Assembly: GCA_961205875.1 (NCBI GenBank)
Contig: OY540813.1
Location: 1,273,001 to 1,337,000, forward strand
DNA length: 64,000 bases
DNA from: Sialis fuliginosa
Taxonomy: Eukaryota; Arthropoda; Insecta; Megaloptera; Sialidae
Reading direction: 5' to 3'
The stretch's first letter is position 1. Every line of letters begins with the position of its first letter. The notes beneath the pieces were generated by a model, which worked only from the letters and a program-made list of their open reading frames with translations, was not told where the DNA came from and did no database searches. The position numbers and the translations under genes are program-made. Shown here one piece after another: positions 1-64,000 of the stretch.

Positions 1-1005
1 ATCGCCACATCTGTCTGTCTGTTTGTGCACGATTTTATCAGTAACTACCGAACGGATTTTATTCCGGTTTTCACTAGTGGATAGAATGTTTCATGAGGAA
101 GGTTTAGGTGTATAATTCGTGGATATTTTATGTAAATTTCATGAAGTAGAAAAAAACAAAATAATTTTCGCGTAAATAGTTACAGTATTAAATTGGTTTA
201 TTACAGATTAAATTTATATCCCCAGGTAACTGTTAATTTGTATGGATATTGTTACGTAATATAGACAATATAGCTGTATCCACTCCTGTAAAATAATTAT
301 TCCTAAATTGATAAGAAGAATATGTTAATTAGGGGAAGTCACCCTTCCCACTTTCATTAAATTATAACGTGAAAAAAATAGTGTATTGGTGTTGATTATC
401 CCCCCCCCCCCCCGCTTCCCGTAGTATCCCTTAATCTTGTATATACATTGAAATTGAGCATGCAAATAACGCTATCAAAAAAATTTGAGTTTGTTATATC
501 AAAATAAAATTTAACACTCAAAAAAATCTGAAGTCCTCCAAATAAATAAGAAATTTTTTGTAGAAAATCGACAAAAAATAGAGTCGTTTAATTCGTTCTA
601 TTTTTAAATTATTTAGTTATTAATTAAGTGAAGTATGTAACAAAATTTATTTTTCTTAAATCCTTGGATGCAAAAAAAAATTCTTCCTTTCTTATCGATA
701 ACAAAAAATATCCTATACATGGGAAGTTGCTCTTTCTTTAGCCAAAGATCAAGTACACTTACCCCTCCCCCCTTCCCCAGCCCTCCCCCCTCTTCTTGAC
801 ACTTCCTCTCTATCAGCTTTTATTCGCGCATTCTTTTATAACATCAGGCTTTATTCGCTTCGGTGCCTTGAAGTACAATAGAATACTGTTTGCGCAAATA
901 TTTGAGGGAACAGTCAGTGTATCTAAAAGGTGTCTTAAAGATTTATTTTTTTATCTTGTAATAAAATAATTAACTTGATATTTAAATGTATTTAATTTTT
1001 ATTGA
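1..1005. other. AT-rich gene-free stretch
   Basis: No reading frame with protein-like composition on either strand. It holds a 14-base C run ending at 413, several A/T runs and a CTGTCTGTCTGT stretch at the very start that recurs in dispersed repeats of this window. Nothing else recognised. Confidence 0.6.
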
Positions 1006-2090
1006 ATTCCTGATTGGGGAGAAAGAAGTTTTTTTTTGATTATCCCAAAAGTAGGGTAGTAGGTACATTTAAAAAATAATAAAAATAAAACATAATTTTA
1101 AAAAATCTAGAAATATTGAAAAGTATAATAATATTTTTATTTTTTATTTTAATTGATTTGATAACTTCCTGATTGGGGAGAAAGAAGGTTTTTTGATTAT
1201 CCCAAAAGTAGGGTAGTAGGTACATTTAAAAAATAATAAAAATAAAACAGACTAAAAAAAATCGAGAAATATTGAAAAGTATAATAATATTTTTTTTTTT
1301 AATTTTAATTGATTTGATAACTTCCTGATTGGGGAGAAAGAAGGTTTTTTTTTTGATTATCCCAAAAGTAGGGTAGAAGGTACATTTAAAAAATAATAAA
1401 AATAAAACATAATTTTAAAAAATCTAGAAATATTGAAAAGTATAATAATATTTTTATTTTTTATTTTAATTGATTTGATAACTTCCTGATTGGCGAGAAT
1501 GAAGTTTTTTTTTGATTATCCCAAAAGTAGGGTAGTAGGTACATTTAAAAAATAATAAAAATAAAACATAATTTTTAAAAATCTAGAAATATTGAAAAGT
1601 ATAATAATATTTTTATTTTAATTGATTTGATAACTTCCTGATTGGCGAGAATGAAGTTTTTTTTTGATTATCCCAAAAGTAGGGTAGTAGGTACATTTAA
1701 AAAATAATAAAAATAAAACAGACTAAAAAAAATCGAGAAATATTGAAAAGTATAATAATTTTTTTTTTAATTTTAATTGATTTGATAACTTCCTGATTGG
1801 GGAGAAAGAAGGTTTTTTGATTATCCCAAAAGTAGGGTAGTAGGTACATTTAAAAAATAATAAAAATAAAACAGACTAAAAAAAATCGAGAAATATTGAA
1901 AAGTATAATAATATTTTTTTTTTTAATTTTAATTGATTTGATAACTTCCTGATTGGGGAGAAAGAAGGTTTTTTTTTTTGATTATCCCAAAAGGGTAGTA
2001 GGTACATGTAAAAAATAATAAAAATAAAACAAAATTTTAAAAAATCTAGAAATATTGAATATATAATAATTTTTTTTTCTTTCTTAAAAG
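1006..2090. repeat. Tandem array, about 7 copies of a ~155-bp unit
   Basis: The landmark TTCCTGATTGGGGAGAAAG starts a copy at about 1006, 1165, 1321, 1482, 1634, 1789 and 1944, giving a period of 152-161 bp. Each unit also carries GATTATCCCAAAAGTAGGG and GTAGGTACATTTAAAAAAT. Copies differ mainly in A/T homopolymer length and in one internal segment that occurs in two versions. The short minus-strand frame inside it is a by-product of the repeat, not a gene. Confidence 0.95.
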
Positions 2091-2483
2091 TTTTCTGTTG
2101 ATTTCTAAAACTGTATTTTTTTCAGTTTTTTCTTTAAATTTTTAATTTTTCCCTTTTGAGTGGCGTGTCTTTGAAGTCTTTCAAACAAACAAAAAATCGC
2201 CCAAATCGGTTTTGCCGAATTGAGAACCTCCTCATTTTTCAAGTCGGTTAAAAGGTGATTTTCTGGGGGGTATTTTTTGAATGAGTAAAAATTTCATACA
2301 AAATATCAACATTACTTAAAAACTTTAAAATGTCGATTTCAACCAAAAATTATTAGTTTTTTTTTGGCACTTCGCAAATATCATTGTCCTGCCCCCCCCC
2401 CCCAATTTCTGTGAAAACTACACGATTTTTTTTATTGTTATTTTCTGGATTAAAAAAATGGATTTTCTATTTTGCATCATCAT
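2091..2483. other. Gene-free stretch before gap
   Basis: AT-rich, with a run of about a dozen C near 2400. It includes a segment around 2190-2260 with AAATCGGTTTTGCCGAATT, a wording common in insect dispersed repeats. No gene seen. Confidence 0.5.
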
Positions 2484-2683
2484 NNNNNNNNNNNNNNNNN
2501 NNNNNNNNNNNNNNNNNNNNNNNNNNNNNNNNNNNNNNNNNNNNNNNNNNNNNNNNNNNNNNNNNNNNNNNNNNNNNNNNNNNNNNNNNNNNNNNNNNNN
2601 NNNNNNNNNNNNNNNNNNNNNNNNNNNNNNNNNNNNNNNNNNNNNNNNNNNNNNNNNNNNNNNNNNNNNNNNNNNNNNNNNNN
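2484..2683. other. Assembly gap (200 N)
   Basis: Exactly 200 undetermined bases, the size often used as a placeholder. Frames crossing it are artefacts. The right edge resumes inside a fragment of the abundant GGCACCAGT-type transposon (ACTCATGTTACTAATAAAAC), so the gap may hide repeat sequence. Confidence 0.99.
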
Positions 2684-2740
2684 TAATTTTCACGAACTCA
2701 TGTTACTAATAAAACAAGTACATCTTTTTATTTCATATCT

Positions 2741-3187
2741 TAAAGATAATGGTGTAAGCTATATTTAAAAAAAAACTGGAGTCTCCTCGATCGCCCCAAG
2801 CTGACATATTAACTATTCAACTTATTTGTTAAATTTTCAATTTAAATTTCTTAATAATAGCCGAAGGAGGTTACGAAGGTCTTCGGGCATTAGATAGTCT
2901 TAAAGATAATGGTGTAAGCTATATTTAAAAAAAAAACTGGAGTCTCCTCGATCGCCCCAAGCTGACATATTAACTATTCAACTTATTTGTTAAATTTTCA
3001 ATTTAAATTTCTTAATAATAGCCGAAGGAGCATACGAAGGTCTTCGGGCATTAGATAGTCTTAAAGATAATGGTGTAAGCTATATTTAAAAAAACTGGAG
3101 TCTCCTCGATCGCCCCAAGCTGACATATTAACTATTCAACTTATTTGTTAAATTTTCAATTTAAATTTCTTAATAATAGCCGAAGAA
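2741..3187. repeat. Tandem array, ~2.8 copies of a 160-bp unit
   Basis: TAAAGATAATGGTGTAAGCT begins copies at 2741, 2901 and 3062. Units contain CTCCTCGATCGCCCCAAGCT and CGAAGGTCTTCGGGCATTAG. A diverged form of the same sequence makes up the interior of the two hAT-like elements at 10.8-11.3 and 26.6-27.2 kb, so the array probably grew from a piece of that transposon. Confidence 0.9.
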
Positions 3188-4592
3188 TCTTTTGCACAGC
3201 GTCTTTTGTTTCTATGATGTCAGAGCATACAACTGTCATTTATATAAAAAACACAGTAGCTATGGAATATAAGACGCTGAAAACAATAACTATATTTTAT
3301 GTGAATGTCAATTTGAATGAAAAAAACACGCATTTTACAAATGAAGAAATTGATTTTTTTTTAAATTCTATCGAAATGACGTTTGCACGAGAACTACCTT
3401 AAACAAAAGTATTTTTATAGTTTATGTAGTATTTAAACCAATTTGACTTTCTTATAAGCATTTAAAGTGAATAATTCATAATTTGATTTTGATCGTTGAT
3501 TGCATCTAGATTTACATTATTTTTGACTCGGACTGTACGTGCCATACATCCTTAATTCGGAACATACTGTATATTATAAAAGTGTGTTTAAATTATTAAA
3601 ATTTCATACACAGTTCGTAATTACTTTTCTTAAATTTTGTAAGAAAACTCAAGCTGTCAACGTTCAGTAAAATTTAGGCACTAATAATGTATACTCACTT
3701 CAAAAGGCACAATATAAATGATAAAATAATCACGACTAAAATAGCGGGATTAAAAATGGATTTAGAATCCCTCCTCACAAAAACTCACCTTGTAATTTTA
3801 TAACAAAAGACCGGGAACCTTTGAATAATTTTCCTGTTAATCAAGTACTCGTCGGTTGTAAATCTGGATGCACGCATCCTCTGGCCGTCACTGCGGGGGG
3901 GGGGGGGGGGGGGGGGGGGGTAAGAAGGAAGGGGGGGTTGTTGTGGGAAAAAAAACCGCGTAGGGGAATACGGGGTTTTTTCAGCGCTGTTAAAAAAGCG
4001 TTTGGGTTTTTTTTTATTTTTTGGAAGTTAGTCGGATTAAATAAGTTGGTTTTTAATTATTTGCGAGGAGGGGGGGGGAGTACGGTGTGAAGAATGTTTC
4101 GTAGATCAAAATTGATTTTGTAAAAAATTAGTTTATAGTTATTTTTTTTGTATAAGCTATAAGATGTAATTATTAGAGATTGGAAAAATAGTTTTTCAAC
4201 TATTGCGTAAAAATGCATTTATTGTAATTTTTATTACATATCTCCACCGTTTTCAGAAAACTTGTTTGATTGAACACGATTTGAAATCAACTATTTTAAA
4301 ACTATTTGCGACACTTTTTACTGCTTCGTTTGCACTTATTATTATTAAATCGTAAAAAAACTATTTACCGAAAAAAAATTCAACTAGTAACTATTTCATT
4401 GAAAATAACAACTATTTTTCCAATCTCTAGTAATTATCTATATTAGATATATTATGTAGATTTTTAGATAACCCATTTCTAAATATAATCTATCTCTTTC
4501 TGTTAATAGATATCTGTCATTTGTGAAACAAGCCATAAACCTTAAGGTATTTCTCGAAATATTAATAAAAATAAAATCGACTTTAAAAAAAC
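3188..4592. other. Gene-free stretch with 26-base G run
   Basis: No convincing coding sequence; the 85-residue frame from 3145 is low-complexity and starts inside the tandem array. A 26-base G homopolymer lies at 3895-3920 with further G-rich DNA at about 3930 and 4065-4085. Otherwise AT-rich. Confidence 0.5.
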
Positions 4593-4709
4593 TGGTCGTG
4601 TTATCGGCCAGCACATTGCAGTGGACATCTTCAGGGCTCTGCATTTTTAGAAGAGCCCTGAAGATGTCCACTGCAATGTGTGACGAAACGTTGGCCGATA
4701 ACACGACCA
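4593..4709. repeat. 117-bp imperfect palindrome
   Basis: Outer arms 4593-4610 and 4692-4709 (TGGTCGTGTTATCGGCCA and its complement) enclose inner arms 4612-4640 and 4652-4680 that are perfect complements over 29 bases. An unpaired TGACGAAACGT segment on the right side breaks the symmetry. Overlapping frames on both strands are consequences of the palindrome, not genes. It looks like a head-to-head copy of one transposon end. Confidence 0.9.
4658..4689 (+). ncRNA. Hammerhead-ribozyme-like core (probable element remnant)
   Basis: CTGAAGA is followed by a stem GTCCAC/GTGtGAC closed by TGCAAT (one bulged T) and then GAAAC, matching the hammerhead core CUGANGA - stem II - GAAA. Hammerhead motifs are known from Penelope-like elements, and a Penelope-like endonuclease fragment lies 2 kb away. 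I cannot draw a clean stem III and a UH cleavage site, so this may be an inactive remnant or chance. Confidence 0.4.
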
Positions 4710-5714
4710 AATCGACGCGGCTTGAACCCAGAAGCCAATAACCATTTTTTAGAATCACTGATTGTAAAATCTGGACGCACGCAGAAATAGGGGGTGGGGT
4801 GAAACAGGGGTCGCGACGACGGTTAGTGGAAAGTGTTGGCCGTTGGGGGTAGGAGGGGGGGGGACGGGGGGTTGTTACAAATTATAGAGCTCACGAAAAC
4901 TGTGAGTGTACGGATTTGCAACAGACTAGAAAAATTAAGTCATTTATTATTTAGTGGTGAAAGAAAGCGCACTACCCGTGGTGAGAATCTAATTATGTAG
5001 GACTCGCCTTGTCTCTCTCTCACACTGTACGTCTTGCTCTTTCTTTCGCTGTCGATTTATTATTTAATCCGGAAAGCGATGATCTATTGGTTTGGGTATG
5101 GCCGTAACAATATCGGATGCTTTATAATAGACTAGCACATTTGACCCGGTGTTACCCGGGTTAATATCCACAAGTTATACACTTTACGCACGTAAATTAT
5201 AGAATTTTTTATTCAATGGCTACTATGCTTTTTATGACAGTTGTATGGAAACAAAACACGACTTGATAAACAATTTTTTTTATGTTAAATTTTAGTTTTT
5301 TTTTTTTTTTATAAAATATTAATACATAAAAACATCCACTGAAAAATTATCTAACTATTGGTGAAAACCGCATTAAAATCGGTTCAGTAATTGTGTCTTT
5401 CTTGAGATATCTTGAAAAAGTAAATATTTTATGATGTCACCCCTCCCCCTTACACACGATTTTGATGATTTTAAAATGGGACAGTTCTTAAATCAGATTC
5501 AACAATTCAACCAAGTTTCATTAATATCGGTTCAGTGGTTCATGAGTTATGCATGTTTGTCTTGACCTGAAAGATCAATTTAAAATTTTGAAATTTTTGT
5601 CTAATTTTAAAACGATCACAAAGCTTCTCGTATCTTCGATATTGCGATGAAGCAAAATCCATCTAACTACTAAGAATATAATTCTTAACAGAGCTATAAA
5701 AGAAAATTCATATA
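4710..5714. other. Gene-free stretch with two dispersed repeats
   Basis: A G-rich segment lies at about 4790-4870. From about 5128 to 5350 is a repeat with TTGACCCGGTGTTACCCGGG, seen again inverted near 24.65-24.77 kb and near 44.75-45.05 kb. From about 5400 to 5670 is a second repeat (GGTTCAGTGGTTCATGAGTT then ATCACAAAGCTTCTCGTATC) with relatives at 16.9, 28.2, 29.1, 30.8, 46.9 and 58.0 kb. No gene. Confidence 0.6.
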
Positions 5715-6178
5715 AGGTAGAGGCACCAGTTATGGCCGCTATTTGGATTAATGGACATGTTTTTTGTAATTCTCATGAACTCATGTTACTAATAAAACAA
5801 GTAACTCTTTATTTAATCAATTTAGCCTTTTATTTTGTTTATGTTTTTTCTCTAGTAATGGATAAAGTAAAACCAGTAATGAGCACGCAGTGATGGACAC
5901 TTGCTAATGATAAGTACTACGACACAAAAGATATAAAAGAAAGAATCGTAAAATTTGAAACAATGTAAAGCATTTTCTATGATAATACAATAAGTAATAA
6001 ATAAATAGTTTAAATGTCCACCATTTTGGCACCTATTGGCCTCATGTGATCAAATCACGCTGTAAGACAGTTAAATGTATATAGATTAATATTCAGAAAT
6101 GGTAGTAATCAAATATCAACACATATTTCTAATTCAGTACATTTAATTAAAAATTTGCCATAACTGGTGCCAGTACCT
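5715..6178. mobile_element. MITE family A, complete copy
   Basis: Inverted termini AGGTAGAGGCACCAGT / ACTGGTGCCAGTACCT are flanked by TA on both sides, as expected of Tc1/mariner-superfamily non-autonomous elements. The interior has no coding capacity and carries landmarks shared by all copies here: ACTCATGTTACTAATAAAAC, ATGTCCACCATTTT and CACGCTGTAAGACAGTTAAA. Confidence 0.85.
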
Positions 6179-6847
6179 TATATATAAATAAACTTGTAAA
6201 GAGCGGATTGTCTCTGAAACACGCAGTATCTAGAAAACAATGGCGCGCGCGGAAAACCCGTGGATAGCTAGATCAAGAGTTATGGCTGTTTTTCACAAGG
6301 TGTGGCTAGTACTATATAGGGGGATGGGGGGCTGTCGACCCCTCACCTGGATAAAGCCAGGGCAGGCCTTGGAGAGCTCTGATCATATCTACGAGTACAT
6401 GAAGGTATCGTAAGTGACCATCGAGGATGTTCGAATACGTTCGGAATTACATTATTTACAAAAGGAATTAACACAGGGGGAAATTTTATTAACACCTGTG
6501 ATTTTGGGTAGAGTGTTTTTATTTATTGTTTTTAGTTTATTTCTTAGTGGTGATTTTTAAGTCCGTTTAGGTTTGTAAGAAGTGTCTACAATTATATTTT
6601 AAATAGATTATTATCTTAAATTAATATAACATTGTTCTGTATGGTATTTCTTTAAGAAAATGCATTAAATTTTAAAAATTATGTTTTCTGCATATTCTGC
6701 AATTTTTACAGCTTCGTAAAACTATTTGTATAGCTATAATTTCGTTAAATTATTTGTATAGCATACGTTATTTTCGATCGAGTGTAATTACATTTATAGT
6801 GTCAATTATAATAATATGTATAATTTGATTTTAAATTGGTTTATTCT
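6179..6847. other. Gene-free stretch
   Basis: Mostly AT-rich with a slightly GC-richer segment at 6225-6420 that I cannot assign. No open frame with protein-like composition. Confidence 0.4.
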
Positions 6848-6988
6848 AATAATAACAATATAAAAACTCTAAATGCAAAATCGGGTATTTATAAAATAAA
6901 CTGTTTAAATTGTGACAAAAGTTACATAGGACAAACTAGGAGATCAATAAACATTAGATTTAAAGAGCACATGGCTCACCTAAAATAA
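6848..6988 (+). pseudogene. Penelope-like element GIY-YIG endonuclease fragment
   Basis: In one frame ending at the TAA at 6986-6988 the sequence reads SGIYKINCLNCDKSYIGQTR followed by RSINIRFKEHMAHLK. The spacing of GIY and YIG, the CxxC between them (CLNC), and the R...R.KEH continuation match the C-terminal GIY-YIG domain of Penelope-like retroelement proteins. Only about 45 residues survive; the reverse transcriptase that should precede it is not recognisable upstream. A truncated, dead copy. Other GIY-YIG proteins are less likely given the CxxC spacing and the repeat-rich context. Confidence 0.7.
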
Positions 6989-7422
6989 TAATATAATAAA
7001 AAAATAATAATAATATAATAGAAGTGACGTTAGAATATTCACTTTAACTCTACATCGTGAGTTCCGGCCGGAATTTCGGTATACCTCTAATTTATATTTG
7101 TTCGGTCATAACTCCGATAAATATGCAACGATTTGGATGTTTTTTTGTTTATTTGAAAGAGTATACTCCCGAAGTTGTCCCATATAAATTTTATTAGAAT
7201 CCGACCACGGACTTCAAAGATACGCTACTGTAAAGGGAAAAATATAGAAATTAGAAAATAAATATAAATTAAAAAAAAACATAAAAAAGACTGAAAAGTA
7301 TCTATGTAATAATTAAATTCAACCATTTTTGTAGTAGGTGCCAAACTGCCAACCCAGCAAAGAACTTTTTAAGAAAAACAAAAGAACACCGACTTCAAAA
7401 ACTGTTGAATTTAATTATAATT

Positions 7423-7490
7423 AAAAAAAACTAAAAACACTGAAAAGTATTATATAAATATAATACTTTTCAGTGTTTTTAGTTTTTTTT
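7423..7490. repeat. Perfect 30-bp-arm hairpin
   Basis: Arms 7423-7452 and 7461-7490 are exact complements around an 8-base centre, built on CTAAAAACACTGAAAAGTAT. Just upstream is TTCAAAAACTGTT; the same pairing of TTCAAAAACTGTT with ACTTTTTAGTGTTT occurs at 28.7 and 63.5 kb, so this is probably the end of a dispersed element in inverted-dimer form. Confidence 0.85.
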
Positions 7491-7842
7491 TTTGATATCG
7501 TATTTTATGTTATTTTTTTAAAGTTTTTTTATATCTAAACAATTTATCGGAATACAAAGTAACCTCAGGATGCATGCTAATATTTTTGATGCGTTTTAGG
7601 TGACCTATCGAAAGACAAGTGAAAAAAAAAATTCATAAAAATTTTCAGTCTTTGAGAAAGAGTTTTTCAAAAATCTCATTATTTCTGTTTTTATTATCAG
7701 GTATAAAATTTGTATAGACAGAGCGAAACTACAAGGGTTCCTAGTTTTTTTTTCCTACTTTTAATTTTTTGAGATGTTATCAAAAAATGTATTCCCTGTT
7801 AACTTTACAAGGAAAAAATTGCATTTTCTAATTTTAAGATTC

Positions 7843-8040
7843 GGAAATATTTGCATGCATCTAAATTAATATTGATTTCCCGATGTACCGTAGTTGAAGT
7901 TTACATGTTTGTGTGTATGTGTGTGTGTGTATTAATCCATTTGAAAATCCGGAAATATTTGCATGCATCTAAATTAATACTGATTTCCCGATGTACCGTA
8001 ATTGAATTCTACATATGTGTGTGTGTGTGTGTTAATCCTT
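7843..8040. repeat. Tandem duplication of ~108 bp with GT microsatellite
   Basis: TTTGCATGCATCTAAATTAA occurs at about 7850 and 7958, each followed by TGATTTCCCGATGTACCGTA and then a (GT)n run. The short frame across it is repeat-derived. Confidence 0.9.
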
Positions 8041-8376
8041 GACAAACACGGTCCTGCAATTCCAGCGCCGGTGTTAACGATTAGTTGAAGCTCTCGGTGA
8101 TGTGTTGAAAACACGGCATTTCATCTCAGCAAACATTTCTCGTTCCTTCGTCAGACCGAGACGGAGAACGCGATGATCAGCACTCGCAAGAAAGAGAGGT
8201 GTAGTTGGTTATGTTGCCGACGAAGAAATTTGACAGTGTTTTTCTTATACAATATCATATTTTCTTGAACCTTCATATCGTAGAAATTTTAATTTGATTA
8301 AAAGATGTTAATTGTTTTACTAAATACTTTAGTGCGTGTTGGTATTTTAGTATTTTATTGATGCATTTAGATAGGG
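8041..8376. other. Unassigned, locally GC-richer segment
   Basis: 8041-8235 is distinctly less AT-rich than its surroundings, not obviously repeated elsewhere in the window, and full of stops in all frames examined. It could be part of an old retroelement end or conserved non-coding DNA; I cannot tell. Confidence 0.3.
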
Positions 8377-8534
8377 CAGTGGCGTAACCAGCGGGGGGTT
8401 AAGGGGACTACCCCCCTCTCCCCCCCGCTCCGCAGTTACGTTTTATCTCATAATATTTATGTAAATAATATAAATATATGTTATTTGTCAATGCAATACC
8501 TCTCTCCCCCATAAAAAATCTGGTTACGCCACTG
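8377..8534. mobile_element. Short hAT-like MITE (CAGTGGCGTA termini)
   Basis: CAGTGGCGTAACCAG at the left end and CTGGTTACGCCACTG at the right are exact complements over 15 bp. The interior is short, with C-rich and AT-rich blocks. No clear target-site duplication is visible, but the element at 58.7 kb with the same terminal CAGTGGCGTA has a perfect 8-bp one, supporting hAT affiliation. Confidence 0.8.
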
Positions 8535-8559
8535 AGTTTTTTATTTTCTGAATTTGTAA

Positions 8560-9117
8560 CTTTGTTAGAAGAAATGCATGGGGATTTCCTAAACGGTAAC
8601 AGATACAGATTGAATTATTTGTAAGAAAGGGGTGAAAAATATTAATAATTCTATGTGGTTTAGGCGGTATACCCAAAAATTTTAAAATTCGGAAATTCTT
8701 TAAATGGCTATAACTTTTATGTCAAAGTAGATAGGCAGGGGTTATTTTAAGAAAATTTTTCAACTGCCTTTTTTTTGCTCTACACTTATTTTTTTATATT
8801 TTTATTTCTACGTGAAATTTTCCACTACACAAATTAGCATTTACAACTACAGTTTTTATTTTTGGAACTGTAGAAACAACTACAACTACACACTAAAATA
8901 ACCTCTGTAGATTATGGTTTCTTAAAGTACTTTTTGTATAGAATTGATTGGTCTAATTATAATTTTTATATCACTTTTAGTTTCTGAGTTACAAGCCCTA
9001 ACTTTAGTTTTTATTGTGAGCCACTAAGTTAGCTATATCATATCTGAACGTGTTTTTTTAATACTATTTTACTGTTCAACACTGGGGTATTGGTCCAAGA
9101 CTGGTGCCAGTACCTAA
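8560..9117. repeat. Diverged arm of the foldback family at 59 kb plus a MITE A end
   Basis: From about 8570 the text GGGGATTTCCTAAACGGTAA, TTATTTGTAAGAAAGGGG and TTTAGGCGGTATACCCAAAA parallels the arms of the foldback element at 58.7-60.1 kb. It ends with a truncated MITE A right terminus (AAGACTGGTGCCAGTACCT) at about 9100-9115. Confidence 0.65.
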
Positions 9118-9473
9118 TACAGCATAATATGTCTGTCATTCGTACAGAAATTATCTATAGCAAAAAGATTTGTGCTGAGACAAAATTCTTTAAAACAAAT
9201 CGAGAATTTAAAATGAAAAATAAACACAGGGGAAAATAAAATGCGAAAAATTAATTTCTGTTTATAAAATGTTATATTTAAAAGTGCAAACATTTGAATT
9301 ATAAAGGAGGCGGAAGATTAAATAGAACCAATATTGATACAATTTAAGTGCATTTGGAAAATTGTGCATATGGCGACCCACTTTACAAAAATAATACATT
9401 TATTATTATTTCTTATAATTCACCAATTTTGATGGTATTTCCAAAAAAGTTTACTCGATACTTAAGTTTGTAA

Positions 9474-9967
9474 GGCGGCTATTACACTATCAAAGAAATA
9501 CGATAAAATTTCTTTGATCAAAGAAATGTGACAGTGTAATAAGTCAACTTTTATAATATTTACCTTTATAATATTTCTATGATCATAGTTAATGACAGTC
9601 TCTTATATTTGATCAAAGTTTTTTGACGTCAAAAACAAAATGGCGACTACCAAGTTATCACTGACAATTACAGTTACATAATTATTAATATATGAATATC
9701 AACAAAATCCAGTATTATATGTTAATCTTCTTATTGATTATAAAAACCACAATACACGGTTGTAAATTCAAACCTCGATCGCGGCATCCACGCACTGATA
9801 TTCAAAAGGCACCAAAAAGAAGAAAATATCCCTAGATAATATTAAGAAAATATTATCAAATATTTTATGTAGTGTAATAAAACAAAATCTCGTATTTTAT
9901 CAGAGAAATATGATCAAATCTTTGTCAAAGATCTTTGACATATTTATTTGATAGTGTAATAGCCGCC
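9474..9967. mobile_element. PIF/Harbinger-like MITE with TAA duplication
   Basis: Termini GGCGGCTATTACACTATCAA and its complement TTGATAGTGTAATAGCCGCC are flanked on both sides by TAA (9471-9473 and 9968-9970), the TWA duplication typical of PIF/Harbinger. Further internal inverted repeats (TTTGATCAAAGAAATGTGAC near 9510, TTTGTCAAAGATCTTTGACA near 9920) give a foldback-like structure. No coding sequence. Only one copy seen here. Confidence 0.8.
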
Positions 9968-10124
9968 TAAGTAAGATAAAAATAATTCTACCTTATTCTC
10001 AACTTAAAGAATATTTAAAAAAATTATTTTTGATAAAGATACTCTAGCAAGAGTTATGACAATCTAGCCATTTTTAGTCAAACTGAATTTAAGATATTAA
10101 AGAACATGGAAGTCATGTATGGTT

Positions 10125-10490
10125 CTCCATACCGATATTTTAACCCACTGTGGGGGCTTCTAACAAAAACCGTTTAAATTATAGTTGTCTCTTTTCCACA
10201 ACCCCATTTTACCCTATGCATGGTTCTCCATACCGATATTTTACCCTACTGTAGAGGTTTCTATCAACATCCTTTTTATTTATAGTTGTATCTTTTCCAT
10301 AACCCCATTTTACCCTACCTGTATATTTCCATAACCCCTTTTTACCCTACCTGATTTTTCCATAACCCCATTTTACCCTACCTGAATATTTCCATAACCC
10401 CATTTTACCCTACCTGATTTTTCCATAACCCCATTTTACGCTACCTGATTTTTCCATAACCCCATTTTACCCTACCTGAAAATTTCCAGT
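10125..10490. repeat. Minisatellite, ~31-bp unit CCATAACCCCATTTTACCCT
   Basis: About seven units of CCATAACCCCATTTTACCCT followed by ACCTGAATTTTT run from roughly 10195 to 10485. They are preceded by two longer, partly related units starting GGTTCTCCATACCGATATTT. One strand is markedly C-rich. No gene. Confidence 0.9.
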
Positions 10491-10761
10491 AACGAACTCT
10501 TAAAATCAAAGAGTAAAAAATAAACACAAAAAAAAATCAAAATGTAGTCAAATTTAATCAATATGAAAGAAAAATTCCTAATGAATAAAAAAAAACCCTC
10601 GAATCACCAGTACCTCTCATCATCTGTAATACAAATTCAATTTAATGTATAAAATCGCAAGTATCATTGAGTCTGATTTCTATTCAACTCAAAGCAGTGG
10701 TATCAAACTAACGTGTACTACTGTAGGAACCTTTCTAATCTACTTATTCAAAACTTTGTAG

Positions 10762-11335
10762 CAGTGCCGGCCTTAGAAAATCTGGCAAGATTTATTTTTC
10801 CGCCCTCTCTAAAAAAAATGTTAAAAAATCACCGAAAATGTCAATTAAAATTGATAAATTAACAAATAAGTTGAATAATTCATATCTCAGCTTGGCGCGA
10901 TCCTACAGACTCAAACCTTTTTTTTTAAATATAGCTTAAATCATTAACTTGAAGACTATCAAATGCCCTAAGACCGTCGAGACCTCCTTCCCCTATAATG
11001 AACAAATTAAAATTGAAAAATTAACAAATAAGTTGATTAGTTAATATTTCAGCTAATACCTTATTAAAGGTTTTCTGGGTTGCTGAATAAGTATTTGTTA
11101 GTTAGCAGCTATCAAATAACCGATTTTTTTACAAATTAACATTAGCTATATTTTTTGCTTAATCGGATTTAACTGATCGACAAAAAATTTAAAGATAAAA
11201 AAACAATTTCTCAAAAATTACAGTCTATACATTTGAACCAAAAAAGTGACTTATGCTCCATTGTGCACCGCCCCACCTGGCCTGGTGCCCCGGGCGGTCG
11301 CCCTGGTTCCCCCCTCCCCCCTAAATCCGGTACTG
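10762..11335. mobile_element. hAT-like element with 8-bp duplication
   Basis: Left end CAGTGCCGGCCTTAG, right end CTAAATCCGGTACTG; flanked by a perfect 8-bp direct repeat CTTTGTAG (10754-10761 and 11336-11343), diagnostic of hAT-type insertion. The interior has GCCCCGGGCGGTCGCCCTGG near the right end but no long open frame, so it is non-autonomous. A second copy in opposite orientation is at 26,634-27,183, and part of the interior resembles the tandem array at 2.7-3.2 kb. Confidence 0.9.
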
Positions 11336-11343
11336 CTTTGTAG

Positions 11344-13499
11344 AATGTGAGAATTTTGTTTGTTCGTGATACTTCCTGTATGAACGACGTTGCCGGGTCC
11401 GTTTGGGTGGGTTGCTCGGTAATTCGTTTGAATATTTATACATGACCAGAGATAAAGTACAAGTGTACCGGATGTGGTGGTGTTATTTTAGTTTTGTTTA
11501 GAACTTCTGGTGTATTGTTTGTCAAAGTTATCTTATTTGTTGAAACGTGTTTTGTTTTGGAGGTTGGAATGGACGAATTTGGAGGTATAAAGCAGTGGTT
11601 ATTAACATTTTTTGACATGAATAACGTATAGTGTTTCTAGGCGGGTATTTTAGAAACTTGGTGTAACGCGCAGAGATAAATTTACGCGCTAGTGTAAATT
11701 TAAAATCAGTATGTCGAGACACTCAGAGCAGCTACCAAGCGGGTTTTGATCTCAAATTATAGATCTCGATTACAAGTACAAATCAATACATTTGACCGGT
11801 TTTAATTAGTGAAAATTTTCATATTATAAAAAATTAAATTTCGCATTTCCGCGATTTCGCTTACATTGAGCGAGTTTACAAGCTACATTTCTTTAAGTAT
11901 CGGGTTATTTAAAATGCCTGAAACTGGTTTTATTTTTCCATTGTTTTAAAAAAAAAAACATTTAAAATATTATAATATTTAAAAGTTTTAGTTGTTAAAA
12001 CTATTTTTACAATACAAAGTAAGAATTTAAAGTATTTTTGACCGAATGAGACCAAGTAAATTCCGGTTCAATATTTTTTTTAATCTAACGTTAATTATTT
12101 AAAAAAAATTCAAATTTTACAAAAAAAAAAAAAAGTTATGATATTGTTCTCGTCAGTTTTGACGTATATAATATCTCCAAGTATCTATTAAGTACATCTC
12201 CCGGAAACACAAAGTAAATTTTAAAACGTTGAAACCGACAAGTCAACCTTTTGTCCCGTAAACTTTAAATTCAATCGAGAGAATATAAAACATCTAAATG
12301 AGAAATCCATGGAAAAAAGCAGAAAATCAAAACGGCAGAAACGGTTTTTTAAGTGATATCTGAATCAAGCTATCATTGGACCTTTGTTCTTCATACTGAC
12401 ATTACATCCAGTGGCGTAGGAAAAAAATATATATACTGTTAATTAACTCGATACAAAAAAATATCTGCCTTGGGAACCATAGGACTTTCTTATACCTAAC
12501 CTAACCTAATAGTGAATTGTATACGTGATTCTTTGTTTATTAAAACATTTCTAACAAACTAACAAGAAAGAACAAAATGAATAATTTTATATTTATATAA
12601 CAAGTGATTTTTTTTAACGTAACAACTTAAAACGGATGTTTACTCTTGTAAATTTTTGGATTTTTGAATTATTTTTGAAATAAGAAAAAAATGTTTTAGA
12701 TAAAAAATGTCGAGTATGTTATTATCTATAATTTATTTCCCATACATTTTTTTCTCTGTTATGAACCATTTAAATACATTTTTTTCTTCAAAAATTCGTT
12801 TTTACAAAAAAATGAATAGAACATAAATTATAGATATAGATATTACCTACATTTTTTAACTTGACCATTTTTCTCTATTTCGCACTGTTTCAGAGTAATT
12901 CGAAAAATTAAAAAATCGACGTAGGTAAACATCCGTATCCGGTTGAAAGATCGTTTTCAAAAATAGGACGTTTTCTTCCCAGCCAAAAATTAATCTTAAA
13001 TATAAAATATCACCTTTCTACGATTTGTCGTATTTGAGTTACAGCGCTTACAGACAGACGCTTTTCTTTACGTTCTGAATAATCTGCTCTTATCTCGGAC
13101 ATGATTTTTTGACGGTATTATAATACTTCCGTTTCTTTCAGAAAACGGAAGTAAAAAGTAAAATTTAAATTAGTCGCGCCGCTGATATCCGAAATGTCGG
13201 CCAATCCGACTTTATCATTCGATTTTCATTTAACACAAGCGTAAATAATAGAAAGAGACAAAAGACAATTCTATCTCAAACATTGCATATATCTGTCTCA
13301 CTTTGTTATATGTAATTGGTTATATATATACATCATTAGAAGGTGCGAGATAAACCAAATGAAATTTCCATTAGTAGATACAATATTACCAGTGTTTGAT
13401 CTTGGGGAATCGTTTTTTAACTGACTCGTAGTTCATCTTTAACCCCGCAGTAGGCATGCAATTAACAGATATCACATAAATCGGTTTATTAATTAAGTA
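11344..13499. other. Gene-free stretch containing a large dispersed repeat
   Basis: From about 12,410 to 13,150 lies a repeat also found in intron 3 of lectin genes 2 (36.4-37.3 kb) and 6 (47.95-48.65 kb) and, inverted, near 24.37-24.62 kb. Landmarks: GGACTTTCTTATACCTAACC, AAAATGTCGAGTATGTTATT, CATCCGTATCCGGTTGAAAG and ACGATTTGTCGTATTTGAGT. The two minus-strand frames near 11.5 kb have no recognisable features. Confidence 0.6.
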
Positions 13500-14057
13500 G
13501 GGTCAACTGGGGTAAAAGTGAAACAAAATACATGTTTTTTGCCAGTTAACGATACAAATTCATACTTTAATTTTTTCTACTAGATGCGCTTATGAATAAT
13601 CATTACGTCATTTGAACTGTACGATACAACACGGACTTTAAAAATTAAAAAAGTGTGTTTCATTTTTAACCTCTAATTTGGGAAAAAGTGAAACAGGCCT
13701 CTAATGGAAAATATTTCTCGAAAAATTAAAGGAAAAGCTACAAAGGTAACTTTGATTTATCTTCTTTGTGGCATATCAATGTGAAATTGTAACTTTAATT
13801 AATATCTGAGCTATACAGAAAGTTATGTGCAAAGAATTAAAATTTAATTCACACGTTTTGACATCGACTAACAGGGAAATCTGTAGGGGTGACACATCAC
13901 TTATATTAGGCGATTCATATTTTCTGGTCGCTTTAATAAACATTTATGATGATGTCAGTTTTTATAATTCTCTTATAAACAAATTTGTTTTTTAGTTGCA
14001 AGCTTGTTTCAATTTTACCCCATTTTTTTGGTGTTTCATATTTATCCCGCTCGACCC
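13500..14057. mobile_element. TA-flanked MITE (GGGTCAACTGGGGTAAAAGT), copy 1
   Basis: Left end GGGTCAACTGGGGTAAAAGT and right end with ATCCCGCTCGACCC form an imperfect inverted terminus of about 27 bp, with TA at both flanks. Interior landmarks such as CTAGATGCGCTTATGAATAA and TTTGACATCGACTAACAGGG recur nearly unchanged in the copy at 25,522-26,057. No transposase frame. Confidence 0.85.
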
Positions 14058-15540
14058 TAATTGTTTGTTAAATGGGAAAGCCACTGTGATGGATTTTTTT
14101 TAAAGTGTTCATATTCAAAAATATATATTCATTTAAAGGTTTTCCAGCGGATTATTTCCAAAATAACGAATTTTCCGAGGACATTTTTCAGACAAAAGTT
14201 TCATGGTTTCGAGTGCGGGCTAAATATTATTTACTTAAAAAAATGTCCTATACCCGATCCTAAAATAATTAATTACAGCTGTGAAAAATTCCTGATTCGT
14301 CAGAGTGGCTTTTCTCTTTGATATTTTTATGGGTATTACAAGCCTTGTATAAAGCAAAAATAAAGTGTTTTTTTGAATAATTAATAAAACATAAATTGTG
14401 GATAATATTCTTTACAAATTTTATCTATAAAATATTTTTATAATTCGCACCGTTTTAAAAATAATTAAAAATTGATATTGTTAAGTAATTTTAGTAAATG
14501 TATTTGTCTATATATGATTTAACTTTTTTATAAATCTGGAGAAACACATTTCGACACTTGACACGACCTATCCCGGGGTAATTTGAGTGTAGTTTATTTT
14601 TATATAAGATAAGGCATAATGTATTTAGTATTTTTTTTTTATATTTAAGTTTCCAAGGATATTTTTATGATGCAATAAATTTTAATGGCTTATATTGTTT
14701 TTTTTTAAACAATGATGGAACTTGTCATTAGTAAATATGTCACTATTAGATTATGTAATAATAAATAAAGTTCGGTAAAGGGTATAAATGAAACGAAAGC
14801 AAAAACTGTATACAGGGTGTTCCATGCAAAAATGTTGGCTGATGTGTTATTTTCAACTGGATGCAGTTAGTATAAGTAAATATTGCTAAACTGTTTTTTT
14901 CGAATTAAAACTATGAAACATGTCAATTTTTTGTTTTGTTTTCAATTTCGTTAAAAGTGTGTTTATTGTATTAAAAAATAACGCGAAAAGTTGCGCAGGT
15001 CTGTATCTTAAACCATCTTTGAGATATGGTATCTCAGACATTTTTATTTACGAGAATTTTCAAAAAAAAATTACATGATTTTCGGCTTATTTTAATTGAT
15101 TAAGCAATGTCTTTTTAAGTAATTTTTTTATGATCTACCGCGTAAAAATAGACCCTACTGTGCAAAGGGCAAAACAAAATAAGAAAAATAAAATAAACTA
15201 CAACATGCATTCGTATATAAGAGAAATAATATAGAAAAGCGTTTGTAAAGTCAGAATTTAATAGAAATAAGATTAGATCAAACGGAATTTAAATAGAAAC
15301 GCGTACAAAAGTTGTACAAATATGCTGTATGATGTGCATAACAGGGCCCTATTTAGGATCTAAGCTGAACACGTGGTGCGGGCCCCCCTTTTGGGAGTGA
15401 TTTTTTGAAAAATTAATCTGCAAAAATTTTAGAGCAATTTTCTAACTAAAAACAAAGAAAGATAAAAAAACACATTACCATATCGCTCAGCACCAGCCTT
15501 GGACGCTTTAACATCAAAGTATATTGTTTTTTTTAGGATT
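14058..15540. other. Gene-free stretch with an ACAGGGTGTTCC-type repeat
   Basis: The frame at 14,061-14,321 has no recognisable domain and lysine/phenylalanine-rich, AT-driven composition. From about 14,812 (ACAGGGTGTTCCATGC) to 15,130 is a diverged relative of the foldback arms at 20.2-20.9 kb (AGGTCTGTATCTTAAACC, CGTTAAAAGTGTGTTTATTG). No gene. Confidence 0.55.
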
Positions 15541-16007
15541 GATGTTACTAATAAAACAAGTAACTCTTTATTTAATCAATTTTATTACCAAAGTCCGCAA
15601 ATATAGTTTGGTTTTTAAATTATAGCCTTTTATTTTGATTATGTTTTTTCTCCAGTAATGTATAAAGTAAAACCAGTAATGAGTATGCAGTGATGGACAC
15701 TTGCTAATGATAAGTACTACGACACAAAAGATATAAAAGAAGGAATCGTCAAATTTGAAACAATATAAAGCAGTTTCTATGATAATATAATAATTAATAA
15801 ATAAATTATATTAATAATTAGTTTAAATGTCCACCATTTTGACACCTATTGGCCGATTGTCATCAAATCACGCTGTAAGACAGTTAAATGTATATAGATT
15901 AATATTCAGAAATGGTAGTAATAAAATATCAACACATATTTCTAATTCAGTACTTTAATTAAAAATTTGCATTACTGGGGTCATATCTAAGACTGGTGCC
16001 AGTACCT
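15541..16007. mobile_element. MITE family A, 5'-truncated copy
   Basis: It begins within ATGTTACTAATAAAACAAGT and runs to the intact right terminus GACTGGTGCCAGTACCT followed by TA. The left terminus is missing; sequence before it is unrelated. Confidence 0.8.
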
Positions 16008-17729
16008 TATTTATTTGAATTACCCTTCTGTCAATAACTACGAACTACCTAAATCTCATAGTCTTAAATATTGTAAATTGTTAATTTAATCCAGTCGTGC
16101 CCAGCGTTTTTGTTAAGATTTTGCGTTGCTGTAAGATTATTTGAATTCGAATGGGTTAGAAATTATCCTTATTTTCGAGTATTGGACTGAATACATCAAC
16201 AATGCAATTACGTTCTGGAGTTTTAGTATACTCAGATAGGTATGAATTGATGACAGAAAAATCAGCAATATCGGTAACAAAAAAAAATTGGGTTAAATTA
16301 TTTCAAATATTTTCATTTATGAATTAATGTTTTGAAAAGACCAGTGCCAAAGTGGCACTATGTGTATAAATACGGCCCTGGTGCATACGTTAATTTCAGG
16401 CGAAGAAAACAATATTTGGATGTCTCTCTCTCGGGGATATTACTTGCGGCAAAACACGGGTGGCCGAGGGGGGGGGGGGGGGGGGGTAGGGGATGATAAA
16501 GTATATATGAAAAGCAATTGCATTGTTATATGTGATTTAGAAACGAATTTTCATAACTTTAGCGGATGTAATGCGGTTTTAGATGACATATGAAATATTT
16601 TATTTGCAACAGAGAGAAAAATGGAAAAATTACAATTCCTGAATAAAAATTTACTTTGAAATATATCAATAATTTACAGACTTGTTATAAAAAAAACATC
16701 TGCAGAGTAAATGCACAGTGCTTCCTCGTGCTAAATTCACCAAAGGTAGTTTATTATTGAACAATTTAAATAAAAACCGATAGTGTTTAGATAAATTGGT
16801 TAACCATTTAATTTTTATACAATTTTACTAAAAAATATTAGTTCGAAATTTTTCTTAAAACGAAATTTTGAAATCGGAGAACATTTTTTCTGTCTCAATC
16901 TGAAACGATCACAAAGCTTCTCATATCTTCGATATTGTGAGGAAGCAATTATAATATTTTATTTAAAAATACCTAATCCTGTAAATTATTATTGCAATAC
17001 GGATTTGAGTTCCATTTTTAGTTTCGCATTTGCACGCATTTGTTTTTATCTAATAATATTTTGGAATACTGCCCTTCCTCAGGATGCAAGCTATCTCTCT
17101 GCCAAATTTCATCACTTTTCGTTTTGTGTCTATCTTTGTATGTGTGACTGTGTGAATTCTTGTCACACGCATAACTCATGAACCACTGAACTGATATTAA
17201 TGAAACTTGGTGGGATGGTTGGGTCTGGCTAGAGGACGGTCCATTTAAAAAATCGTATGTAAGAGTGAAATATTTATTTTTTCAAGATTTCTCAAGAACG
17301 ACACATGTTACGTGAAAATTTTATAGAATCTTTTTTGTGGAGCATTGAATTTTCTATAATATAGGTCACCACAACTTTAGAAGTTTTTTTTTACAAAAGC
17401 TATTTTTTCATTATAAAAAAAAATATAAAAAAATAAAAATTAAATTGAATCCGATCTATAAGAATAGACTTTAAAACCGCATTCGGTTTAATTTATGGTC
17501 GACATATTTTGGCATGCTCGCAAATATCTGGAGAGCGGCGTAACAATAGATGGCGGGTTTTTTATTTGTAGATTTAGGGGTAACCGTTTCTATCATTCCA
17601 TACAGTCTGTAATAGACTTTAGATTGAATCAATGAAACCCTGGCTAAAGTACGTTGCTATATATATATATATACTTCTTCTGTTCATCAGTGCTTCTCAA
17701 ACTTTTTATAATTTTTTTGTGGTAAAAAC
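16008..17729. other. Gene-free, repeat-rich stretch
   Basis: A 19-base G run lies at 16,468-16,486 inside a meaningless frame. At about 16,700-16,800 is an inverted copy of the repeat containing GGTGAATTTAGCACGAGGAA that is tandem at 22.2-23.0 kb. From 16,900 to 17,340 is the dispersed repeat with ATCACAAAGCTTCTCATATC and CATAACTCATGAACCACTGA. A short (TA)n lies near 17,660. No gene. Confidence 0.55.
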
Positions 17730-18600
17730 GATATGGATGACTGGGACGATTGGAATGTGCCCTGGGATAATCAGGGTAGGAATTTTGTTTTAATCCATTA
17801 TACTAATCCATACTAATATTATAAATGCGAAAGTGTGTTTGTTTGTCTGTCTGTTTGTTACCTTTTCACGGCTAAACCGATCTTGATGAAATTTGACAGG
17901 GAGATAGCATGCACTCTGAGAAAGGACATAGGCTACTTCGAATCCCTAAGGGGCTACTGGTTTGTTTGCTACATACAATGCTGGTTTTCAAGCGTGTTTT
18001 GGCGCTGGATTATTGTCATGGTTTCAATGTGTGTTGGCTTCACACGATACTTGATTTTGTAGATGGTTTTGATACGTGCTAAGTGACAGTTGTAATATCA
18101 ACATAATATTATAGTGGATATGGATTATGAAAATAAAAAAAATCCTTTGGGTGAACAATATATAATTAACAGGATCGATCTTATGAGGTATGTTTAATAA
18201 TACTATGAATGGTTGTAATTAGTTTCATTCGATCCGGCGGAAAAAATATCATGGGGATGGGGGTTTCGAAGTCTACGGGTAGCAGCTAGTAATATTATAA
18301 TTTAGAAAGTAACCCTATCTTTGTTACATTTTAACGCCTAAACCGCAATTTTTTTATTGCAAAAAAAGATATAGATGACTGGGACGACCAGGATGTGCCC
18401 TGGGCCAATCAGGGTAGGAATTTTATTTTAATCCATTATACTAATAATATTATAATTTAGAAAGTAACTCTATCTTTGTTACATTTTAACGCCTAAACCG
18501 CAATTTTTTTATTGCAAAAAAAATTAAATAAGGATGACCTTAATCATGGTAGGATTTTTATTTTGATCGATTATACTAATAATATTATAATTTAGAAAGT
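17730..18600 (+). repeat. Repeated exon-like motif encoding VPW(D/A)NQG, upstream cluster
   Basis: At 17,730-17,780 and 18,368-18,418 two ~50-bp segments read in one frame as MDDWDDWNVPWDNQGR and DIDDWDDQDVPWANQGR; a third, degenerate copy lies near 18,520-18,556. Each is followed by GGAATTTT and AATCCATTATACTAATA; the later copies sit in tandem units sharing CGCCTAAACCGCAATTTTTT. A related set of three occurs at 44.2-44.55 kb just after lectin gene 4. No start, splice or domain context lets me call a gene, and I do not recognise the peptide. Confidence 0.55.
17811..18290. mobile_element. Dispersed element ending in AGCAGCTAGT
   Basis: It begins ACTAATATTATAAATGCGAA, continues through TTTCACGGCTAAACCGATCT and ACTTCGAATCCCTAAGGGGC, and ends GTCTACGGGTAGCAGCTAGT followed again by AATATTATAA. 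This start and CAGCTAGT end resemble a class of non-autonomous elements (SINE- or Helitron-like) widespread in insect genomes. Its plus-strand frame is not a gene. Confidence 0.6.
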
Positions 18601-18952
18601 GATGGGGAAAGAAATGAAGACGAAAGTTACGTTTCATTAGGGTGCCACTGTTTGAGGGTCGCTGGAGTATTGTAGTGTGCCGGTGTCCCCATTATTTGAT
18701 TTGACTTTTTGTTGTACAGTTGAATGTTTTCACGTTGGAATGTTCAATCTCCTGGACGAATATTTTTAAATTGTGGAGATAGTTTTGTAGGTTATTTAGC
18801 GTGTATTGGAAATCCCCCTCCCCGATACCCCCTTACCCCACCGCCCCTCCGATCATTCGCAGTATTTTGTTGTTTGATTTTATTTATATTCATTCAAATA
18901 GATTCGTCTAAAAAATTTAAAATTCTATCAAAAAAAATAAAAATAAAATAAT

Positions 18953-19438
18953 GTACTGGCACCAGTCTTGGATAATACCCCAGTGTTGGACACTTGTTTA
19001 ATTAAATGTGCTAAATTAGAAATATTTGTTTATATTTAATTACATACTGGCATTATTGAATCATAATCTATAAACACTTAACTGTAAAACAGCTTAATTT
19101 GATGAAAATCGGTCAATAGGTGTCAAAATGGGGGACATTTGTGCTAATTATTAGTGTAATTTATTTATTTATTAATTATTATATTATCATAGCATCTGCT
19201 TTATTGTTTATAATTTTACGTTTCTTTATTTTATAACTTTTGTATATCCATAAACAAAAAATTAAAAGCTATCATTAAAAAAACTGTATTTGCGGACTTT
19301 AGTAATTAAATTGATTAAATAAAGAGTTACTTGTTTTATTAGTAACATGAGTTCATGAGAATTACTAAAAAGAAGCCAATCAATCCCAGAAAACTGTATA
19401 CCTTGCTTTTAAAGCAATCAAGACTGGTGCTAGTACCT
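18953..19438. mobile_element. MITE family A copy (reverse orientation)
   Basis: Left terminus TACTGGCACCAGTCTTGG and right terminus AAGACTGGTGCTAGTACCT. The interior carries the family landmarks as complements (TTTGATGAAAATCGGTCAAT, TTACTTGTTTTATTAGTAAC). Confidence 0.8.
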
Positions 19439-20179
19439 TATAAGGTTATTCATAACGATTGTAATGATTTTAAAATAGTTTTTTGGTAATATCCACCCAA
19501 AGTTATATAATACACTAACTGTTACCCACGTGTTTAGTTTAGCATTTGCACGCTAGATGTCTACGCCTTCGCACGTCAATTTTTTCGGGATACAAAGTAA
19601 CATATGTCCTCCCTGCCAAATATCATCTAGATCGGTTTAGCCGTTGAAAGGTAACAATCAAATAGACAGAGTTTATTTCGCATTTATATTATTTTGAATA
19701 AGACTAATAACTTAAAACTTATTAACAAGTGTACTACATGTGCAAATAATCCCAACTACAAAATAAACACGTTCACGTTCACACGCACGAGAGTTAAAAC
19801 TTTAATCCACGTGTTAAAATCAAATAGACGTGAAAAAGAACAATGTTTTAATAGCAGAAAGTAAACCACTGTTTATGTTAGACCTTCTACACTATTTACA
19901 CAGGTGTGTCGGTGTTCATCCCTTCTGCGCCCTCTGTTTACCCCCCCCCCCCCTCGCCCCACAGCCCCTCCCACTGCCCTTACCCAACCAAAGCAAGCAG
20001 AACCTTTCGTCAACCATTATTTCATCGCTTATCAACTTTATAGCCGTTCTACAAAATTGCTAATTAATTATTATTATTACATTAAGTTTTCACTGGGGAA
20101 AAATTCGAAATGAGTTGAATTTTTGTATACACCTACATTTTATCTTTATAAATAAGGTACCAAAAGTCCCCATCAATCC
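19439..20179. other. Gene-free stretch
   Basis: A segment near 19,590-19,680 (CTAGATCGGTTTAGCCGTTG) resembles the end of the AGCAGCTAGT-type element family. A C-rich block lies at 19,940-19,960. The two overlapping frames at 19.8-20.1 kb are driven by that block and show no domain. Confidence 0.45.
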
Positions 20180-20927
20180 CTACGTCTTATTTTCTTGTAT
20201 TTTAGTCGATATTTGTATGACGAGTTGAAGTTCACTGCAGAAAATTTCACTAAAAAATTTAGAATTTTTGATTTCGTTAAAAGTATGTTTATTGTATAGA
20301 AAATGACGTGAAAAGTTGTTTGTTTCAAACCGCAGGTCTGTATCTCAAACCGTTCTCGAGATATAGCCTCTCAAAGTTTTAGTTTTTTCAAATTTTTGGA
20401 GAAAAAAGGCCATAACTTTTGAACGGGTGGTCGGAATTGATTTTAGTTGACGGATTTGGAATCAGCGTATCAAAATCTATATAATGACATGTACAATACC
20501 TTAAAACTCGAAAAAAAAAAATTTCGCGAAAAATCGAAAAAATTCAAAGGGGTATACCTTAAAAAAATGTCGATTTTTGACCAAATTTTTTTTGTCGAAT
20601 TTTAAAGTATTATACATGTCATTATATAGATTTTGACACGCTGATTTCAAATCCGTCAACTAAAATCAATTCCGACCACGCGTTCAAAAGTTATGGCCTT
20701 TTTTCTCAAAAAATTTGAAAAAACTAAAACTTTGAGAGGCTATATCTCGAGAACGGTTTGAGATACAGACCTGCGGTTTAAACAGTTCAACTTTTCACGT
20801 CATTTTCTATACAATAAACATACTTTTAACGAAATCAAAAATTCTTAATTTTTTAGTGAAATTTCCTGCAGTGAACTTCAACTCGTCATACAAATATCGA
20901 CTAAAATACAAAAAAAATAAGACGTAG
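20180..20927. repeat. 748-bp foldback (long inverted repeat)
   Basis: Arms of roughly 330-340 bp (about 20,180-20,520 and 20,594-20,927) are nearly complementary through their length, from CTACGTCTTATTTTCTTGTA at the left end to its near-complement at the right. The centre is AT-rich. No coding capacity. Diverged relatives of the arm lie near 14.9 and 21.1 kb. If transcribed it would form a long double-stranded RNA hairpin. Confidence 0.9.
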
Positions 20928-21194
20928 AATCATTTAGTTATTATATAAATATATAAGAATTTATTTTAAAAAGTAAAAGCTTGAATTTTTTTAATAGGAG
21001 GGGGAGGATTGACAAAATATGCTTCCCTTATTAAAAATTTCACGCCTCGCCACTGGAGTCACTATACAATAAAACAATCCTGCGGTTTGAAAATTTCAAC
21101 TTTTCACGTCATTTGTTTATGGATTATTTTTCGGAAAAAAATTATAATTTGGTAACACTATCACAAAATCAATGTAGAAGTTAAAAATGACATT

Positions 21195-21258
21195 TACAGG
21201 GTATTCCATTTAAAAAAAACTTTGTTTTTGTTACAGCGCAAAAATGGAACACCCTGTA
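21195..21258. repeat. 64-bp mini inverted-repeat element
   Basis: TACAGGGTATTCCATTT and AAATGGAACACCCTGTA are inverted complements with one mismatch around a 30-bp centre. ACAGGGTGTTCC termini recur at other elements here (14.8, 61.9 kb), so this may be a solo pair of transposon ends. Confidence 0.75.
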
Positions 21259-21807
21259 TTGTTGAAAATAATTTTACGACGTTGATCCTTTCAGACCAAA
21301 TATGTCTTACGTTCTAGAAAAAGATAACAGATGATGTTTGTCTTAATATTTTCGAATCTGTCGTAATCGATTCTGACCTTTAGAGTGGCGGACGACTTCT
21401 GAAGCTGATAGTACATAATACATATAATAATACAAAAAATATCTGTGTTCACGTTTGTATCATTTAGTCTCAGGGTCGGAGGTGATGACGGTGGTAAGAA
21501 GAGGGGGGGAGGTATATTTGCGGTGGTGCACGGATAGGGGTGAGGCGAGGTTCACTGTACAGAAGTCGACTTTCACAAGAAGTTATGTAACATTTTGTGT
21601 GGCCCTCGGGACGGATATAATAAAGACGTGACGCGAAAATTCTATACCGACCGAACTTCATTGCAGGACCGATTGTAATAGTTTTTCCTCTGTTGTTTTC
21701 ATTTATACTATACACACTACGACGAAAAATTAATCTAATTTGCATATTATTAACTGTAGAGTACGTGCCCACTTGGATTGTTGCTCTGATGAGAGCCGCT
21801 TGTGGAA
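21259..21807. other. Gene-free stretch with diverged MITE B relative
   Basis: Between about 21,300 and 21,410, AAAAAGATAACAGATGATGT and CGATTCTGACCTTTAGAGTG resemble the interior of MITE family B (50.1 and 55.3 kb). The minus-strand frame at 21,470-21,823 has no recognisable domain or signal peptide and ends in the tandem array. Confidence 0.5.
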
Positions 21808-22228
21808 TAGAAACGTTTAACAAGAAATCGTGATGGTAGAAAGTTATTTGTTATTAAATTTAACCGAAATTGGTGTATGGTAGATTTGGGTTAAGTCAAA
21901 TTTGTGTATGATATAGAAATAGAAACGTTTAACAAGAAATCGTGATGGTAGAAAGTTATTAACGAAATTTGGTGTAGGGTAGATTTGGGTAAAGTCAAAT
22001 TTGTGTATGATATAGGAGTAGAAACGTTTAACAAGAAATCGTGATGGTAGAAAGTTATTTGTTATTAAATTTAACCGAAATTGGTGTAGGGTAGATTTGG
22101 GTAAAGTCAAATTTGTGTATGATATAGGAGTAGAAACGTTTAACAAGAAATCGTGATGGTAGAAAGTTTTTTTTATTAAATTTAACTAAAATTGGTGTAG
22201 GGTAGATTTGGGTAAAGTCAAATTTGTA
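21808..22228. repeat. Tandem array, 4 copies of a ~110-bp unit
   Basis: TAGAAACGTTTAACAAGAAA begins copies at about 21,808, 21,919, 22,018 and 22,131; each continues with TCGTGATGGTAGAAAGTT and GGTAGATTTGGGTAAAGTCA. The minus-strand frame across it is a repeat artefact. Confidence 0.92.
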
Positions 22229-22239
22229 GTTTTTATCGT

Positions 22240-23030
22240 AGCAAGTCGAAATTGTTCAATAATTAACTACCTTTGGTGAATTTAGCACGAGGAAGCACTG
22301 TGCATTTACTTGGCAGATGTTTTCTTTTTCTATAAATCTAATTTCAGTAGTAAACACTCCTTAATCCAGGCCTGACCGTTTGTGTTTACTTTTTATATTT
22401 ATCGTAGCAAGTCGAAATTGTTGAATAATTAACTACCTTTGGTGAATTTAGCACGAGGAAGCACTGTGCATTTACTTGGCAAATGTTTTTTTTTAGTAAA
22501 ATTGTATAAAAATTAAATTACTTAGCAATGCCAGGCAATTTATCTAAACACTAACGGTTTTTATTTAAATTGTTGAATAATTACCTACCTTTGGTGAATT
22601 TAGCACGAGGAAGCACTGTGCATTTACTTGGCAAATTTTTTTTTAGTAAAATTGTATAAAAATTAAATTATTTAGCAATGCCAGGCAATTTATCTAAACA
22701 CTATCGGTTTTTATTTAAATTGTTGAATAATTACCTACCTTTGGTGAATTTAGCACGAGGAAGCACTGTGCATTTACTTGGCAGATGTTTTTTAAGTAAA
22801 ATTGTATAAAGATTAAATGATTTAGCAATTCCAGGCAATATATCAGAACATTATCGGTTTTTATTTAAATTATTCAATAATTAACTACCTTTGGTGAATT
22901 TAATACGAGGAAGCACTGTGCATTTACTTGGAATATTTTTTTTCTATAAATCTAATTTCAGTAGTAAACACTCCTTAATCCAGGCCTGACCGTTTGTGTT
23001 TACTTTTTATATTTATCGTAGTTCCCTAGC
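22240..23030. repeat. Tandem array, ~5 copies with GAATTTAGCACGAGGAAGCA
   Basis: The core CTACCTTTGGTGAATTTAGC followed by ACGAGGAAGCACTGTGCATT is repeated five times at a spacing of about 150-170 bp. Single copies are dispersed at 16.7, 28.45 and 30.37 kb, so a dispersed element has been amplified in tandem here. The first and last units share a flank (ACTCCTTAATCCAGGCCTGA). Confidence 0.92.
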
Positions 23031-23039
23031 AAGTCGAAC

Positions 23040-23290
23040 TAGAGCAGAAAGAAAGAAAACCGGGAAAGAATAGCTTCGAAATGCAACTTGTTTCTCGTTG
23101 TGTTATAATATGGTACAGCGGCCGCCTAGCCGCTCTCTCCCAGGACGCGGCGACTGGAGACCGGAGACTGCTCCAAATGCTCTCATAATCATTTCAACAC
23201 CTTATATATTTTTAAAACGCGTTCGATTTTGTACAGCGTTCGCCCCCGAATACATGCGGGCGAACTTTAATTCGTTATTTGCATTTAAAT
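23040..23290. other. Local GC-rich island, unassigned
   Basis: About 23,115-23,180 is strikingly GC-rich for this window (GCGGCCGCCTAGCCGCTCTC) and 23,228-23,265 less so. A 64-residue frame crosses it but has no signal peptide or known motif. It is not repeated elsewhere in the window. It could be a 5'-UTR exon or promoter of a gene on the plus strand, such as the carbonic anhydrase-related gene, but nothing proves it. Confidence 0.3.
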
Positions 23291-23374
23291 GAGGGTTATG
23301 TGATAAATTATGTCCAATATAAATGTTGAATTGTTTACTATTTGACTTGTTCAGAAACAAAAGTGACTGACTCA

Positions 23375-24260
23375 CACGGAAAAAAATTAAAAGACCACAT
23401 AATTTTATTGAAAAAATTTCTCATTTTCAAAGTGGTGCAAATACGTCAAATTTGATCGTTTTTGGTTTTATAATGAGTGGAAGTTGAAGGAAATTTTATC
23501 TTATTTTCGAAAGTAGGGGTATTTTTGTTGTTTATTATATAGTCACACGGAAAAAAAATGTGTACGCTAAGTACACTCAAAGAAAAAATTATATGATCAC
23601 ATAATTTTATCGAAAAAAATTCTCATTTTCAAAGTAGTGCAAATAGGTCAAATTTGATAGTTTTTGATTTTATAATGAGTGGAAGTTGAAGGAAATTTTA
23701 TCTTATTTTCGAAATTAGGGGTATTTTTGTTGTTTATTATATAGTCACACGGAAAAAAAATGTATACGCTAAGTACACTCAAAGAAAAAATTATATGATC
23801 ACATAATTTTATCGAAAAAAATTTATCATTTTTCAATTAGGGCCAATAGGTCAAATTTGATCGTTTTTGGACTTTTTAGTGGTGAAAATTGAAGGAAATT
23901 TTATGTTCTTTTCGAATTTAGGGACCACATAATTTTATTGAAAAAATTTCCAATTTTCAAAGTGGTGTAAATACGTCAAATTTGATCGTTTTTGGTTTTA
24001 TAATGAGTGGAAGTTGAAGGAAATTTTATATTCTTTTCGAATTAAGGGGTATTTGTGTTATTTGAAGTTTTTTTATTTTCTTATACCGATGTATTATAAA
24101 TACACTCATGGAAAAAATTAAAAGAAAACCTAATTCTATCGAAAATTTTTTATCATTTTCCAGTTAGGTCAAATTTGATCGTTTTTGGACTTTTAAGAGG
24201 TGAAAGTTGAAGGAAATTTTATCTTCTTTTCAAATTTAGGGATATTTTTGTGTTATTAAA
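23375..24260. repeat. Irregular tandem array, ~5 copies of a ~180-bp unit
   Basis: Units contain GTGGAAGTTGAAGGAAATTT, GTCAAATTTGATCGTTTTTG and CACATAATTTTATCGAAAAA. Copies vary in length and some have lost the ACTAAGTACACTCAAAGAAA-like segment. The minus-strand frame is repeat-derived. Confidence 0.88.
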
Positions 24261-25521
24261 CGTGTTTTATTTTATTTTACCCATGTATATGAAATATAAA
24301 AGTATTGTTAAATTGATTTTTTTCGAAATCTGAAATTTGACTTTTCCTGAATCCATTCTGAATATTTTCACCATGATGTCTATGTGTCTGTCTGTTTGTA
24401 GACGCTGGAACTCAAATACGACGAATCGTAGAAGGGTGAAATTTTATATTTAAGATTAATTTTCTTTCAATCGGATATGGATGTTTACTGAGGTCAATTT
24501 TTTAATTTTTCGAATTACTTTGAAACAGTGCGAATTAGAGAAAAATGGTCATGTTAAAAATTGTAGGTAATATTATTATCTGTAATTAATGTTCTATTTA
24601 TTTTTTCGAAAAAACAAAATTTTATGAAAACTTAAAAAAAACCTTTATCAAGTTGTGTTTTGTTTCCATGATAACCGTCATTTATATTAAAACGGTTTCA
24701 ATATTTCATTAATTTAGACTACTATGATTTTCTGTATTAACCCGGGTAACACCGAGTCAAATGTACAAGTAAGAAAAAAAAATTGATAGAAATTCTATAT
24801 TTTTATTCTTATCAACAATGAGTTTAAAAAACGCTGCTTTTGTAAACTTTTATTGAATAATCTAAAAATACATCTAATTACTGTATTCTAATTAATTATA
24901 TTCATACAAAAGAAGAGAAAATAATTTTCTACGAGATAGCATCGCCACTAACATTTACAATTATACATATATAATTACATACATCTAGGGGGGGAATAGG
25001 GTTAATTTTACTATCAAATTACTGATTTTAGTGTAGTACGTAATATTTTTTTAAACAGTAATATTTTGTTCACTACAATCAATAATTATGAGTAAAAATA
25101 TATAAATTTTTCTGAAAAAAACGTCAAAAAGAAGGTCCCAAAAATAGGTTTTAAAAAATATTTGTAAAAATTTATTTGGTACAATCGTAAAGAATATAAA
25201 AATAAAATATCATTATTTTATAAGATTTTTTCTTTCTAAAAAATTTTTGATTTTGAATTACTCAATTAGTAGAATATGAATTTATTTTTTATATATTTTT
25301 TAATTCAAAAATGGCACCTGCAAGAGGCTCCAGAAGTCACTCTAACTTGGTAATTACTAGCTCAACAAATCTTAAACAAATACGAAAGTCAACAATATCA
25401 TTTCAAATTTTGGAAAAATAGTAAGGAGCATCATAGAATTTTTATTTTCATAATTAGGCATGTGGGGTATCAAATTGTAGATCTCAATTAGTAGAATGAC
25501 CGAATTTTTTTATGTAACATA
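24261..25521. other. Gene-free stretch with dispersed repeats
   Basis: 24,370-24,620 is an inverted copy of the repeat at 12.4-13.15 kb (CAAATACGACGAATCGTAGA, CAATCGGATATGGATGTTTA). It is followed near 24,740 by the inverted form of the repeat at 5.1 kb (TTAACCCGGGTAACACCGAG). The remainder is AT-rich without a gene. Confidence 0.55.
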
Positions 25522-26057
25522 GGGTCAACTGGGGTAAAAGTGAAACAAAATACAAATCTTTCATGATTTTTGACAGTTAACGATACAAATTCATACTTTA
25601 ATTATTTCTACTAGATGCGCTTATGAATAACCATTACGTCATTTGAACTGTACGATACAACACGGACTTTAAAAATAAAAAAAGTGTGTCTCATTTTTAA
25701 CCTCTAATATTGAAAAAAAGGAAAACAGGCCTCTAATGGAAAATATTTCTCGAAAAATTAAAAGAAAAGCTACTTTGGCAAGTTTGATTTATCTTCTTTG
25801 TGGCATATCAATGTGAAATTGTAACTTTAATTAATATCTGAGCTATACAGAAAGTTATGTGCAAAGAATTAAAATTTAATTCACACGTTTTGACATCGAC
25901 TAACAGGGAAATCTGTAGGGGTGACACATCACTTATTAACCTTTAATGATGATGTCAGTTTTTATAATTGTCGTATAAACAAATTAGTTTTTTAGTTGCA
26001 AGCTTGTTTCACTTTTACCCCATTTTTTTTGTGTTTCATATTTACCCCGCTCGACCT
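25522..26057. mobile_element. TA-flanked MITE (GGGTCAACTGGGGTAAAAGT), copy 2
   Basis: Same termini and interior as the element at 13.5-14.06 kb, in the same orientation, flanked by TA at 25,520-25,521 and 26,058-26,059. It lacks a short internal segment near the right end that copy 1 retains. High similarity implies fairly recent activity. Confidence 0.85.
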
Positions 26058-26633
26058 TACGTATAATGATGAAATTTAAATTCACATTTTTTATGATTGT
26101 TTTCTATATCCGATATGATTATAGATTATTTCTTAAATAAATTTTATTTCATATTGTTTGATCAATAAAGTCAACATAGACGGACTTTACATACACCAAT
26201 AAAAAATGTATCAAAAGAATTTCGTGAACCAGCAATAAGCAATTCTAAAAGTTACGATTATTAACTTGTTACAGGGAAGGGGGGGAGGGGGTACAGTAGT
26301 TTTTTATATATGTATTTTCCGTTTTATTTCTGTGGAGGATAAAAACAGTAAAATGGATTTTATAGGTTTGTTAACATTTTTATAACTTCAATATATTTAT
26401 CCTATGAAATGTTATAAAAATAAAGTATAGGGTAACAGCGTCCCTTTTTTTTGTTGGGAAAATATAATTAGATGGATTATTATTGTTTTTTTATTGAATA
26501 GGAAATGGGTCGGTGGGTATGTAAGTTTTTTTTTCATTTTTAGAAATTATAATAAAATTATTAATAAAATACTGTATAATTATTAAATTTAACAGTTTTT
26601 GAAGTCGGTTTTCTTTTTTTCTTTCTTTTAAAT
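26058..26633. other. Gene-free stretch
   Basis: AT-rich, with a G-rich block near 26,275-26,290 and AACAGTTTTTGAAGTCGGTT at about 26,591, a segment also seen at 28.7 and 63.5 kb. No gene. Confidence 0.45.
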
Positions 26634-27183
26634 CAGTACCGGCTTTAGGGGGGGGGGGGGGGGGGCACAATGGAGCATAAGTCAAATCAGTGTACAGGTT
26701 GTAATTTTTCAGTAAACTTTTTTTTTATCTTTAATTTTTTTGTCGATCTGTTAAACCCGATTAAGCAAAAAATATAGCTAAATATAAACAATGTTAATTT
26801 GTAAAAAAATCGGTTATTTGATAGCTGCTAACTAACAAATACTTATTCAGCAACCCAGAAAACTTTTAATAAGATATTAGCTGAGATATTAACTAATCAA
26901 CTTATTTGTTGATTTATCAATTTTAATTTGTTCATAATAGGGGAAGGAGGTCTCGACGGTCTTAGGGCATTTGATGGTTTTAAAGTTAATGATGTAAGCT
27001 ATATTTAAAAAAAAGTTTGAGTCTGTAGGATCGCACCAAGCTGAGATATGAATTATTCAACTTATTTGTTAATTTATCAATTTTAATTGACATTTTCGGT
27101 GATTTTAAAATATTTTTTTAGGGGGAGAGAGGGCGGAAAAATAAATCTCTCCCAGGGCGCCAGATTTGCTAAGGCCGGCACTG
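26634..27183. mobile_element. hAT-like element, inverted second copy
   Basis: Left end CAGTACCGGCTTTAG, right end CTAAGGCCGGCACTG; reverse orientation relative to the copy at 10,762-11,335 with the same interior. An 18-base G run (26,648-26,665) replaces the C-rich block of the other copy. Flanks TTTTAAAT and TACTAAAT match at 6 of 8 positions, a decayed 8-bp duplication. Confidence 0.85.
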
Positions 27184-28854
27184 TACTAAATATAATATAA
27201 AAAAAAATATGGTCAAATTCTACTAATTGAGATGTACATTTTGACTTGGTATACATTTTTTTTTTTTTGGATTTGCTTTAAAGCCCTCTACAGGCACCAT
27301 TTTTGATTTAAAAAAAATAGAAAAAGGGTCAAATTCCGCTTGTTTGGTTATACATTTTAACGTGCCACATGTGGTATAAAAAAATATTTGTTTTACCTAG
27401 CTTTAGCTTCTTATTGCCCCCCCTCCCCCTGAAAAATTATTTATTCAATAAATTTGTACATATTTTACTAGAGGGTGTCATTTTACATGTTCAGTAAAAA
27501 TTTCAAGTTTCTAGCTTATATAGTTTACGAGCTTTGAGTGAAAAGGACGGACGGACGACAAAGTGAGATTAATAAGGTTTCTTCGGAACCCTAAAAACGA
27601 AAACTTGCTTTTATAGCGGCCATAACTGGTGCCTAAGGATATAGATTTCAGAACACGTAAAATTAGCAAAACATTTTCGGTACCTCTGGTTTCCACATCG
27701 CAGATAACAAGCTGTTTATAATATCATCTTCAGTACAACATGACGAGTTTTTTTTTCTCGACAGTATTGATATTTAAAATCGTTGGGATTTTCCGGATTA
27801 GCAGACACACACTACCATTTCTAATGCGATTGCATCTGCTAAGCTTATATTTTGTCAGCTTTGTTCGGATTACAGCGGCCCCGAGGGGGGGGTAAGCGCC
27901 TGTCACTTTGTGACACGTAGCCTGTTTTTAATCCAGCTTATCCCGAAGCGTGGAAGTGGTGGATTTTTTTTTTTACAAATATACCGGATTTGTTTTCTCC
28001 GTCTTGTGCATGTCACATCCGGACTGAAAACTTGACAGCGTGTTTGGTGGGAGGGGTGGGTGTGTGCGTGGGAGTTCATTAGTACGTACGTATGAATGTA
28101 TTTTTAACTTTTTCGTTTGGGGAAAAAAATTCTTTTTTTTTTTGTTTGAAGTTATTTTTGGTAGAATCGAAAGTAGATGAAATTGTATAGAACAGATTTG
28201 TGAATAGTTAATTTTGCTTCCTTGTAATATCGAAGATACGAGAAACTTTGTGATCGTTTTAAAATGAATCAAAAAAATTATTCTTAGATTTCAAAATTTT
28301 AAATTGATCTTTTTGTTCCGTGTCTGTCTGTCTGTCCCCTGAATCCTTGTCACACGCATAACTCATGAGCCATTAAACCGATATTATTGAAACTTGATCG
28401 GATGGTTCGGTCTGGCTTTCCAAATTATCAAAATCTAGGCAATTTATATAAACACTATCGGTTTTTATTTAAATTGCTCAATAATTAACTACCTTTGGTG
28501 AATTTAGCACGAGGAAGCACTGTGTATTTACTTGGCAGATGTTTTTTTTATAAGAATTTACTGATTTATTATTATTTCAAAAAGTTAAGGCTTTAGAAAA
28601 AGGGTGTTTATAATAATAAATTTTTTTTTTTAGTTTTTGAAATCGATGCTGACCCAAAGAAAAAACAAAAATAAAACTGACTTCAAAAACTGTTAAATTG
28701 AATTATTATAGTACATATACTTTTTAGTGTTTTTATGGTTTAAAATCCTCAAATTTATTTATAATAGAATCAACAACCCATTTTTGATTTAGTAATAAAA
28801 ATTTACTAAATTATTTTTGTACCTACTTTTTATCATATTTTTTTTCTTTTACAG
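27184..28854. other. Gene-free stretch upstream of the CA-related exon
   Basis: It contains a C-rich block at 27,417-27,430, a GGACGGACGGACGAC segment near 27,545, a copy of the CACAAAGTTTCTCGTATCTT repeat (complement) near 28,225-28,255, one GAATTTAGCACGAGGAAGCA repeat at about 28,450-28,540, and TTCAAAAACTGTTAAATT near 28,685. Minus-strand frames here have no domain. Confidence 0.5.
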
Positions 28855-28905
28855 TTGTCTATGGTGTCAGCTGGGAAGAATGGTGGACATACGATGGAAT
28901 TTCTG
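28855..28905 (+). CDS. Probable internal exon of a carbonic anhydrase-related protein (CA10/CARP type)
   Basis: A pyrimidine tract and CTTTTACAG precede, and GTAAGTC follows, a 51-nt segment that enters and leaves in phase 1. The translation in that phase is VYGVSWEEWWTYDGIS, with a split glycine codon at the 3' edge. This WEEWWTYDGISG text is what I know from the N-terminus of insect carbonic anhydrase-related proteins, just after the signal peptide and before the FWGLIN segment; those proteins are secreted or surface, catalytically inactive relatives of carbonic anhydrase. I find no FWG-containing exon downstream to 64,000 and no convincing signal-peptide exon upstream, so the rest must lie outside or be unrecognised. 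An exon this short cannot be proved by sight; the match and strong splice sites make it likely. Confidence 0.72.
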
Positions 28906-29337
28906 GTAAGTCAAATATATATTTAATATACAGGTGAATAAAAAATATTGAATATTGCTCATATTTTCTAAAATATTCATTATTAAAAAACATATTTTAC
29001 TAAAATTGTTTCCTATGTAATGAATCTTAAAAAAATTACTATGGCATCCAACTCTACACGGACGGACGGACAGACAGACAGACACTGAACGAAAAGTGTT
29101 TATCTTGGAGTGAAACGGAAAGATCAATTTAAAATTTTGAATTTTTTTTCTCATTCTAAAACGATCATAAAGCTTCTCGTATCTTCGATATTGCGAGGAA
29201 GCAAAATTAATTTTCATGCAACTTAACAAAGTAAGTCACCTTGAAAAATGACTGTAACTTGCCAACTTAAAATTCCCAATAAAGAATTAAAAACGGAACC
29301 ATACCATTGAAATAATATTTTTTAATAATTGTATATA
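28906..29337. other. Probable intron sequence with dispersed repeat
   Basis: Nothing coding. 29,040-29,210 is the dispersed repeat with GACGGACGGACAGACAGACA and ATAAAGCTTCTCGTATCTTC. The overlapping minus-strand frame derives from it. Confidence 0.5.
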
Positions 29338-29871
29338 CAGTAAAAGCTCTTTATTCGCGGGGTATATGTTCCATAAATATGCCGCGAATACAGAAACCGT
29401 GAATACGGAATGGTAATTTATATGGGATTATAGGGGATACGTTCCTAGGTGACAAAATAAATAAACAAATACAATATAAAAAAATCAATTTAATTGAAGT
29501 TTTTGACCATATTGATTAATTATTATCTTCAGGCTTAGGCAATGGTTTAAAGAATTTTGTAATTTTTTCTTGCTTGGCAGTTTTTAAAAGCTCCTTCAAT
29601 GCAGACTGATATTCAGCAGTGGCATTAGCAATTTGCCTCTTAAAAATAAGACTTCGTTCCATAGACGGATCAATTTTCATAAAGAAATCACAAAGCTCAT
29701 TTGCCATTCTTAAACCTTCACTAAGATTTTTCAAATTTAATGTCACGTTTCCTGATTAGATCCGCGAATAAAGAAATCTTTAGCCGCGAATATAGGAATT
29801 GGGTCGCATTTTTTTAATCCGCGAATAGTGAAAACGCGAATGAAGGAAGCGCGAATAAGGAGCTTTTACTG
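29338..29871. mobile_element. Tigger/pogo-type element (CAGTAAAAGCTC termini)
   Basis: Left end CAGTAAAAGCTCTTTATTCG and right end CGAATAAGGAGCTTTTACTG are inverted complements with one mismatch, flanked by TA on both sides (29,336-29,337 and 29,872-29,873). Several GCGAATA words repeat inward from each end. CAGT...GCGAAT ends with TA duplication and an internal transposase remnant fit the pogo/Tigger branch of Tc1/mariner. At 534 bp it is non-autonomous. Confidence 0.85.
29516..29746 (-). pseudogene. C-terminal remnant of a pogo/Tigger transposase with PCNA-binding box
   Basis: A 76-residue open frame inside the Tigger-type element. It is helical and charged in composition (GLRMANELCDFFMKIDPSME, then FKRQIANATAEYQSALKELL) and ends QEKITKFFKPLPKPEDNN. 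QxxIxxFF is the PCNA-interacting (PIP) box consensus, a motif reported at the C-terminus of the Drosophila pogo transposase. The HTH DNA-binding and DDE catalytic regions are absent, so it cannot transpose itself. The ATG at 29,746 may be an accident of truncation. Intactness of this frame in a 534-bp deletion derivative is notable. Confidence 0.65.
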
Positions 29872-29873
29872 TA

Positions 29874-31553
29874 CCTACATATTCTTAATTTAAAACTATC
29901 TGCAACTATGTGTATAGTATTAAATATTTAAACCCTATACCTGTCGTACATATTATTTCTCCTTCTCGCGATGTTTTCGAGTACCTACTGGCATAAAATC
30001 CATTTTTCATTATATCATATTTTGTGTATCCCTTTTGCATTTCGGGAAGAGAGATGGCCAGATGCGAGAGCTGTTGAACCGCGGTATTTCTGTCTCGTTC
30101 TGGCGCGGTACAAGGAAGCTGTAGAGGAAGTGATGTGAAGTTTTCGCGACAGCAAATTTAACGGATGGTTTGGATTAAGGCAGGCTGTGGAATATTGAAA
30201 ACGGCGTCAGTTGCTGTGAAATATTTGTGTTATAATATTGGTATCTCTGTGTAATATTTAAATGCGGATTATATGGGCCAATTGTTGGAATTCGGGGGCC
30301 GCAGTTTTTCAATTTTAATATGGGTTGATAAAAAATATATACAGTTACATAAAAAAAACATCTGCCAAGTAAATGCACGTGCTTCCTCGTGCTAAATTCA
30401 CCAAAGGTAGTTAATTGTTGAACAATTTAAATAAAAACCGATAGTGTTTAGATAAATTGCCTGGAATTGGTTAACACCTGATTATTTTTTCGTATATTTT
30501 TAATTTTTTGACAAATGTCAAAATGACATTTAATATATCCAAGCAAATATCAATTTAGAAAAACAAAACACGAATTTATAAAATAAATTGAGATAAATCT
30601 TTGTAAGGGAATATTTTACAACAAACGTTGTAGACCCGTATTATAGGAAATTTAATGCTCTACAAAAAATATTCTATAAAATTTTCACGTAACATGTGTC
30701 GTTTTTGAGATATATTGAAAAAATAAATATTTTGGGGTGTCACCCCTCCCCTTTACACACGAGTTTGATGATTTTGAAACGGGACTGTCCTCAAGCCAGA
30801 CCCAACCATCCGACCAAGTTTCAACAATATCGGTTTAGTGGTTCATGAGTTATGCGTGTGACAAGGATTCAGGGGACAGACGGACAGACAGACAGACACG
30901 GAACGAACAGTGTTTTTTAATGAAAACCCACCAACCAAGTTTCATTAATATCGGTTCAGTGTGTTTGTCTTGATAAAAAAACAATTTTTTATTTTTATTT
31001 TTAAACGATCACAAAGCTTCTCGTATCTTTCAGATATTGTTGAGGTAGCAATAAAAACAATTGGTATATTTAGACACTATATATAACATACCTATACACA
31101 ATACATATAAGTAAAAAAATAAAATTAAAATAATATGATTTTAACCAGGAAACAAATATAAAAAAAATATTTATAAATGGTAACAATAAATCATTTTATG
31201 ACCATATTAATTTAACTGGTCAAATATTTGCTTTAGAAATCCTTTATGTATATATACGAGGAAATTATCACTGGCAAACAGAATGTTTTAGCAGTCAGAG
31301 CATTTTTTTGTGGGTAAATTAATTTTCGATTCGGAACGTATTTTCGAATGATTAAATTTGAACTTAATAATCCTGCAATTAGTAAAAGGTTTCGAATCAA
31401 CACAGCTCTGATTTACATTTTAAAGTATTAATGGGGATTTTTTTAATTGATATTATTAAATTTAGATTGTTATTTTACCAGTTTACTTGTTGAATTTTAT
31501 ATTTTAGATAAAACAATTATCGATTTTAGAATTTTGGTAAATTTTTATAAATA
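29874..31553. other. Gene-free, repeat-rich stretch
   Basis: 30,030-30,180 is GC-richer and unassigned, with stops in all frames. 30,355-30,470 is an inverted GAATTTAGCACGAGGAAGCA-type repeat. 30,473-30,900 matches 57,700-58,070 (ACCTGATTATTTTTTCGTAT, AACAAACGTTGTAGACCC) and runs into GACAGACGGACAGACAGACA and ATCACAAAGCTTCTCGTATC at 31.0 kb. No gene. Confidence 0.55.
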
Positions 31554-31557
31554 TTAA

Positions 31558-32238
31558 GGGGGCAGACTTTTTTTTGGCCACGCATTAAAATAATTAATAA
31601 CAAATGTTTTTCCACATGAAAGATATGTATTTACAGAAAACATTTTAATTTTTGTATAGTAAAATATTAAAAAATAAGTGGGATACAGCAAATTTGGGAG
31701 GGGTCTAAAAAAAAGTGTTTTGCCGTGATCACTGCTGCTCGTCACTAGATCATCTGAAATAAAAACAAACAAAAAGGATCATTAGCTAATGACATAATGC
31801 TCCGGATGAATGAAGGGATTTGAAAAATTTTGAATTTTCACAAAATGGCGAATATTGAAAGTCAAAGTTCTTTATTCGACTAAAAATTTACTCGCATTTT
31901 CGGCTATAAAAAAAATAATAATCGTCCAAAAAAATCCTTTGTTCATACGGAGGACAATTATGTATAAAATAAGTGAGAAAAATTTAAAACCGATCGGCAA
32001 AGCCGTTCTCAAGTTACAGTGATCACCGACTTTGAAAACATGGTTTTGAGAAAAATGCGTTTAAAGTTTTGAGTACAATTTGCATGCAAATAAATAATTT
32101 ATTTTGGAACTTACACTGAATCGTCTATGGACAGGACATTTGTCTGAAATTTTCAGAGAATACTTTCGAAATATACTACTTTTAGAAAATGCAACAAAAA
32201 AAATGGATTTTTTCAAAATTCTAACTGGGTCTGCCCCC
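31558..32238. mobile_element. TTAA-flanked element (GGGGGCAGAC termini)
   Basis: TTAA at 31,554-31,557 and 32,239-32,242 flanks termini GGGGGCAGAC / GTCTGCCCCC. TTAA duplication is the hallmark of piggyBac-type transposition; no transposase is present. The interior segment CTCAAGTTACAGTGATCACC and GAGAAAAATGCGTTTAAAGT relates it to the TTAA element in lectin gene 3. The minus-strand frames inside are not genes. Confidence 0.75.
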
Positions 32239-32303
32239 TTAAGAAAAATCACTTAAAGTTCTAAAAATATTTTGTTTGTATTCTTTTCTTAGTTTTTCTT
32301 AGA

Positions 32304-32671
32304 TTTTTTTTGACGATTATTTTTTTTTATAGCCGAAAATGCGAGTGAAATTTTAGTTGAATAAAGAACTTTGACTTTCAAAATCCGCCATTTTGTAAAA
32401 ATTCAAAATTTTTCAAATCCCTTCGTTCATCCGGAGCATTATGTCATTAGCTAATGATCCTTTTTTTTTTTTTTTATTTCAGATGGTCTAGTGACGAGCA
32501 TCAGTGATCACGGCAAAACACTGTTTTTTTTGGACCCCTCCCAAATTTGCTGTATCCCACTTATTTTTTAATATTTTGCCATAAAAAAATTACAATATTT
32601 TCTGTAAATACATATCTTTCATGTGGAAAAACATTTGTTATTAATTATTTTAATGCGTGGCCCAAAAAAAA
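32304..32671. repeat. Inverted partial copy of the adjacent TTAA element
   Basis: About 368 bp complementary to 31,568-31,934 (landmarks GCCGAAAATGCGAGTG, CCGGAGCATTATGTCATTAG and TTAATGCGTGGCC in this orientation), missing the outer GGGGGCAGAC terminus. Together the two form arms of a ~1.1-kb long inverted repeat ending about 220 bp upstream of lectin gene 1. Confidence 0.88.
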
Positions 32672-32833
32672 TCCTAATTGTAACGTATAAGAAAGTCCCG
32701 TGGCTCCCACGGCAGATATTTTTATTTTTTATCAATGATTCGACTTATCTCAGAAATTTTAGACATGATAAACATATCTGATAAAATTTTTTATTTTGAG
32801 GAGTATTGCGGTCAAAACTTCCTGTTGTCTTAC

Positions 32834-32890
32834 TATAAAAATATTTTCTGCATAAGTTAGATATGCTAGTGTTACTTTAACAGAAGAAAC
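32834..32890 (+). promoter_or_regulatory. Core promoter of lectin gene 1
   Basis: TATAAAAA begins 57 bp before the ATG, followed by ATATTTTCTGCA and, about 30 bp downstream, GCTAGTGTTAC, the counterpart of the GCCAGTGTCTGATAAC initiator region of genes 3-6. Start-site position is inferred from spacing only. Confidence 0.6.
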
Positions 32891-34766
32891 ATGAAGTCTA
32901 AAGTATTTTTAACTTTGTTTCTGTTGTATCTTAAGACTTATTTTTGTTATTCTCACGCCGTCTTGTATGTAAGTATTCATTTATTACACAGCTATACAAA
33001 AAATAAAAAAAGTGCGGAGCCAAAAAGTCGAAATCCAAATTTTTGGATTTTTCTGCTTACCAGTTTTTTTGAATTTTGGGCTTAGGTTGGAATACTACTA
33101 AAAAAGCGACCTACATAGCATTGTAGTATTAATCGAGCATAGTCGAAATCTAAATTTTCGGAATTTTTCATTTACCAGTTTCTTTTTTATTCGAGTTTCA
33201 ATTTTGGGTCTAACCAATTTGGAAAAATTCAAACTGAAATAAGAATAAACTAGTGAACAAAAAATTCCATTGTATTTCGCCTACGCTCGACCAATACTAC
33301 AATGGTATACAGGTCGCTTTTTTACCCCCCCCTTTTTTTGGAAAAATTCAAAAGCCCAAAATTCAAGCTCAAATTAAAAAAAAATTGGTAAGCAGAAAAT
33401 TCTAAAAATTTGAATTTCGATTATATTCGACCAATACTACAATATAGGTCGCTTTTTTGGCTCCGCACTTTTTACTTGCAATATTTATAGGTCAATTCAA
33501 AACCAATCGATAATTTTAATCAAAATGATCCGCCAAATGAAATAAACATATTTTCAATTCATAATGAAGGTGAGTTTTTTAAAATAAATCTAAATTATTC
33601 GTTTTTTTTTTATAAATAAATTTTTTTTTCGTAATTATTTATTTCTACAGCAGATAAAGAAATTGGTATAAAAAATAATTTACAAAAGGTGTTAAAATTC
33701 CGCGACGATTACATCCTGTACCCTGGACATGGCTATTACAAATATCACAACTATGGGGCCTTGTGGCCCAATGCAAAATACATCTGTGAACTGGAAGGGG
33801 CCCATTTAGCAGTGATCAATTCTCAAGCCGAGGCAGATCTGATCACTGGAATTATTAAAACATATCCAAAGGCCCTCGTTACGGCACCAGATTATATATT
33901 AATGGGCTTCCATGATATGTACAAAGAAGGCGAATATGTTACTGTTTTAGGTATATAACCAAATACAATGAAATTTCTCAAAAATGACCAGTATTTAACT
34001 GTTTTTTTTGGTTTGGAATCTTACTAAGTCAATTTAGAGAAGTTTCACTTAAGATTAGTATATATAATTAAAAGATACTTAAGATTATTGACATAGTACC
34101 CCTTTAGTTGTGAACTTTCCGTATTTTTTTTTCGATAAAAAAAAGATTTGATTTCGAAAAATTATTTCACGATCGCAGTTCGTTAATATATACTATGGTC
34201 TCGCCGACTCTAGTTGTTGCACTCGCACACGTTGTTTGCCTGTAAGTTGCACTCTATTACTTTTTTTCACGCGTCTTTACAAACATGCTGTCACGTATTT
34301 ATAGTTTTTCTTTACTTTGAATAAACCTGGTTCTGAAACTACACGTGTTTTAAAATTTGTATAATATTTAAAAGGGTTGAAGTTTCGAATAATCAGTTTT
34401 TAAAACTTCTCTGTAAAGAATTTAAATTTAAAGAAATAAAGCACTTCCGGTGAGTTCTCTCATTTACCGTGTATTAAAAACTCGATTTTTAATGTTCAAT
34501 TACTCAAAAACCATAATAATATGTCCAATATTAATTTTAAAAATTAGTTTAATAATCGTATAGCCTTAAATCTCGAAAAAAGATATTAATAAAAAAAAAA
34601 TATTGGGTATTGTTTTTCAGGTGGTCTTGTGAGTGATTCTGGATATGAAAAATGGGACAAAGGTCAACCCAAAGGAGGTGCTAACAATTGTGGAGTAATA
34701 CATGCCAATGGCCTTTTTCATGATGCTAGCTGCTCAGTAGCTTGGAGTTTCATATGTGAAAAATAA
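32891..34766 (+). CDS. Secreted C-type lectin, gene 1 (hemolymph LPS-binding / immulectin-like)
   Basis: Four exons: 32,891-32,968, 33,491-33,569, 33,651-33,950 and 34,621-34,766, phases 0/1/1, all GT-AG; 200 residues. Residues 1-23 are a signal peptide (MKSKVFLTLFLLYL..., probable cut after SHA). Exon 2 encodes a polar linker ending NIFSIHNE. The lectin domain starts at about KFRDDY and has four cysteines: KYICELEGAHL, NNCGVIH, DASCSVAW and the final FICEK. The ligand loop reads GQPKGG rather than EPN or QPD, and the usual WND is replaced by FHDASC, so classical calcium-dependent mannose or galactose binding is doubtful. Exon 3 has eight extra residues (IGIKNNLQ region) against most paralogues, and its acceptor is CAGCAG, allowing one optional alanine. 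An AATAAA lies at 34,768. Likely a hemolymph pattern-recognition or opsonin-type lectin by family analogy. Confidence 0.9.
33006..33474. mobile_element. MITE with AAAAAGTGCGGAGCC termini in gene 1 intron 1
   Basis: AAAAAAGTGCGGAGCCAAAA at the left and TTTTTTGGCTCCGCACTTTT at the right are inverted complements. Interior arms containing CGACCAATACTACAAT and its relatives also fold back. It accounts for nearly all of the intron; no coding sequence. Confidence 0.8.
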
Positions 34767-34799
34767 CAATAAAATATATAAATTTTATTTGTATTTTGT

Positions 34800-35566
34800 A
34801 TTTTTGTGTGTGTGTTTTTACCAATAATAAATACATATTTTAACCCTCGGATGGTAGTTTGGGGTCACACAGACCCCCAGATGTATTTTTTTAAAACATG
34901 TATCCATATTATATGTTAGCAAACCTCTTTTAACAAAATTTGAAAAAAAATATTAGTCATTTTTTTTACTTTTTTTTGGGGGGGGGGGTATTGTTGTACA
35001 GTTGGTGTTTTATGGATCATCTCTTAAATGATAACTCTCTATTTTCAATCAGATTATATAAAAAAATAAGTTAGTTTTGTCTGTAAATTCAGTTTTTGAC
35101 ATACTAATTTTGAGAGATGATAAAACTGAATATAATCAACGAGGAAGTTGCAACTTATGTATAAATATTGCACCAGTCTTTTATATGACCCCATTAATGG
35201 CTATTTTTTAATTAAATGTACTGAATTAGAAATATGTGTTGATATTTGATTACTACCATTTCTGAATATTAATCTATATACATTTAACTGTCTTACAGCG
35301 TATATAATTTGACGACAATCGGCTAATTGGTGTCAAAATGGAAATATCGCTCTTAACGTCCGGAGTACTTGGAATTATAATGATTCGACATATCTTTAAC
35401 ATTTTAGAAATGATTGAATACATTTATCTGTAAAAAAGTATTCCGGTTAAAACTTCCTGTTGGCTTGATAGCTATATCTTCAAAAATAGCAAATGACTAA
35501 TAAATTCAGTGAATAATATTTTGTCCGTTAACTGTCCATTGTTAGTCTTACTTTAACTGCAGAAAC
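34800..35566. repeat. Gene 1 downstream unit duplicated after gene 2
   Basis: From TTTTTACCAATAATAAATAC and TTTTAACCCTCGGATGGTAG (34,816-34,870) onward the sequence matches that after gene 2 (38,447-38,945), including TCACACAGACC, a G run and AATCAGATTATATAAA. A MITE A fragment (35,165-35,345) sits within it. This shows that genes 1 and 2 arose by duplication of a block that included 3' flanking DNA. Confidence 0.85.
35511..35566 (+). promoter_or_regulatory. Degenerate core promoter of lectin gene 2
   Basis: At the place where the paralogues have ACTATAAATATTTTGCAA this gene has GTGAATAATATTTTGTCC, lacking a TATA consensus. The later TTAGTCTTACTTTAACTGCAG segment is retained. Expression may be altered relative to the paralogues. 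Confidence 0.5.
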
Positions 35567-38387
35567 ATGAAGTCTAAAGTATTTGCATCATTGTTTCTAT
35601 TCTATCTTAACATTTCTGTTTGTTTATCTCACGCTGTCTTATATGTAAGTATTCATTTAATATTGTTAGAACCATAGACATAGAGCATGGACTGCGCATT
35701 CTGTATTAACATAATGGTGTAACATTTCTCCAAGACAGTGAGAGAGATGCTGTGGCGTTTGGGATATATCTATCTCTTTTTCTAATAAGAATTAAATAGA
35801 CACTCTTGATTAAAAAAGGACAAGTATATCCCAAATGTATTTTTTGAAACGACTTTATTTTCAAGTCTATGTCTATTGTTAGAACCATAATAACGACGTA
35901 TATTGAATCTGTAATTGTAATTTTATAGGTTAATACAAAATCAAACGATACTTACAATCAAATTGATCCACATAATGAAGTGAATATATTTTCAATTCAT
36001 AATGAAGGTAACTTTAACATAAATCTAAAATATTCGTTTATGAATAAAGAAATTTTTCGTAAATATTTCTTTTGCAGATAAGGAACTAGATAAGGTGTTA
36101 AAATTCCGCGACGATTACACTCTGTATCCTGGACACGGCTATTACAAATATCACAATTATGGGGCCTTATGGCCCAATGCAAAGTACATTTGTGAACTAG
36201 AAGGGGCCCATTTAGCTGTGATCAATTCTCAAGCCGAAGCTGATTTGATCACATGGATTATTAAAACATATCCCAAGGCCCTTGTTACGTATCCAGATTA
36301 TATATCTTTAGGCTTCCATGACATGCACAAGGAAGGCGAATATGTTACTGTAACAGGTATATACATATATATACAGGATGTCAAATATGTAATCAAATGG
36401 TATATACAGCATCGAAAAACAAAAATATCTGCCTTGAGAACCACGGGACTTTCTTATACCTAACCTAACCTAACCTAACAGTGAATTGTATACGTAATTC
36501 TTTGTTTATTAAAATATTTCTAACAAAATAAAACAAAATGAATAATATAGGTAATATTATTCTCTCCATTATATAACAAGTGTTTTTTTTTAACGTAATA
36601 ACTGAAAACGAATGTTTACTCTTGTAAATTTTTGGATTTTTAAATTATTTTTGAAATAAAATAAAAATGTTTTAGATAAAAAATGTCGAGTATGTTATTA
36701 TCTATAATTTATTCCCCATACATTTTTTTCTAACATTTATGATTTAGCCAGAAAGAATTTTTTTATGTAATTATTTAGATTCACCTACACAGTTCACTCT
36801 CAGTATTACGTATAAGAAAGTCCCATGTTACCTACGGCAAATACACACACTGTTCAATCTCTGTAATACGTATAAGAAAGTCCCATGACACTCATGGCAG
36901 ATATTTCTCCTCTCTTATGAACCATTTGAATTATAATAATTTTTTTTTAAATTCGTTTTTACAAAAAAATGAATAGAACATAAATTATAGATATAGATAT
37001 TACCTACATTTTTTAACTTGACCATTTTTCTCTATGTTGCACTGTTTCAGAGTAATTCGAAAAATTAAAAAATCGACGTAGGTAAACATCCGTATCTGGT
37101 TGAAAGATCGTTTTCAAAAATAGGACGTTTTCTTCCCAGCCAAAAATTAATCTTAAATATAAAATATCAGCCTTCTACGATTTGTCGTATTTGAGTTACA
37201 GCGCTTACAGACAGACAGACAGACAGACAGAAAGACAGACGGACACACAGACATCATGGCGAAAATAGTCAGAATGGATCCAGGGAAGGTCAAAATAGAT
37301 AATTCCGTCAAAATCCGGAGTTTGAAAAAAATCGGCTTCATTATACTTATACTAATGTATATTTCATATACATGCTATAAGAAAGTAAAAAATACTTGTT
37401 CAATATTTTTGAAAAAGCTATTCAACTACACCAAACTCGACCCCCCCCCACTTACAGGGAGTGGTGGAGGGGGAAACTTTGATATCTTAAATGGAAACAC
37501 TTTTTTTTCCTTTTCTAACATAGAGTGTACCTTGTTTCTCCCCGAGAAATACCTTAAAGAATTCATCCATGGAAATAAGTTGAAATTTAGAGAGAGTGGA
37601 TTTTTAGGGTCACTGATTACGAATCCGCTATCAGAATTCTGAAATTCAAGATGGTGGATTCAATATGGAGGACACTGACATTTAAATCTTCGAGAATATT
37701 GATAAAAAATGTTTATTCAGGGGTTTAGCGTTGAGTTGTGCCGAGAAAGAGTGAATTTTCAAAATCTCATTTCGAATTTACGTATTGATGTCAGCCATAT
37801 TGGATAAACCATTTTGAATTACGTGAATCTGACATTGGATTTGTAATTAGTGAACCCAGAAATACACATTTTTATCAATATTCTCGAAGATTTAAATGTC
37901 CATATTGAATCCGCTATCTTGAATTTTACAAATCTGATAGCGGATTCGTAATCAGCGACCCCTAAAACACCCATACGATCATTTAAAAAATGGGGTTAGT
38001 TAAAAAAAAAACACGTAAATCGGATAAGTGGTTCTCGAGTGATAAGCGCACTAACGGACAGACTGACAGACAGAGAGACGTTGCATTTTATAATATGTAG
38101 AGATATAAATATAGATATAGTGAAACCTTTTTTATATATATTTATATAACGTTCTTTTTTTTAAAGATCAATATTGTATATCATTAAAAGATTTTCGAAA
38201 TTGCCGAAAAAATATTTGGTATTGTTTTTCAGGTGGTCTTTTGAGTGATTCTGGATTTACAAAATGGTACACAGGTGAACCCGAGGGCGGTGACAAACAA
38301 AACTGTGGATTAATGCATTATAGTGGTGTCCTTGTAGAAGGATTCTGCGAATACACATATAGTTTTATGTGTGAAAAAGAACTATAA
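35567..38387 (+). CDS. Secreted C-type lectin, gene 2
   Basis: Exons 35,567-35,644, 35,929-36,007, 36,078-36,356 and 38,233-38,387; 196 residues. Signal peptide MKSKVFASLFLFYLNISVCL then SHA. The linker carries an N-D-T glycosylation sequon (SNDTYNQ). Lectin-domain cysteines: KYICELE, QNCGLMH, EGFCEYT and FMCEKEL (four). The ligand loop reads GEPEGGDK: glutamate-proline is kept but asparagine is lost, and the segment before the third cysteine (VLVEGFC) has no aspartate, so the calcium-2 site looks incomplete. Intron 3 is 1.9 kb and full of repeats. Exon 1, exon 2 and the start of exon 3 (DKELDKVLKF) are closest to gene 6, with which it shares an intron-1 insertion. An AATAAA lies at 38,393-38,398. 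Promoter TATA is degenerate, but the reading frame and splice sites are intact. Confidence 0.9.
35677..35874. mobile_element. Short element in gene 2 intron 1 with 15-bp duplication
   Basis: 198 bp flanked by exact direct repeats ATTGTTAGAACCATA (35,662-35,676 and 35,875-35,889). It has short inverted ends GACATAGA / TCTATGTC. Gene 4 has one uninterrupted copy of the 15-bp target in intron 1 (gene 5 a near copy), so the empty site is known; gene 6 has the same insertion at the same place. The long duplication suggests retroposition (SINE-like), the inverted ends a DNA element; class unresolved. Confidence 0.85.
36405..37340. repeat. Large dispersed repeat in gene 2 intron 3
   Basis: It starts near AAAATATCTGCCTTGAGAAC, contains four CCTAA units at 36,460-36,478, CATCCGTATCTGGTTGAAAG, ACGATTTGTCGTATTTGAGT, a GACA array (37,208-37,235) and CATCATGGCGAAAATAGTCA. 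Related copies are at 12.4-13.15, 24.4-24.6 (inverted) and 47.95-48.65 kb. The ATGGCG frame from 37,256 is repeat-derived. Confidence 0.8.
37602..37967. repeat. Foldback in gene 2 intron 3
   Basis: TTTTAGGGTCACTGATTACG at the left and CGTAATCAGCGACCCCTAAA at the right begin arms of about 110 bp that also pair through ATCTTCGAGAATATTGATAA. Non-coding MITE-like element. Confidence 0.8.
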
Positions 38388-38436
38388 AATACAATAAATT
38401 TTATTTTTATTGATTTTTAAACTGTATAATGTAACT

Positions 38437-39250
38437 CTGTATTTTTACCAATAATAAATACATATTTTAACCCTCGGATGGTAGTTTGAGGTCACACAGA
38501 CCTCCAAATGTATTTTTTTTTAAAACATATATCCAAAATATGTATAAAAAGTTAGCAGGCCTCTTTTAAAAGAATTTGAAAAAATATATATATATTTGTC
38601 AATTTTATTTATTTATTTTTATTTGTTGGAGGGGGGGGGGGTATCATTGTACAGGTGGTGTTTCATAGATCATCTCTTAAATTATAACTATTTATTTTCA
38701 ATCAGATTATATAAACAAAAATTAGTTTTATCTGTAAATTCAGTTTTTGACACACTAATTTTCAGAGATGGTAAAACTGAATATAATCGACTATATACAT
38801 TTAATTATATTATTTTATATATATTTGATTACTACGATTTCTGAATATTAATCTATATACATTTAACTGTCTTACAGCGTGATTTGATCACATGAGGCCA
38901 ATAGGTGTCAAAATGGTGGACATTTAAACTAATTATTAGTATAATTTATTTATTAATTATTATATTATCAAAGCAACTGCTTTACATTGTTTCAAATATT
39001 TTTCTTTTATAACTTTTGTGTCGTAGTACTAATCATTAGAAAGTGTCTATCACTGCGTGATCATTACTGGTTTTATTTTATCTATTACTGGAAAAAAAAC
39101 ATAAACAAAATAAAAGGCTATAATTAAAAAATTGTTTTAATAAAGATGTACTTGTTTTATTAGTAACATGAGTTTACAAAAAAGAAGCCCGTCAATCACA
39201 AAAACAGTAAACTTTGATCTTATAGCGGCCATAACTGGTGCCAATACCTT
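38437..39250. repeat. Gene 2 downstream duplicate unit and MITE A copy
   Basis: 38,447-38,800 mirrors the flank after gene 1 (AACCCTCGGATGGTAG, TCACACAGACC, G run). From about 38,815 to 39,249 is a MITE A copy with its right terminus TAACTGGTGCCAATACCT followed by TA; its left end is not clear. Confidence 0.8.
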
Positions 39251-39312
39251 ATTTATTATTTGTAAAAATACAGCATTATACAGTTTTAAAAATCAAATAA
39301 AATTAATATATT

Positions 39313-40956
39313 TTATAGTTCTTTTTCACACATAAAACTCCAGGCAATTGAGCAGGTACCATCGTGAAGGGCCCCGTTATAATTCATATATCCACAGCTG
39401 TAGTCGTTACCTCCTTTGGGTTGACCTTTGTCCCATTTTGCATAACCAGAATCAGTCAATAGACCACCTGAAAAAAATTTTGTTTTGTAATTGTAAAATT
39501 ATTTTCGTTTTTGAGAAGTTTCACTGTATTTGAAAATATACCTGTTACAGTAACATATTCGCCTTCTTTGTACCTATCATGGTAGCCTACAGAAATATAA
39601 TCAGGATGCGGGACAAGTGCTTTTGGATAAGTTTTAATTATTGAAACGATCAAATCTGCCTCGGCTTGAGAATTGATAACAACTAAATGGGCCCCTTCTA
39701 GTTCACATATGTATTTTGCATTGGGCCACAAGGCCCCATGGATATGATATTTGTAATAGCCAAGTCCAGGGTACAGGGTGTAATCGTCACGGAACTTAAA
39801 CATCTTTTTTATTTCCACTTCCTTATCTGCTGAAGAAATAATTATAAAATTATTTATAAAGCATGAATTATTTAGTCACTTAAGGGGCTATGCTAGTTTA
39901 TCGGCCAAAAAAAGGTGTTTTTCACGAATTTTTTTCCAGCAATCTATGACAGATATCGTTCTAAATCTTTTTGGGTTTAATAAATGCACTATTGAAGTAC
40001 ACAATATTTTTTTTTAAATTAATTTTACTATACATATGTATATGTGTATAATGCAGCCATGTATGCAGGTATGAAAAAAAAACAGGTGCGCAGTGTCCCA
40101 GTGTTTTAGCAGGAACGAAACACCTGAAACACAAAACAAGATATGTCTTTTATTCAGTAGGTGGTTGGCTATGGCCTGAACTAGAATTTTAATTTTTGGG
40201 GCAAAAATAAGAAAATGGCGGCTGTTTGAACAAACGGAATCGAAAAAGACCCTTTTTTTCTTGGGTTTTCCTTGTAAAAAAATAGAAAAAATTTGAATTT
40301 TGACATAATCCTAGTTCCAGCCATGCCTATATATGTAACAAACATGTGGTTAAAATTTCAGACCGATCGATTGAGTAGTTTTCGAGAAATCATTGGGACA
40401 GTATCGAAAAACATCATTTCGAGAAAAACGCGTTTAAAGTTTATTTTTTTTTTAAATTGTTATAAAGTTGATACTTACAACTAATCAGTAAAGTAGGAGA
40501 AAGTATATTTATAAGGCTCAGATCACTCTAAAATATTAACACAATATTTTCGAAGGTATTTACTTTCAAAAAATGAAAAAAAAATCGATTTTTTGAAATG
40601 TATAAACTAGCATAGTCCCTTAAAGTAAAAATATACACCTTAACAACAATAAAATAAAGTCACTCGATACGTGTTTCGACTTCACAAGAAGTCCTCATCA
40701 GGAGCCTAACAGTTTCAGTTTAGATTTATTAAAAAACTCACCTTCATTTTGTATTGAAAATATGTTTACCCCATTTTGTGGATCATTTTGATTGAAATTA
40801 TCGTTTGGTTTTGTATTGATCTATAAAATTAGAAGAACATATTCAATATAGTTCTAACAATAATAAATAAATACTTACATAGAAGACAGCATAAGAATAA
40901 CAAATAGAAGCATTTAGATAAAACAGAAAAAAAGTTAAAAATACTTTAGACTTCAT
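39313..40956 (-). CDS. Secreted C-type lectin, gene 3
   Basis: Minus-strand exons 40,956-40,879, 40,820-40,742, 39,829-39,542 and 39,467-39,313; 199 residues, intron 1 only 58 bp. Signal peptide MKSKVFLTFFLFYLNASICY then SYA. The exon 2 linker lacks a glycosylation sequon (PNDNFNQ). Lectin cysteines: KYICELE, YSCGYMN, DGTCSIAW and FMCEKEL (four). The ligand loop is GQPKGGND and the segment before the third cysteine is LHDGTC, as in gene 1, so canonical EPN/WND sugar binding is doubtful. HLVVINSQ replaces the usual HLAVINSQ. The exon 3 acceptor is a CAGCAG tandem. Intron 2 holds a TTAA-flanked transposon and a hammerhead-like motif. Transcribed convergently with gene 2 and divergently from gene 4. 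Confidence 0.9.
39884..40619. mobile_element. TTAA-flanked element (GGGGCTATGC termini) in gene 3 intron 2
   Basis: TTAA at 39,880-39,883 and 40,620-40,623 flanks termini GGGGCTATGCTAGTTTAT / ATAAACTAGCATAGTCCC. TTAA duplication indicates piggyBac-type mobilisation. The interior shares GAGAAAAACGCGTTTAAAGT with the element at 31.6 kb. No transposase frame. Confidence 0.82.
40661..40715 (-). ncRNA. Hammerhead-ribozyme-like core in gene 3 intron 2
   Basis: On the minus strand CTGATGAG is followed by a perfect stem GACTTC/GAAGTC with loop TTGT and then GAAAC, that is CUGAUGA - stem II - GAAA, the complete hammerhead catalytic core. A short possible stem III is CAC...GTG around GTATCGA, but the expected UH before the cleavage point is not evident, so activity is uncertain. 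It lies 27 bp from exon 2 and on the same strand as the gene. Probably the relic of a Penelope-like or other hammerhead-bearing retroelement. Confidence 0.5.
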
Positions 40957-41020
40957 GTTTATTCTGTTAATGTTATCAGACACTGGCAGAAATAAGTTCA
41001 GTTGCAAAATATTTATAGTT
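40957..41020 (-). promoter_or_regulatory. Core promoter of lectin gene 3
   Basis: On the minus strand ACTATAAATATTTTGCAA (TATAAAT at 41,017-41,011) is followed about 30 bp later by TTCTGCCAGTGTCTGATAAC. It is nearly base-for-base identical to gene 4's promoter. Confidence 0.7.
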
Positions 41021-41165
41021 TTTTTTTAAATTACAAGTCATTTGCTATTTTTAAATCACATATGTACCACATAAATATTATATTTCTGTCTCGGTTTATT
41101 CAAATATATAATTTCTAATTTCATCGTGTAAGGTTAATGATATTTTTCATAATTTAGATGAGTAA

Positions 41166-41310
41166 TCATACCCCAGTGTTGGACTCTTGTTTAATGAATT
41201 AAATTTACTAAATAAAATATCATTACTGAATCATAATCTATAGAAACTTAACTGTAAGACAACTTAATTTGATGACAATCGACCAGTGGGTGTCAAAATG
41301 TTTAAAAAAA
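41166..41310. mobile_element. MITE family A fragment
   Basis: TACCCCAGTGTTGGACTCTT and TTGATGACAATCGACCAGTG followed by GGTGTCAAAATG identify the left part of MITE A; both termini are missing. Confidence 0.65.
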
Positions 41311-41960
41311 TATTTATTAATTATTATTATACAAGGTGGTCCGGTTTGGGATACAGATATTTTAAGAACTGATTCTTTGGTTCATTGTGAGTAAAAAATT
41401 GTACGGGAAGGTGGGGTCTACCTTCAACACTCTCTGAGCTACAGGATGTTTAAAAACTTCCTTCAGAGTAGTACTTACAAACGAAGGTTATCTCATAACT
41501 TTCAAAGTAACATAATTAGAGCAACCCCAATGAGTCAGTTTCATAGGTAATTAACTAACGTATTTTTCAGTATTAGCGTTATTGCTCATAAAATTAAAAA
41601 AATATTTTGAAAATTTGTATGAAAAAGACATTTTTCGCCAAAAGTACCTATAATATGTGGTACTTCTTATTATTATTAATTTGTTGAAACTAAAGTGTAA
41701 TGTAGATAGATAGTGAATTATTGATTAAAAATTCTTTAGGTACAAGGTTCGAAAATGGCCAGTTTTTTTTAGTTTCAGTGTCAAAGGGAACATCCATAAA
41801 TCAAGATTTTTTTTATAGAATTTTTAGACCTCTATGGTGGGAGGGGCTTCGAAGACTATTATTTACATGGAGTTGACACTCTGCCCCAATTTTTATTACC
41901 CATATACATAAGTTAATTTAGTAATTATAATAAATATAATATAAACAATATAATAATATA
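41311..41960. other. Gene-free intergenic stretch between genes 3 and 4
   Basis: It starts with an unassigned segment CAAGGTGGTCCGGTTTGG and contains AT-rich DNA with no frame. Nothing else recognised. Confidence 0.4.
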
Positions 41961-42369
41961 CAGTGTATTCCAAATTGATTAAGACATAGAAAATTTAACA
42001 TAGGGACAATTAGAAATGTTGTAGTAACCTTTGGTCAAATTTAACGATGTATCATTGGTATATTTTGAAATGCCGCCTCGAAACTAACAGATAATTTTTA
42101 AATAAATCAACAGTATTTTGTTTTCAACTTTAATGAAGAATAAAATACATTAATAAAATTAAAGTAAGCATCCTAGATAAAATTATAATAATATTTTTTG
42201 GCAGATATAAATTTGAAAACAAAATACTAATTACTATTTTATTAAATTTTGTGGTGGCATTTCAAAATTCACCAATCACACATCGTTAAATTTGACCAAA
42301 GGTTACTACAACAGTTCTAATTGTCCCCATGTTAAATTTCCTATGTCTTAATCAACTTAGAATACACTG
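41961..42369. mobile_element. Palindromic TA-flanked MITE upstream of gene 4
   Basis: CAGTGTATTCCAAATTGATT at the left and AATCAACTTAGAATACACTG at the right begin near-complementary arms of about 115 bp (TTGGTCAAATTTAACGATGT pairs with its complement near 42,280), flanked by TA. The centre is unpaired and non-coding. It ends about 130 bp before the gene 4 start. Confidence 0.85.
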
Positions 42370-42445
42370 TATAATTAGTTAATGTGGTCGATGAATTAAT
42401 AAAAATATGATAAAAAAACAACAACAAATGACTAATAAGTTAAAC

Positions 42446-42500
42446 TATAAATATTTTGCAAATTAACTTATTTCTGCCAGTGTCTGATAACTGCAGAAAC
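42446..42500 (+). promoter_or_regulatory. Core promoter of lectin gene 4
   Basis: ACTATAAATATTTTGCAA with TATAAAT at 42,446, then TTCTGCCAGTGTCTGATAAC, then CTGCAGAAAC immediately before the ATG. The CCAGTG about 31 bp after TATA fits an arthropod initiator. Confidence 0.7.
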
Positions 42501-44129
42501 ATGAATTCTAAAGTGTTTTTAACTTTGTTCCTTATATATCTAAATACTAATTTTTGTTCTTCTCACGCTGTTTTGAATGTAAGTATTTATTTATTATTGT
42601 TAGAACCATAATAACGTCTTATATTGAATCTGTATTTATAATATTTATAGATAAATACAACACCCATTGATACAGCTAACCCAAATGATTCGCAAAATGG
42701 AGTAAATATATTTTCAATTCATAACGAAGGTACAATACATAACTTTTATATATATAAATCTAAATTATTTGTTAATAAATAAAAAAATATTACGTAATTA
42801 TTTTTTCAGCAGATAAGGAACCAGGTAAAAAATTCCGTGACGATTACACCCTGTACCCTGGACAGGGTTTTTACAAATATCATATCGAAGGGGCCCTATG
42901 GCACAATGCAAAATATATATGTGAACTGGAAGGGGCCCATTTAGCTGTGATCAATTCTCAAGCCGAGGCTGATTTAATTTCTTTGATAATTACTTCGTAT
43001 CCTAAACCGAGTCTTCCTGAACCGCATTGGACTTTGTTAGGTTTTCATGATAAAATTAAAGATGGCGAATTCGTGACTATATTAGGTAAATAAAACATGT
43101 ATATTTGAAAGGTATTATTTTTTACATTTATAATAATTAAAAAACAAAATAATTGGCCTGGGTCTAAATTTTTTCCTTTAAACCAGTATACTTTAAGTAT
43201 TATCAGGCCCAGGCCAAACATCATTTGGGGGCCCCATACCCCTCAGTCTCAAGAGCGTAAGGGAATTTATAATACCATATTATTCTTAAATTTAGTTTGA
43301 ATTCGTATCAGATAATATAAATAATATATATTTATGTAAAATATTAATTATTTTTGGGACCCTTGAATATTCTTTGAAATTAAAAATACACCTCTGAGTG
43401 GATTCATTTTGGCGTAACCTACAACTTTTCTATTTTCGAAAATTCTGAGAATTGGGGCATTTTTGAAGTGGCTTGCGTCAAACAAATTTAACGATAGTTA
43501 TAGGAAATTTACGAATAACCCTTATTTTTTTACTTGAATTACATGATTTTATAATGCAAACAACGGGGAATATATTGACCTACAAAAATATTGGGGCATT
43601 TAGCGAGACAACATGTCAAATTCATGATGTTATGTAATTTATAAATAACCGACTGATTTTTGCACAATTGCTAGATAAATAATAGTAAAATGTTATGGTT
43701 ATATTGGCCTGGTCTTTTGCCCAAACCTACGCCCTAAACATGCCACATCAAAAACGCCCCAATTCTCAGAATTTTCGAAGACAAAAAAGTTGTAGGTTAC
43801 GCCAAAATAAATCCACTCACGAAGTTTCAGAGGAGTATTTTTTATTCGGGACCGAGGACTAGAAGTCTAAACAGACAGAACGAGAATTGAAAAACGATCA
43901 CAATGCTTCCTACAATCTTTCGGATACGGTGAGAAACCAAAATTCCACTTTTGATCTTGTTCTAGGTGGACTGTTGAAAGATACTGGATATACAAAATGG
44001 GGGAGCGGGCAACCCAACAATGCATTTGGTAAACAGGACTGTGGGTGCGTTCATTCAGGCGGTCTTCTTGACGATTGCACTTGCACCACGCCTTATAGTT
44101 TCATGTGCGAAAAAGAAACTGTAAAATAA
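42501..44129 (+). CDS. Secreted C-type lectin, gene 4 (six-cysteine form)
   Basis: Exons 42,501-42,578, 42,651-42,729, 42,810-43,085 and 43,966-44,129; 198 residues. Signal peptide MNSKVFLTLFLIYLNTNFCS then SHA. The linker carries an N-D-S sequon (PNDSQNG). Lectin-domain cysteines: KYICELE, then DCGCVH, DDCTCTT and FMCEKE, that is two more than genes 1-3, placed so they could form an extra disulfide between the loop strands. The ligand loop reads GQPNNAFGKQ, and LLDDC keeps the aspartate expected before the third cysteine. Distal exon 3 (LPEPHWTLLGFHDKIKDGEF) is distinct from genes 1-3 and groups it with gene 5. The C-terminus has a four-residue extension (ETVK). Exon 3 has no methionine, so start-codon-based scans miss it. 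Confidence 0.9.
43381..43845. repeat. Inverted-repeat element in gene 4 intron 3
   Basis: Arms of roughly 110 bp: GGCGTAACCTACAACTTTTC and AATTCTGAGAATTGGGGCAT on the left pair with GCCCCAATTCTCAGAATTTT and AAGTTGTAGGTTACGCC on the right. Non-coding MITE-like foldback. Just upstream (43,150-43,220) is a smaller inverted pair TTGGCCTGGG / CCCAGGCCAA. Confidence 0.8.
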
Positions 44130-44221
44130 ATTCATTTCATATCATTTTTAATAACCCTATCTTAAATTTCGCTTTTTTGCAAGAATATATATTATACAGC
44201 CAATTGAAACTCACCACAATA

Positions 44222-44600
44222 CATGGATTACCAGAAAGATGGAGACGTGCCCTGGAATGATCAGGGCAGGCGACGTTTATGAGCTCAAAAAGACAAAAAT
44301 TTCGGTACCCGATTTTATCTTTTTTCTTATGTATATTCTATAAATATAAACAAACATTACATGGATTACCAGAGGGATGGAGACGTGCCCTGGGATGATC
44401 AGGGCAGGCGACGATTACGAAATCCAAGAGACAAAAATTTTGGTACCCGATTTTATCTTTTTTCTTATGTGTATTCTATAAATATAAAAAACATTACATG
44501 GATTACCGGATGGATGTGGAGGTGCCCTGGGCTGATCAGGGCAGGTAACGTTTACGAGATCCACGAGACAAAAGTTCAGCCTCCGATTCATGTGTGTATT
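44222..44600 (+). repeat. Three tandem exon-like units encoding VPW(N/D/A)DQG
   Basis: Three ~140-bp units begin with ATG at 44,223, 44,361 and 44,499 and read MDYQKDGDVPWNDQGRRR, MDYQRDGDVPWDDQGRRR and MDYRMDVEVPWADQGR, then differ in length before a stop. Each is followed by AATTT(C/T)GGTACCCGATTTT or its remains. They start 93 bp after the gene 4 stop codon. They are homologous to the units at 17.7-18.4 kb. I do not recognise the peptide; they could be exons captured in a repeat or a small unknown gene family. Confidence 0.55.
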
Positions 44601-44739
44601 CTATAATGTAACTTTATAGTGTATTATGAATATTGAATTAAGTTGAAATATGCTGTTAATGTTAATTTGTTTATTATTACCTGCTTGTACTGCCCTATTT
44701 TAATTAAAAAAATTGTTAACGATCATTTTTTTAAATTAA

Positions 44740-45060
44740 TTTATATATATAAAAATGAATGTTAGTTTGTATGAGGCTTATAGACTCGAGAATTACTGAA
44801 CCGATTTCAATGCGATTTTCACCAATAGTTAGATACTTTTTCTGTGCAGTATCGTGGCTATTCATATTTTATAAAATCTAAGATTTAACATCAAAAGTCT
44901 AAAAAAATTCTTTATCAAGTCGTGTTTTGTTTTTATGATGTCAGCATACAACTGTAATTTAGGTATATGTAGGGTGGGTATGTTAGGTAGGCACTTTATG
45001 TTTAATTAAATTAATATCCCCTGGTAACACCGGGTCCAATGCGCCAGTTATTTAATAAAG
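44740..45060. repeat. Dispersed repeat between genes 4 and 5
   Basis: ATTACTGAACCGATTTCAAT and AATATCCCCTGGTAACACCG mark a copy of the family seen at 5.1-5.4 and, inverted, at 24.65 kb. No gene. Confidence 0.6.
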
Positions 45061-45252
45061 TACAAAATTTATAAGAAATTATGTATAAAAAAATATAAAC
45101 TGCGAATTTTTTTTATTACTTATCTGAGTAAACTTATTAATTATTATTAACTAATTATGTAAATTTAGTAATTAGTTAATGTGGTCGATATTTTAATTTA
45201 AAAATTAATTAAAATGTGATAAAAAAAAAACAACAAATGACTAATAAGTTAA

Positions 45253-45307
45253 TATAAATATTTTGCAACTAAACTTATTTCTGCCAGTGTCTAATAACTG
45301 CAGAAAC
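45253..45307 (+). promoter_or_regulatory. Core promoter of lectin gene 5
   Basis: AATATAAATATTTTGCAACT with TATAAAT at 45,253, then TTTCTGCCAGTGTCTAATAA and CTGCAGAAAC before the ATG, nearly identical to gene 4 over the whole 55 bp. Confidence 0.7.
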
Positions 45308-46810
45308 ATGAATTCTAAAGTTTTTTTAACTTTGTTTCTTATATATCTAAATACTAATTTTTGTTATTCTCACGCTGTCTTGTATGTAAGTATCCATATA
45401 TTATTTTTAGAACCATAATAACGTCTTATATTGAATCTGTACTTGTAATATTTATAGATTAATACAAAATCCAACGAAACCTTCAACCAAAATGAACCAC
45501 AAAATGAAGTAAACATATTTTCAATTCATAACGAAGGTAATTTTTATATAAATAATCATAAAAATTGGTTTAAAATATTTCGTAATTATTTTTTCATCAG
45601 ATAAGGAACCAGGTACTAAAAAGGTGATGAAATTCCGTGACGATTACACCCTGTACCCTGGACATGGCTATTACAAATATCATATCCAAGGGGGCATTTG
45701 GGTCAATGCAAAATACATTTGTGAACTGGAAGGGGCCCATTTAGCTGTGATAAATTCTCAAGCTGAGGCGGATTTAATTTCTGTTATTATCAATTTATAT
45801 CCTAAGCCTAAACTTACTGGACCGCATTGGACTTTGTTGGGGTACCATGATATGCACAAGGAAGGAGAATTTTTAACGATATTTGGTATATTTTTATTAT
45901 TACATAATATTAATTTTTCGAGTAGAAATAAAAAAATACAATTTATTTTGCGCGTTGTTTTCAAGGAACCAATTAAAACGCGTAAATTGAGGGATTACTG
46001 TACTGTTTAAAATATTAAATCTTATATTAGAATGCAGTCAGAAGGGGGGAGCGGGTCTTTCGTAAGTTTTATCTATTTAATTATTTATTTATTTTAAAAA
46101 TGTGAATTATTTTTTGTAATTACATCAATTCAAAATTAATGAAAAAATACTATTAAAAATAGATAATCTTACATTAGAAAGCATTGGGACTGTTTTTTCC
46201 TTATCTAAGAATTAATTAATGTACTTCGAAATAATTGAGTCAGATTTTATGAATACAAAGCTAATTTGAATTTTCTTTTATATAACTGCATTTATTGATA
46301 ATAATTTTTAATGTTCCAAAATTTTTACTGTTCTTAAGTTGGCAATACGTTCTGTGATTCTGACAGCTTTCTATGATTTTGCAATGTCGAGTTTGTACTT
46401 ATTTGATTTTATGTGTTGTTAAAATATCAAAAAATACGAAAACATTAATAAATAAAGACATTTTTTGTAATTGATATTCTATTATACATTTATAACATTT
46501 GAATATGTCTTCGTGATGACGTTAATTCCCGCACTAACGTTGATTGGTCAAGGAGCTATTGAGATTACCTTGTCTTTATACGAGTATACCTTGCCTCCAG
46601 CATTATTTAACCTTTGTAAATTTAATCAATGAAAATTTTCTTACTGTGTTTCAAGGTGGGTCTTTGAAAGATACAGGATACAACAAATGGTTCCCGGGAC
46701 AGCCAGGTGGTGGCCGTGGACAGAACTGTGGTTGTGTTCACTTCGATGGTCTCCTTGAAGATTGCACTTGCTCCGTACCTTACAGTTTTATGTGTGAAAA
46801 AGAAATCTAA
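45308..46810 (+). CDS. Secreted C-type lectin, gene 5 (six-cysteine form)
   Basis: Exons 45,308-45,385, 45,458-45,536, 45,601-45,885 and 46,656-46,810; 198 residues. Signal peptide MNSKVFLTLFLIYLNTNFCY then SHA, almost identical to gene 4. The linker has an N-E-T sequon (SNETFNQ). Lectin cysteines: KYICELE, NCGCVH, EDCTCSV and FMCEKEI (six). The ligand loop is GQPGGGRGQ, without EPN or QPD. Distal exon 3 reads LTGPHWTLLGYHDMHKEGEF, the PHWTLLG form shared only with gene 4. The exon 3 acceptor is a single CAG, so the optional alanine of gene 4 is absent. AATAAA at 46,852. Genes 4 and 5 form a tandem pair by exon and promoter similarity. Confidence 0.9.
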
Positions 46811-47761
46811 ATTACATTTTATGTATTGTATGAATCAAATGTATTTTATCAAATAAAATTGTACAATATTCACTAACAGATGTTTTTTTTGTTTCATTCT
46901 GAAACGATCACAAAGCTTCTCGTATCTTCGATATTACGAGAAAGTAAAAGTCAAAAACAAAAAACAAAAAATTAAGTTCGTAAAGCGATATAATTACTAA
47001 TTAAATTATTGAATGAAAAGTTTTATTATAAAATGTAAGTCAGTAAATAATTAACTAACTAACTTTGAGGGCTATGAGCTTTATAGAGTTACTTAACTTC
47101 AAATTTATGAACAATTATACATATAAGCCTAAAATATACTTAAATTTTTTTTAATATCAGATACTCATATGTATTTCAGCTTAAATACTTAAAATTTTAT
47201 TTAAAAAATTATCATGCACTATTTAATGTACTTAGGCCCTTTGGATATCATATTGAAAATAATTAATTTTCAATCTTAAGTAGTCAAATTCATAACTGAA
47301 AAAGTAAGTAGTAAAGCCTTACCTTTTTTGCTCATAACTTGTATGTAAATTTATTTTTCGCGGATGTTAATATACCATTTGAAAGAGTACCTTAATAGCT
47401 ATAACTTTACTGGAGAAATTTATTGAATACTATGTAATGAAAAAAAAAATGCCATTTTTCTGAAGGGGTTGAAATCAGCTCCAAAAAATTTTGGCATGTA
47501 AGATACACATCCTCTACAAAACCGTAGAAAAATCAGAAAAGCTTGAGTGAAACTGCCTGATTTACAAAATTTTATCGAGTAGAAAAAAAATAGTAGGAAA
47601 ATAAAAAAACAAATACTTTCTTAAAGAGTTTGACTTTGAACCTTTATTTATTGTAAGTAGAAAAATACATTTTATAAAATATGGGGGACTGTGTAACCCC
47701 AAAATACCATAAAATTTTTTGTAAAAATACAAAAAAATACATAAGAATTAAATAATATATT
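46811..47761. other. Convergent intergenic region, genes 5 and 6
   Basis: 46,890-46,945 is the ATCACAAAGCTTCTCGTATC dispersed repeat. The rest is AT-rich with no gene or clear inverted repeat. Confidence 0.45.
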
Positions 47762-49567
47762 TCATAGTTCTTTTTCACACATGAAACTAGCAGGAATTGA
47801 ACAGTGGCAATCATGAAGTACACCATTAGTATAACGTACACATCCACAGTTTTCGTCGCTGCGTTTTTGGGGTTGGCCTTTTTCCCATTTTGCATAACCA
47901 GAATTAGTCAATAGACCACCTGAAAAAAAAAATACCAAATCATATTTTTTATATTAAAATATCTGCCATGGGAACCACGGGACTTTCTTATACGTAATAC
48001 TGACAGTGAACAGTGGACGTGATTCTAATTTTATTTAAAACAAACTGCGGATGTTTACTCTTGTCAATTTTTGAATTTTGGAATTATTTTTGAAATAAGA
48101 AAAAAATGTTTTAGATAAAAAATGTCGAGTGTGTTATTATCTATAAATTATTCCACTTACATATTTTTCAAACATTTATGATTTAGCCAGAAATAATATT
48201 TTTAAATAATTAATTAGAATTACGTATAAGAAATTCCCATGTTACCTATTACAAACACGTACACTGTTCAATCTCTATCGTATAAGAAAGTCCCATGACA
48301 CTCATGGTAGAAATTTCTTCTCTGTTATGAACCATTTAAAATATAATAAACAATTTCTTTTTTCAAAAATTACTTTTTTTCGAAAAAAATTAATATTACC
48401 TATAATTTTTAATAAATTTTTATAAACTGTTTCAAAGTAATTCGAAAAATTCAAAAATCGACGTCAGAAAACATCCGTATCCGGTTGAAAGATCGTTTTC
48501 AAAAATAGGAGGTTTTCTTCCCAGACAAAAATTAAGTCGTATTTGAGTTACAAACAATTAGACATCATGGCGAAAATAGTCAGAATGGATTCAGAGATTT
48601 CGAAAAAAATCGGCTTGACAATATTTATATTAGTATTTCATATACATATACATATAAAAATCGTAAGTGAAACTTCTCCAAACAGACCAACAAAGATTAC
48701 TAAAAAAGTAATCCTTAAAAAATGAAAAAATATTTTAAAAAACTGATCGTTTTTGAGAAGTTTCATAATATTTGGTTACATACCTGTTACAGTAACATAT
48801 TCGCCTTTCTTATACAACTCGTGAAAGCCCATGAATATAAAATCGGGATAATTTACAAGGGCCTTGGGATACGTTTTGAAGATCCCAGAGATCAAATCCG
48901 CCTCGGCTTGAGAATTAATCACAGCCAAATGGGCCCCTTCTAGTTCACAAATATATTTTGCATTTAGCCACAGAGCTCCACGGATATGATATTTGTAATA
49001 GCCATGTCCAGGGTACAGGGTGTAATCGTCGCGGAATTTTAACACCTTATCTAGTTCCTTATCTGCAAAAGAAATAATTACGAAAAATTTCTTTATTCAT
49101 AAACGAATATTTTAGATTTAAGTTAAAGTTACCTTCATTATGAATTGAAAATATATTCACTTCATTTTGTGGATCATTTTGATTGTCAGTATCGTTTGAT
49201 TTTGTATTAACCTATAAAATTATAATTACAGATTCAATATAAGTCGTTATTATGGTTCTAACAATAGACATAGACTTGAAAATAAAGTCGTTTCAAAAAA
49301 ATAGATTTGGGATATACTTGTCCTTTTTTAAACAGAAGTGTCTATTTTATTTTTATTAAAAAAAGAGATAGATATATCCCAAACGCCACAGCATCTCTCT
49401 CACTGTTTTGGAAAAATGTTACACCATTATGTTAATGCGCGTTCCATACTCTATATCTATGGTTCTAACAATATTAAATGAATACTTACATATAAGACAG
49501 CGTGTGATAAACAAACAGAAATATTAAGATAGAATAGAATCAATGATACAAGTATTTGAGACTTCAT
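47762..49567 (-). CDS. Secreted C-type lectin, gene 6 (six-cysteine form)
   Basis: Minus-strand exons 49,567-49,490, 49,211-49,133, 49,062-48,784 and 47,919-47,762; 197 residues, stop TGA. Signal peptide MKSQILVSLILFYLNISVCL then SHA. The linker has an N-D-T sequon (SNDTDNQ). Lectin cysteines: KYICELE, NCGCVR, HDCHCSI and FMCEKEL (six). The ligand loop reads GQPQKRSDE, more basic than in the paralogues. Exons 1-3 and the intron-1 insertion ally it with gene 2, whereas the start of exon 4 (GGLLTNSGYAKWEKGQP) is closest to gene 3, so the gene looks mosaic. Distal exon 3 has HELYKKGEYV where others have HDMYKEGEY. Intron 3 contains a large dispersed repeat. Confidence 0.9.
47955..48660. repeat. 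Large dispersed repeat in gene 6 intron 3
   Basis: Same family as at 12.4 and 36.4 kb (ATCTGCCATGGGAACCACGG, AAAATGTCGAGTGTGTTATT, CATCCGTATCCGGTTGAAAG, CATCATGGCGAAAATAGTCA) with internal deletions, including loss of the GACA array. It lies antisense to gene 6, whereas the gene 2 copy is sense. Confidence 0.8.
49266..49457. mobile_element. Short element in gene 6 intron 1, orthologous to that in gene 2
   Basis: 192 bp flanked by TATGGTTCTAACAAT on both sides (49,251-49,265 and 49,458-49,472), the complement of the 15-bp duplication in gene 2. Interior landmarks (AGATGCTGTGGCGTTTGGGA, GGACAAGTATATCCCAAA on the coding strand) are shared. Same site and same orientation to the gene. Confidence 0.88.
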
Positions 49568-49630
49568 GTTTCTTCTGTTAAAGTTATCAGACACTGGCAG
49601 GATTAATTTAAGTTGCAAAATATTTATAGT
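49568..49630 (-). promoter_or_regulatory. Core promoter of lectin gene 6
   Basis: On the minus strand ACTATAAATATTTTGCAACT (TATAAAT at 49,628-49,622) is followed by ATCCTGCCAGTGTCTGATAA and TTTAACAGAAGAAAC before the ATG. The leader downstream resembles gene 1. Confidence 0.7.
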
Positions 49631-50096
49631 TTAATTTTTTATGAATGTATCGACCACATTAACTAATTACATAAATAATTACTAAATAAAATTAATAAGT
49701 CTTAGAAATAACTGTAACAAAGTTAAAAATACTTTTACTTTTTAGTTATCAGACGCAGGAAGAAATTAAGTTGCAAAATATTTATAGTTAACCTTGTTAG
49801 TCATTTGTTTTTATTTTTGATAACATTTTAATTAAAAAAAAAATTACATGTCGATAATATTAACCACTTTACCTCCGTTTCGATTTAGTTAATTATAAAT
49901 TATATACACCCAATTCTGTTTTTATACGATTTTGAAATAGCATGGTCGATAATAATAAAACAATTTTTTTATTGTATTGATTTGATTTTACACAATTCAT
50001 TTAAAAAAAATAGTATAAAATGTATACAATATATTATTTTTGTACAGTGAAGTTCTTTATGTTACGTAGAATTACATAACGAACATTTTTTGTATG
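49631..50096. other. Intergenic stretch with a second promoter-like segment
   Basis: About 49,700-49,800 repeats pieces of a lectin gene start on the minus strand: CAAAATATTTATAGTTAACC (TATA region), ATCAGACGCAGGAAGAAATT and AAAGTTAAAAATACTTTTAC, like the complement of a decayed exon 1, without an intact ATG frame. This may be the 5' stub of an eighth lectin copy. Otherwise AT-rich. Confidence 0.45.
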
Positions 50097-50496
50097 TACA
50101 GTCGCCTGCAGAACTCGTCTGGCACCTTAAAGGCTAGAATCGCTTACAACAGATTCCAAATTTAAAGACAAACATCATCGGTTATCTTTTTCTATCAAGT
50201 TTAATATATTTAAATACTAAAATTCGGAATATCAAATATTTATTGCCACAAAATTTACGTATACAATTTTCAATAGATTACATAATAATTTAATTGTACA
50301 AATATATATGAGTACCTATTAATTATAAACGAAGAGTAGTTCTTTATCTAGCAAATGAATTTCTAAATATCTGTCTTTGTTTGGTACATGGAGAAATGAT
50401 TTAAATATTATAATTGCACAAATGGGAGGAGCCTACTAAGTTTGTGATAAACGAAAATGAATACAAACTGCAAGACCATTAATGCAGGTGACTGTA
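50097..50496. mobile_element. MITE family B, complete copy
   Basis: Left end TACAGTCGCCTGCAGAACTC, right end TTAATGCAGGTGACTGTA: about 14-18 bp of inverted terminus with TA outermost. Interior landmarks AACATCATCGGTTATCTTTT and GGAGGAGCCTACTAAGTTTG. No coding capacity. A second copy in the opposite orientation is nested in a MITE A at 55.3 kb. Confidence 0.85.
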
Positions 50497-50589
50497 CATC
50501 CTTATGGATATTTACAACCATTTTTGATTTATTGAGCAAAAAGTACAAAATTCAACAATATTTATTTTAAAAAATTTGTTTAAAAAAAA

Positions 50590-50641
50590 AACGTTTACAA
50601 AATCCCCATGCATTTCACGTTTATCTTGAATATCCTGTATA
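50590..50641. repeat. Foldback-family terminus just after gene 7
   Basis: On the minus strand TACAGGATATTCAAGATAAA then CGTGAAATGCATGGGGATTT, matching the left end of the element at 58,668 (CAGGATGTCCAAGATAAGCG). It starts about 18 bp beyond the gene 7 stop codon, so it is probably within the 3' UTR. Confidence 0.7.
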
Positions 50642-50656
50642 TGGATGTATATATTT

Positions 50657-52604
50657 TTATAATTCTTTTTCACACATGTAACTGTAAGGTATGGTGCAAG
50701 TACAATCATCGAGGGTTCCTTTGGTATTAATGCATCCACAGTTTTGGTTTCCTTCGAGATTATTTGGTTCACCTACTCCCCATTTTGTATATCCAGTATC
50801 GCTCACTAATCCACCTGAAAAAACAATACCAAATAAGATAAATAAAACGGCCAAGTGCGTGTTGGGCACGCACATGAAAGGGTTCCGTAGTCTCATTTAA
50901 AAAAATTTCATAAACTATTCTTTCTACAGTGTTCGTTATAATTTTCATTGAAAGTACTAATTAAAAACTACATTCTAGATTTTTTTCAGATTTTTTGAAT
51001 TGATAGTTTAGCAATTAAAGGGGGGACGCTCTGATAACGACATTTAAAAGCAAATATATCGTAACTGCAGGGTCAAAATCAAAAGGTCATATCATATTTT
51101 TTGTTGCATTTTAGAAAACCTATGTAAACATTCCCCACTTAATGGATTAATTGATTTTTTTTAATTATACTTTTCAGATTTTTTGAATCGATAGTTTAAA
51201 AAATAGACGGGGGGGGGGGGCGCTTTGATAATGACTTTGAACGCAAATATATCGTGACTTTTTGTTGCATTTTAGGAGACCTATCGAAAAACACCCCATT
51301 CAATGGGACAAGTGAAAAAAAAGGGGGTCCAAATTTTTTTTTTCAAAAATCTTATCATTTCTGTTTTTCGCCCATATACCAAATTTCATCTTAATCGGTA
51401 TAGAATTTATATAGACAGGACAATGGTTCTTAATTTGTAGAAAATTAGGTACCCTAAAATATATATATTATTTGGGAAATTCGTGACAAATTAATTTTGT
51501 AACTTACCTAATACAGTCACAAATTCGCCCTCCTTGTACATATCATGAAACCCCATCATTATATAATCAGGGTAGGCAACGAGGGCCTTGGGATATGTTC
51601 TGATAATCCCAGTGATCAAATCTACCTCGGCTTGAGAATTGATCACAGCTAAATGGGCCCCTTCCAGTTCACAGATGTATTTTGCATTTTGCCACAGGGC
51701 CCCATGGATATGATATTTGTAATAACCGAATCCATGGTACAGGGTGTAATCATCACGGAATTTTAACACCTTATCTGCTGAAGAAATAATTAAAAATTTA
51801 TATTATACATTATACTAATAAATATTATACAGATTAATTTAAAAAGTTACCTTCGTTATGAATTGAAAATATGTTCACTTCATTTTGGGGATCATTTTGA
51901 TTATAAGTATCGTTGGATTTTGTATTGATCTATAACATTATATCATATTATTATATAATATTAAACATTTATAAGGTAGTGGCACCAGTCTTGGCAAGAT
52001 TTTTTAAATTAAATGTATTGAATTAGAAATATGTGTTGATAATTATAATTGATTACTACCATTTCTGAATATTAATCTATATACATTTTACTGTCTTACA
52101 GCGTGATTTGATGACAATCGGCCAATATGTTTCAAAATGTTGGACATTTAAATTAATTATAATTTATTTATTAATTATTATATTATCATAGCAACTGCTT
52201 TACATTGTTTCAAATTTGACGATTCTTTCTTTTATATCTTTTGTGCCGTAGTACTTATCATTTTGTGTGCTTATTACTGATTTTACTTTATCCATTACTG
52301 GAGAAAAAACATAAACAAAATAAAATGCTATAATTTAAAAAACGAACTATATTTGCAGACTTTGATAATTAAATTGATTAAATAAAGAATTACTTGTTTT
52401 ATTAGTAACATGAGTTCATGAGAATTAAAAAAAAAAAAACCATTAATCCAAAAAAATTATTCTTATAGCGGCCATAACTGGTGCCTTTACCTTATGTAGT
52501 TTGAACAATAATAAATAAAAACTTACATACAAGACAGCGTGGGAATAACAAAAAGAAATATTAAGATATAACAGAAACAAAGGTAAAAATATTTTAGACT
52601 TCAT
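50657..52604 (-). CDS. Secreted C-type lectin, gene 7 (six-cysteine, EPN form)
   Basis: Minus-strand exons 52,604-52,527, 51,929-51,851, 51,777-51,508 and 50,814-50,657; 194 residues, the shortest. Signal peptide MKSKIFLPLFLLYLNISFCY then SHA. The linker has an N-D-T sequon (SNDTYNQ). Exon 3 starts ADKVLKFRDDY, lacking the residues between DK and VLKF found elsewhere. Lectin cysteines: KYICELE, NCGCIN, DDCTCTI and YMCEKEL (six). The ligand loop reads GEPNNLEGNQNCG: glutamate-proline-asparagine as in mannose-type calcium-dependent lectins, and LDDC provides an aspartate where WND would be. Of the seven it best preserves a classical sugar site. YHGFGYYKY replaces YPGHGYYKY. The exon 3 acceptor is CAGCAG. 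Intron 1 contains a complete MITE A. Confidence 0.9.
50815..51507. repeat. Gene 7 intron 3, dispersed repeat
   Basis: CGGCCAAGTGCGTGTTGGGC and AAAGGGTTCCGTAGTCTCAT begin a repeat whose wording is familiar from insect genomes. It continues with two related blocks (CTCTGATAACGACATTTAAA and CTTTGATAATGACTTTGAAC) and a 12-base G run at 51,209-51,220. No coding sequence. Confidence 0.6.
51974..52492. mobile_element. MITE family A, complete copy in gene 7 intron 1
   Basis: Termini AGGTAGTGGCACCAGTCTTG and CATAACTGGTGCCTTTACCT flanked by TA on both sides; 519 bp with all interior landmarks. It supplies most of the intron. The other lectin genes lack it here, so it inserted after the gene 7 lineage separated. 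Confidence 0.9.
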
Positions 52605-52670
52605 GTTTCTTACAATTAATTAATTGACACAGGAAAAAGCAAATCAAGTTGCAAAATATTTATAATCATA
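52605..52670 (-). promoter_or_regulatory. Core promoter of lectin gene 7
   Basis: On the minus strand GATTATAAATATTTTGCAAC (TATAAAT at 52,664-52,658) is kept, but the CCAGTGTCTGATAAC block of the others is changed to CCTGTGTCAATTAATT. Confidence 0.6.
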
Positions 52671-52793
52671 TTTTTGATAACATTTTAATAAAAATAATAA
52701 TATATCAACCACATTAACCACTTTACTTCCTTCTCGATTTAATTATTTATATAATTTTTCACTAAATTCATTCAAAAATCACGTGTAATGACT

Positions 52794-53226
52794 GTCTTAG
52801 ATATGACCCCAGTAATGGCATTTTTTTTTAAATTAAATGTACTAAATTAGAAATATTTGTTGATATTTGATTACTACCATTTCTGAATATTAATGTATAT
52901 ATATTTAACTGTCTTACAGCGTGATTTGATGAAAATCGGCCAATAGATGTCAAAATGGTGGACATTTATTAAACTCATTATTAATATAATTTATTTATTA
53001 ATTATTATATTATCATAGCAACTGCTTTACATTGTTACTTCCATGTTCTGAAAGAAATGGAAGTATTGTAATACCATCGAAAATTCGTGTCCGAGATAAT
53101 ATGACAGATTCCGATTGTACTAACTTCAAAACTTAAAGAAAAGTTAATTTCCGCATGGCGGCTGTGCGTGTGTCTGTTTGTCTGGATGTAGAATTTTCTT
53201 TCGTTAACGATAACTACTGTAAAAAT
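52794..53226. mobile_element. MITE family A, truncated copy, plus unassigned flank
   Basis: TTAGATATGACCCCAGTAAT, TGATGAAAATCGGCCAATAG and ACTGCTTTACATTGTT mark the left half of a MITE A (to about 53,037). It is replaced by GGAAGTATTGTAATACCATC and TGTCCGAGATAATATGACAG, a repeat related to 13.09-13.15 kb. Confidence 0.7.
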
Positions 53227-53605
53227 CAGGGCTTCGAACCAAAACTGAACCGAAAACCGGAAAACCCGTTATTTTTTGCCGGAACGAAAACCGGAACAGA
53301 ACCGAAATAAAAATAACGGGTTTTACGGTTCAGTACATATTAAAATACGCGCGTTAACATGATCTTATTCCCCACTTCAATTGTCGTTTGGACTATCATA
53401 CAAGTACCATAAAATATTCTAAATTATGGTAGAACATTTTTTTTAATACAAATAATTTTTTTTTAATTAATCACTCGGAGCTGAACCGAAAACCGGAAAA
53501 ACCGTTATTTTTTGCTGAACGAAAACCGGAATCGAACCGAAATATATTTTTTTACTCGAACCGGAACGAAAACCGAAATGAAAAAAATAACGGTTCGAAG
53601 CCCTG
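53227..53605. mobile_element. hAT element (CAGGGCTTCGAACC termini) with perfect 8-bp duplication
   Basis: Termini CAGGGCTTCGAACC / GGTTCGAAGCCCTG are flanked by GTAAAAAT on both sides (53,219-53,226 and 53,606-53,613). The interior is made of repeated AACCGGAA / ACGAAAACCGGAA words. 379 bp, no transposase. Perfect duplication and termini indicate a relatively recent hAT insertion. Confidence 0.92.
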
Positions 53606-53613
53606 GTAAAAAT

Positions 53614-54263
53614 GCACCGATCTGAATTATTTTTGGGGAAAATGTTTGTCTCAGTGAGTCTATGGTTCTCACGAGTGTGAGCAAAAATTAATTCGAAACT
53701 TTTTTTTGGTTTAATTTGTAAAATTTGCTCATGAAGTTAAAACAACCAAAAATTCGGTGAAATTTTTTTTCTCCCAAATTTAAATGTAGCTACAACACGC
53801 CATTATAACCACCACCCTTAGTATATTTATTGAATGAGACTCCACCTTACTTCCCTTTACTTTAAAACTACCATTTTTCATCAAATCCCTCCCCCCACCC
53901 CCATATAATTAAGTACAACTTAACATACACGATATTTTTTATTCAAGATCATAATATCATTTCTATAATACGACATTGTACCTCTCGTCTAACTGCCTCC
54001 CGGATTAGACAGAGAGGCGTGCACGGTGTGGTGTAACGTTCTCTCTCTCTCGCACGCCGCGTGCCGGTTTTCTGATAGACTTTATGACAGGATAGGTTGT
54101 ATAACCGGACGACACTGTTTTACATAATGTTACCCTTGGGCAGTGGAAGCGCTGTTCACAATGAGATTCCTTTTTACATATCCTTTTTATCCCTTTTTTC
54201 TGTCTTTGTTCCACCCACATTACACTGTTAAAATGAACTATGGGTAATTATTGTTAAGTAATC
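53614..54263. other. Gene-free stretch
   Basis: A GC-richer segment at 53,985-54,115 (GACAGAGAGGCGTGCACGGT, CTCTCGCACGCCGCGTGCCG) is unassigned. The minus-strand frame over it shows no domain. Elsewhere AT-rich with a C-rich block at 53,887-53,902. Confidence 0.4.
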
Positions 54264-54830
54264 GTTTTTTTGGGTTCTGTGGAAAATTAAGAATCCTTTT
54301 GTCCGTCCGTCTGTCGGTCTGTATAAATTTTATACCGATTAAGATGAGTTTTTTGGGTTCTGTGGAAAATTAAGAATCCTTATAGTTTCGCTCTGTCCGT
54401 CCGTCTGTCTGTCTGTATAAATTTTATACAGATTAAGATGAGTTTTTTGGGTTCTGTGGAAAATTAAGAATCCTTATAGTTTCGCTCTGTCCGTCCGTCT
54501 GTCTGTCTGTATAAATTTTATACAGATTAAGATGAATTTTTTGGGTTCTATGGAAAATTAAGAATCCTTATAGTTTTGCACTGTCCGTCCGTCAGTCTGT
54601 CTGTATAAATTTTATACCGATTAAGATGAGTTTTTTTGGGTTCCGTAGAAAACTAGGAATCCTTATAGTTTTGCACTGTCCGTCTGTCTGTCTGTCTGTA
54701 TAAATTTTATACAGATTAAGATAAGTTTTTTGGCTTCCGTAGAAAAATAAGAATCCTTATAATTTCGCTCTGTCCGTCCGTCTGTCTGTCTGTATAAATT
54801 TTATACCGATTAAGATGAAATTTGGTATTC
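54264..54830. repeat. Tandem array, ~6 copies of a ~92-bp unit
   Basis: Each unit contains TTTTTTGGGTTCTGTGGAAA, CTGTCCGTCCGTCTGTCTGT and TAAATTTTATACCGATTAAG. Starts lie at about 54,267, 54,350, 54,442, 54,536, 54,625 and 54,727. Single relatives occur near 51.4 kb. Confidence 0.92.
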
Positions 54831-54884
54831 GGTCGTAGATTGATAACCCAAAAATAGAAATGATTGGCTTCTTTTTTTGTGATT

Positions 54885-55736
54885 CTCATGAACTCATGTT
54901 ACTAATAAAACAAGTAACTCTTTATTTAATCAATTTAATTACCAAAGTCCGCAAATATAGTTTGTTTTTTAAATTATAGCTTTTTATTTTGTTTATGTTT
55001 TTTCTCCAGTAATGGCAAAGGTAAAACCAGTAATGACCACGTGGTGATGGGCACTTGCTAATGATTACAAAATGATAAGTACTACGACACAAAAGATATA
55101 AAAGAAAGAATCATCAAATTTAATAATTAATAAATAAATTATACGAATAATTAGTTTAAATGTCCACCATTTTGACACCTATTGGCCGATTGTCATCAAA
55201 TCACACTGTAAGACAGTTAAATGTATATAGATTAATATTCAGAAATTGTAGCAACCAAATATCAACAAATATTTTTAATTTAGTACATTTAATTAAAAAA
55301 ATAACCATTACTGGAGTCAGGTACAGTCCCCTGCATTAATGGTCTTGCAGTTTGTATTCATTTTCGTTTATCACAAACTTAGTAGGCTCCTCCCATTTGA
55401 TTAATATAATATTTAAATCATTTCTCCATGTACCAAACAAAGACAGATATTTTTAAATTCATTTGCTAGATAAAGAACTACTCTTCGTTTATAATAGGTA
55501 CTCATATATATTTGTGCAATTCAATTATTATGTAATCTATTGAAAATTATATACGTAAATTTTGTGGCAATAAATATCTGATATTCCGAATTTTAGTATT
55601 TGAATATATTAAACTTGATAGAAAAAGATAACCGATGATGTTTGTCTTTAAATTTGGAATCTGTTGTAAGTGATTCTAGCCTTTAGGGTGCCAGACGAGT
55701 TCTGCAGGCGACTGTACATGACTGGCGCCAGTACCT
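54885..55736. mobile_element. MITE family A copy interrupted by MITE B
   Basis: It starts near TCTCATGAACTCATGTTACT, carries all MITE A landmarks up to ACCATTACTGGAGTCAG, is interrupted at 55,322, and resumes at CATGACTGGCGCCAGTACCT ending before TA. The left terminus is lost. Confidence 0.85.
55322..55716. mobile_element. MITE family B nested in MITE A
   Basis: TACAGTCCCCTGCATTAATG at the left and CAGACGAGTTCTGCAGGCGA then CTGTA at the right, opposite orientation to the copy at 50.1 kb and very similar to it. The host element's text is continuous on either side, so this inserted after the MITE A copy. Confidence 0.88.
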
Positions 55737-56702
55737 TATTTACTTCTTCTGCAATATATTAATATAAAAGTAAACTTTTGGTAACTGCATTACTACAATG
55801 AATATAACAATAGAAAATTTATTAAAAAAAAAAATTATTTAGAAAAAATTGCATTTTTTTTACAGTGTAGGATGTTCCGTGTCTTTTCGAATTTTTGTAT
55901 AAACCGCCTTCCTGCTTCTGTTGTTAACACAGAGCTCTTTACTGTATCCGCTGTTTTGTCTCGGCGTTATATATGGGCTTCCACGTCTTCTAACCTGAAA
56001 CTTTGCTGTTAATAAACTTTGAAACCATTTAAGTTAAAAAAAAATTGCTACAATGAACCGCGGTAATTTTATATAAGAATATATCAAAGATGTGAAATTA
56101 TTGTGTAAAAGTTTTTTAAAACTTCCCCGTTCCTTCCAGTTAATTATGTCTTTCATTTTGGAAAGGGGGAGATATCGCCGCCGTTTTTGTTAATTTTTTT
56201 TATTTTTTTTATACCCTTGCAACTTTTTTTATATAATTATTAATTTATTGTTGCAATTAAAAAAAAGGTTTTTTAATTAAAAATATAATTTATGTGCGAT
56301 TTGATTTGATTTTCAATTACATAAACAAAAAGTTTGAATTTTGTTGAATGCAAAGAGCAAACAAACAAAAAATGAATGTTTTTGGGATGGGGGGAGACAT
56401 AAACTTTATTAATGTTTTCCCTCTTTATAGGTTATAAAATGAAATATAATTATTTAGATTCTCGCCGATTCAATAAAAATTTAATTGCTACATATCATAT
56501 TTGAAATGGATTCAAATTTTCTTATTTCTAGTTCAGTTTTAATAGGTTTCTATTCTGAAGTAGTAAATTCTAAAAATATTTTTGCAACCACATATCATAA
56601 AAATTTTACATCTGACACTAAAATAAATTCACTATGCAAGTTATTCAAATTTACCCTCCCTCACCCCTCAAACAAGAGAAATTAATTTTTTTTAAACGTA
56701 TA
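55737..56702. other. Gene-free stretch
   Basis: Unassigned segments with slightly higher GC lie at 55,870-55,990 (TTTCTGTATAAACCGCC-like text, stops in all frames). The 66-residue plus-strand frame at 56,485 shows no domain. Confidence 0.4.
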
Positions 56703-57194
56703 AGGTAGCTATTTTTTAACTGAATTAGAAATATTTGTTGATATTTGATTACTATCATTTATGAAAATTAATTTATATACATTTAACTGTCTTACAGCGT
56801 GATTTGATGACAATCGGCCAATAGGTGTCAAAATGGTGGACATTTAAACTAATTATTACTATAGTTAATTAATTCATTATTATATTATCATAGCAACTGC
56901 TTTACATTGTTTCAAATTTGACGATTCTTTCTTTTATATCTTTTGTGTCATATACTTATCATTTTGTAATCATTAGCAAGTGTCCATCACTGCGTGTAAC
57001 TGGAGAAAAAACATAAACAAAATGAAAGGTTATAATTTAAAAAACAAACTATATTTGCGTGTTTTGGTAATTAAATTGATTAAATAAAGAGTTACTTGTT
57101 TTATTAGTAACATGAGAATTACAAAAAATAAATTCGTGAATCACAAAAACAGTAAACCTTGCTCTTATAGCGGCCATAACTGGTGCTAGTACCT
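56703..57194. mobile_element. MITE family A copy
   Basis: Left AGGTAGCTATTTTTTAAC (shortened, without GGCACCAGT) and right terminus CATAACTGGTGCTAGTACCT, flanked by TA. The interior matches the family. Confidence 0.82.
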
Positions 57195-58667
57195 TAGGTG
57201 TGTTTACATTTTAAAACTATCCTTCACAAAGACAAGTGGGGACAGAAAGGGGGGGTAGATTTAGAAACACATTGTATTTTTACCTAAATTATACACGCCT
57301 ACCGAAAAGTAGAAATTAAAACAATATTTTTAAAAGCGTTATATACATAGGTGTGTGTGGTACGTTTTAGAACTATACTTCACAAAGACGGGAGGGGGCA
57401 GGGGGGGGGGGGGTCGATTTAGAAACACATTGTATTTTCAGAAAGAGCAGAGCGCAGTGAAAAGTTATTGTTTTGTGTTCCCTTTAACCCTGAATTAATT
57501 AAAGTAGATTAGCATCCATTTTACGAGATAAAGGCGGTCAACCAAAAGTAATCGAATCAGGCCATTTAGTGATCGCCCGTTTTCAAATAATTCTCTGCTG
57601 AAAATTTTAAACACATTTCAGTTTTAAATGTACATTAACTAGATATCAATAAACATAAACAATAATTATTATACAGGGTGATATTTATCTTAAAACGCAC
57701 CTGATTATTTTTTCGTATATTTTTAATTTTTTGATAATTTCAATCTAAATCTAAATGTATGCAAACGTCAAAATGAAAACACGATTTTTTAAAATAAATT
57801 GAGATAAATCTTTGTAAGGGAATATTTTACAACAAACGTTGTAGACCCATATTATAGGAAATTTAATTCTCTACAAAAAATATCCTATAAAATTTTCACG
57901 TAACATGTGTCGTTTTTGAGATATCTTGAAAAAACATATTTTGAGGTGTAACTCCTCCCCCTTACATACGATTTTGATGATTTTCAATTGGGACCGTCCT
58001 CAAGCCAGACTCAACCATCCGACCAAGTTTCAACAATATCGGTTCAGTGGTTCATGAGTTATACGTGTGAGGAAGCAATACATTGTAGATACTAAACTTA
58101 CAAAATATTTTTTATTTGAAAAAAAACTTTGAGAAGCACTGGAATACGCGAACAAAAAAGTATTATAAATTCACATATTCATATTTGCTTGACAATACCA
58201 ACCTCATAAATCCCAAATTTCTCCTATCCATAAATATGCCCATTTTCAATCAAATCATAAAAAAACAAGCAACCTCTAAATTTCCCCCGATCGGATGAAT
58301 TTGCTTTAATGGGTTCGGTAAAAAAACAATCGATGTATAAAAAATTGATTTGTTTATGGCATCAAACAGTACCGATGATTTATTACTAAATTATTAAAAC
58401 CTACCAACACGCAATAGGAGGTTTTTTTTCGTATTAAGATATAGTGTGATTTTGTAGTCCCTGTTATTAGTTTGGGCTATAATCATGAAAACCAAAATTA
58501 CTATTTGTTTTAAAAATGTGTTATGAGTTAATAGCTAGTTGTGTTTCTTTGTTTGAAGAAGACTTAATGATGGTATACGTTCTTTGTTTTGTTTGAATAA
58601 GATACTGGCACCAGTCTTGGACAATACTCCACTTGTTTCATTAAATGTACTATTTAAATATGAAATA
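57195..58667. other. Gene-free, repeat-rich stretch with MITE A stub
   Basis: Two related ~135-bp blocks (AACTATCCTTCACAAAGACA at 57.21 kb and AACTATACTTCACAAAGACG at 57.37 kb, each with TTTAGAAACACATTGTATTT) form a tandem duplication. 57,690-58,075 is the repeat shared with 30.5-30.9 kb. At 58,602-58,665 is the left end of a MITE A (ACTGGCACCAGTCTTGGACA). Confidence 0.6.
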
Positions 58668-60109
58668 CAGGATGTCCAAGATAAGCGTGAATTGCATGAG
58701 GATTTCCTAAACGGTAAGAGACAGTGGCGTAGATAGCTTTTTGCGATGGGGGGATATGACTTAGTATTTAATCTCATATTTTTGGTTCAGGGACCCTCAA
58801 TACGTTTAATTCCGTTAAAATCTCGAGTTCGATTTTTTTCATGATTACTATACTTTATTATACAGTACATTTCATGTATGTATAATAAAAAATATAAAAA
58901 ACGTTTAAAAATATTAATTTGCCTTTTTAAAACCGACTAAAAAGCTGAAAATAAAATTCTATTAGACTCTTTTCGTACTAACTATTGCATTTTAAAAAAA
59001 GTTGATTTTGTTCATACTCTCAGTTAAAAAAATGTCTTTGAGTTTGTTATTATAAATTCTTTTGATCGACTTATAATTTTCGTAGACTCATGGGGGGGGG
59101 ATTGATCCCCTTGATCCCCCCCCCCTATCTACGCCACTGGTAAGAGATACAGATTCGGATAAATGAGAATAATTATTTGTAAGGAAGGGGTGAGTATTAC
59201 TACATAAAAAAATATTAATAATTCTATGTAGTTTAGGCGATATACACAAAAATTTGAAAATTCGGATTTTTTTTAAATGGCTGTAACTTTTTTGTTAAAA
59301 TAGATTAATACTTTTTGTTTGCGGTTTCTTAAATCACTTTTTGTGTAGAATTGATTGGTGTATTTAGAATTTTTATATCACTTTTAGTTTCCGAGTTATA
59401 TGCTCAATTTTTTTTTCTTTTGGGCCACTAAGTTGGCTATAGCATATTTGAACGTGTTTTTTTACTCTACTTTACAACAATATGTCACTTGTCATATTTA
59501 TTTTCGAAAATAAGTCGAAATACTAAATACTATACTCTATTTAATTTAAAAATGCAGTGGTTGCCGTTGTTTTTGACGGTAAAATGCACGTCAAAACCCC
59601 GGCAACCACCGCATTCTTAAATTAAATAGAGTATAGTGATATTTATAAAGTATTTTATTACAAACATTTAAGTAGGCCATGAAAAACAAAAATTGTTAAA
59701 CAAAAATCACAATAACAACAATCAAAATAACAAATGAATTTTTTTTCGATAGTAAATATGACAAGTTACATATCGTTGTAAAGTAGAGTAAAAAACACGT
59801 TCAAATATGCAATAAATAACTAAGTGGCCCATAAGAAAAACTAAAATTAGGGCTTGTAACTCAGAAACTAAAAGTGATATAAAAATTCTAAATACACCAA
59901 TCAATTCTACACAAAAAGGACTTTAAGAAACCGTAAACAAAAAGTACCTATCTACTTTGAGAAAAAAGTTACAGCCATTTAAAGATTTTTGGGTATACTG
60001 CCTAAACTACATACAATTTTTTTGATGTAGTAATATTCCCCTCTTCCTTACAAATAATTCATCTAATTTAACCTTTTAACCTTTAACTCTTTTAATCTTG
60101 GACACCCTG
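58668..60109. mobile_element. Large foldback element (CAGGATGTCCAAGAT termini)
   Basis: Left CAGGATGTCCAAGAT and right ATCTTGGACACCCTG are inverted complements with one mismatch, flanked by TA. Inner arms about 59,160-59,510 and 59,650-60,050 are near-complementary (TTTGAAAATTCGG / TTTAGGCGATATAC region). A sharp central palindrome at 59,529-59,636 is built on ATGCAGTGGTTGCCG. A hAT MITE is nested in the left part. Relatives at 8.6-9.05 and 50.6 kb. Non-coding. Confidence 0.85.
58722..59139. mobile_element. hAT MITE (CAGTGGCGTAGATAG) nested in the foldback
   Basis: Termini CAGTGGCGTAGATAG / CTATCTACGCCACTG are exact complements, flanked by a perfect 8-bp direct repeat GTAAGAGA (58,714-58,721 and 59,140-59,147). 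The interior has G-rich and C-rich blocks near 59,094-59,126 and no gene. Confidence 0.95.
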
Positions 60110-61115
60110 TATATGACAATAGCCCATTTAATTAATTAATAGACGAGACAAAACCCAGGTAAGTCTCGTCCCAACCTAAAATATTACAAAACAATTTGAC
60201 AACATTTAAAAAAAATTTATTTCAATAACGTAAAAAGTAATAATCAGGATATGAATTTTGTAAGACATAAAATAGAATTGAGTTTTGATTTTTTCATATC
60301 ATTTCCATAATATAAACATACGAATACGAATGCACTACAGATGTCTCTATACTCGAAACAAAATTGCATTTGTTATGAATTCGAAAACGAGTTTAGTCCG
60401 CGGTACAGTTTTCTGCAAGTCAGGCGCGCTGAACTGTGGGAGGTATGGGGGGGGGGGGGGGTGGATCGCCTCTTTCATTTCTAACAAAACCTATTTACAT
60501 GTTTCATTTACCTATATTGCATTTGTATTTTGTTTCAGACGGGGATATTTAAATGTGTGTTTTTGATGCTATTGAATATTGCCAGTATGGAAATATAAAA
60601 TAATTAGAAAATATTTATGTACCCGGAGAAAAATGGGGTCGATTTTTTAATAAAAAATTCAGTTGCCGATTAAAAATTGCAATTTTGTATCAAATACAAT
60701 CTCCATTGTAATTTTTATAATACTTCCTCAAGTTTTACTACATTCGTAATTAAAAATATTTTAACTTGAAAAATTAGTATAATATTTAGAATAGAATCAG
60801 CCAACTTTAAACTATAACTAGATGTTTTTCATTTTGATTATTACTGTAAGTAAATGTAAAAACATTAGAGCTAACAAGGGGAAGCAACAGCACGGTTAAT
60901 GAGAATTTCAATGAGCTTGTGGTATGTCAAACTAGAGCAAAAATAAAAAGACACGTGTCCAACAATTTGATCTCATAGGCCTTAATTACAAAGATAATTA
61001 ACTTTGAAAATTTGTGTATGCAATATAACCGTGTATTATGTTCGCTCGAAATATAAGTGTGTTGGCCCTACGGTCAACGCGCTGGCGTCTCGCCTAGTTT
61101 TAAGATTTTGATTTT
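60110..61115. other. Gene-free stretch with 15-base G run
   Basis: The frame at 60,285-60,566 crosses a G run (60,447-60,461) and has no recognisable domain. Just right of the foldback, ATGACAATAGCCCATTTAAT resembles the MITE A interior, hinting that the foldback landed inside a MITE A. Otherwise nothing. Confidence 0.4.
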
Positions 61116-61474
61116 AATTTTTATTTACAATTATTTTTTATTTTTTTGTACACATTACCTCTCCCACTTGCGTAAAAATCGATAAATTAGACATAAATAA
61201 AACATATATTATTATTGACAATAGATGTTTGTGGTTTCTTTCAAGTTTGTTTTTTATTAAAACTTTTCAATTTATTAATTAAAAACTAATGAGTTGTGTC
61301 AATAATAAATTAAATTTGCTTTAAAACAAATTAATAATTATGTACTGGCGTATATATCAATATTTTCATTGTCAATAATAATATATGTTTTATTTATGTC
61401 TAATTTATCGATTTTTACGCAAGTGGGAGAGGTAATGTGTACAAAAAAATAAAAAATAATTGTAAATAAAAATT
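61116..61474. repeat. Inverted repeat with perfect ~107-bp arms
   Basis: Arms 61,116-61,222 and 61,368-61,474, including CATTACCTCTCCCACTTGCG and its complement CGCAAGTGGGAGAGGTAATG. The 145-bp centre is AT-rich. The arms look identical throughout, so it is recent or kept homogeneous by conversion. Confidence 0.9.
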
Positions 61475-61911
61475 AAAAACAAGTTAAATCGCGCTCAATT
61501 TACAAAATGTTCTGAAGAAGGTTATATTCAATAATGTCTAGTTTACAATGAAAACGACAGATGGCACCTGGCAACATTCAATATTGCCAATACCAGAAAT
61601 ATAAATAGTAATGTTCAAAAAAGTTAGTTACTATGACTTCTGAAAGACACCCGAGAAAGCATAGATAGTAAAATAAAAAGTTGGTAAACCAACTATTAAA
61701 TTATTTTGTTGTTTGAGTATCGAATTTATAATAAATAATATTCTAAAAATAAAAACAAATAAAATAACATCATGGGTTGATTTAAAAACCATACACGTCA
61801 ATCATTCCCATCAAAAATGGGCATAAAGTAAGCCCAACAACGAGTTACATAAATGTAAATAGTATCTTAGAAAGTCGTAACTCGCTGTATATTAAATTAA
61901 AATAAAATATA
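61475..61911. other. Gene-free stretch
   Basis: AT-rich with AAAACGACAGATGGCACCTG near 61,552; no frame or repeat recognised. Confidence 0.4.
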
Positions 61912-62512
61912 TATACAGGGTGTGCCATCGGGAATTTTTATCATATATTACATATGTTATTGAAAGACAAACAAATTGGTAATTATTGAAGCGGAAGAAG
62001 GTGTTAAAATAATAAATGTATCTCAAAATACAGGTAAAAGTTTTTGAGGTTGAAGCAATATTTTAGTAACTATCAACTAAATCAAAAAATATACAGGGCT
62101 AAAACAGTTTTTAAATTTTATTGTTAACAAGTTAAGGCCCCTAATGCCTCATTTTAATAAACGTATCTCGAGATACAGGTAAAAGTTTTTGAGCTTGAAG
62201 CAATATTTTAGTAAGTATCAACTAAATCAAAAAATATGCAGTAACAAAAAGGTTTTAACATTTTATTGTTAAGGCCCCTAATGTCTCATTTTAATAAACG
62301 TATCTCGAGATACAGGTAAAAGTTTTTAAGCTTGAAGCTATATTTTAGTAACTATCAACTAAAAAAGTTTTTAAATTTTATTGTGAGCAAGTTATGGCCC
62401 CTAATGCCTCATTTTAATAAACGTATCTCGAGATACAGGTAAAATTTTTTGATTATTTTTTTTTTTTAATTCTGTGATTACATCTTGTACAATATAACCA
62501 TCCTGTATATGG
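61912..62512. repeat. Element with ACAGGGTGTG terminus containing a 4-copy tandem array
   Basis: It starts TATACAGGGTGTGCCATCGG and ends near ACCATCCTGTATA. Inside, CAGGTAAAAGTTTTTGAG recurs at about 62,031, 62,175, 62,312 and 62,436, with GTATCTCGAGATACAGG and AGTTAAGGCCCCTAATGCCT in each unit (124-144 bp). Confidence 0.85.
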
Positions 62513-63193
62513 TACGCGAAGTTTACGACGGCTATCCCCGAACGGCCGTAAAAAGTAACTACAAAACTGTTTTATGTGAGATCGACTTTAAATCGGCTCG
62601 CGACATTGAGGGCCCCTGTCGGATTTGTCGATTACGATGCTCTAAACTCTACCCCCTCCCCCTGCCCCATACCCCATCAATAGTACCCATCACTAACCCC
62701 GCCTTACATCAATCATGGCGTGTGAAAGATAGGAAATGAACAAACCGGAGTGGAAGAACCCCGGAGTATTCCATGGCTCTCTGTGATTTTATTTTCTTTT
62801 ATATTATTAAGTTTTCTTGTCGATGTTGTTCATATTCCATGTGTATTTTTTTTTTGCTCATTTGTTTGGATCTCTGTGGATTGTAGCAAGGTACTGGCAC
62901 CAGTCTTTGACAATACCCCAGTATCGGACACTTGTTTACTCATATGTGTTATATTTGTTGATATTTGATTACTATTTCTTAACAATCATTCAATTTTTTT
63001 AAGAAATATTAATATTTGAGTTCTTTCCATATTAATGATGATATAAATTGTAAAGGATCTGCTGAAATACTATGCTGCATCGTAAAAATTAAACGTTGTA
63101 TTGTATCAAATATAAAACGTTTCTTGAGACAAGTCTACCTATCTTTATTCAAGAAATTGACAGTATGGACACATCTTCTCTCTCTCCCTTCCA

Positions 63194-63224
<31 letters not shown>

Positions 63225-64000
63225 CCTCTCACCTCACTGCTTTCTATATATAATTGCACTTATAGACAGAAACTGAAAACACAGTACTGACGAGAGTTAA
63301 CTTTATTTTTTGATACAAAATTGAAATTTTTAATAAAAAATCGACTTAGTGAATCATAATCACACTTAATTAAATAACAGCTTAATTTGATGACAATCGA
63401 CCAATGGGTGTCAAAATGGTGGACATTTAAACAAATTATTAGTGTAATCTGTTTAAAAAAAAAACTGTACAGTAATTTAATTTAACAGTTTTTGAAGTCG
63501 GCACCAAAACTTAAAATAAAATAAAACTGACTTCAAAAACTGTTAAAAATTATTATATGTAATACTTTTTAGTGTTTATATATATTTTTTTTATTTGTTG
63601 TCCGATCATAAGAAATATTTCTACCAATGGCTCTAACTTGTTCATGTGAAACGGCGAGGGGGTGGAGTGGGGGTGTGGCGTGGGGTAAGGGAGGGGCAAA
63701 TATTTGATAGTGACGTTTGCGTTGTACGTGCACACAAACGTCGACAGTTAAGGAATAATGTCAAGACGTAACTGACATCTACAGTAAACGCCAATCAAAT
63801 TTGTGAACACACTACATATACATTTCAACCAGTCTTCGTTGTTGTAGCTCACGAAAACTCTTTACTTATACACATACATTCACCCACCCACCCACGTACA
63901 AAAATAAGCCGTGGGTCCGACCCTTAAGGTCCACACAATCAACTTCCCATATGACTATAAATACTTGAATACTGATTATTTATTATGTCCATATAGTTTA
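62513..64000. other. Gene-free right end with MITE A pieces and microsatellite
   Basis: 62,560-62,720 is GC-richer and C-rich, with a frame lacking domains. 62,891-62,965 is a MITE A left end (GGTACTGGCACCAGTCTTTG), and 63,375-63,450 another interior piece (GATGACAATCGACCAATGGG). A (TC)n(AC)n microsatellite lies at 63,179-63,225. AACAGTTTTTGAAGTCGG and its complement occur at 63,484 and 63,529. No gene. Confidence 0.5.

Follow-up and report, generated by a model that had tools for sequence, protein, structure and literature searches.

Positions 32,891 to 52,604 of the 64,000-nucleotide stretch of Sialis fuliginosa DNA analyzed here (the window) contain seven intact four-exon C-type lectin genes in the strand order + + - + + - -. 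The array is a locally expanded group of insect genes whose sequences predict secreted, single-CRD C-type lectins (CTL-S). It likely sits within a plus-strand, CA10-like carbonic anhydrase-related protein (CARP) gene, inside a single intron of 35 kb or more; the probability of roughly 0.75 covers the best explanation as a whole, namely a CTL-S array, most likely in a CARP intron.

The lectin genes and their predicted products

The rebuilt gene models have GT-AG introns and lack internal stops in all seven cases, and each encodes a predicted protein of 193-199 amino acids. They share intron phases 0,1,1, a 78 bp exon 1 and a 79 bp exon 2, while exon 3 spans 267-297 bp and exon 4 146-164 bp. On each of these counts the original prediction of seven complete four-exon genes, with this order of strands and with the same phases and exon 1/2 lengths, is borne out 7/7. 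The genes, each with a Pfam Lectin_C match, are:

32891..34766, plus strand: lectin G1, exons 32891-32968, 33491-33569, 33654-33950, 34621-34766
35567..38387, plus strand: lectin G2, exons 35567-35644, 35929-36007, 36078-36356, 38233-38387
39313..40956, minus strand: lectin G3, exons 40879-40956, 40742-40820, 39542-39826, 39313-39467
42501..44129, plus strand: lectin G4, exons 42501-42578, 42651-42729, 42813-43085, 43966-44129
45308..46810, plus strand: lectin G5, exons 45308-45385, 45458-45536, 45601-45885, 46656-46810
47762..49567, minus strand: lectin G6, exons 49490-49567, 49133-49211, 48784-49062, 47762-47919
50657..52604, minus strand: lectin G7, exons 52527-52604, 51851-51929, 51508-51774, 50657-50814

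The Lectin_C domain (PF00059) was matched once per protein, with E-values from 1.7e-10 to 1e-14, and the four canonical disulfide cysteines (C87, C167, C181 and C189 in G7 numbering) are invariant across the array. A search of PDB sequences at E <= 1e-6 returned 46 matches, all of them under the names of C-type lectin-like domain proteins, which we take to be proteins bearing such domains. An AlphaFold2 model of G7, built from the seven-row alignment, was discarded on account of its pLDDT of 33.8. The sugar-site triplet is the textbook EPN in G7 only, where EPNN aligns with the EPNN of mannose receptor 2, and QPN in G4; the other five lectins have the degenerate triplets QPK, EPE, QPK, QPG and QPQ. 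The EPN/QPD triplet is missing from many CTLDs. Additionally, four of the seven copies contain a paired extra CxC...CxC.

In all seven lectins exon 1 supplies a hydrophobic leader, judged by eye to be a candidate signal peptide, and six of the seven promoters contain a TATA element. The proteins would be secreted and bind microbial or other glycans in hemolymph or gut, with each gene expressed from its own compact promoter. A role in pathogen recognition, and with it the label "immune-type" given to the array in the original prediction, is suggested only by family membership; regulation by NF-kB is unsupported, as the 600-bp upstream regions show no enrichment in NF-kB-like sites (1 versus 0.92 expected; 1 versus 2.64 with a looser kB pattern). 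GATA-like sites in the same upstream regions number 23 versus 14.9 expected, as raw counts without a significance test. The lectins might instead be salivary, gut, venom or reproductive secreted proteins rather than immune receptors, some of them without sugar binding. This is a minority reading, if one to be taken seriously: both the lack of a canonical EPN, QPD or QPN triplet in five of the seven proteins and the upstream kB-like counts would favor it, whereas insect CTLs are described, in the portion of PMC8702095 considered here, as including pattern recognition receptors along with some CTLs of unknown function. Bearing on function alone, this alternative does not conflict with nesting of the array.

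Duplication, exchange and divergence among the copies

The copies arose through local duplication with inversion and probably swapped pieces by gene conversion. G2 is a mosaic, and the duplication history is mosaic for at least G2/G6. Over the segment that starts with exon 1 and ends early in exon 3, intronic insert included, G2 on the plus strand and G6 on the minus strand are identical at 543 of 573 positions, as against 275 of 365 in the remaining coding sequence, a contrast with a Fisher p of 9e-18 at a break point picked after inspection of sliding identities. Trees of gene parts agree, with 99% support for G2+G6 at the 5' end; late exon 3 and exon 4 do not return this grouping, and those that take its place there are weak (38-63%). 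The elements pertinent to this history are:

35674..35876, no strand assigned: MITE-like insert of 203 bp in intron 1 of G2, with 11-bp inverted ends ATAGACATAGA/TCTATGTCTAT
49264..49460, no strand assigned: 197-bp copy of this insert, shared with G2, in intron 1 of G6, with one inverted end carrying one mismatch
49685..49835 (about), minus strand: relic 5' end of an eighth lectin copy, which retains a TATA promoter and a leader but whose exon 1 is degenerate and lacks the ATG

In both G4 and G5, intron 1 measures 72 bp and lacks the 203-bp insert. The relic lies directly upstream of G6 and matches exon 1 of G1 in blastn (84.6% over 52 bp, E 8e-11), and the promoter alignment agrees. The G2/G6 pair provides a clean example of exchange between paralogs in opposite orientation.

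The lectin genes are under overall purifying selection, with whole-gene dN/dS of 0.21-0.33 in all 21 pairs, and therefore the array is not a chance assemblage. Divergence is greatest in the last exon: amino acid identity between copies is 0.48-0.69 in exon 4 versus 0.67-0.90 in exon 3. Since exon 4 encodes the half of the CRD with the EPN/QPD site, the copies probably differ in ligand. Positive selection on this exon was considered, but its dN/dS of 0.15-0.73 is below 1 in all 19 computable pairs of the 21 (two lack a usable dS), which demonstrates more change but not diversifying selection. For exons 1-2 of the G2/G6 pair alone dN/dS is 1.03.

The CARP exon and the position of the array

Two features of the window bear on the proposed nesting:

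28855..28905, plus strand: CARP (CA10-like) coding exon of 51 bp with phase 1 at both boundaries, encoding VYGVSWEEWWTYDGIS plus a split G codon
28906..64000, no strand assigned: gap-free stretch in which no further CARPB exon was found, setting a lower bound on the length of the proposed host intron, whose 3' end is not seen

Judging from its similarity and splice signals, the exon at 28,855 is a genuine CARP exon. An AG acceptor rich in pyrimidines precedes it and a GTAAGT donor follows. In tblastn it aligns with the start of mature Drosophila CARPB over 14 residues, 13 of them matching, with 37.7 bits and an E-value of 1.7e-5 as calculated for this window; the final G of the alignment borrows two bases from the intron. 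None of 200 Markov-randomized windows reached this score (maximum 28.5 bits), so that the plus-strand CARP exon proposed earlier finds independent corroboration. The mature N-terminus VSWE[DE]WWTYDGIS is common to this exon and to insect CA10-like CARP genes (CARPB, CG32698), from which the window differs in showing a single exon; a carbonic anhydrase-like domain was not found in it and would, in a complete gene, be encoded past 64,000. The 21-residue CARP peptide has no Pfam match, as expected for its length, and its PDB match to thymidylate synthase (E 3.6) was dismissed as chance.

The next CARPB exon, of the FWGLIN type, was not found in the gap-free 28,906-64,000, the sole run of Ns in the window being at 2,484-2,683. 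In the sensitivity control, planted exons of 45 residues were recovered 20/20 at 50% identity, and those of 25 residues 19/20 at 70% but only 8/20 at 50%. The search and its control thus agree with the earlier report that this exon is missing up to 64,000. A search of 1-28,854 for the host signal-peptide exon gave zero candidates on the plus strand and likewise zero in the minus-strand control, and is hence uninformative. Of the earlier nesting claim, the host exon and the absence of its successor therefore hold up, while neither exon 1 nor the 3' exons of the host were found in the window; of the same-strand host exons that should flank a nested array, the 5' one is present at 28,855 and a 3' one was not found within the window.

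As the 17-codon exon is conserved and its splice sites are intact, it should be part of a working gene with its remaining exons downstream in cis; if so, the host would continue past 64,000, the array would be nested, and the intron would measure at least 35 kb. It is unlikely, by comparison, that the array is intergenic and the CARP exon a fragment split from its gene by inversion, translocation or assembly misjoin. Such a break would fit the failure to find other CARP exons on either side within 64 kb, in a region that contains repeats as well as inverted duplicates (31,565-32,673, for example), but the exon is intact, near-identical to fly CARPB and furnished with consensus splice sites, and so arguably still used, and N gaps are absent between it and 64,000. 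Far less probable still is that the next CARP exon lies before 32,891 but is too short or diverged to detect, placing the array in a later intron or past the gene; the poor recovery of 25-residue exons at 50% identity leaves some room for this, against which stand the known continuation of the protein in Drosophila CARPB and the near-complete recovery of longer or better-conserved exons. Nesting in the CARP intron thus remains the favored reading. Its more elaborate version, which we regard as speculative and unlikely, holds that the giant intron is a maintained haven: a strongly constrained neural or ovarian host would anchor a diversifying lectin array. Because the two could not be separated without breaking the host, the lectins would be free to be reshuffled by inversion and gene conversion while the last exon diversifies ligand binding, and transcription of the host might gate the expression of the lectins or interfere with it.

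Elsewhere in the window, Rfam at gathering thresholds and a tRNA search each gave zero matches. Filters for length, complexity and position passed 108 flanking ORFs, of which 10 were scanned with Pfam; one of the 10 had a GIY-YIG match below the curated cut-off together with a weak Y_Y_Y match, and the other nine had nothing. Pattern searches for related loci yielded 42 stretches in genome contigs and four in viral contigs, zero of them confirmed in either set.

Relation to known systems

In the portion of the fig wasp study considered here (PMC8702095), CTL-S genes occur as tandem groups on the same scaffold, resembling the Sialis array in having one Lectin_C per protein and related copies together. 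The Sialis array has five of seven copies without EPN/QPD/QPN, four of seven with the extra paired CxC...CxC, and mixed strands. The Drosophila dunce intron, according to the relevant part of PMC10835880, houses Sgs4 and four ng genes, likewise a cluster of secreted-protein-type genes in the intron of an unrelated gene; the gene family and host differ, and in Sialis the 3' exons of the host are not seen. A literature search for a C-type lectin cluster nested in an insect intron found none by title among the matches listed; a keyword search for insect lectin clusters and a text search with six lectin peptide strings gave no match.

As nested secreted clusters and tandem insect lectins are both already known, the array is a good, if rather ordinary, example. 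Should the nesting prove real, it would stand beside dunce/Sgs4-ng as a secreted gene family within one intron of a constrained gene, and a comparison of CARP synteny among insects would give a date for the array and show whether the host protects or constrains a fast-changing family.

The host exon and the proposed intron

A tblastn search of the window with the mature sequence of Drosophila CARPB (as given in the available text of PMC12316454) shows that the plus-strand exon at 28,855-28,905, originally proposed to belong to a carbonic anhydrase-related protein (CARP) gene, matches the fly protein at 13/14 residues (37.7 bits, E 1.7e-5). Two bases of the final G in this match are intronic; the residues coded by the exon itself are identical at 12/13 positions of the aligned stretch. 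The runner-up match in the window reaches 22.7 bits, and the maximum over 200 Markov-randomised windows is 28.5 bits. The exon corresponds in position to the start of mature fly CARPB and carries consensus splice sites at both ends, which, together with a match above that of every randomised window, bears out its prediction. Upstream of it, no plus-strand candidate for host exon 1 passed the filter, a result that is of little information as the minus-strand control also gave 0. In the available text of PMC4539348, CA10-like proteins are described as conserved, secretory and expressed mainly in neural tissue, and the expression of fly CARP-B is placed mostly in female reproductive tissue, followed by the CNS.

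The original prediction also located no following FWGLIN-type exon up to 64,000. This stands, as the 23-residue continuation of fly CARPB after the host exon finds no match in the window up to that point and a sensitivity control with planted, altered CARPB exons (20 trials each, detection being a score >28.5 bits) recovered most of them: exons of 45 residues were detected in 20/20 trials at each of 90, 70, 60 and 50% identity, and those of 25 residues in 20/20, 19/20, 17/20 and 8/20, respectively. The only N run in the window lies elsewhere, at 2,484-2,683; hence, the proposed host intron would extend over at least 35,095 bp within the window.

Other elements in the window
6,824-6,985, plus: ORF that weakly matches GIY-YIG (E 6e-4; 20.5 bits, below the cut-off of 22.6) and may be the relic of a Penelope-like element
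29,519-29,755, minus: 79-aa ORF ending in SALKELLKTAKQEKITKFFKPLPKPEDNN, without a Pfam match; we take this end to resemble that of a Tigger-type transposase
12,495-12,509 and 36,459-36,478 (the latter inside G2 intron 3): short runs of CCTAA units, which we take to be the insect-type telomere repeat

The lectin genes and their promoters

Gene models derived from the window sequence, with the second AG of the exon 3 acceptor taken for all, agree with the original prediction in strand order (+ + - + + - -), and in describing seven complete four-exon genes of common phases and exon 1 and 2 lengths.

Lectin genes
32,891-34,766, plus: G1
35,567-38,387, plus: G2
40,956-39,313, minus: G3
42,501-44,129, plus: G4
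45,308-46,810, plus: G5
49,567-47,762, minus: G6
52,604-50,657, minus: G7

All seven have GT-AG introns of phases 0, 1 and 1, no internal stops, an exon 1 of 78 bp and an exon 2 of 79 bp, with exon 3 spanning 267-297 bp and exon 4 146-164 bp. The proteins (193-199 aa) comprise a hydrophobic leader encoded by exon 1 (recognized by eye), a spacer and a single Lectin_C domain (E 1.7e-10 to 1e-14). A CAGCAG tandem acceptor precedes exon 3 in G1 (33,648-33,653), G3, G4 and G7, and could yield a one-residue (Ala) splice variant in these 4/7 genes. The window has a G+C content of 29.9%.

The promoter motif TATAAATATTTTGCAA is common to G3-G7 (5/7) and to the relic of an eighth copy, starting 55-61 bp upstream of the ATG in the five genes. 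G1 has a TATAAA 57 bp before its ATG in a variant context, and no TATA is found within 120 bp before the ATG of G2. In the 600 bp upstream of the lectin genes kB-like sites are not enriched (1 vs 0.92 expected; 1 vs 2.64 with a looser pattern), and the sequence thus shows no sign of immune induction. Of the originally proposed immune-type lectin array, the lectin character holds in 7/7 copies; its putative immune aspect is inferred from the family. Upstream GATA-like sites number 23 vs 14.9 expected, as a raw comparison.

Duplication and divergence of the copies

The array does not have the layout of a simple tandem repeat. On the same strand, the neighbours G4 and G5 share 82% identity over 744 bp; G2 and G6, on opposite strands, have an insert in intron 1 in common.

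Elements in and around the array
31,565-32,673, just upstream of G1: foldback-like element with two inverted arms of ~372 bp, 93.6% identical
35,674-35,876: intron 1 insert of G2, 203 bp
49,264-49,460: intron 1 insert of G6, 197 bp
about 49,685-49,835, minus: remains of an eighth lectin copy, in which the TATA promoter is kept and exon 1 is degenerate and lacks an ATG
35,176-35,341, 38,820-39,255, 51,985-52,498 and 52,794-53,036: dispersed repeat between and inside lectin genes, including G7 intron 1; a possible substrate for rearrangements
44,216-44,573, directly 3' of G4: 138-bp tandem repeat, 2.6 copies

G2 and G6 are identical at 543/573 positions over exons 1-2, introns 1-2 and early exon 3, as against 275/365 in the remaining coding sequence (Fisher p 9e-18, for a break point picked after the sliding identities had been inspected). 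Across this point the sliding identity of G2 to G6 changes from 38/40 to 28/40, and that of G2 to G1 is 37/40 on either side; dS between G2 and G6 is 0.71 in exon 3 vs 0.07 in exons 1-2. With introns that resemble each other more closely than the downstream coding sequence does, and a high exon 3 dS, the best explanation is that gene conversion or recombination replaced part of one copy. Part-wise trees agree weakly with such a replacement: the tree of the 5' end supports G2+G6 at 99%, and neither that of late exon 3 nor that of exon 4 recovers the pair (alternative groupings 38-63%). The exon 4 tree groups G4+G5+G7 with 96% support.

Pairwise NG86 estimates over whole genes give a dN/dS of 0.21-0.33 in 21/21 pairs. 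By part the values scatter: 0.19-0.50 in exons 1-2, with the exception of G2/G6 (1.03), 0.11-0.33 in exon 3, and 0.15-0.73 in exon 4 (19/21 pairs computable). Residue identity is 0.60-0.85, 0.67-0.90 and 0.48-0.69 in these parts, respectively. Of the four canonical cysteines, three are encoded in exon 4, as is the EPN/QPD region; the sugar-site triplet is EPN in G7 and QPN in G4, and QPK (twice), EPE, QPG or QPQ in the other five. In the alignment, both members of an extra cysteine pair (CGC ... CxC) are present in G4-G7 (4/7), neither in G1-G3 (3/7) and one alone in none (0/7), a pattern suggesting that they may form an additional disulfide whose two halves were gained or lost together.

Nesting and comparable arrangements

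The original prediction placed the whole array in one intron of the CARP gene, provided that the exon is real and the gene continues. What stands of this is a genuine host exon upstream and the absence of the next one to 64,000; the nesting itself follows only conditionally, in that the lectins lie wholly within the proposed intron if the CARP gene is intact. The main alternative is that, downstream of 28.9 kb, the sequence is misjoined or rearranged. Judged from its sequence, however, the 51-bp exon is likely still in use, since its closeness to the fly protein and both splice sites would otherwise hardly have been kept; such use would place the remaining CARP exons past 64,000, in cis on the plus strand. 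Nesting of the array in the CARP intron is thus likely, conditional on an intact gene.

Among the matches listed in the literature searched, none describes a CARP gene with lectins nested in it, though this does not prove that there is none. In Drosophila, an intron of dunce houses Sgs4 together with four ng genes (available text of PMC10835880), which makes a nest of several genes in a host intron, like the one proposed here, a known arrangement. Likewise, fig wasps have tandem CTL groups on one scaffold (available text of PMC8702095), with copies grouped locally as in the Sialis array. The lectin array in the proposed CARP intron is, therefore, a further case of known arrangements, namely nested clusters and tandem CTLs.
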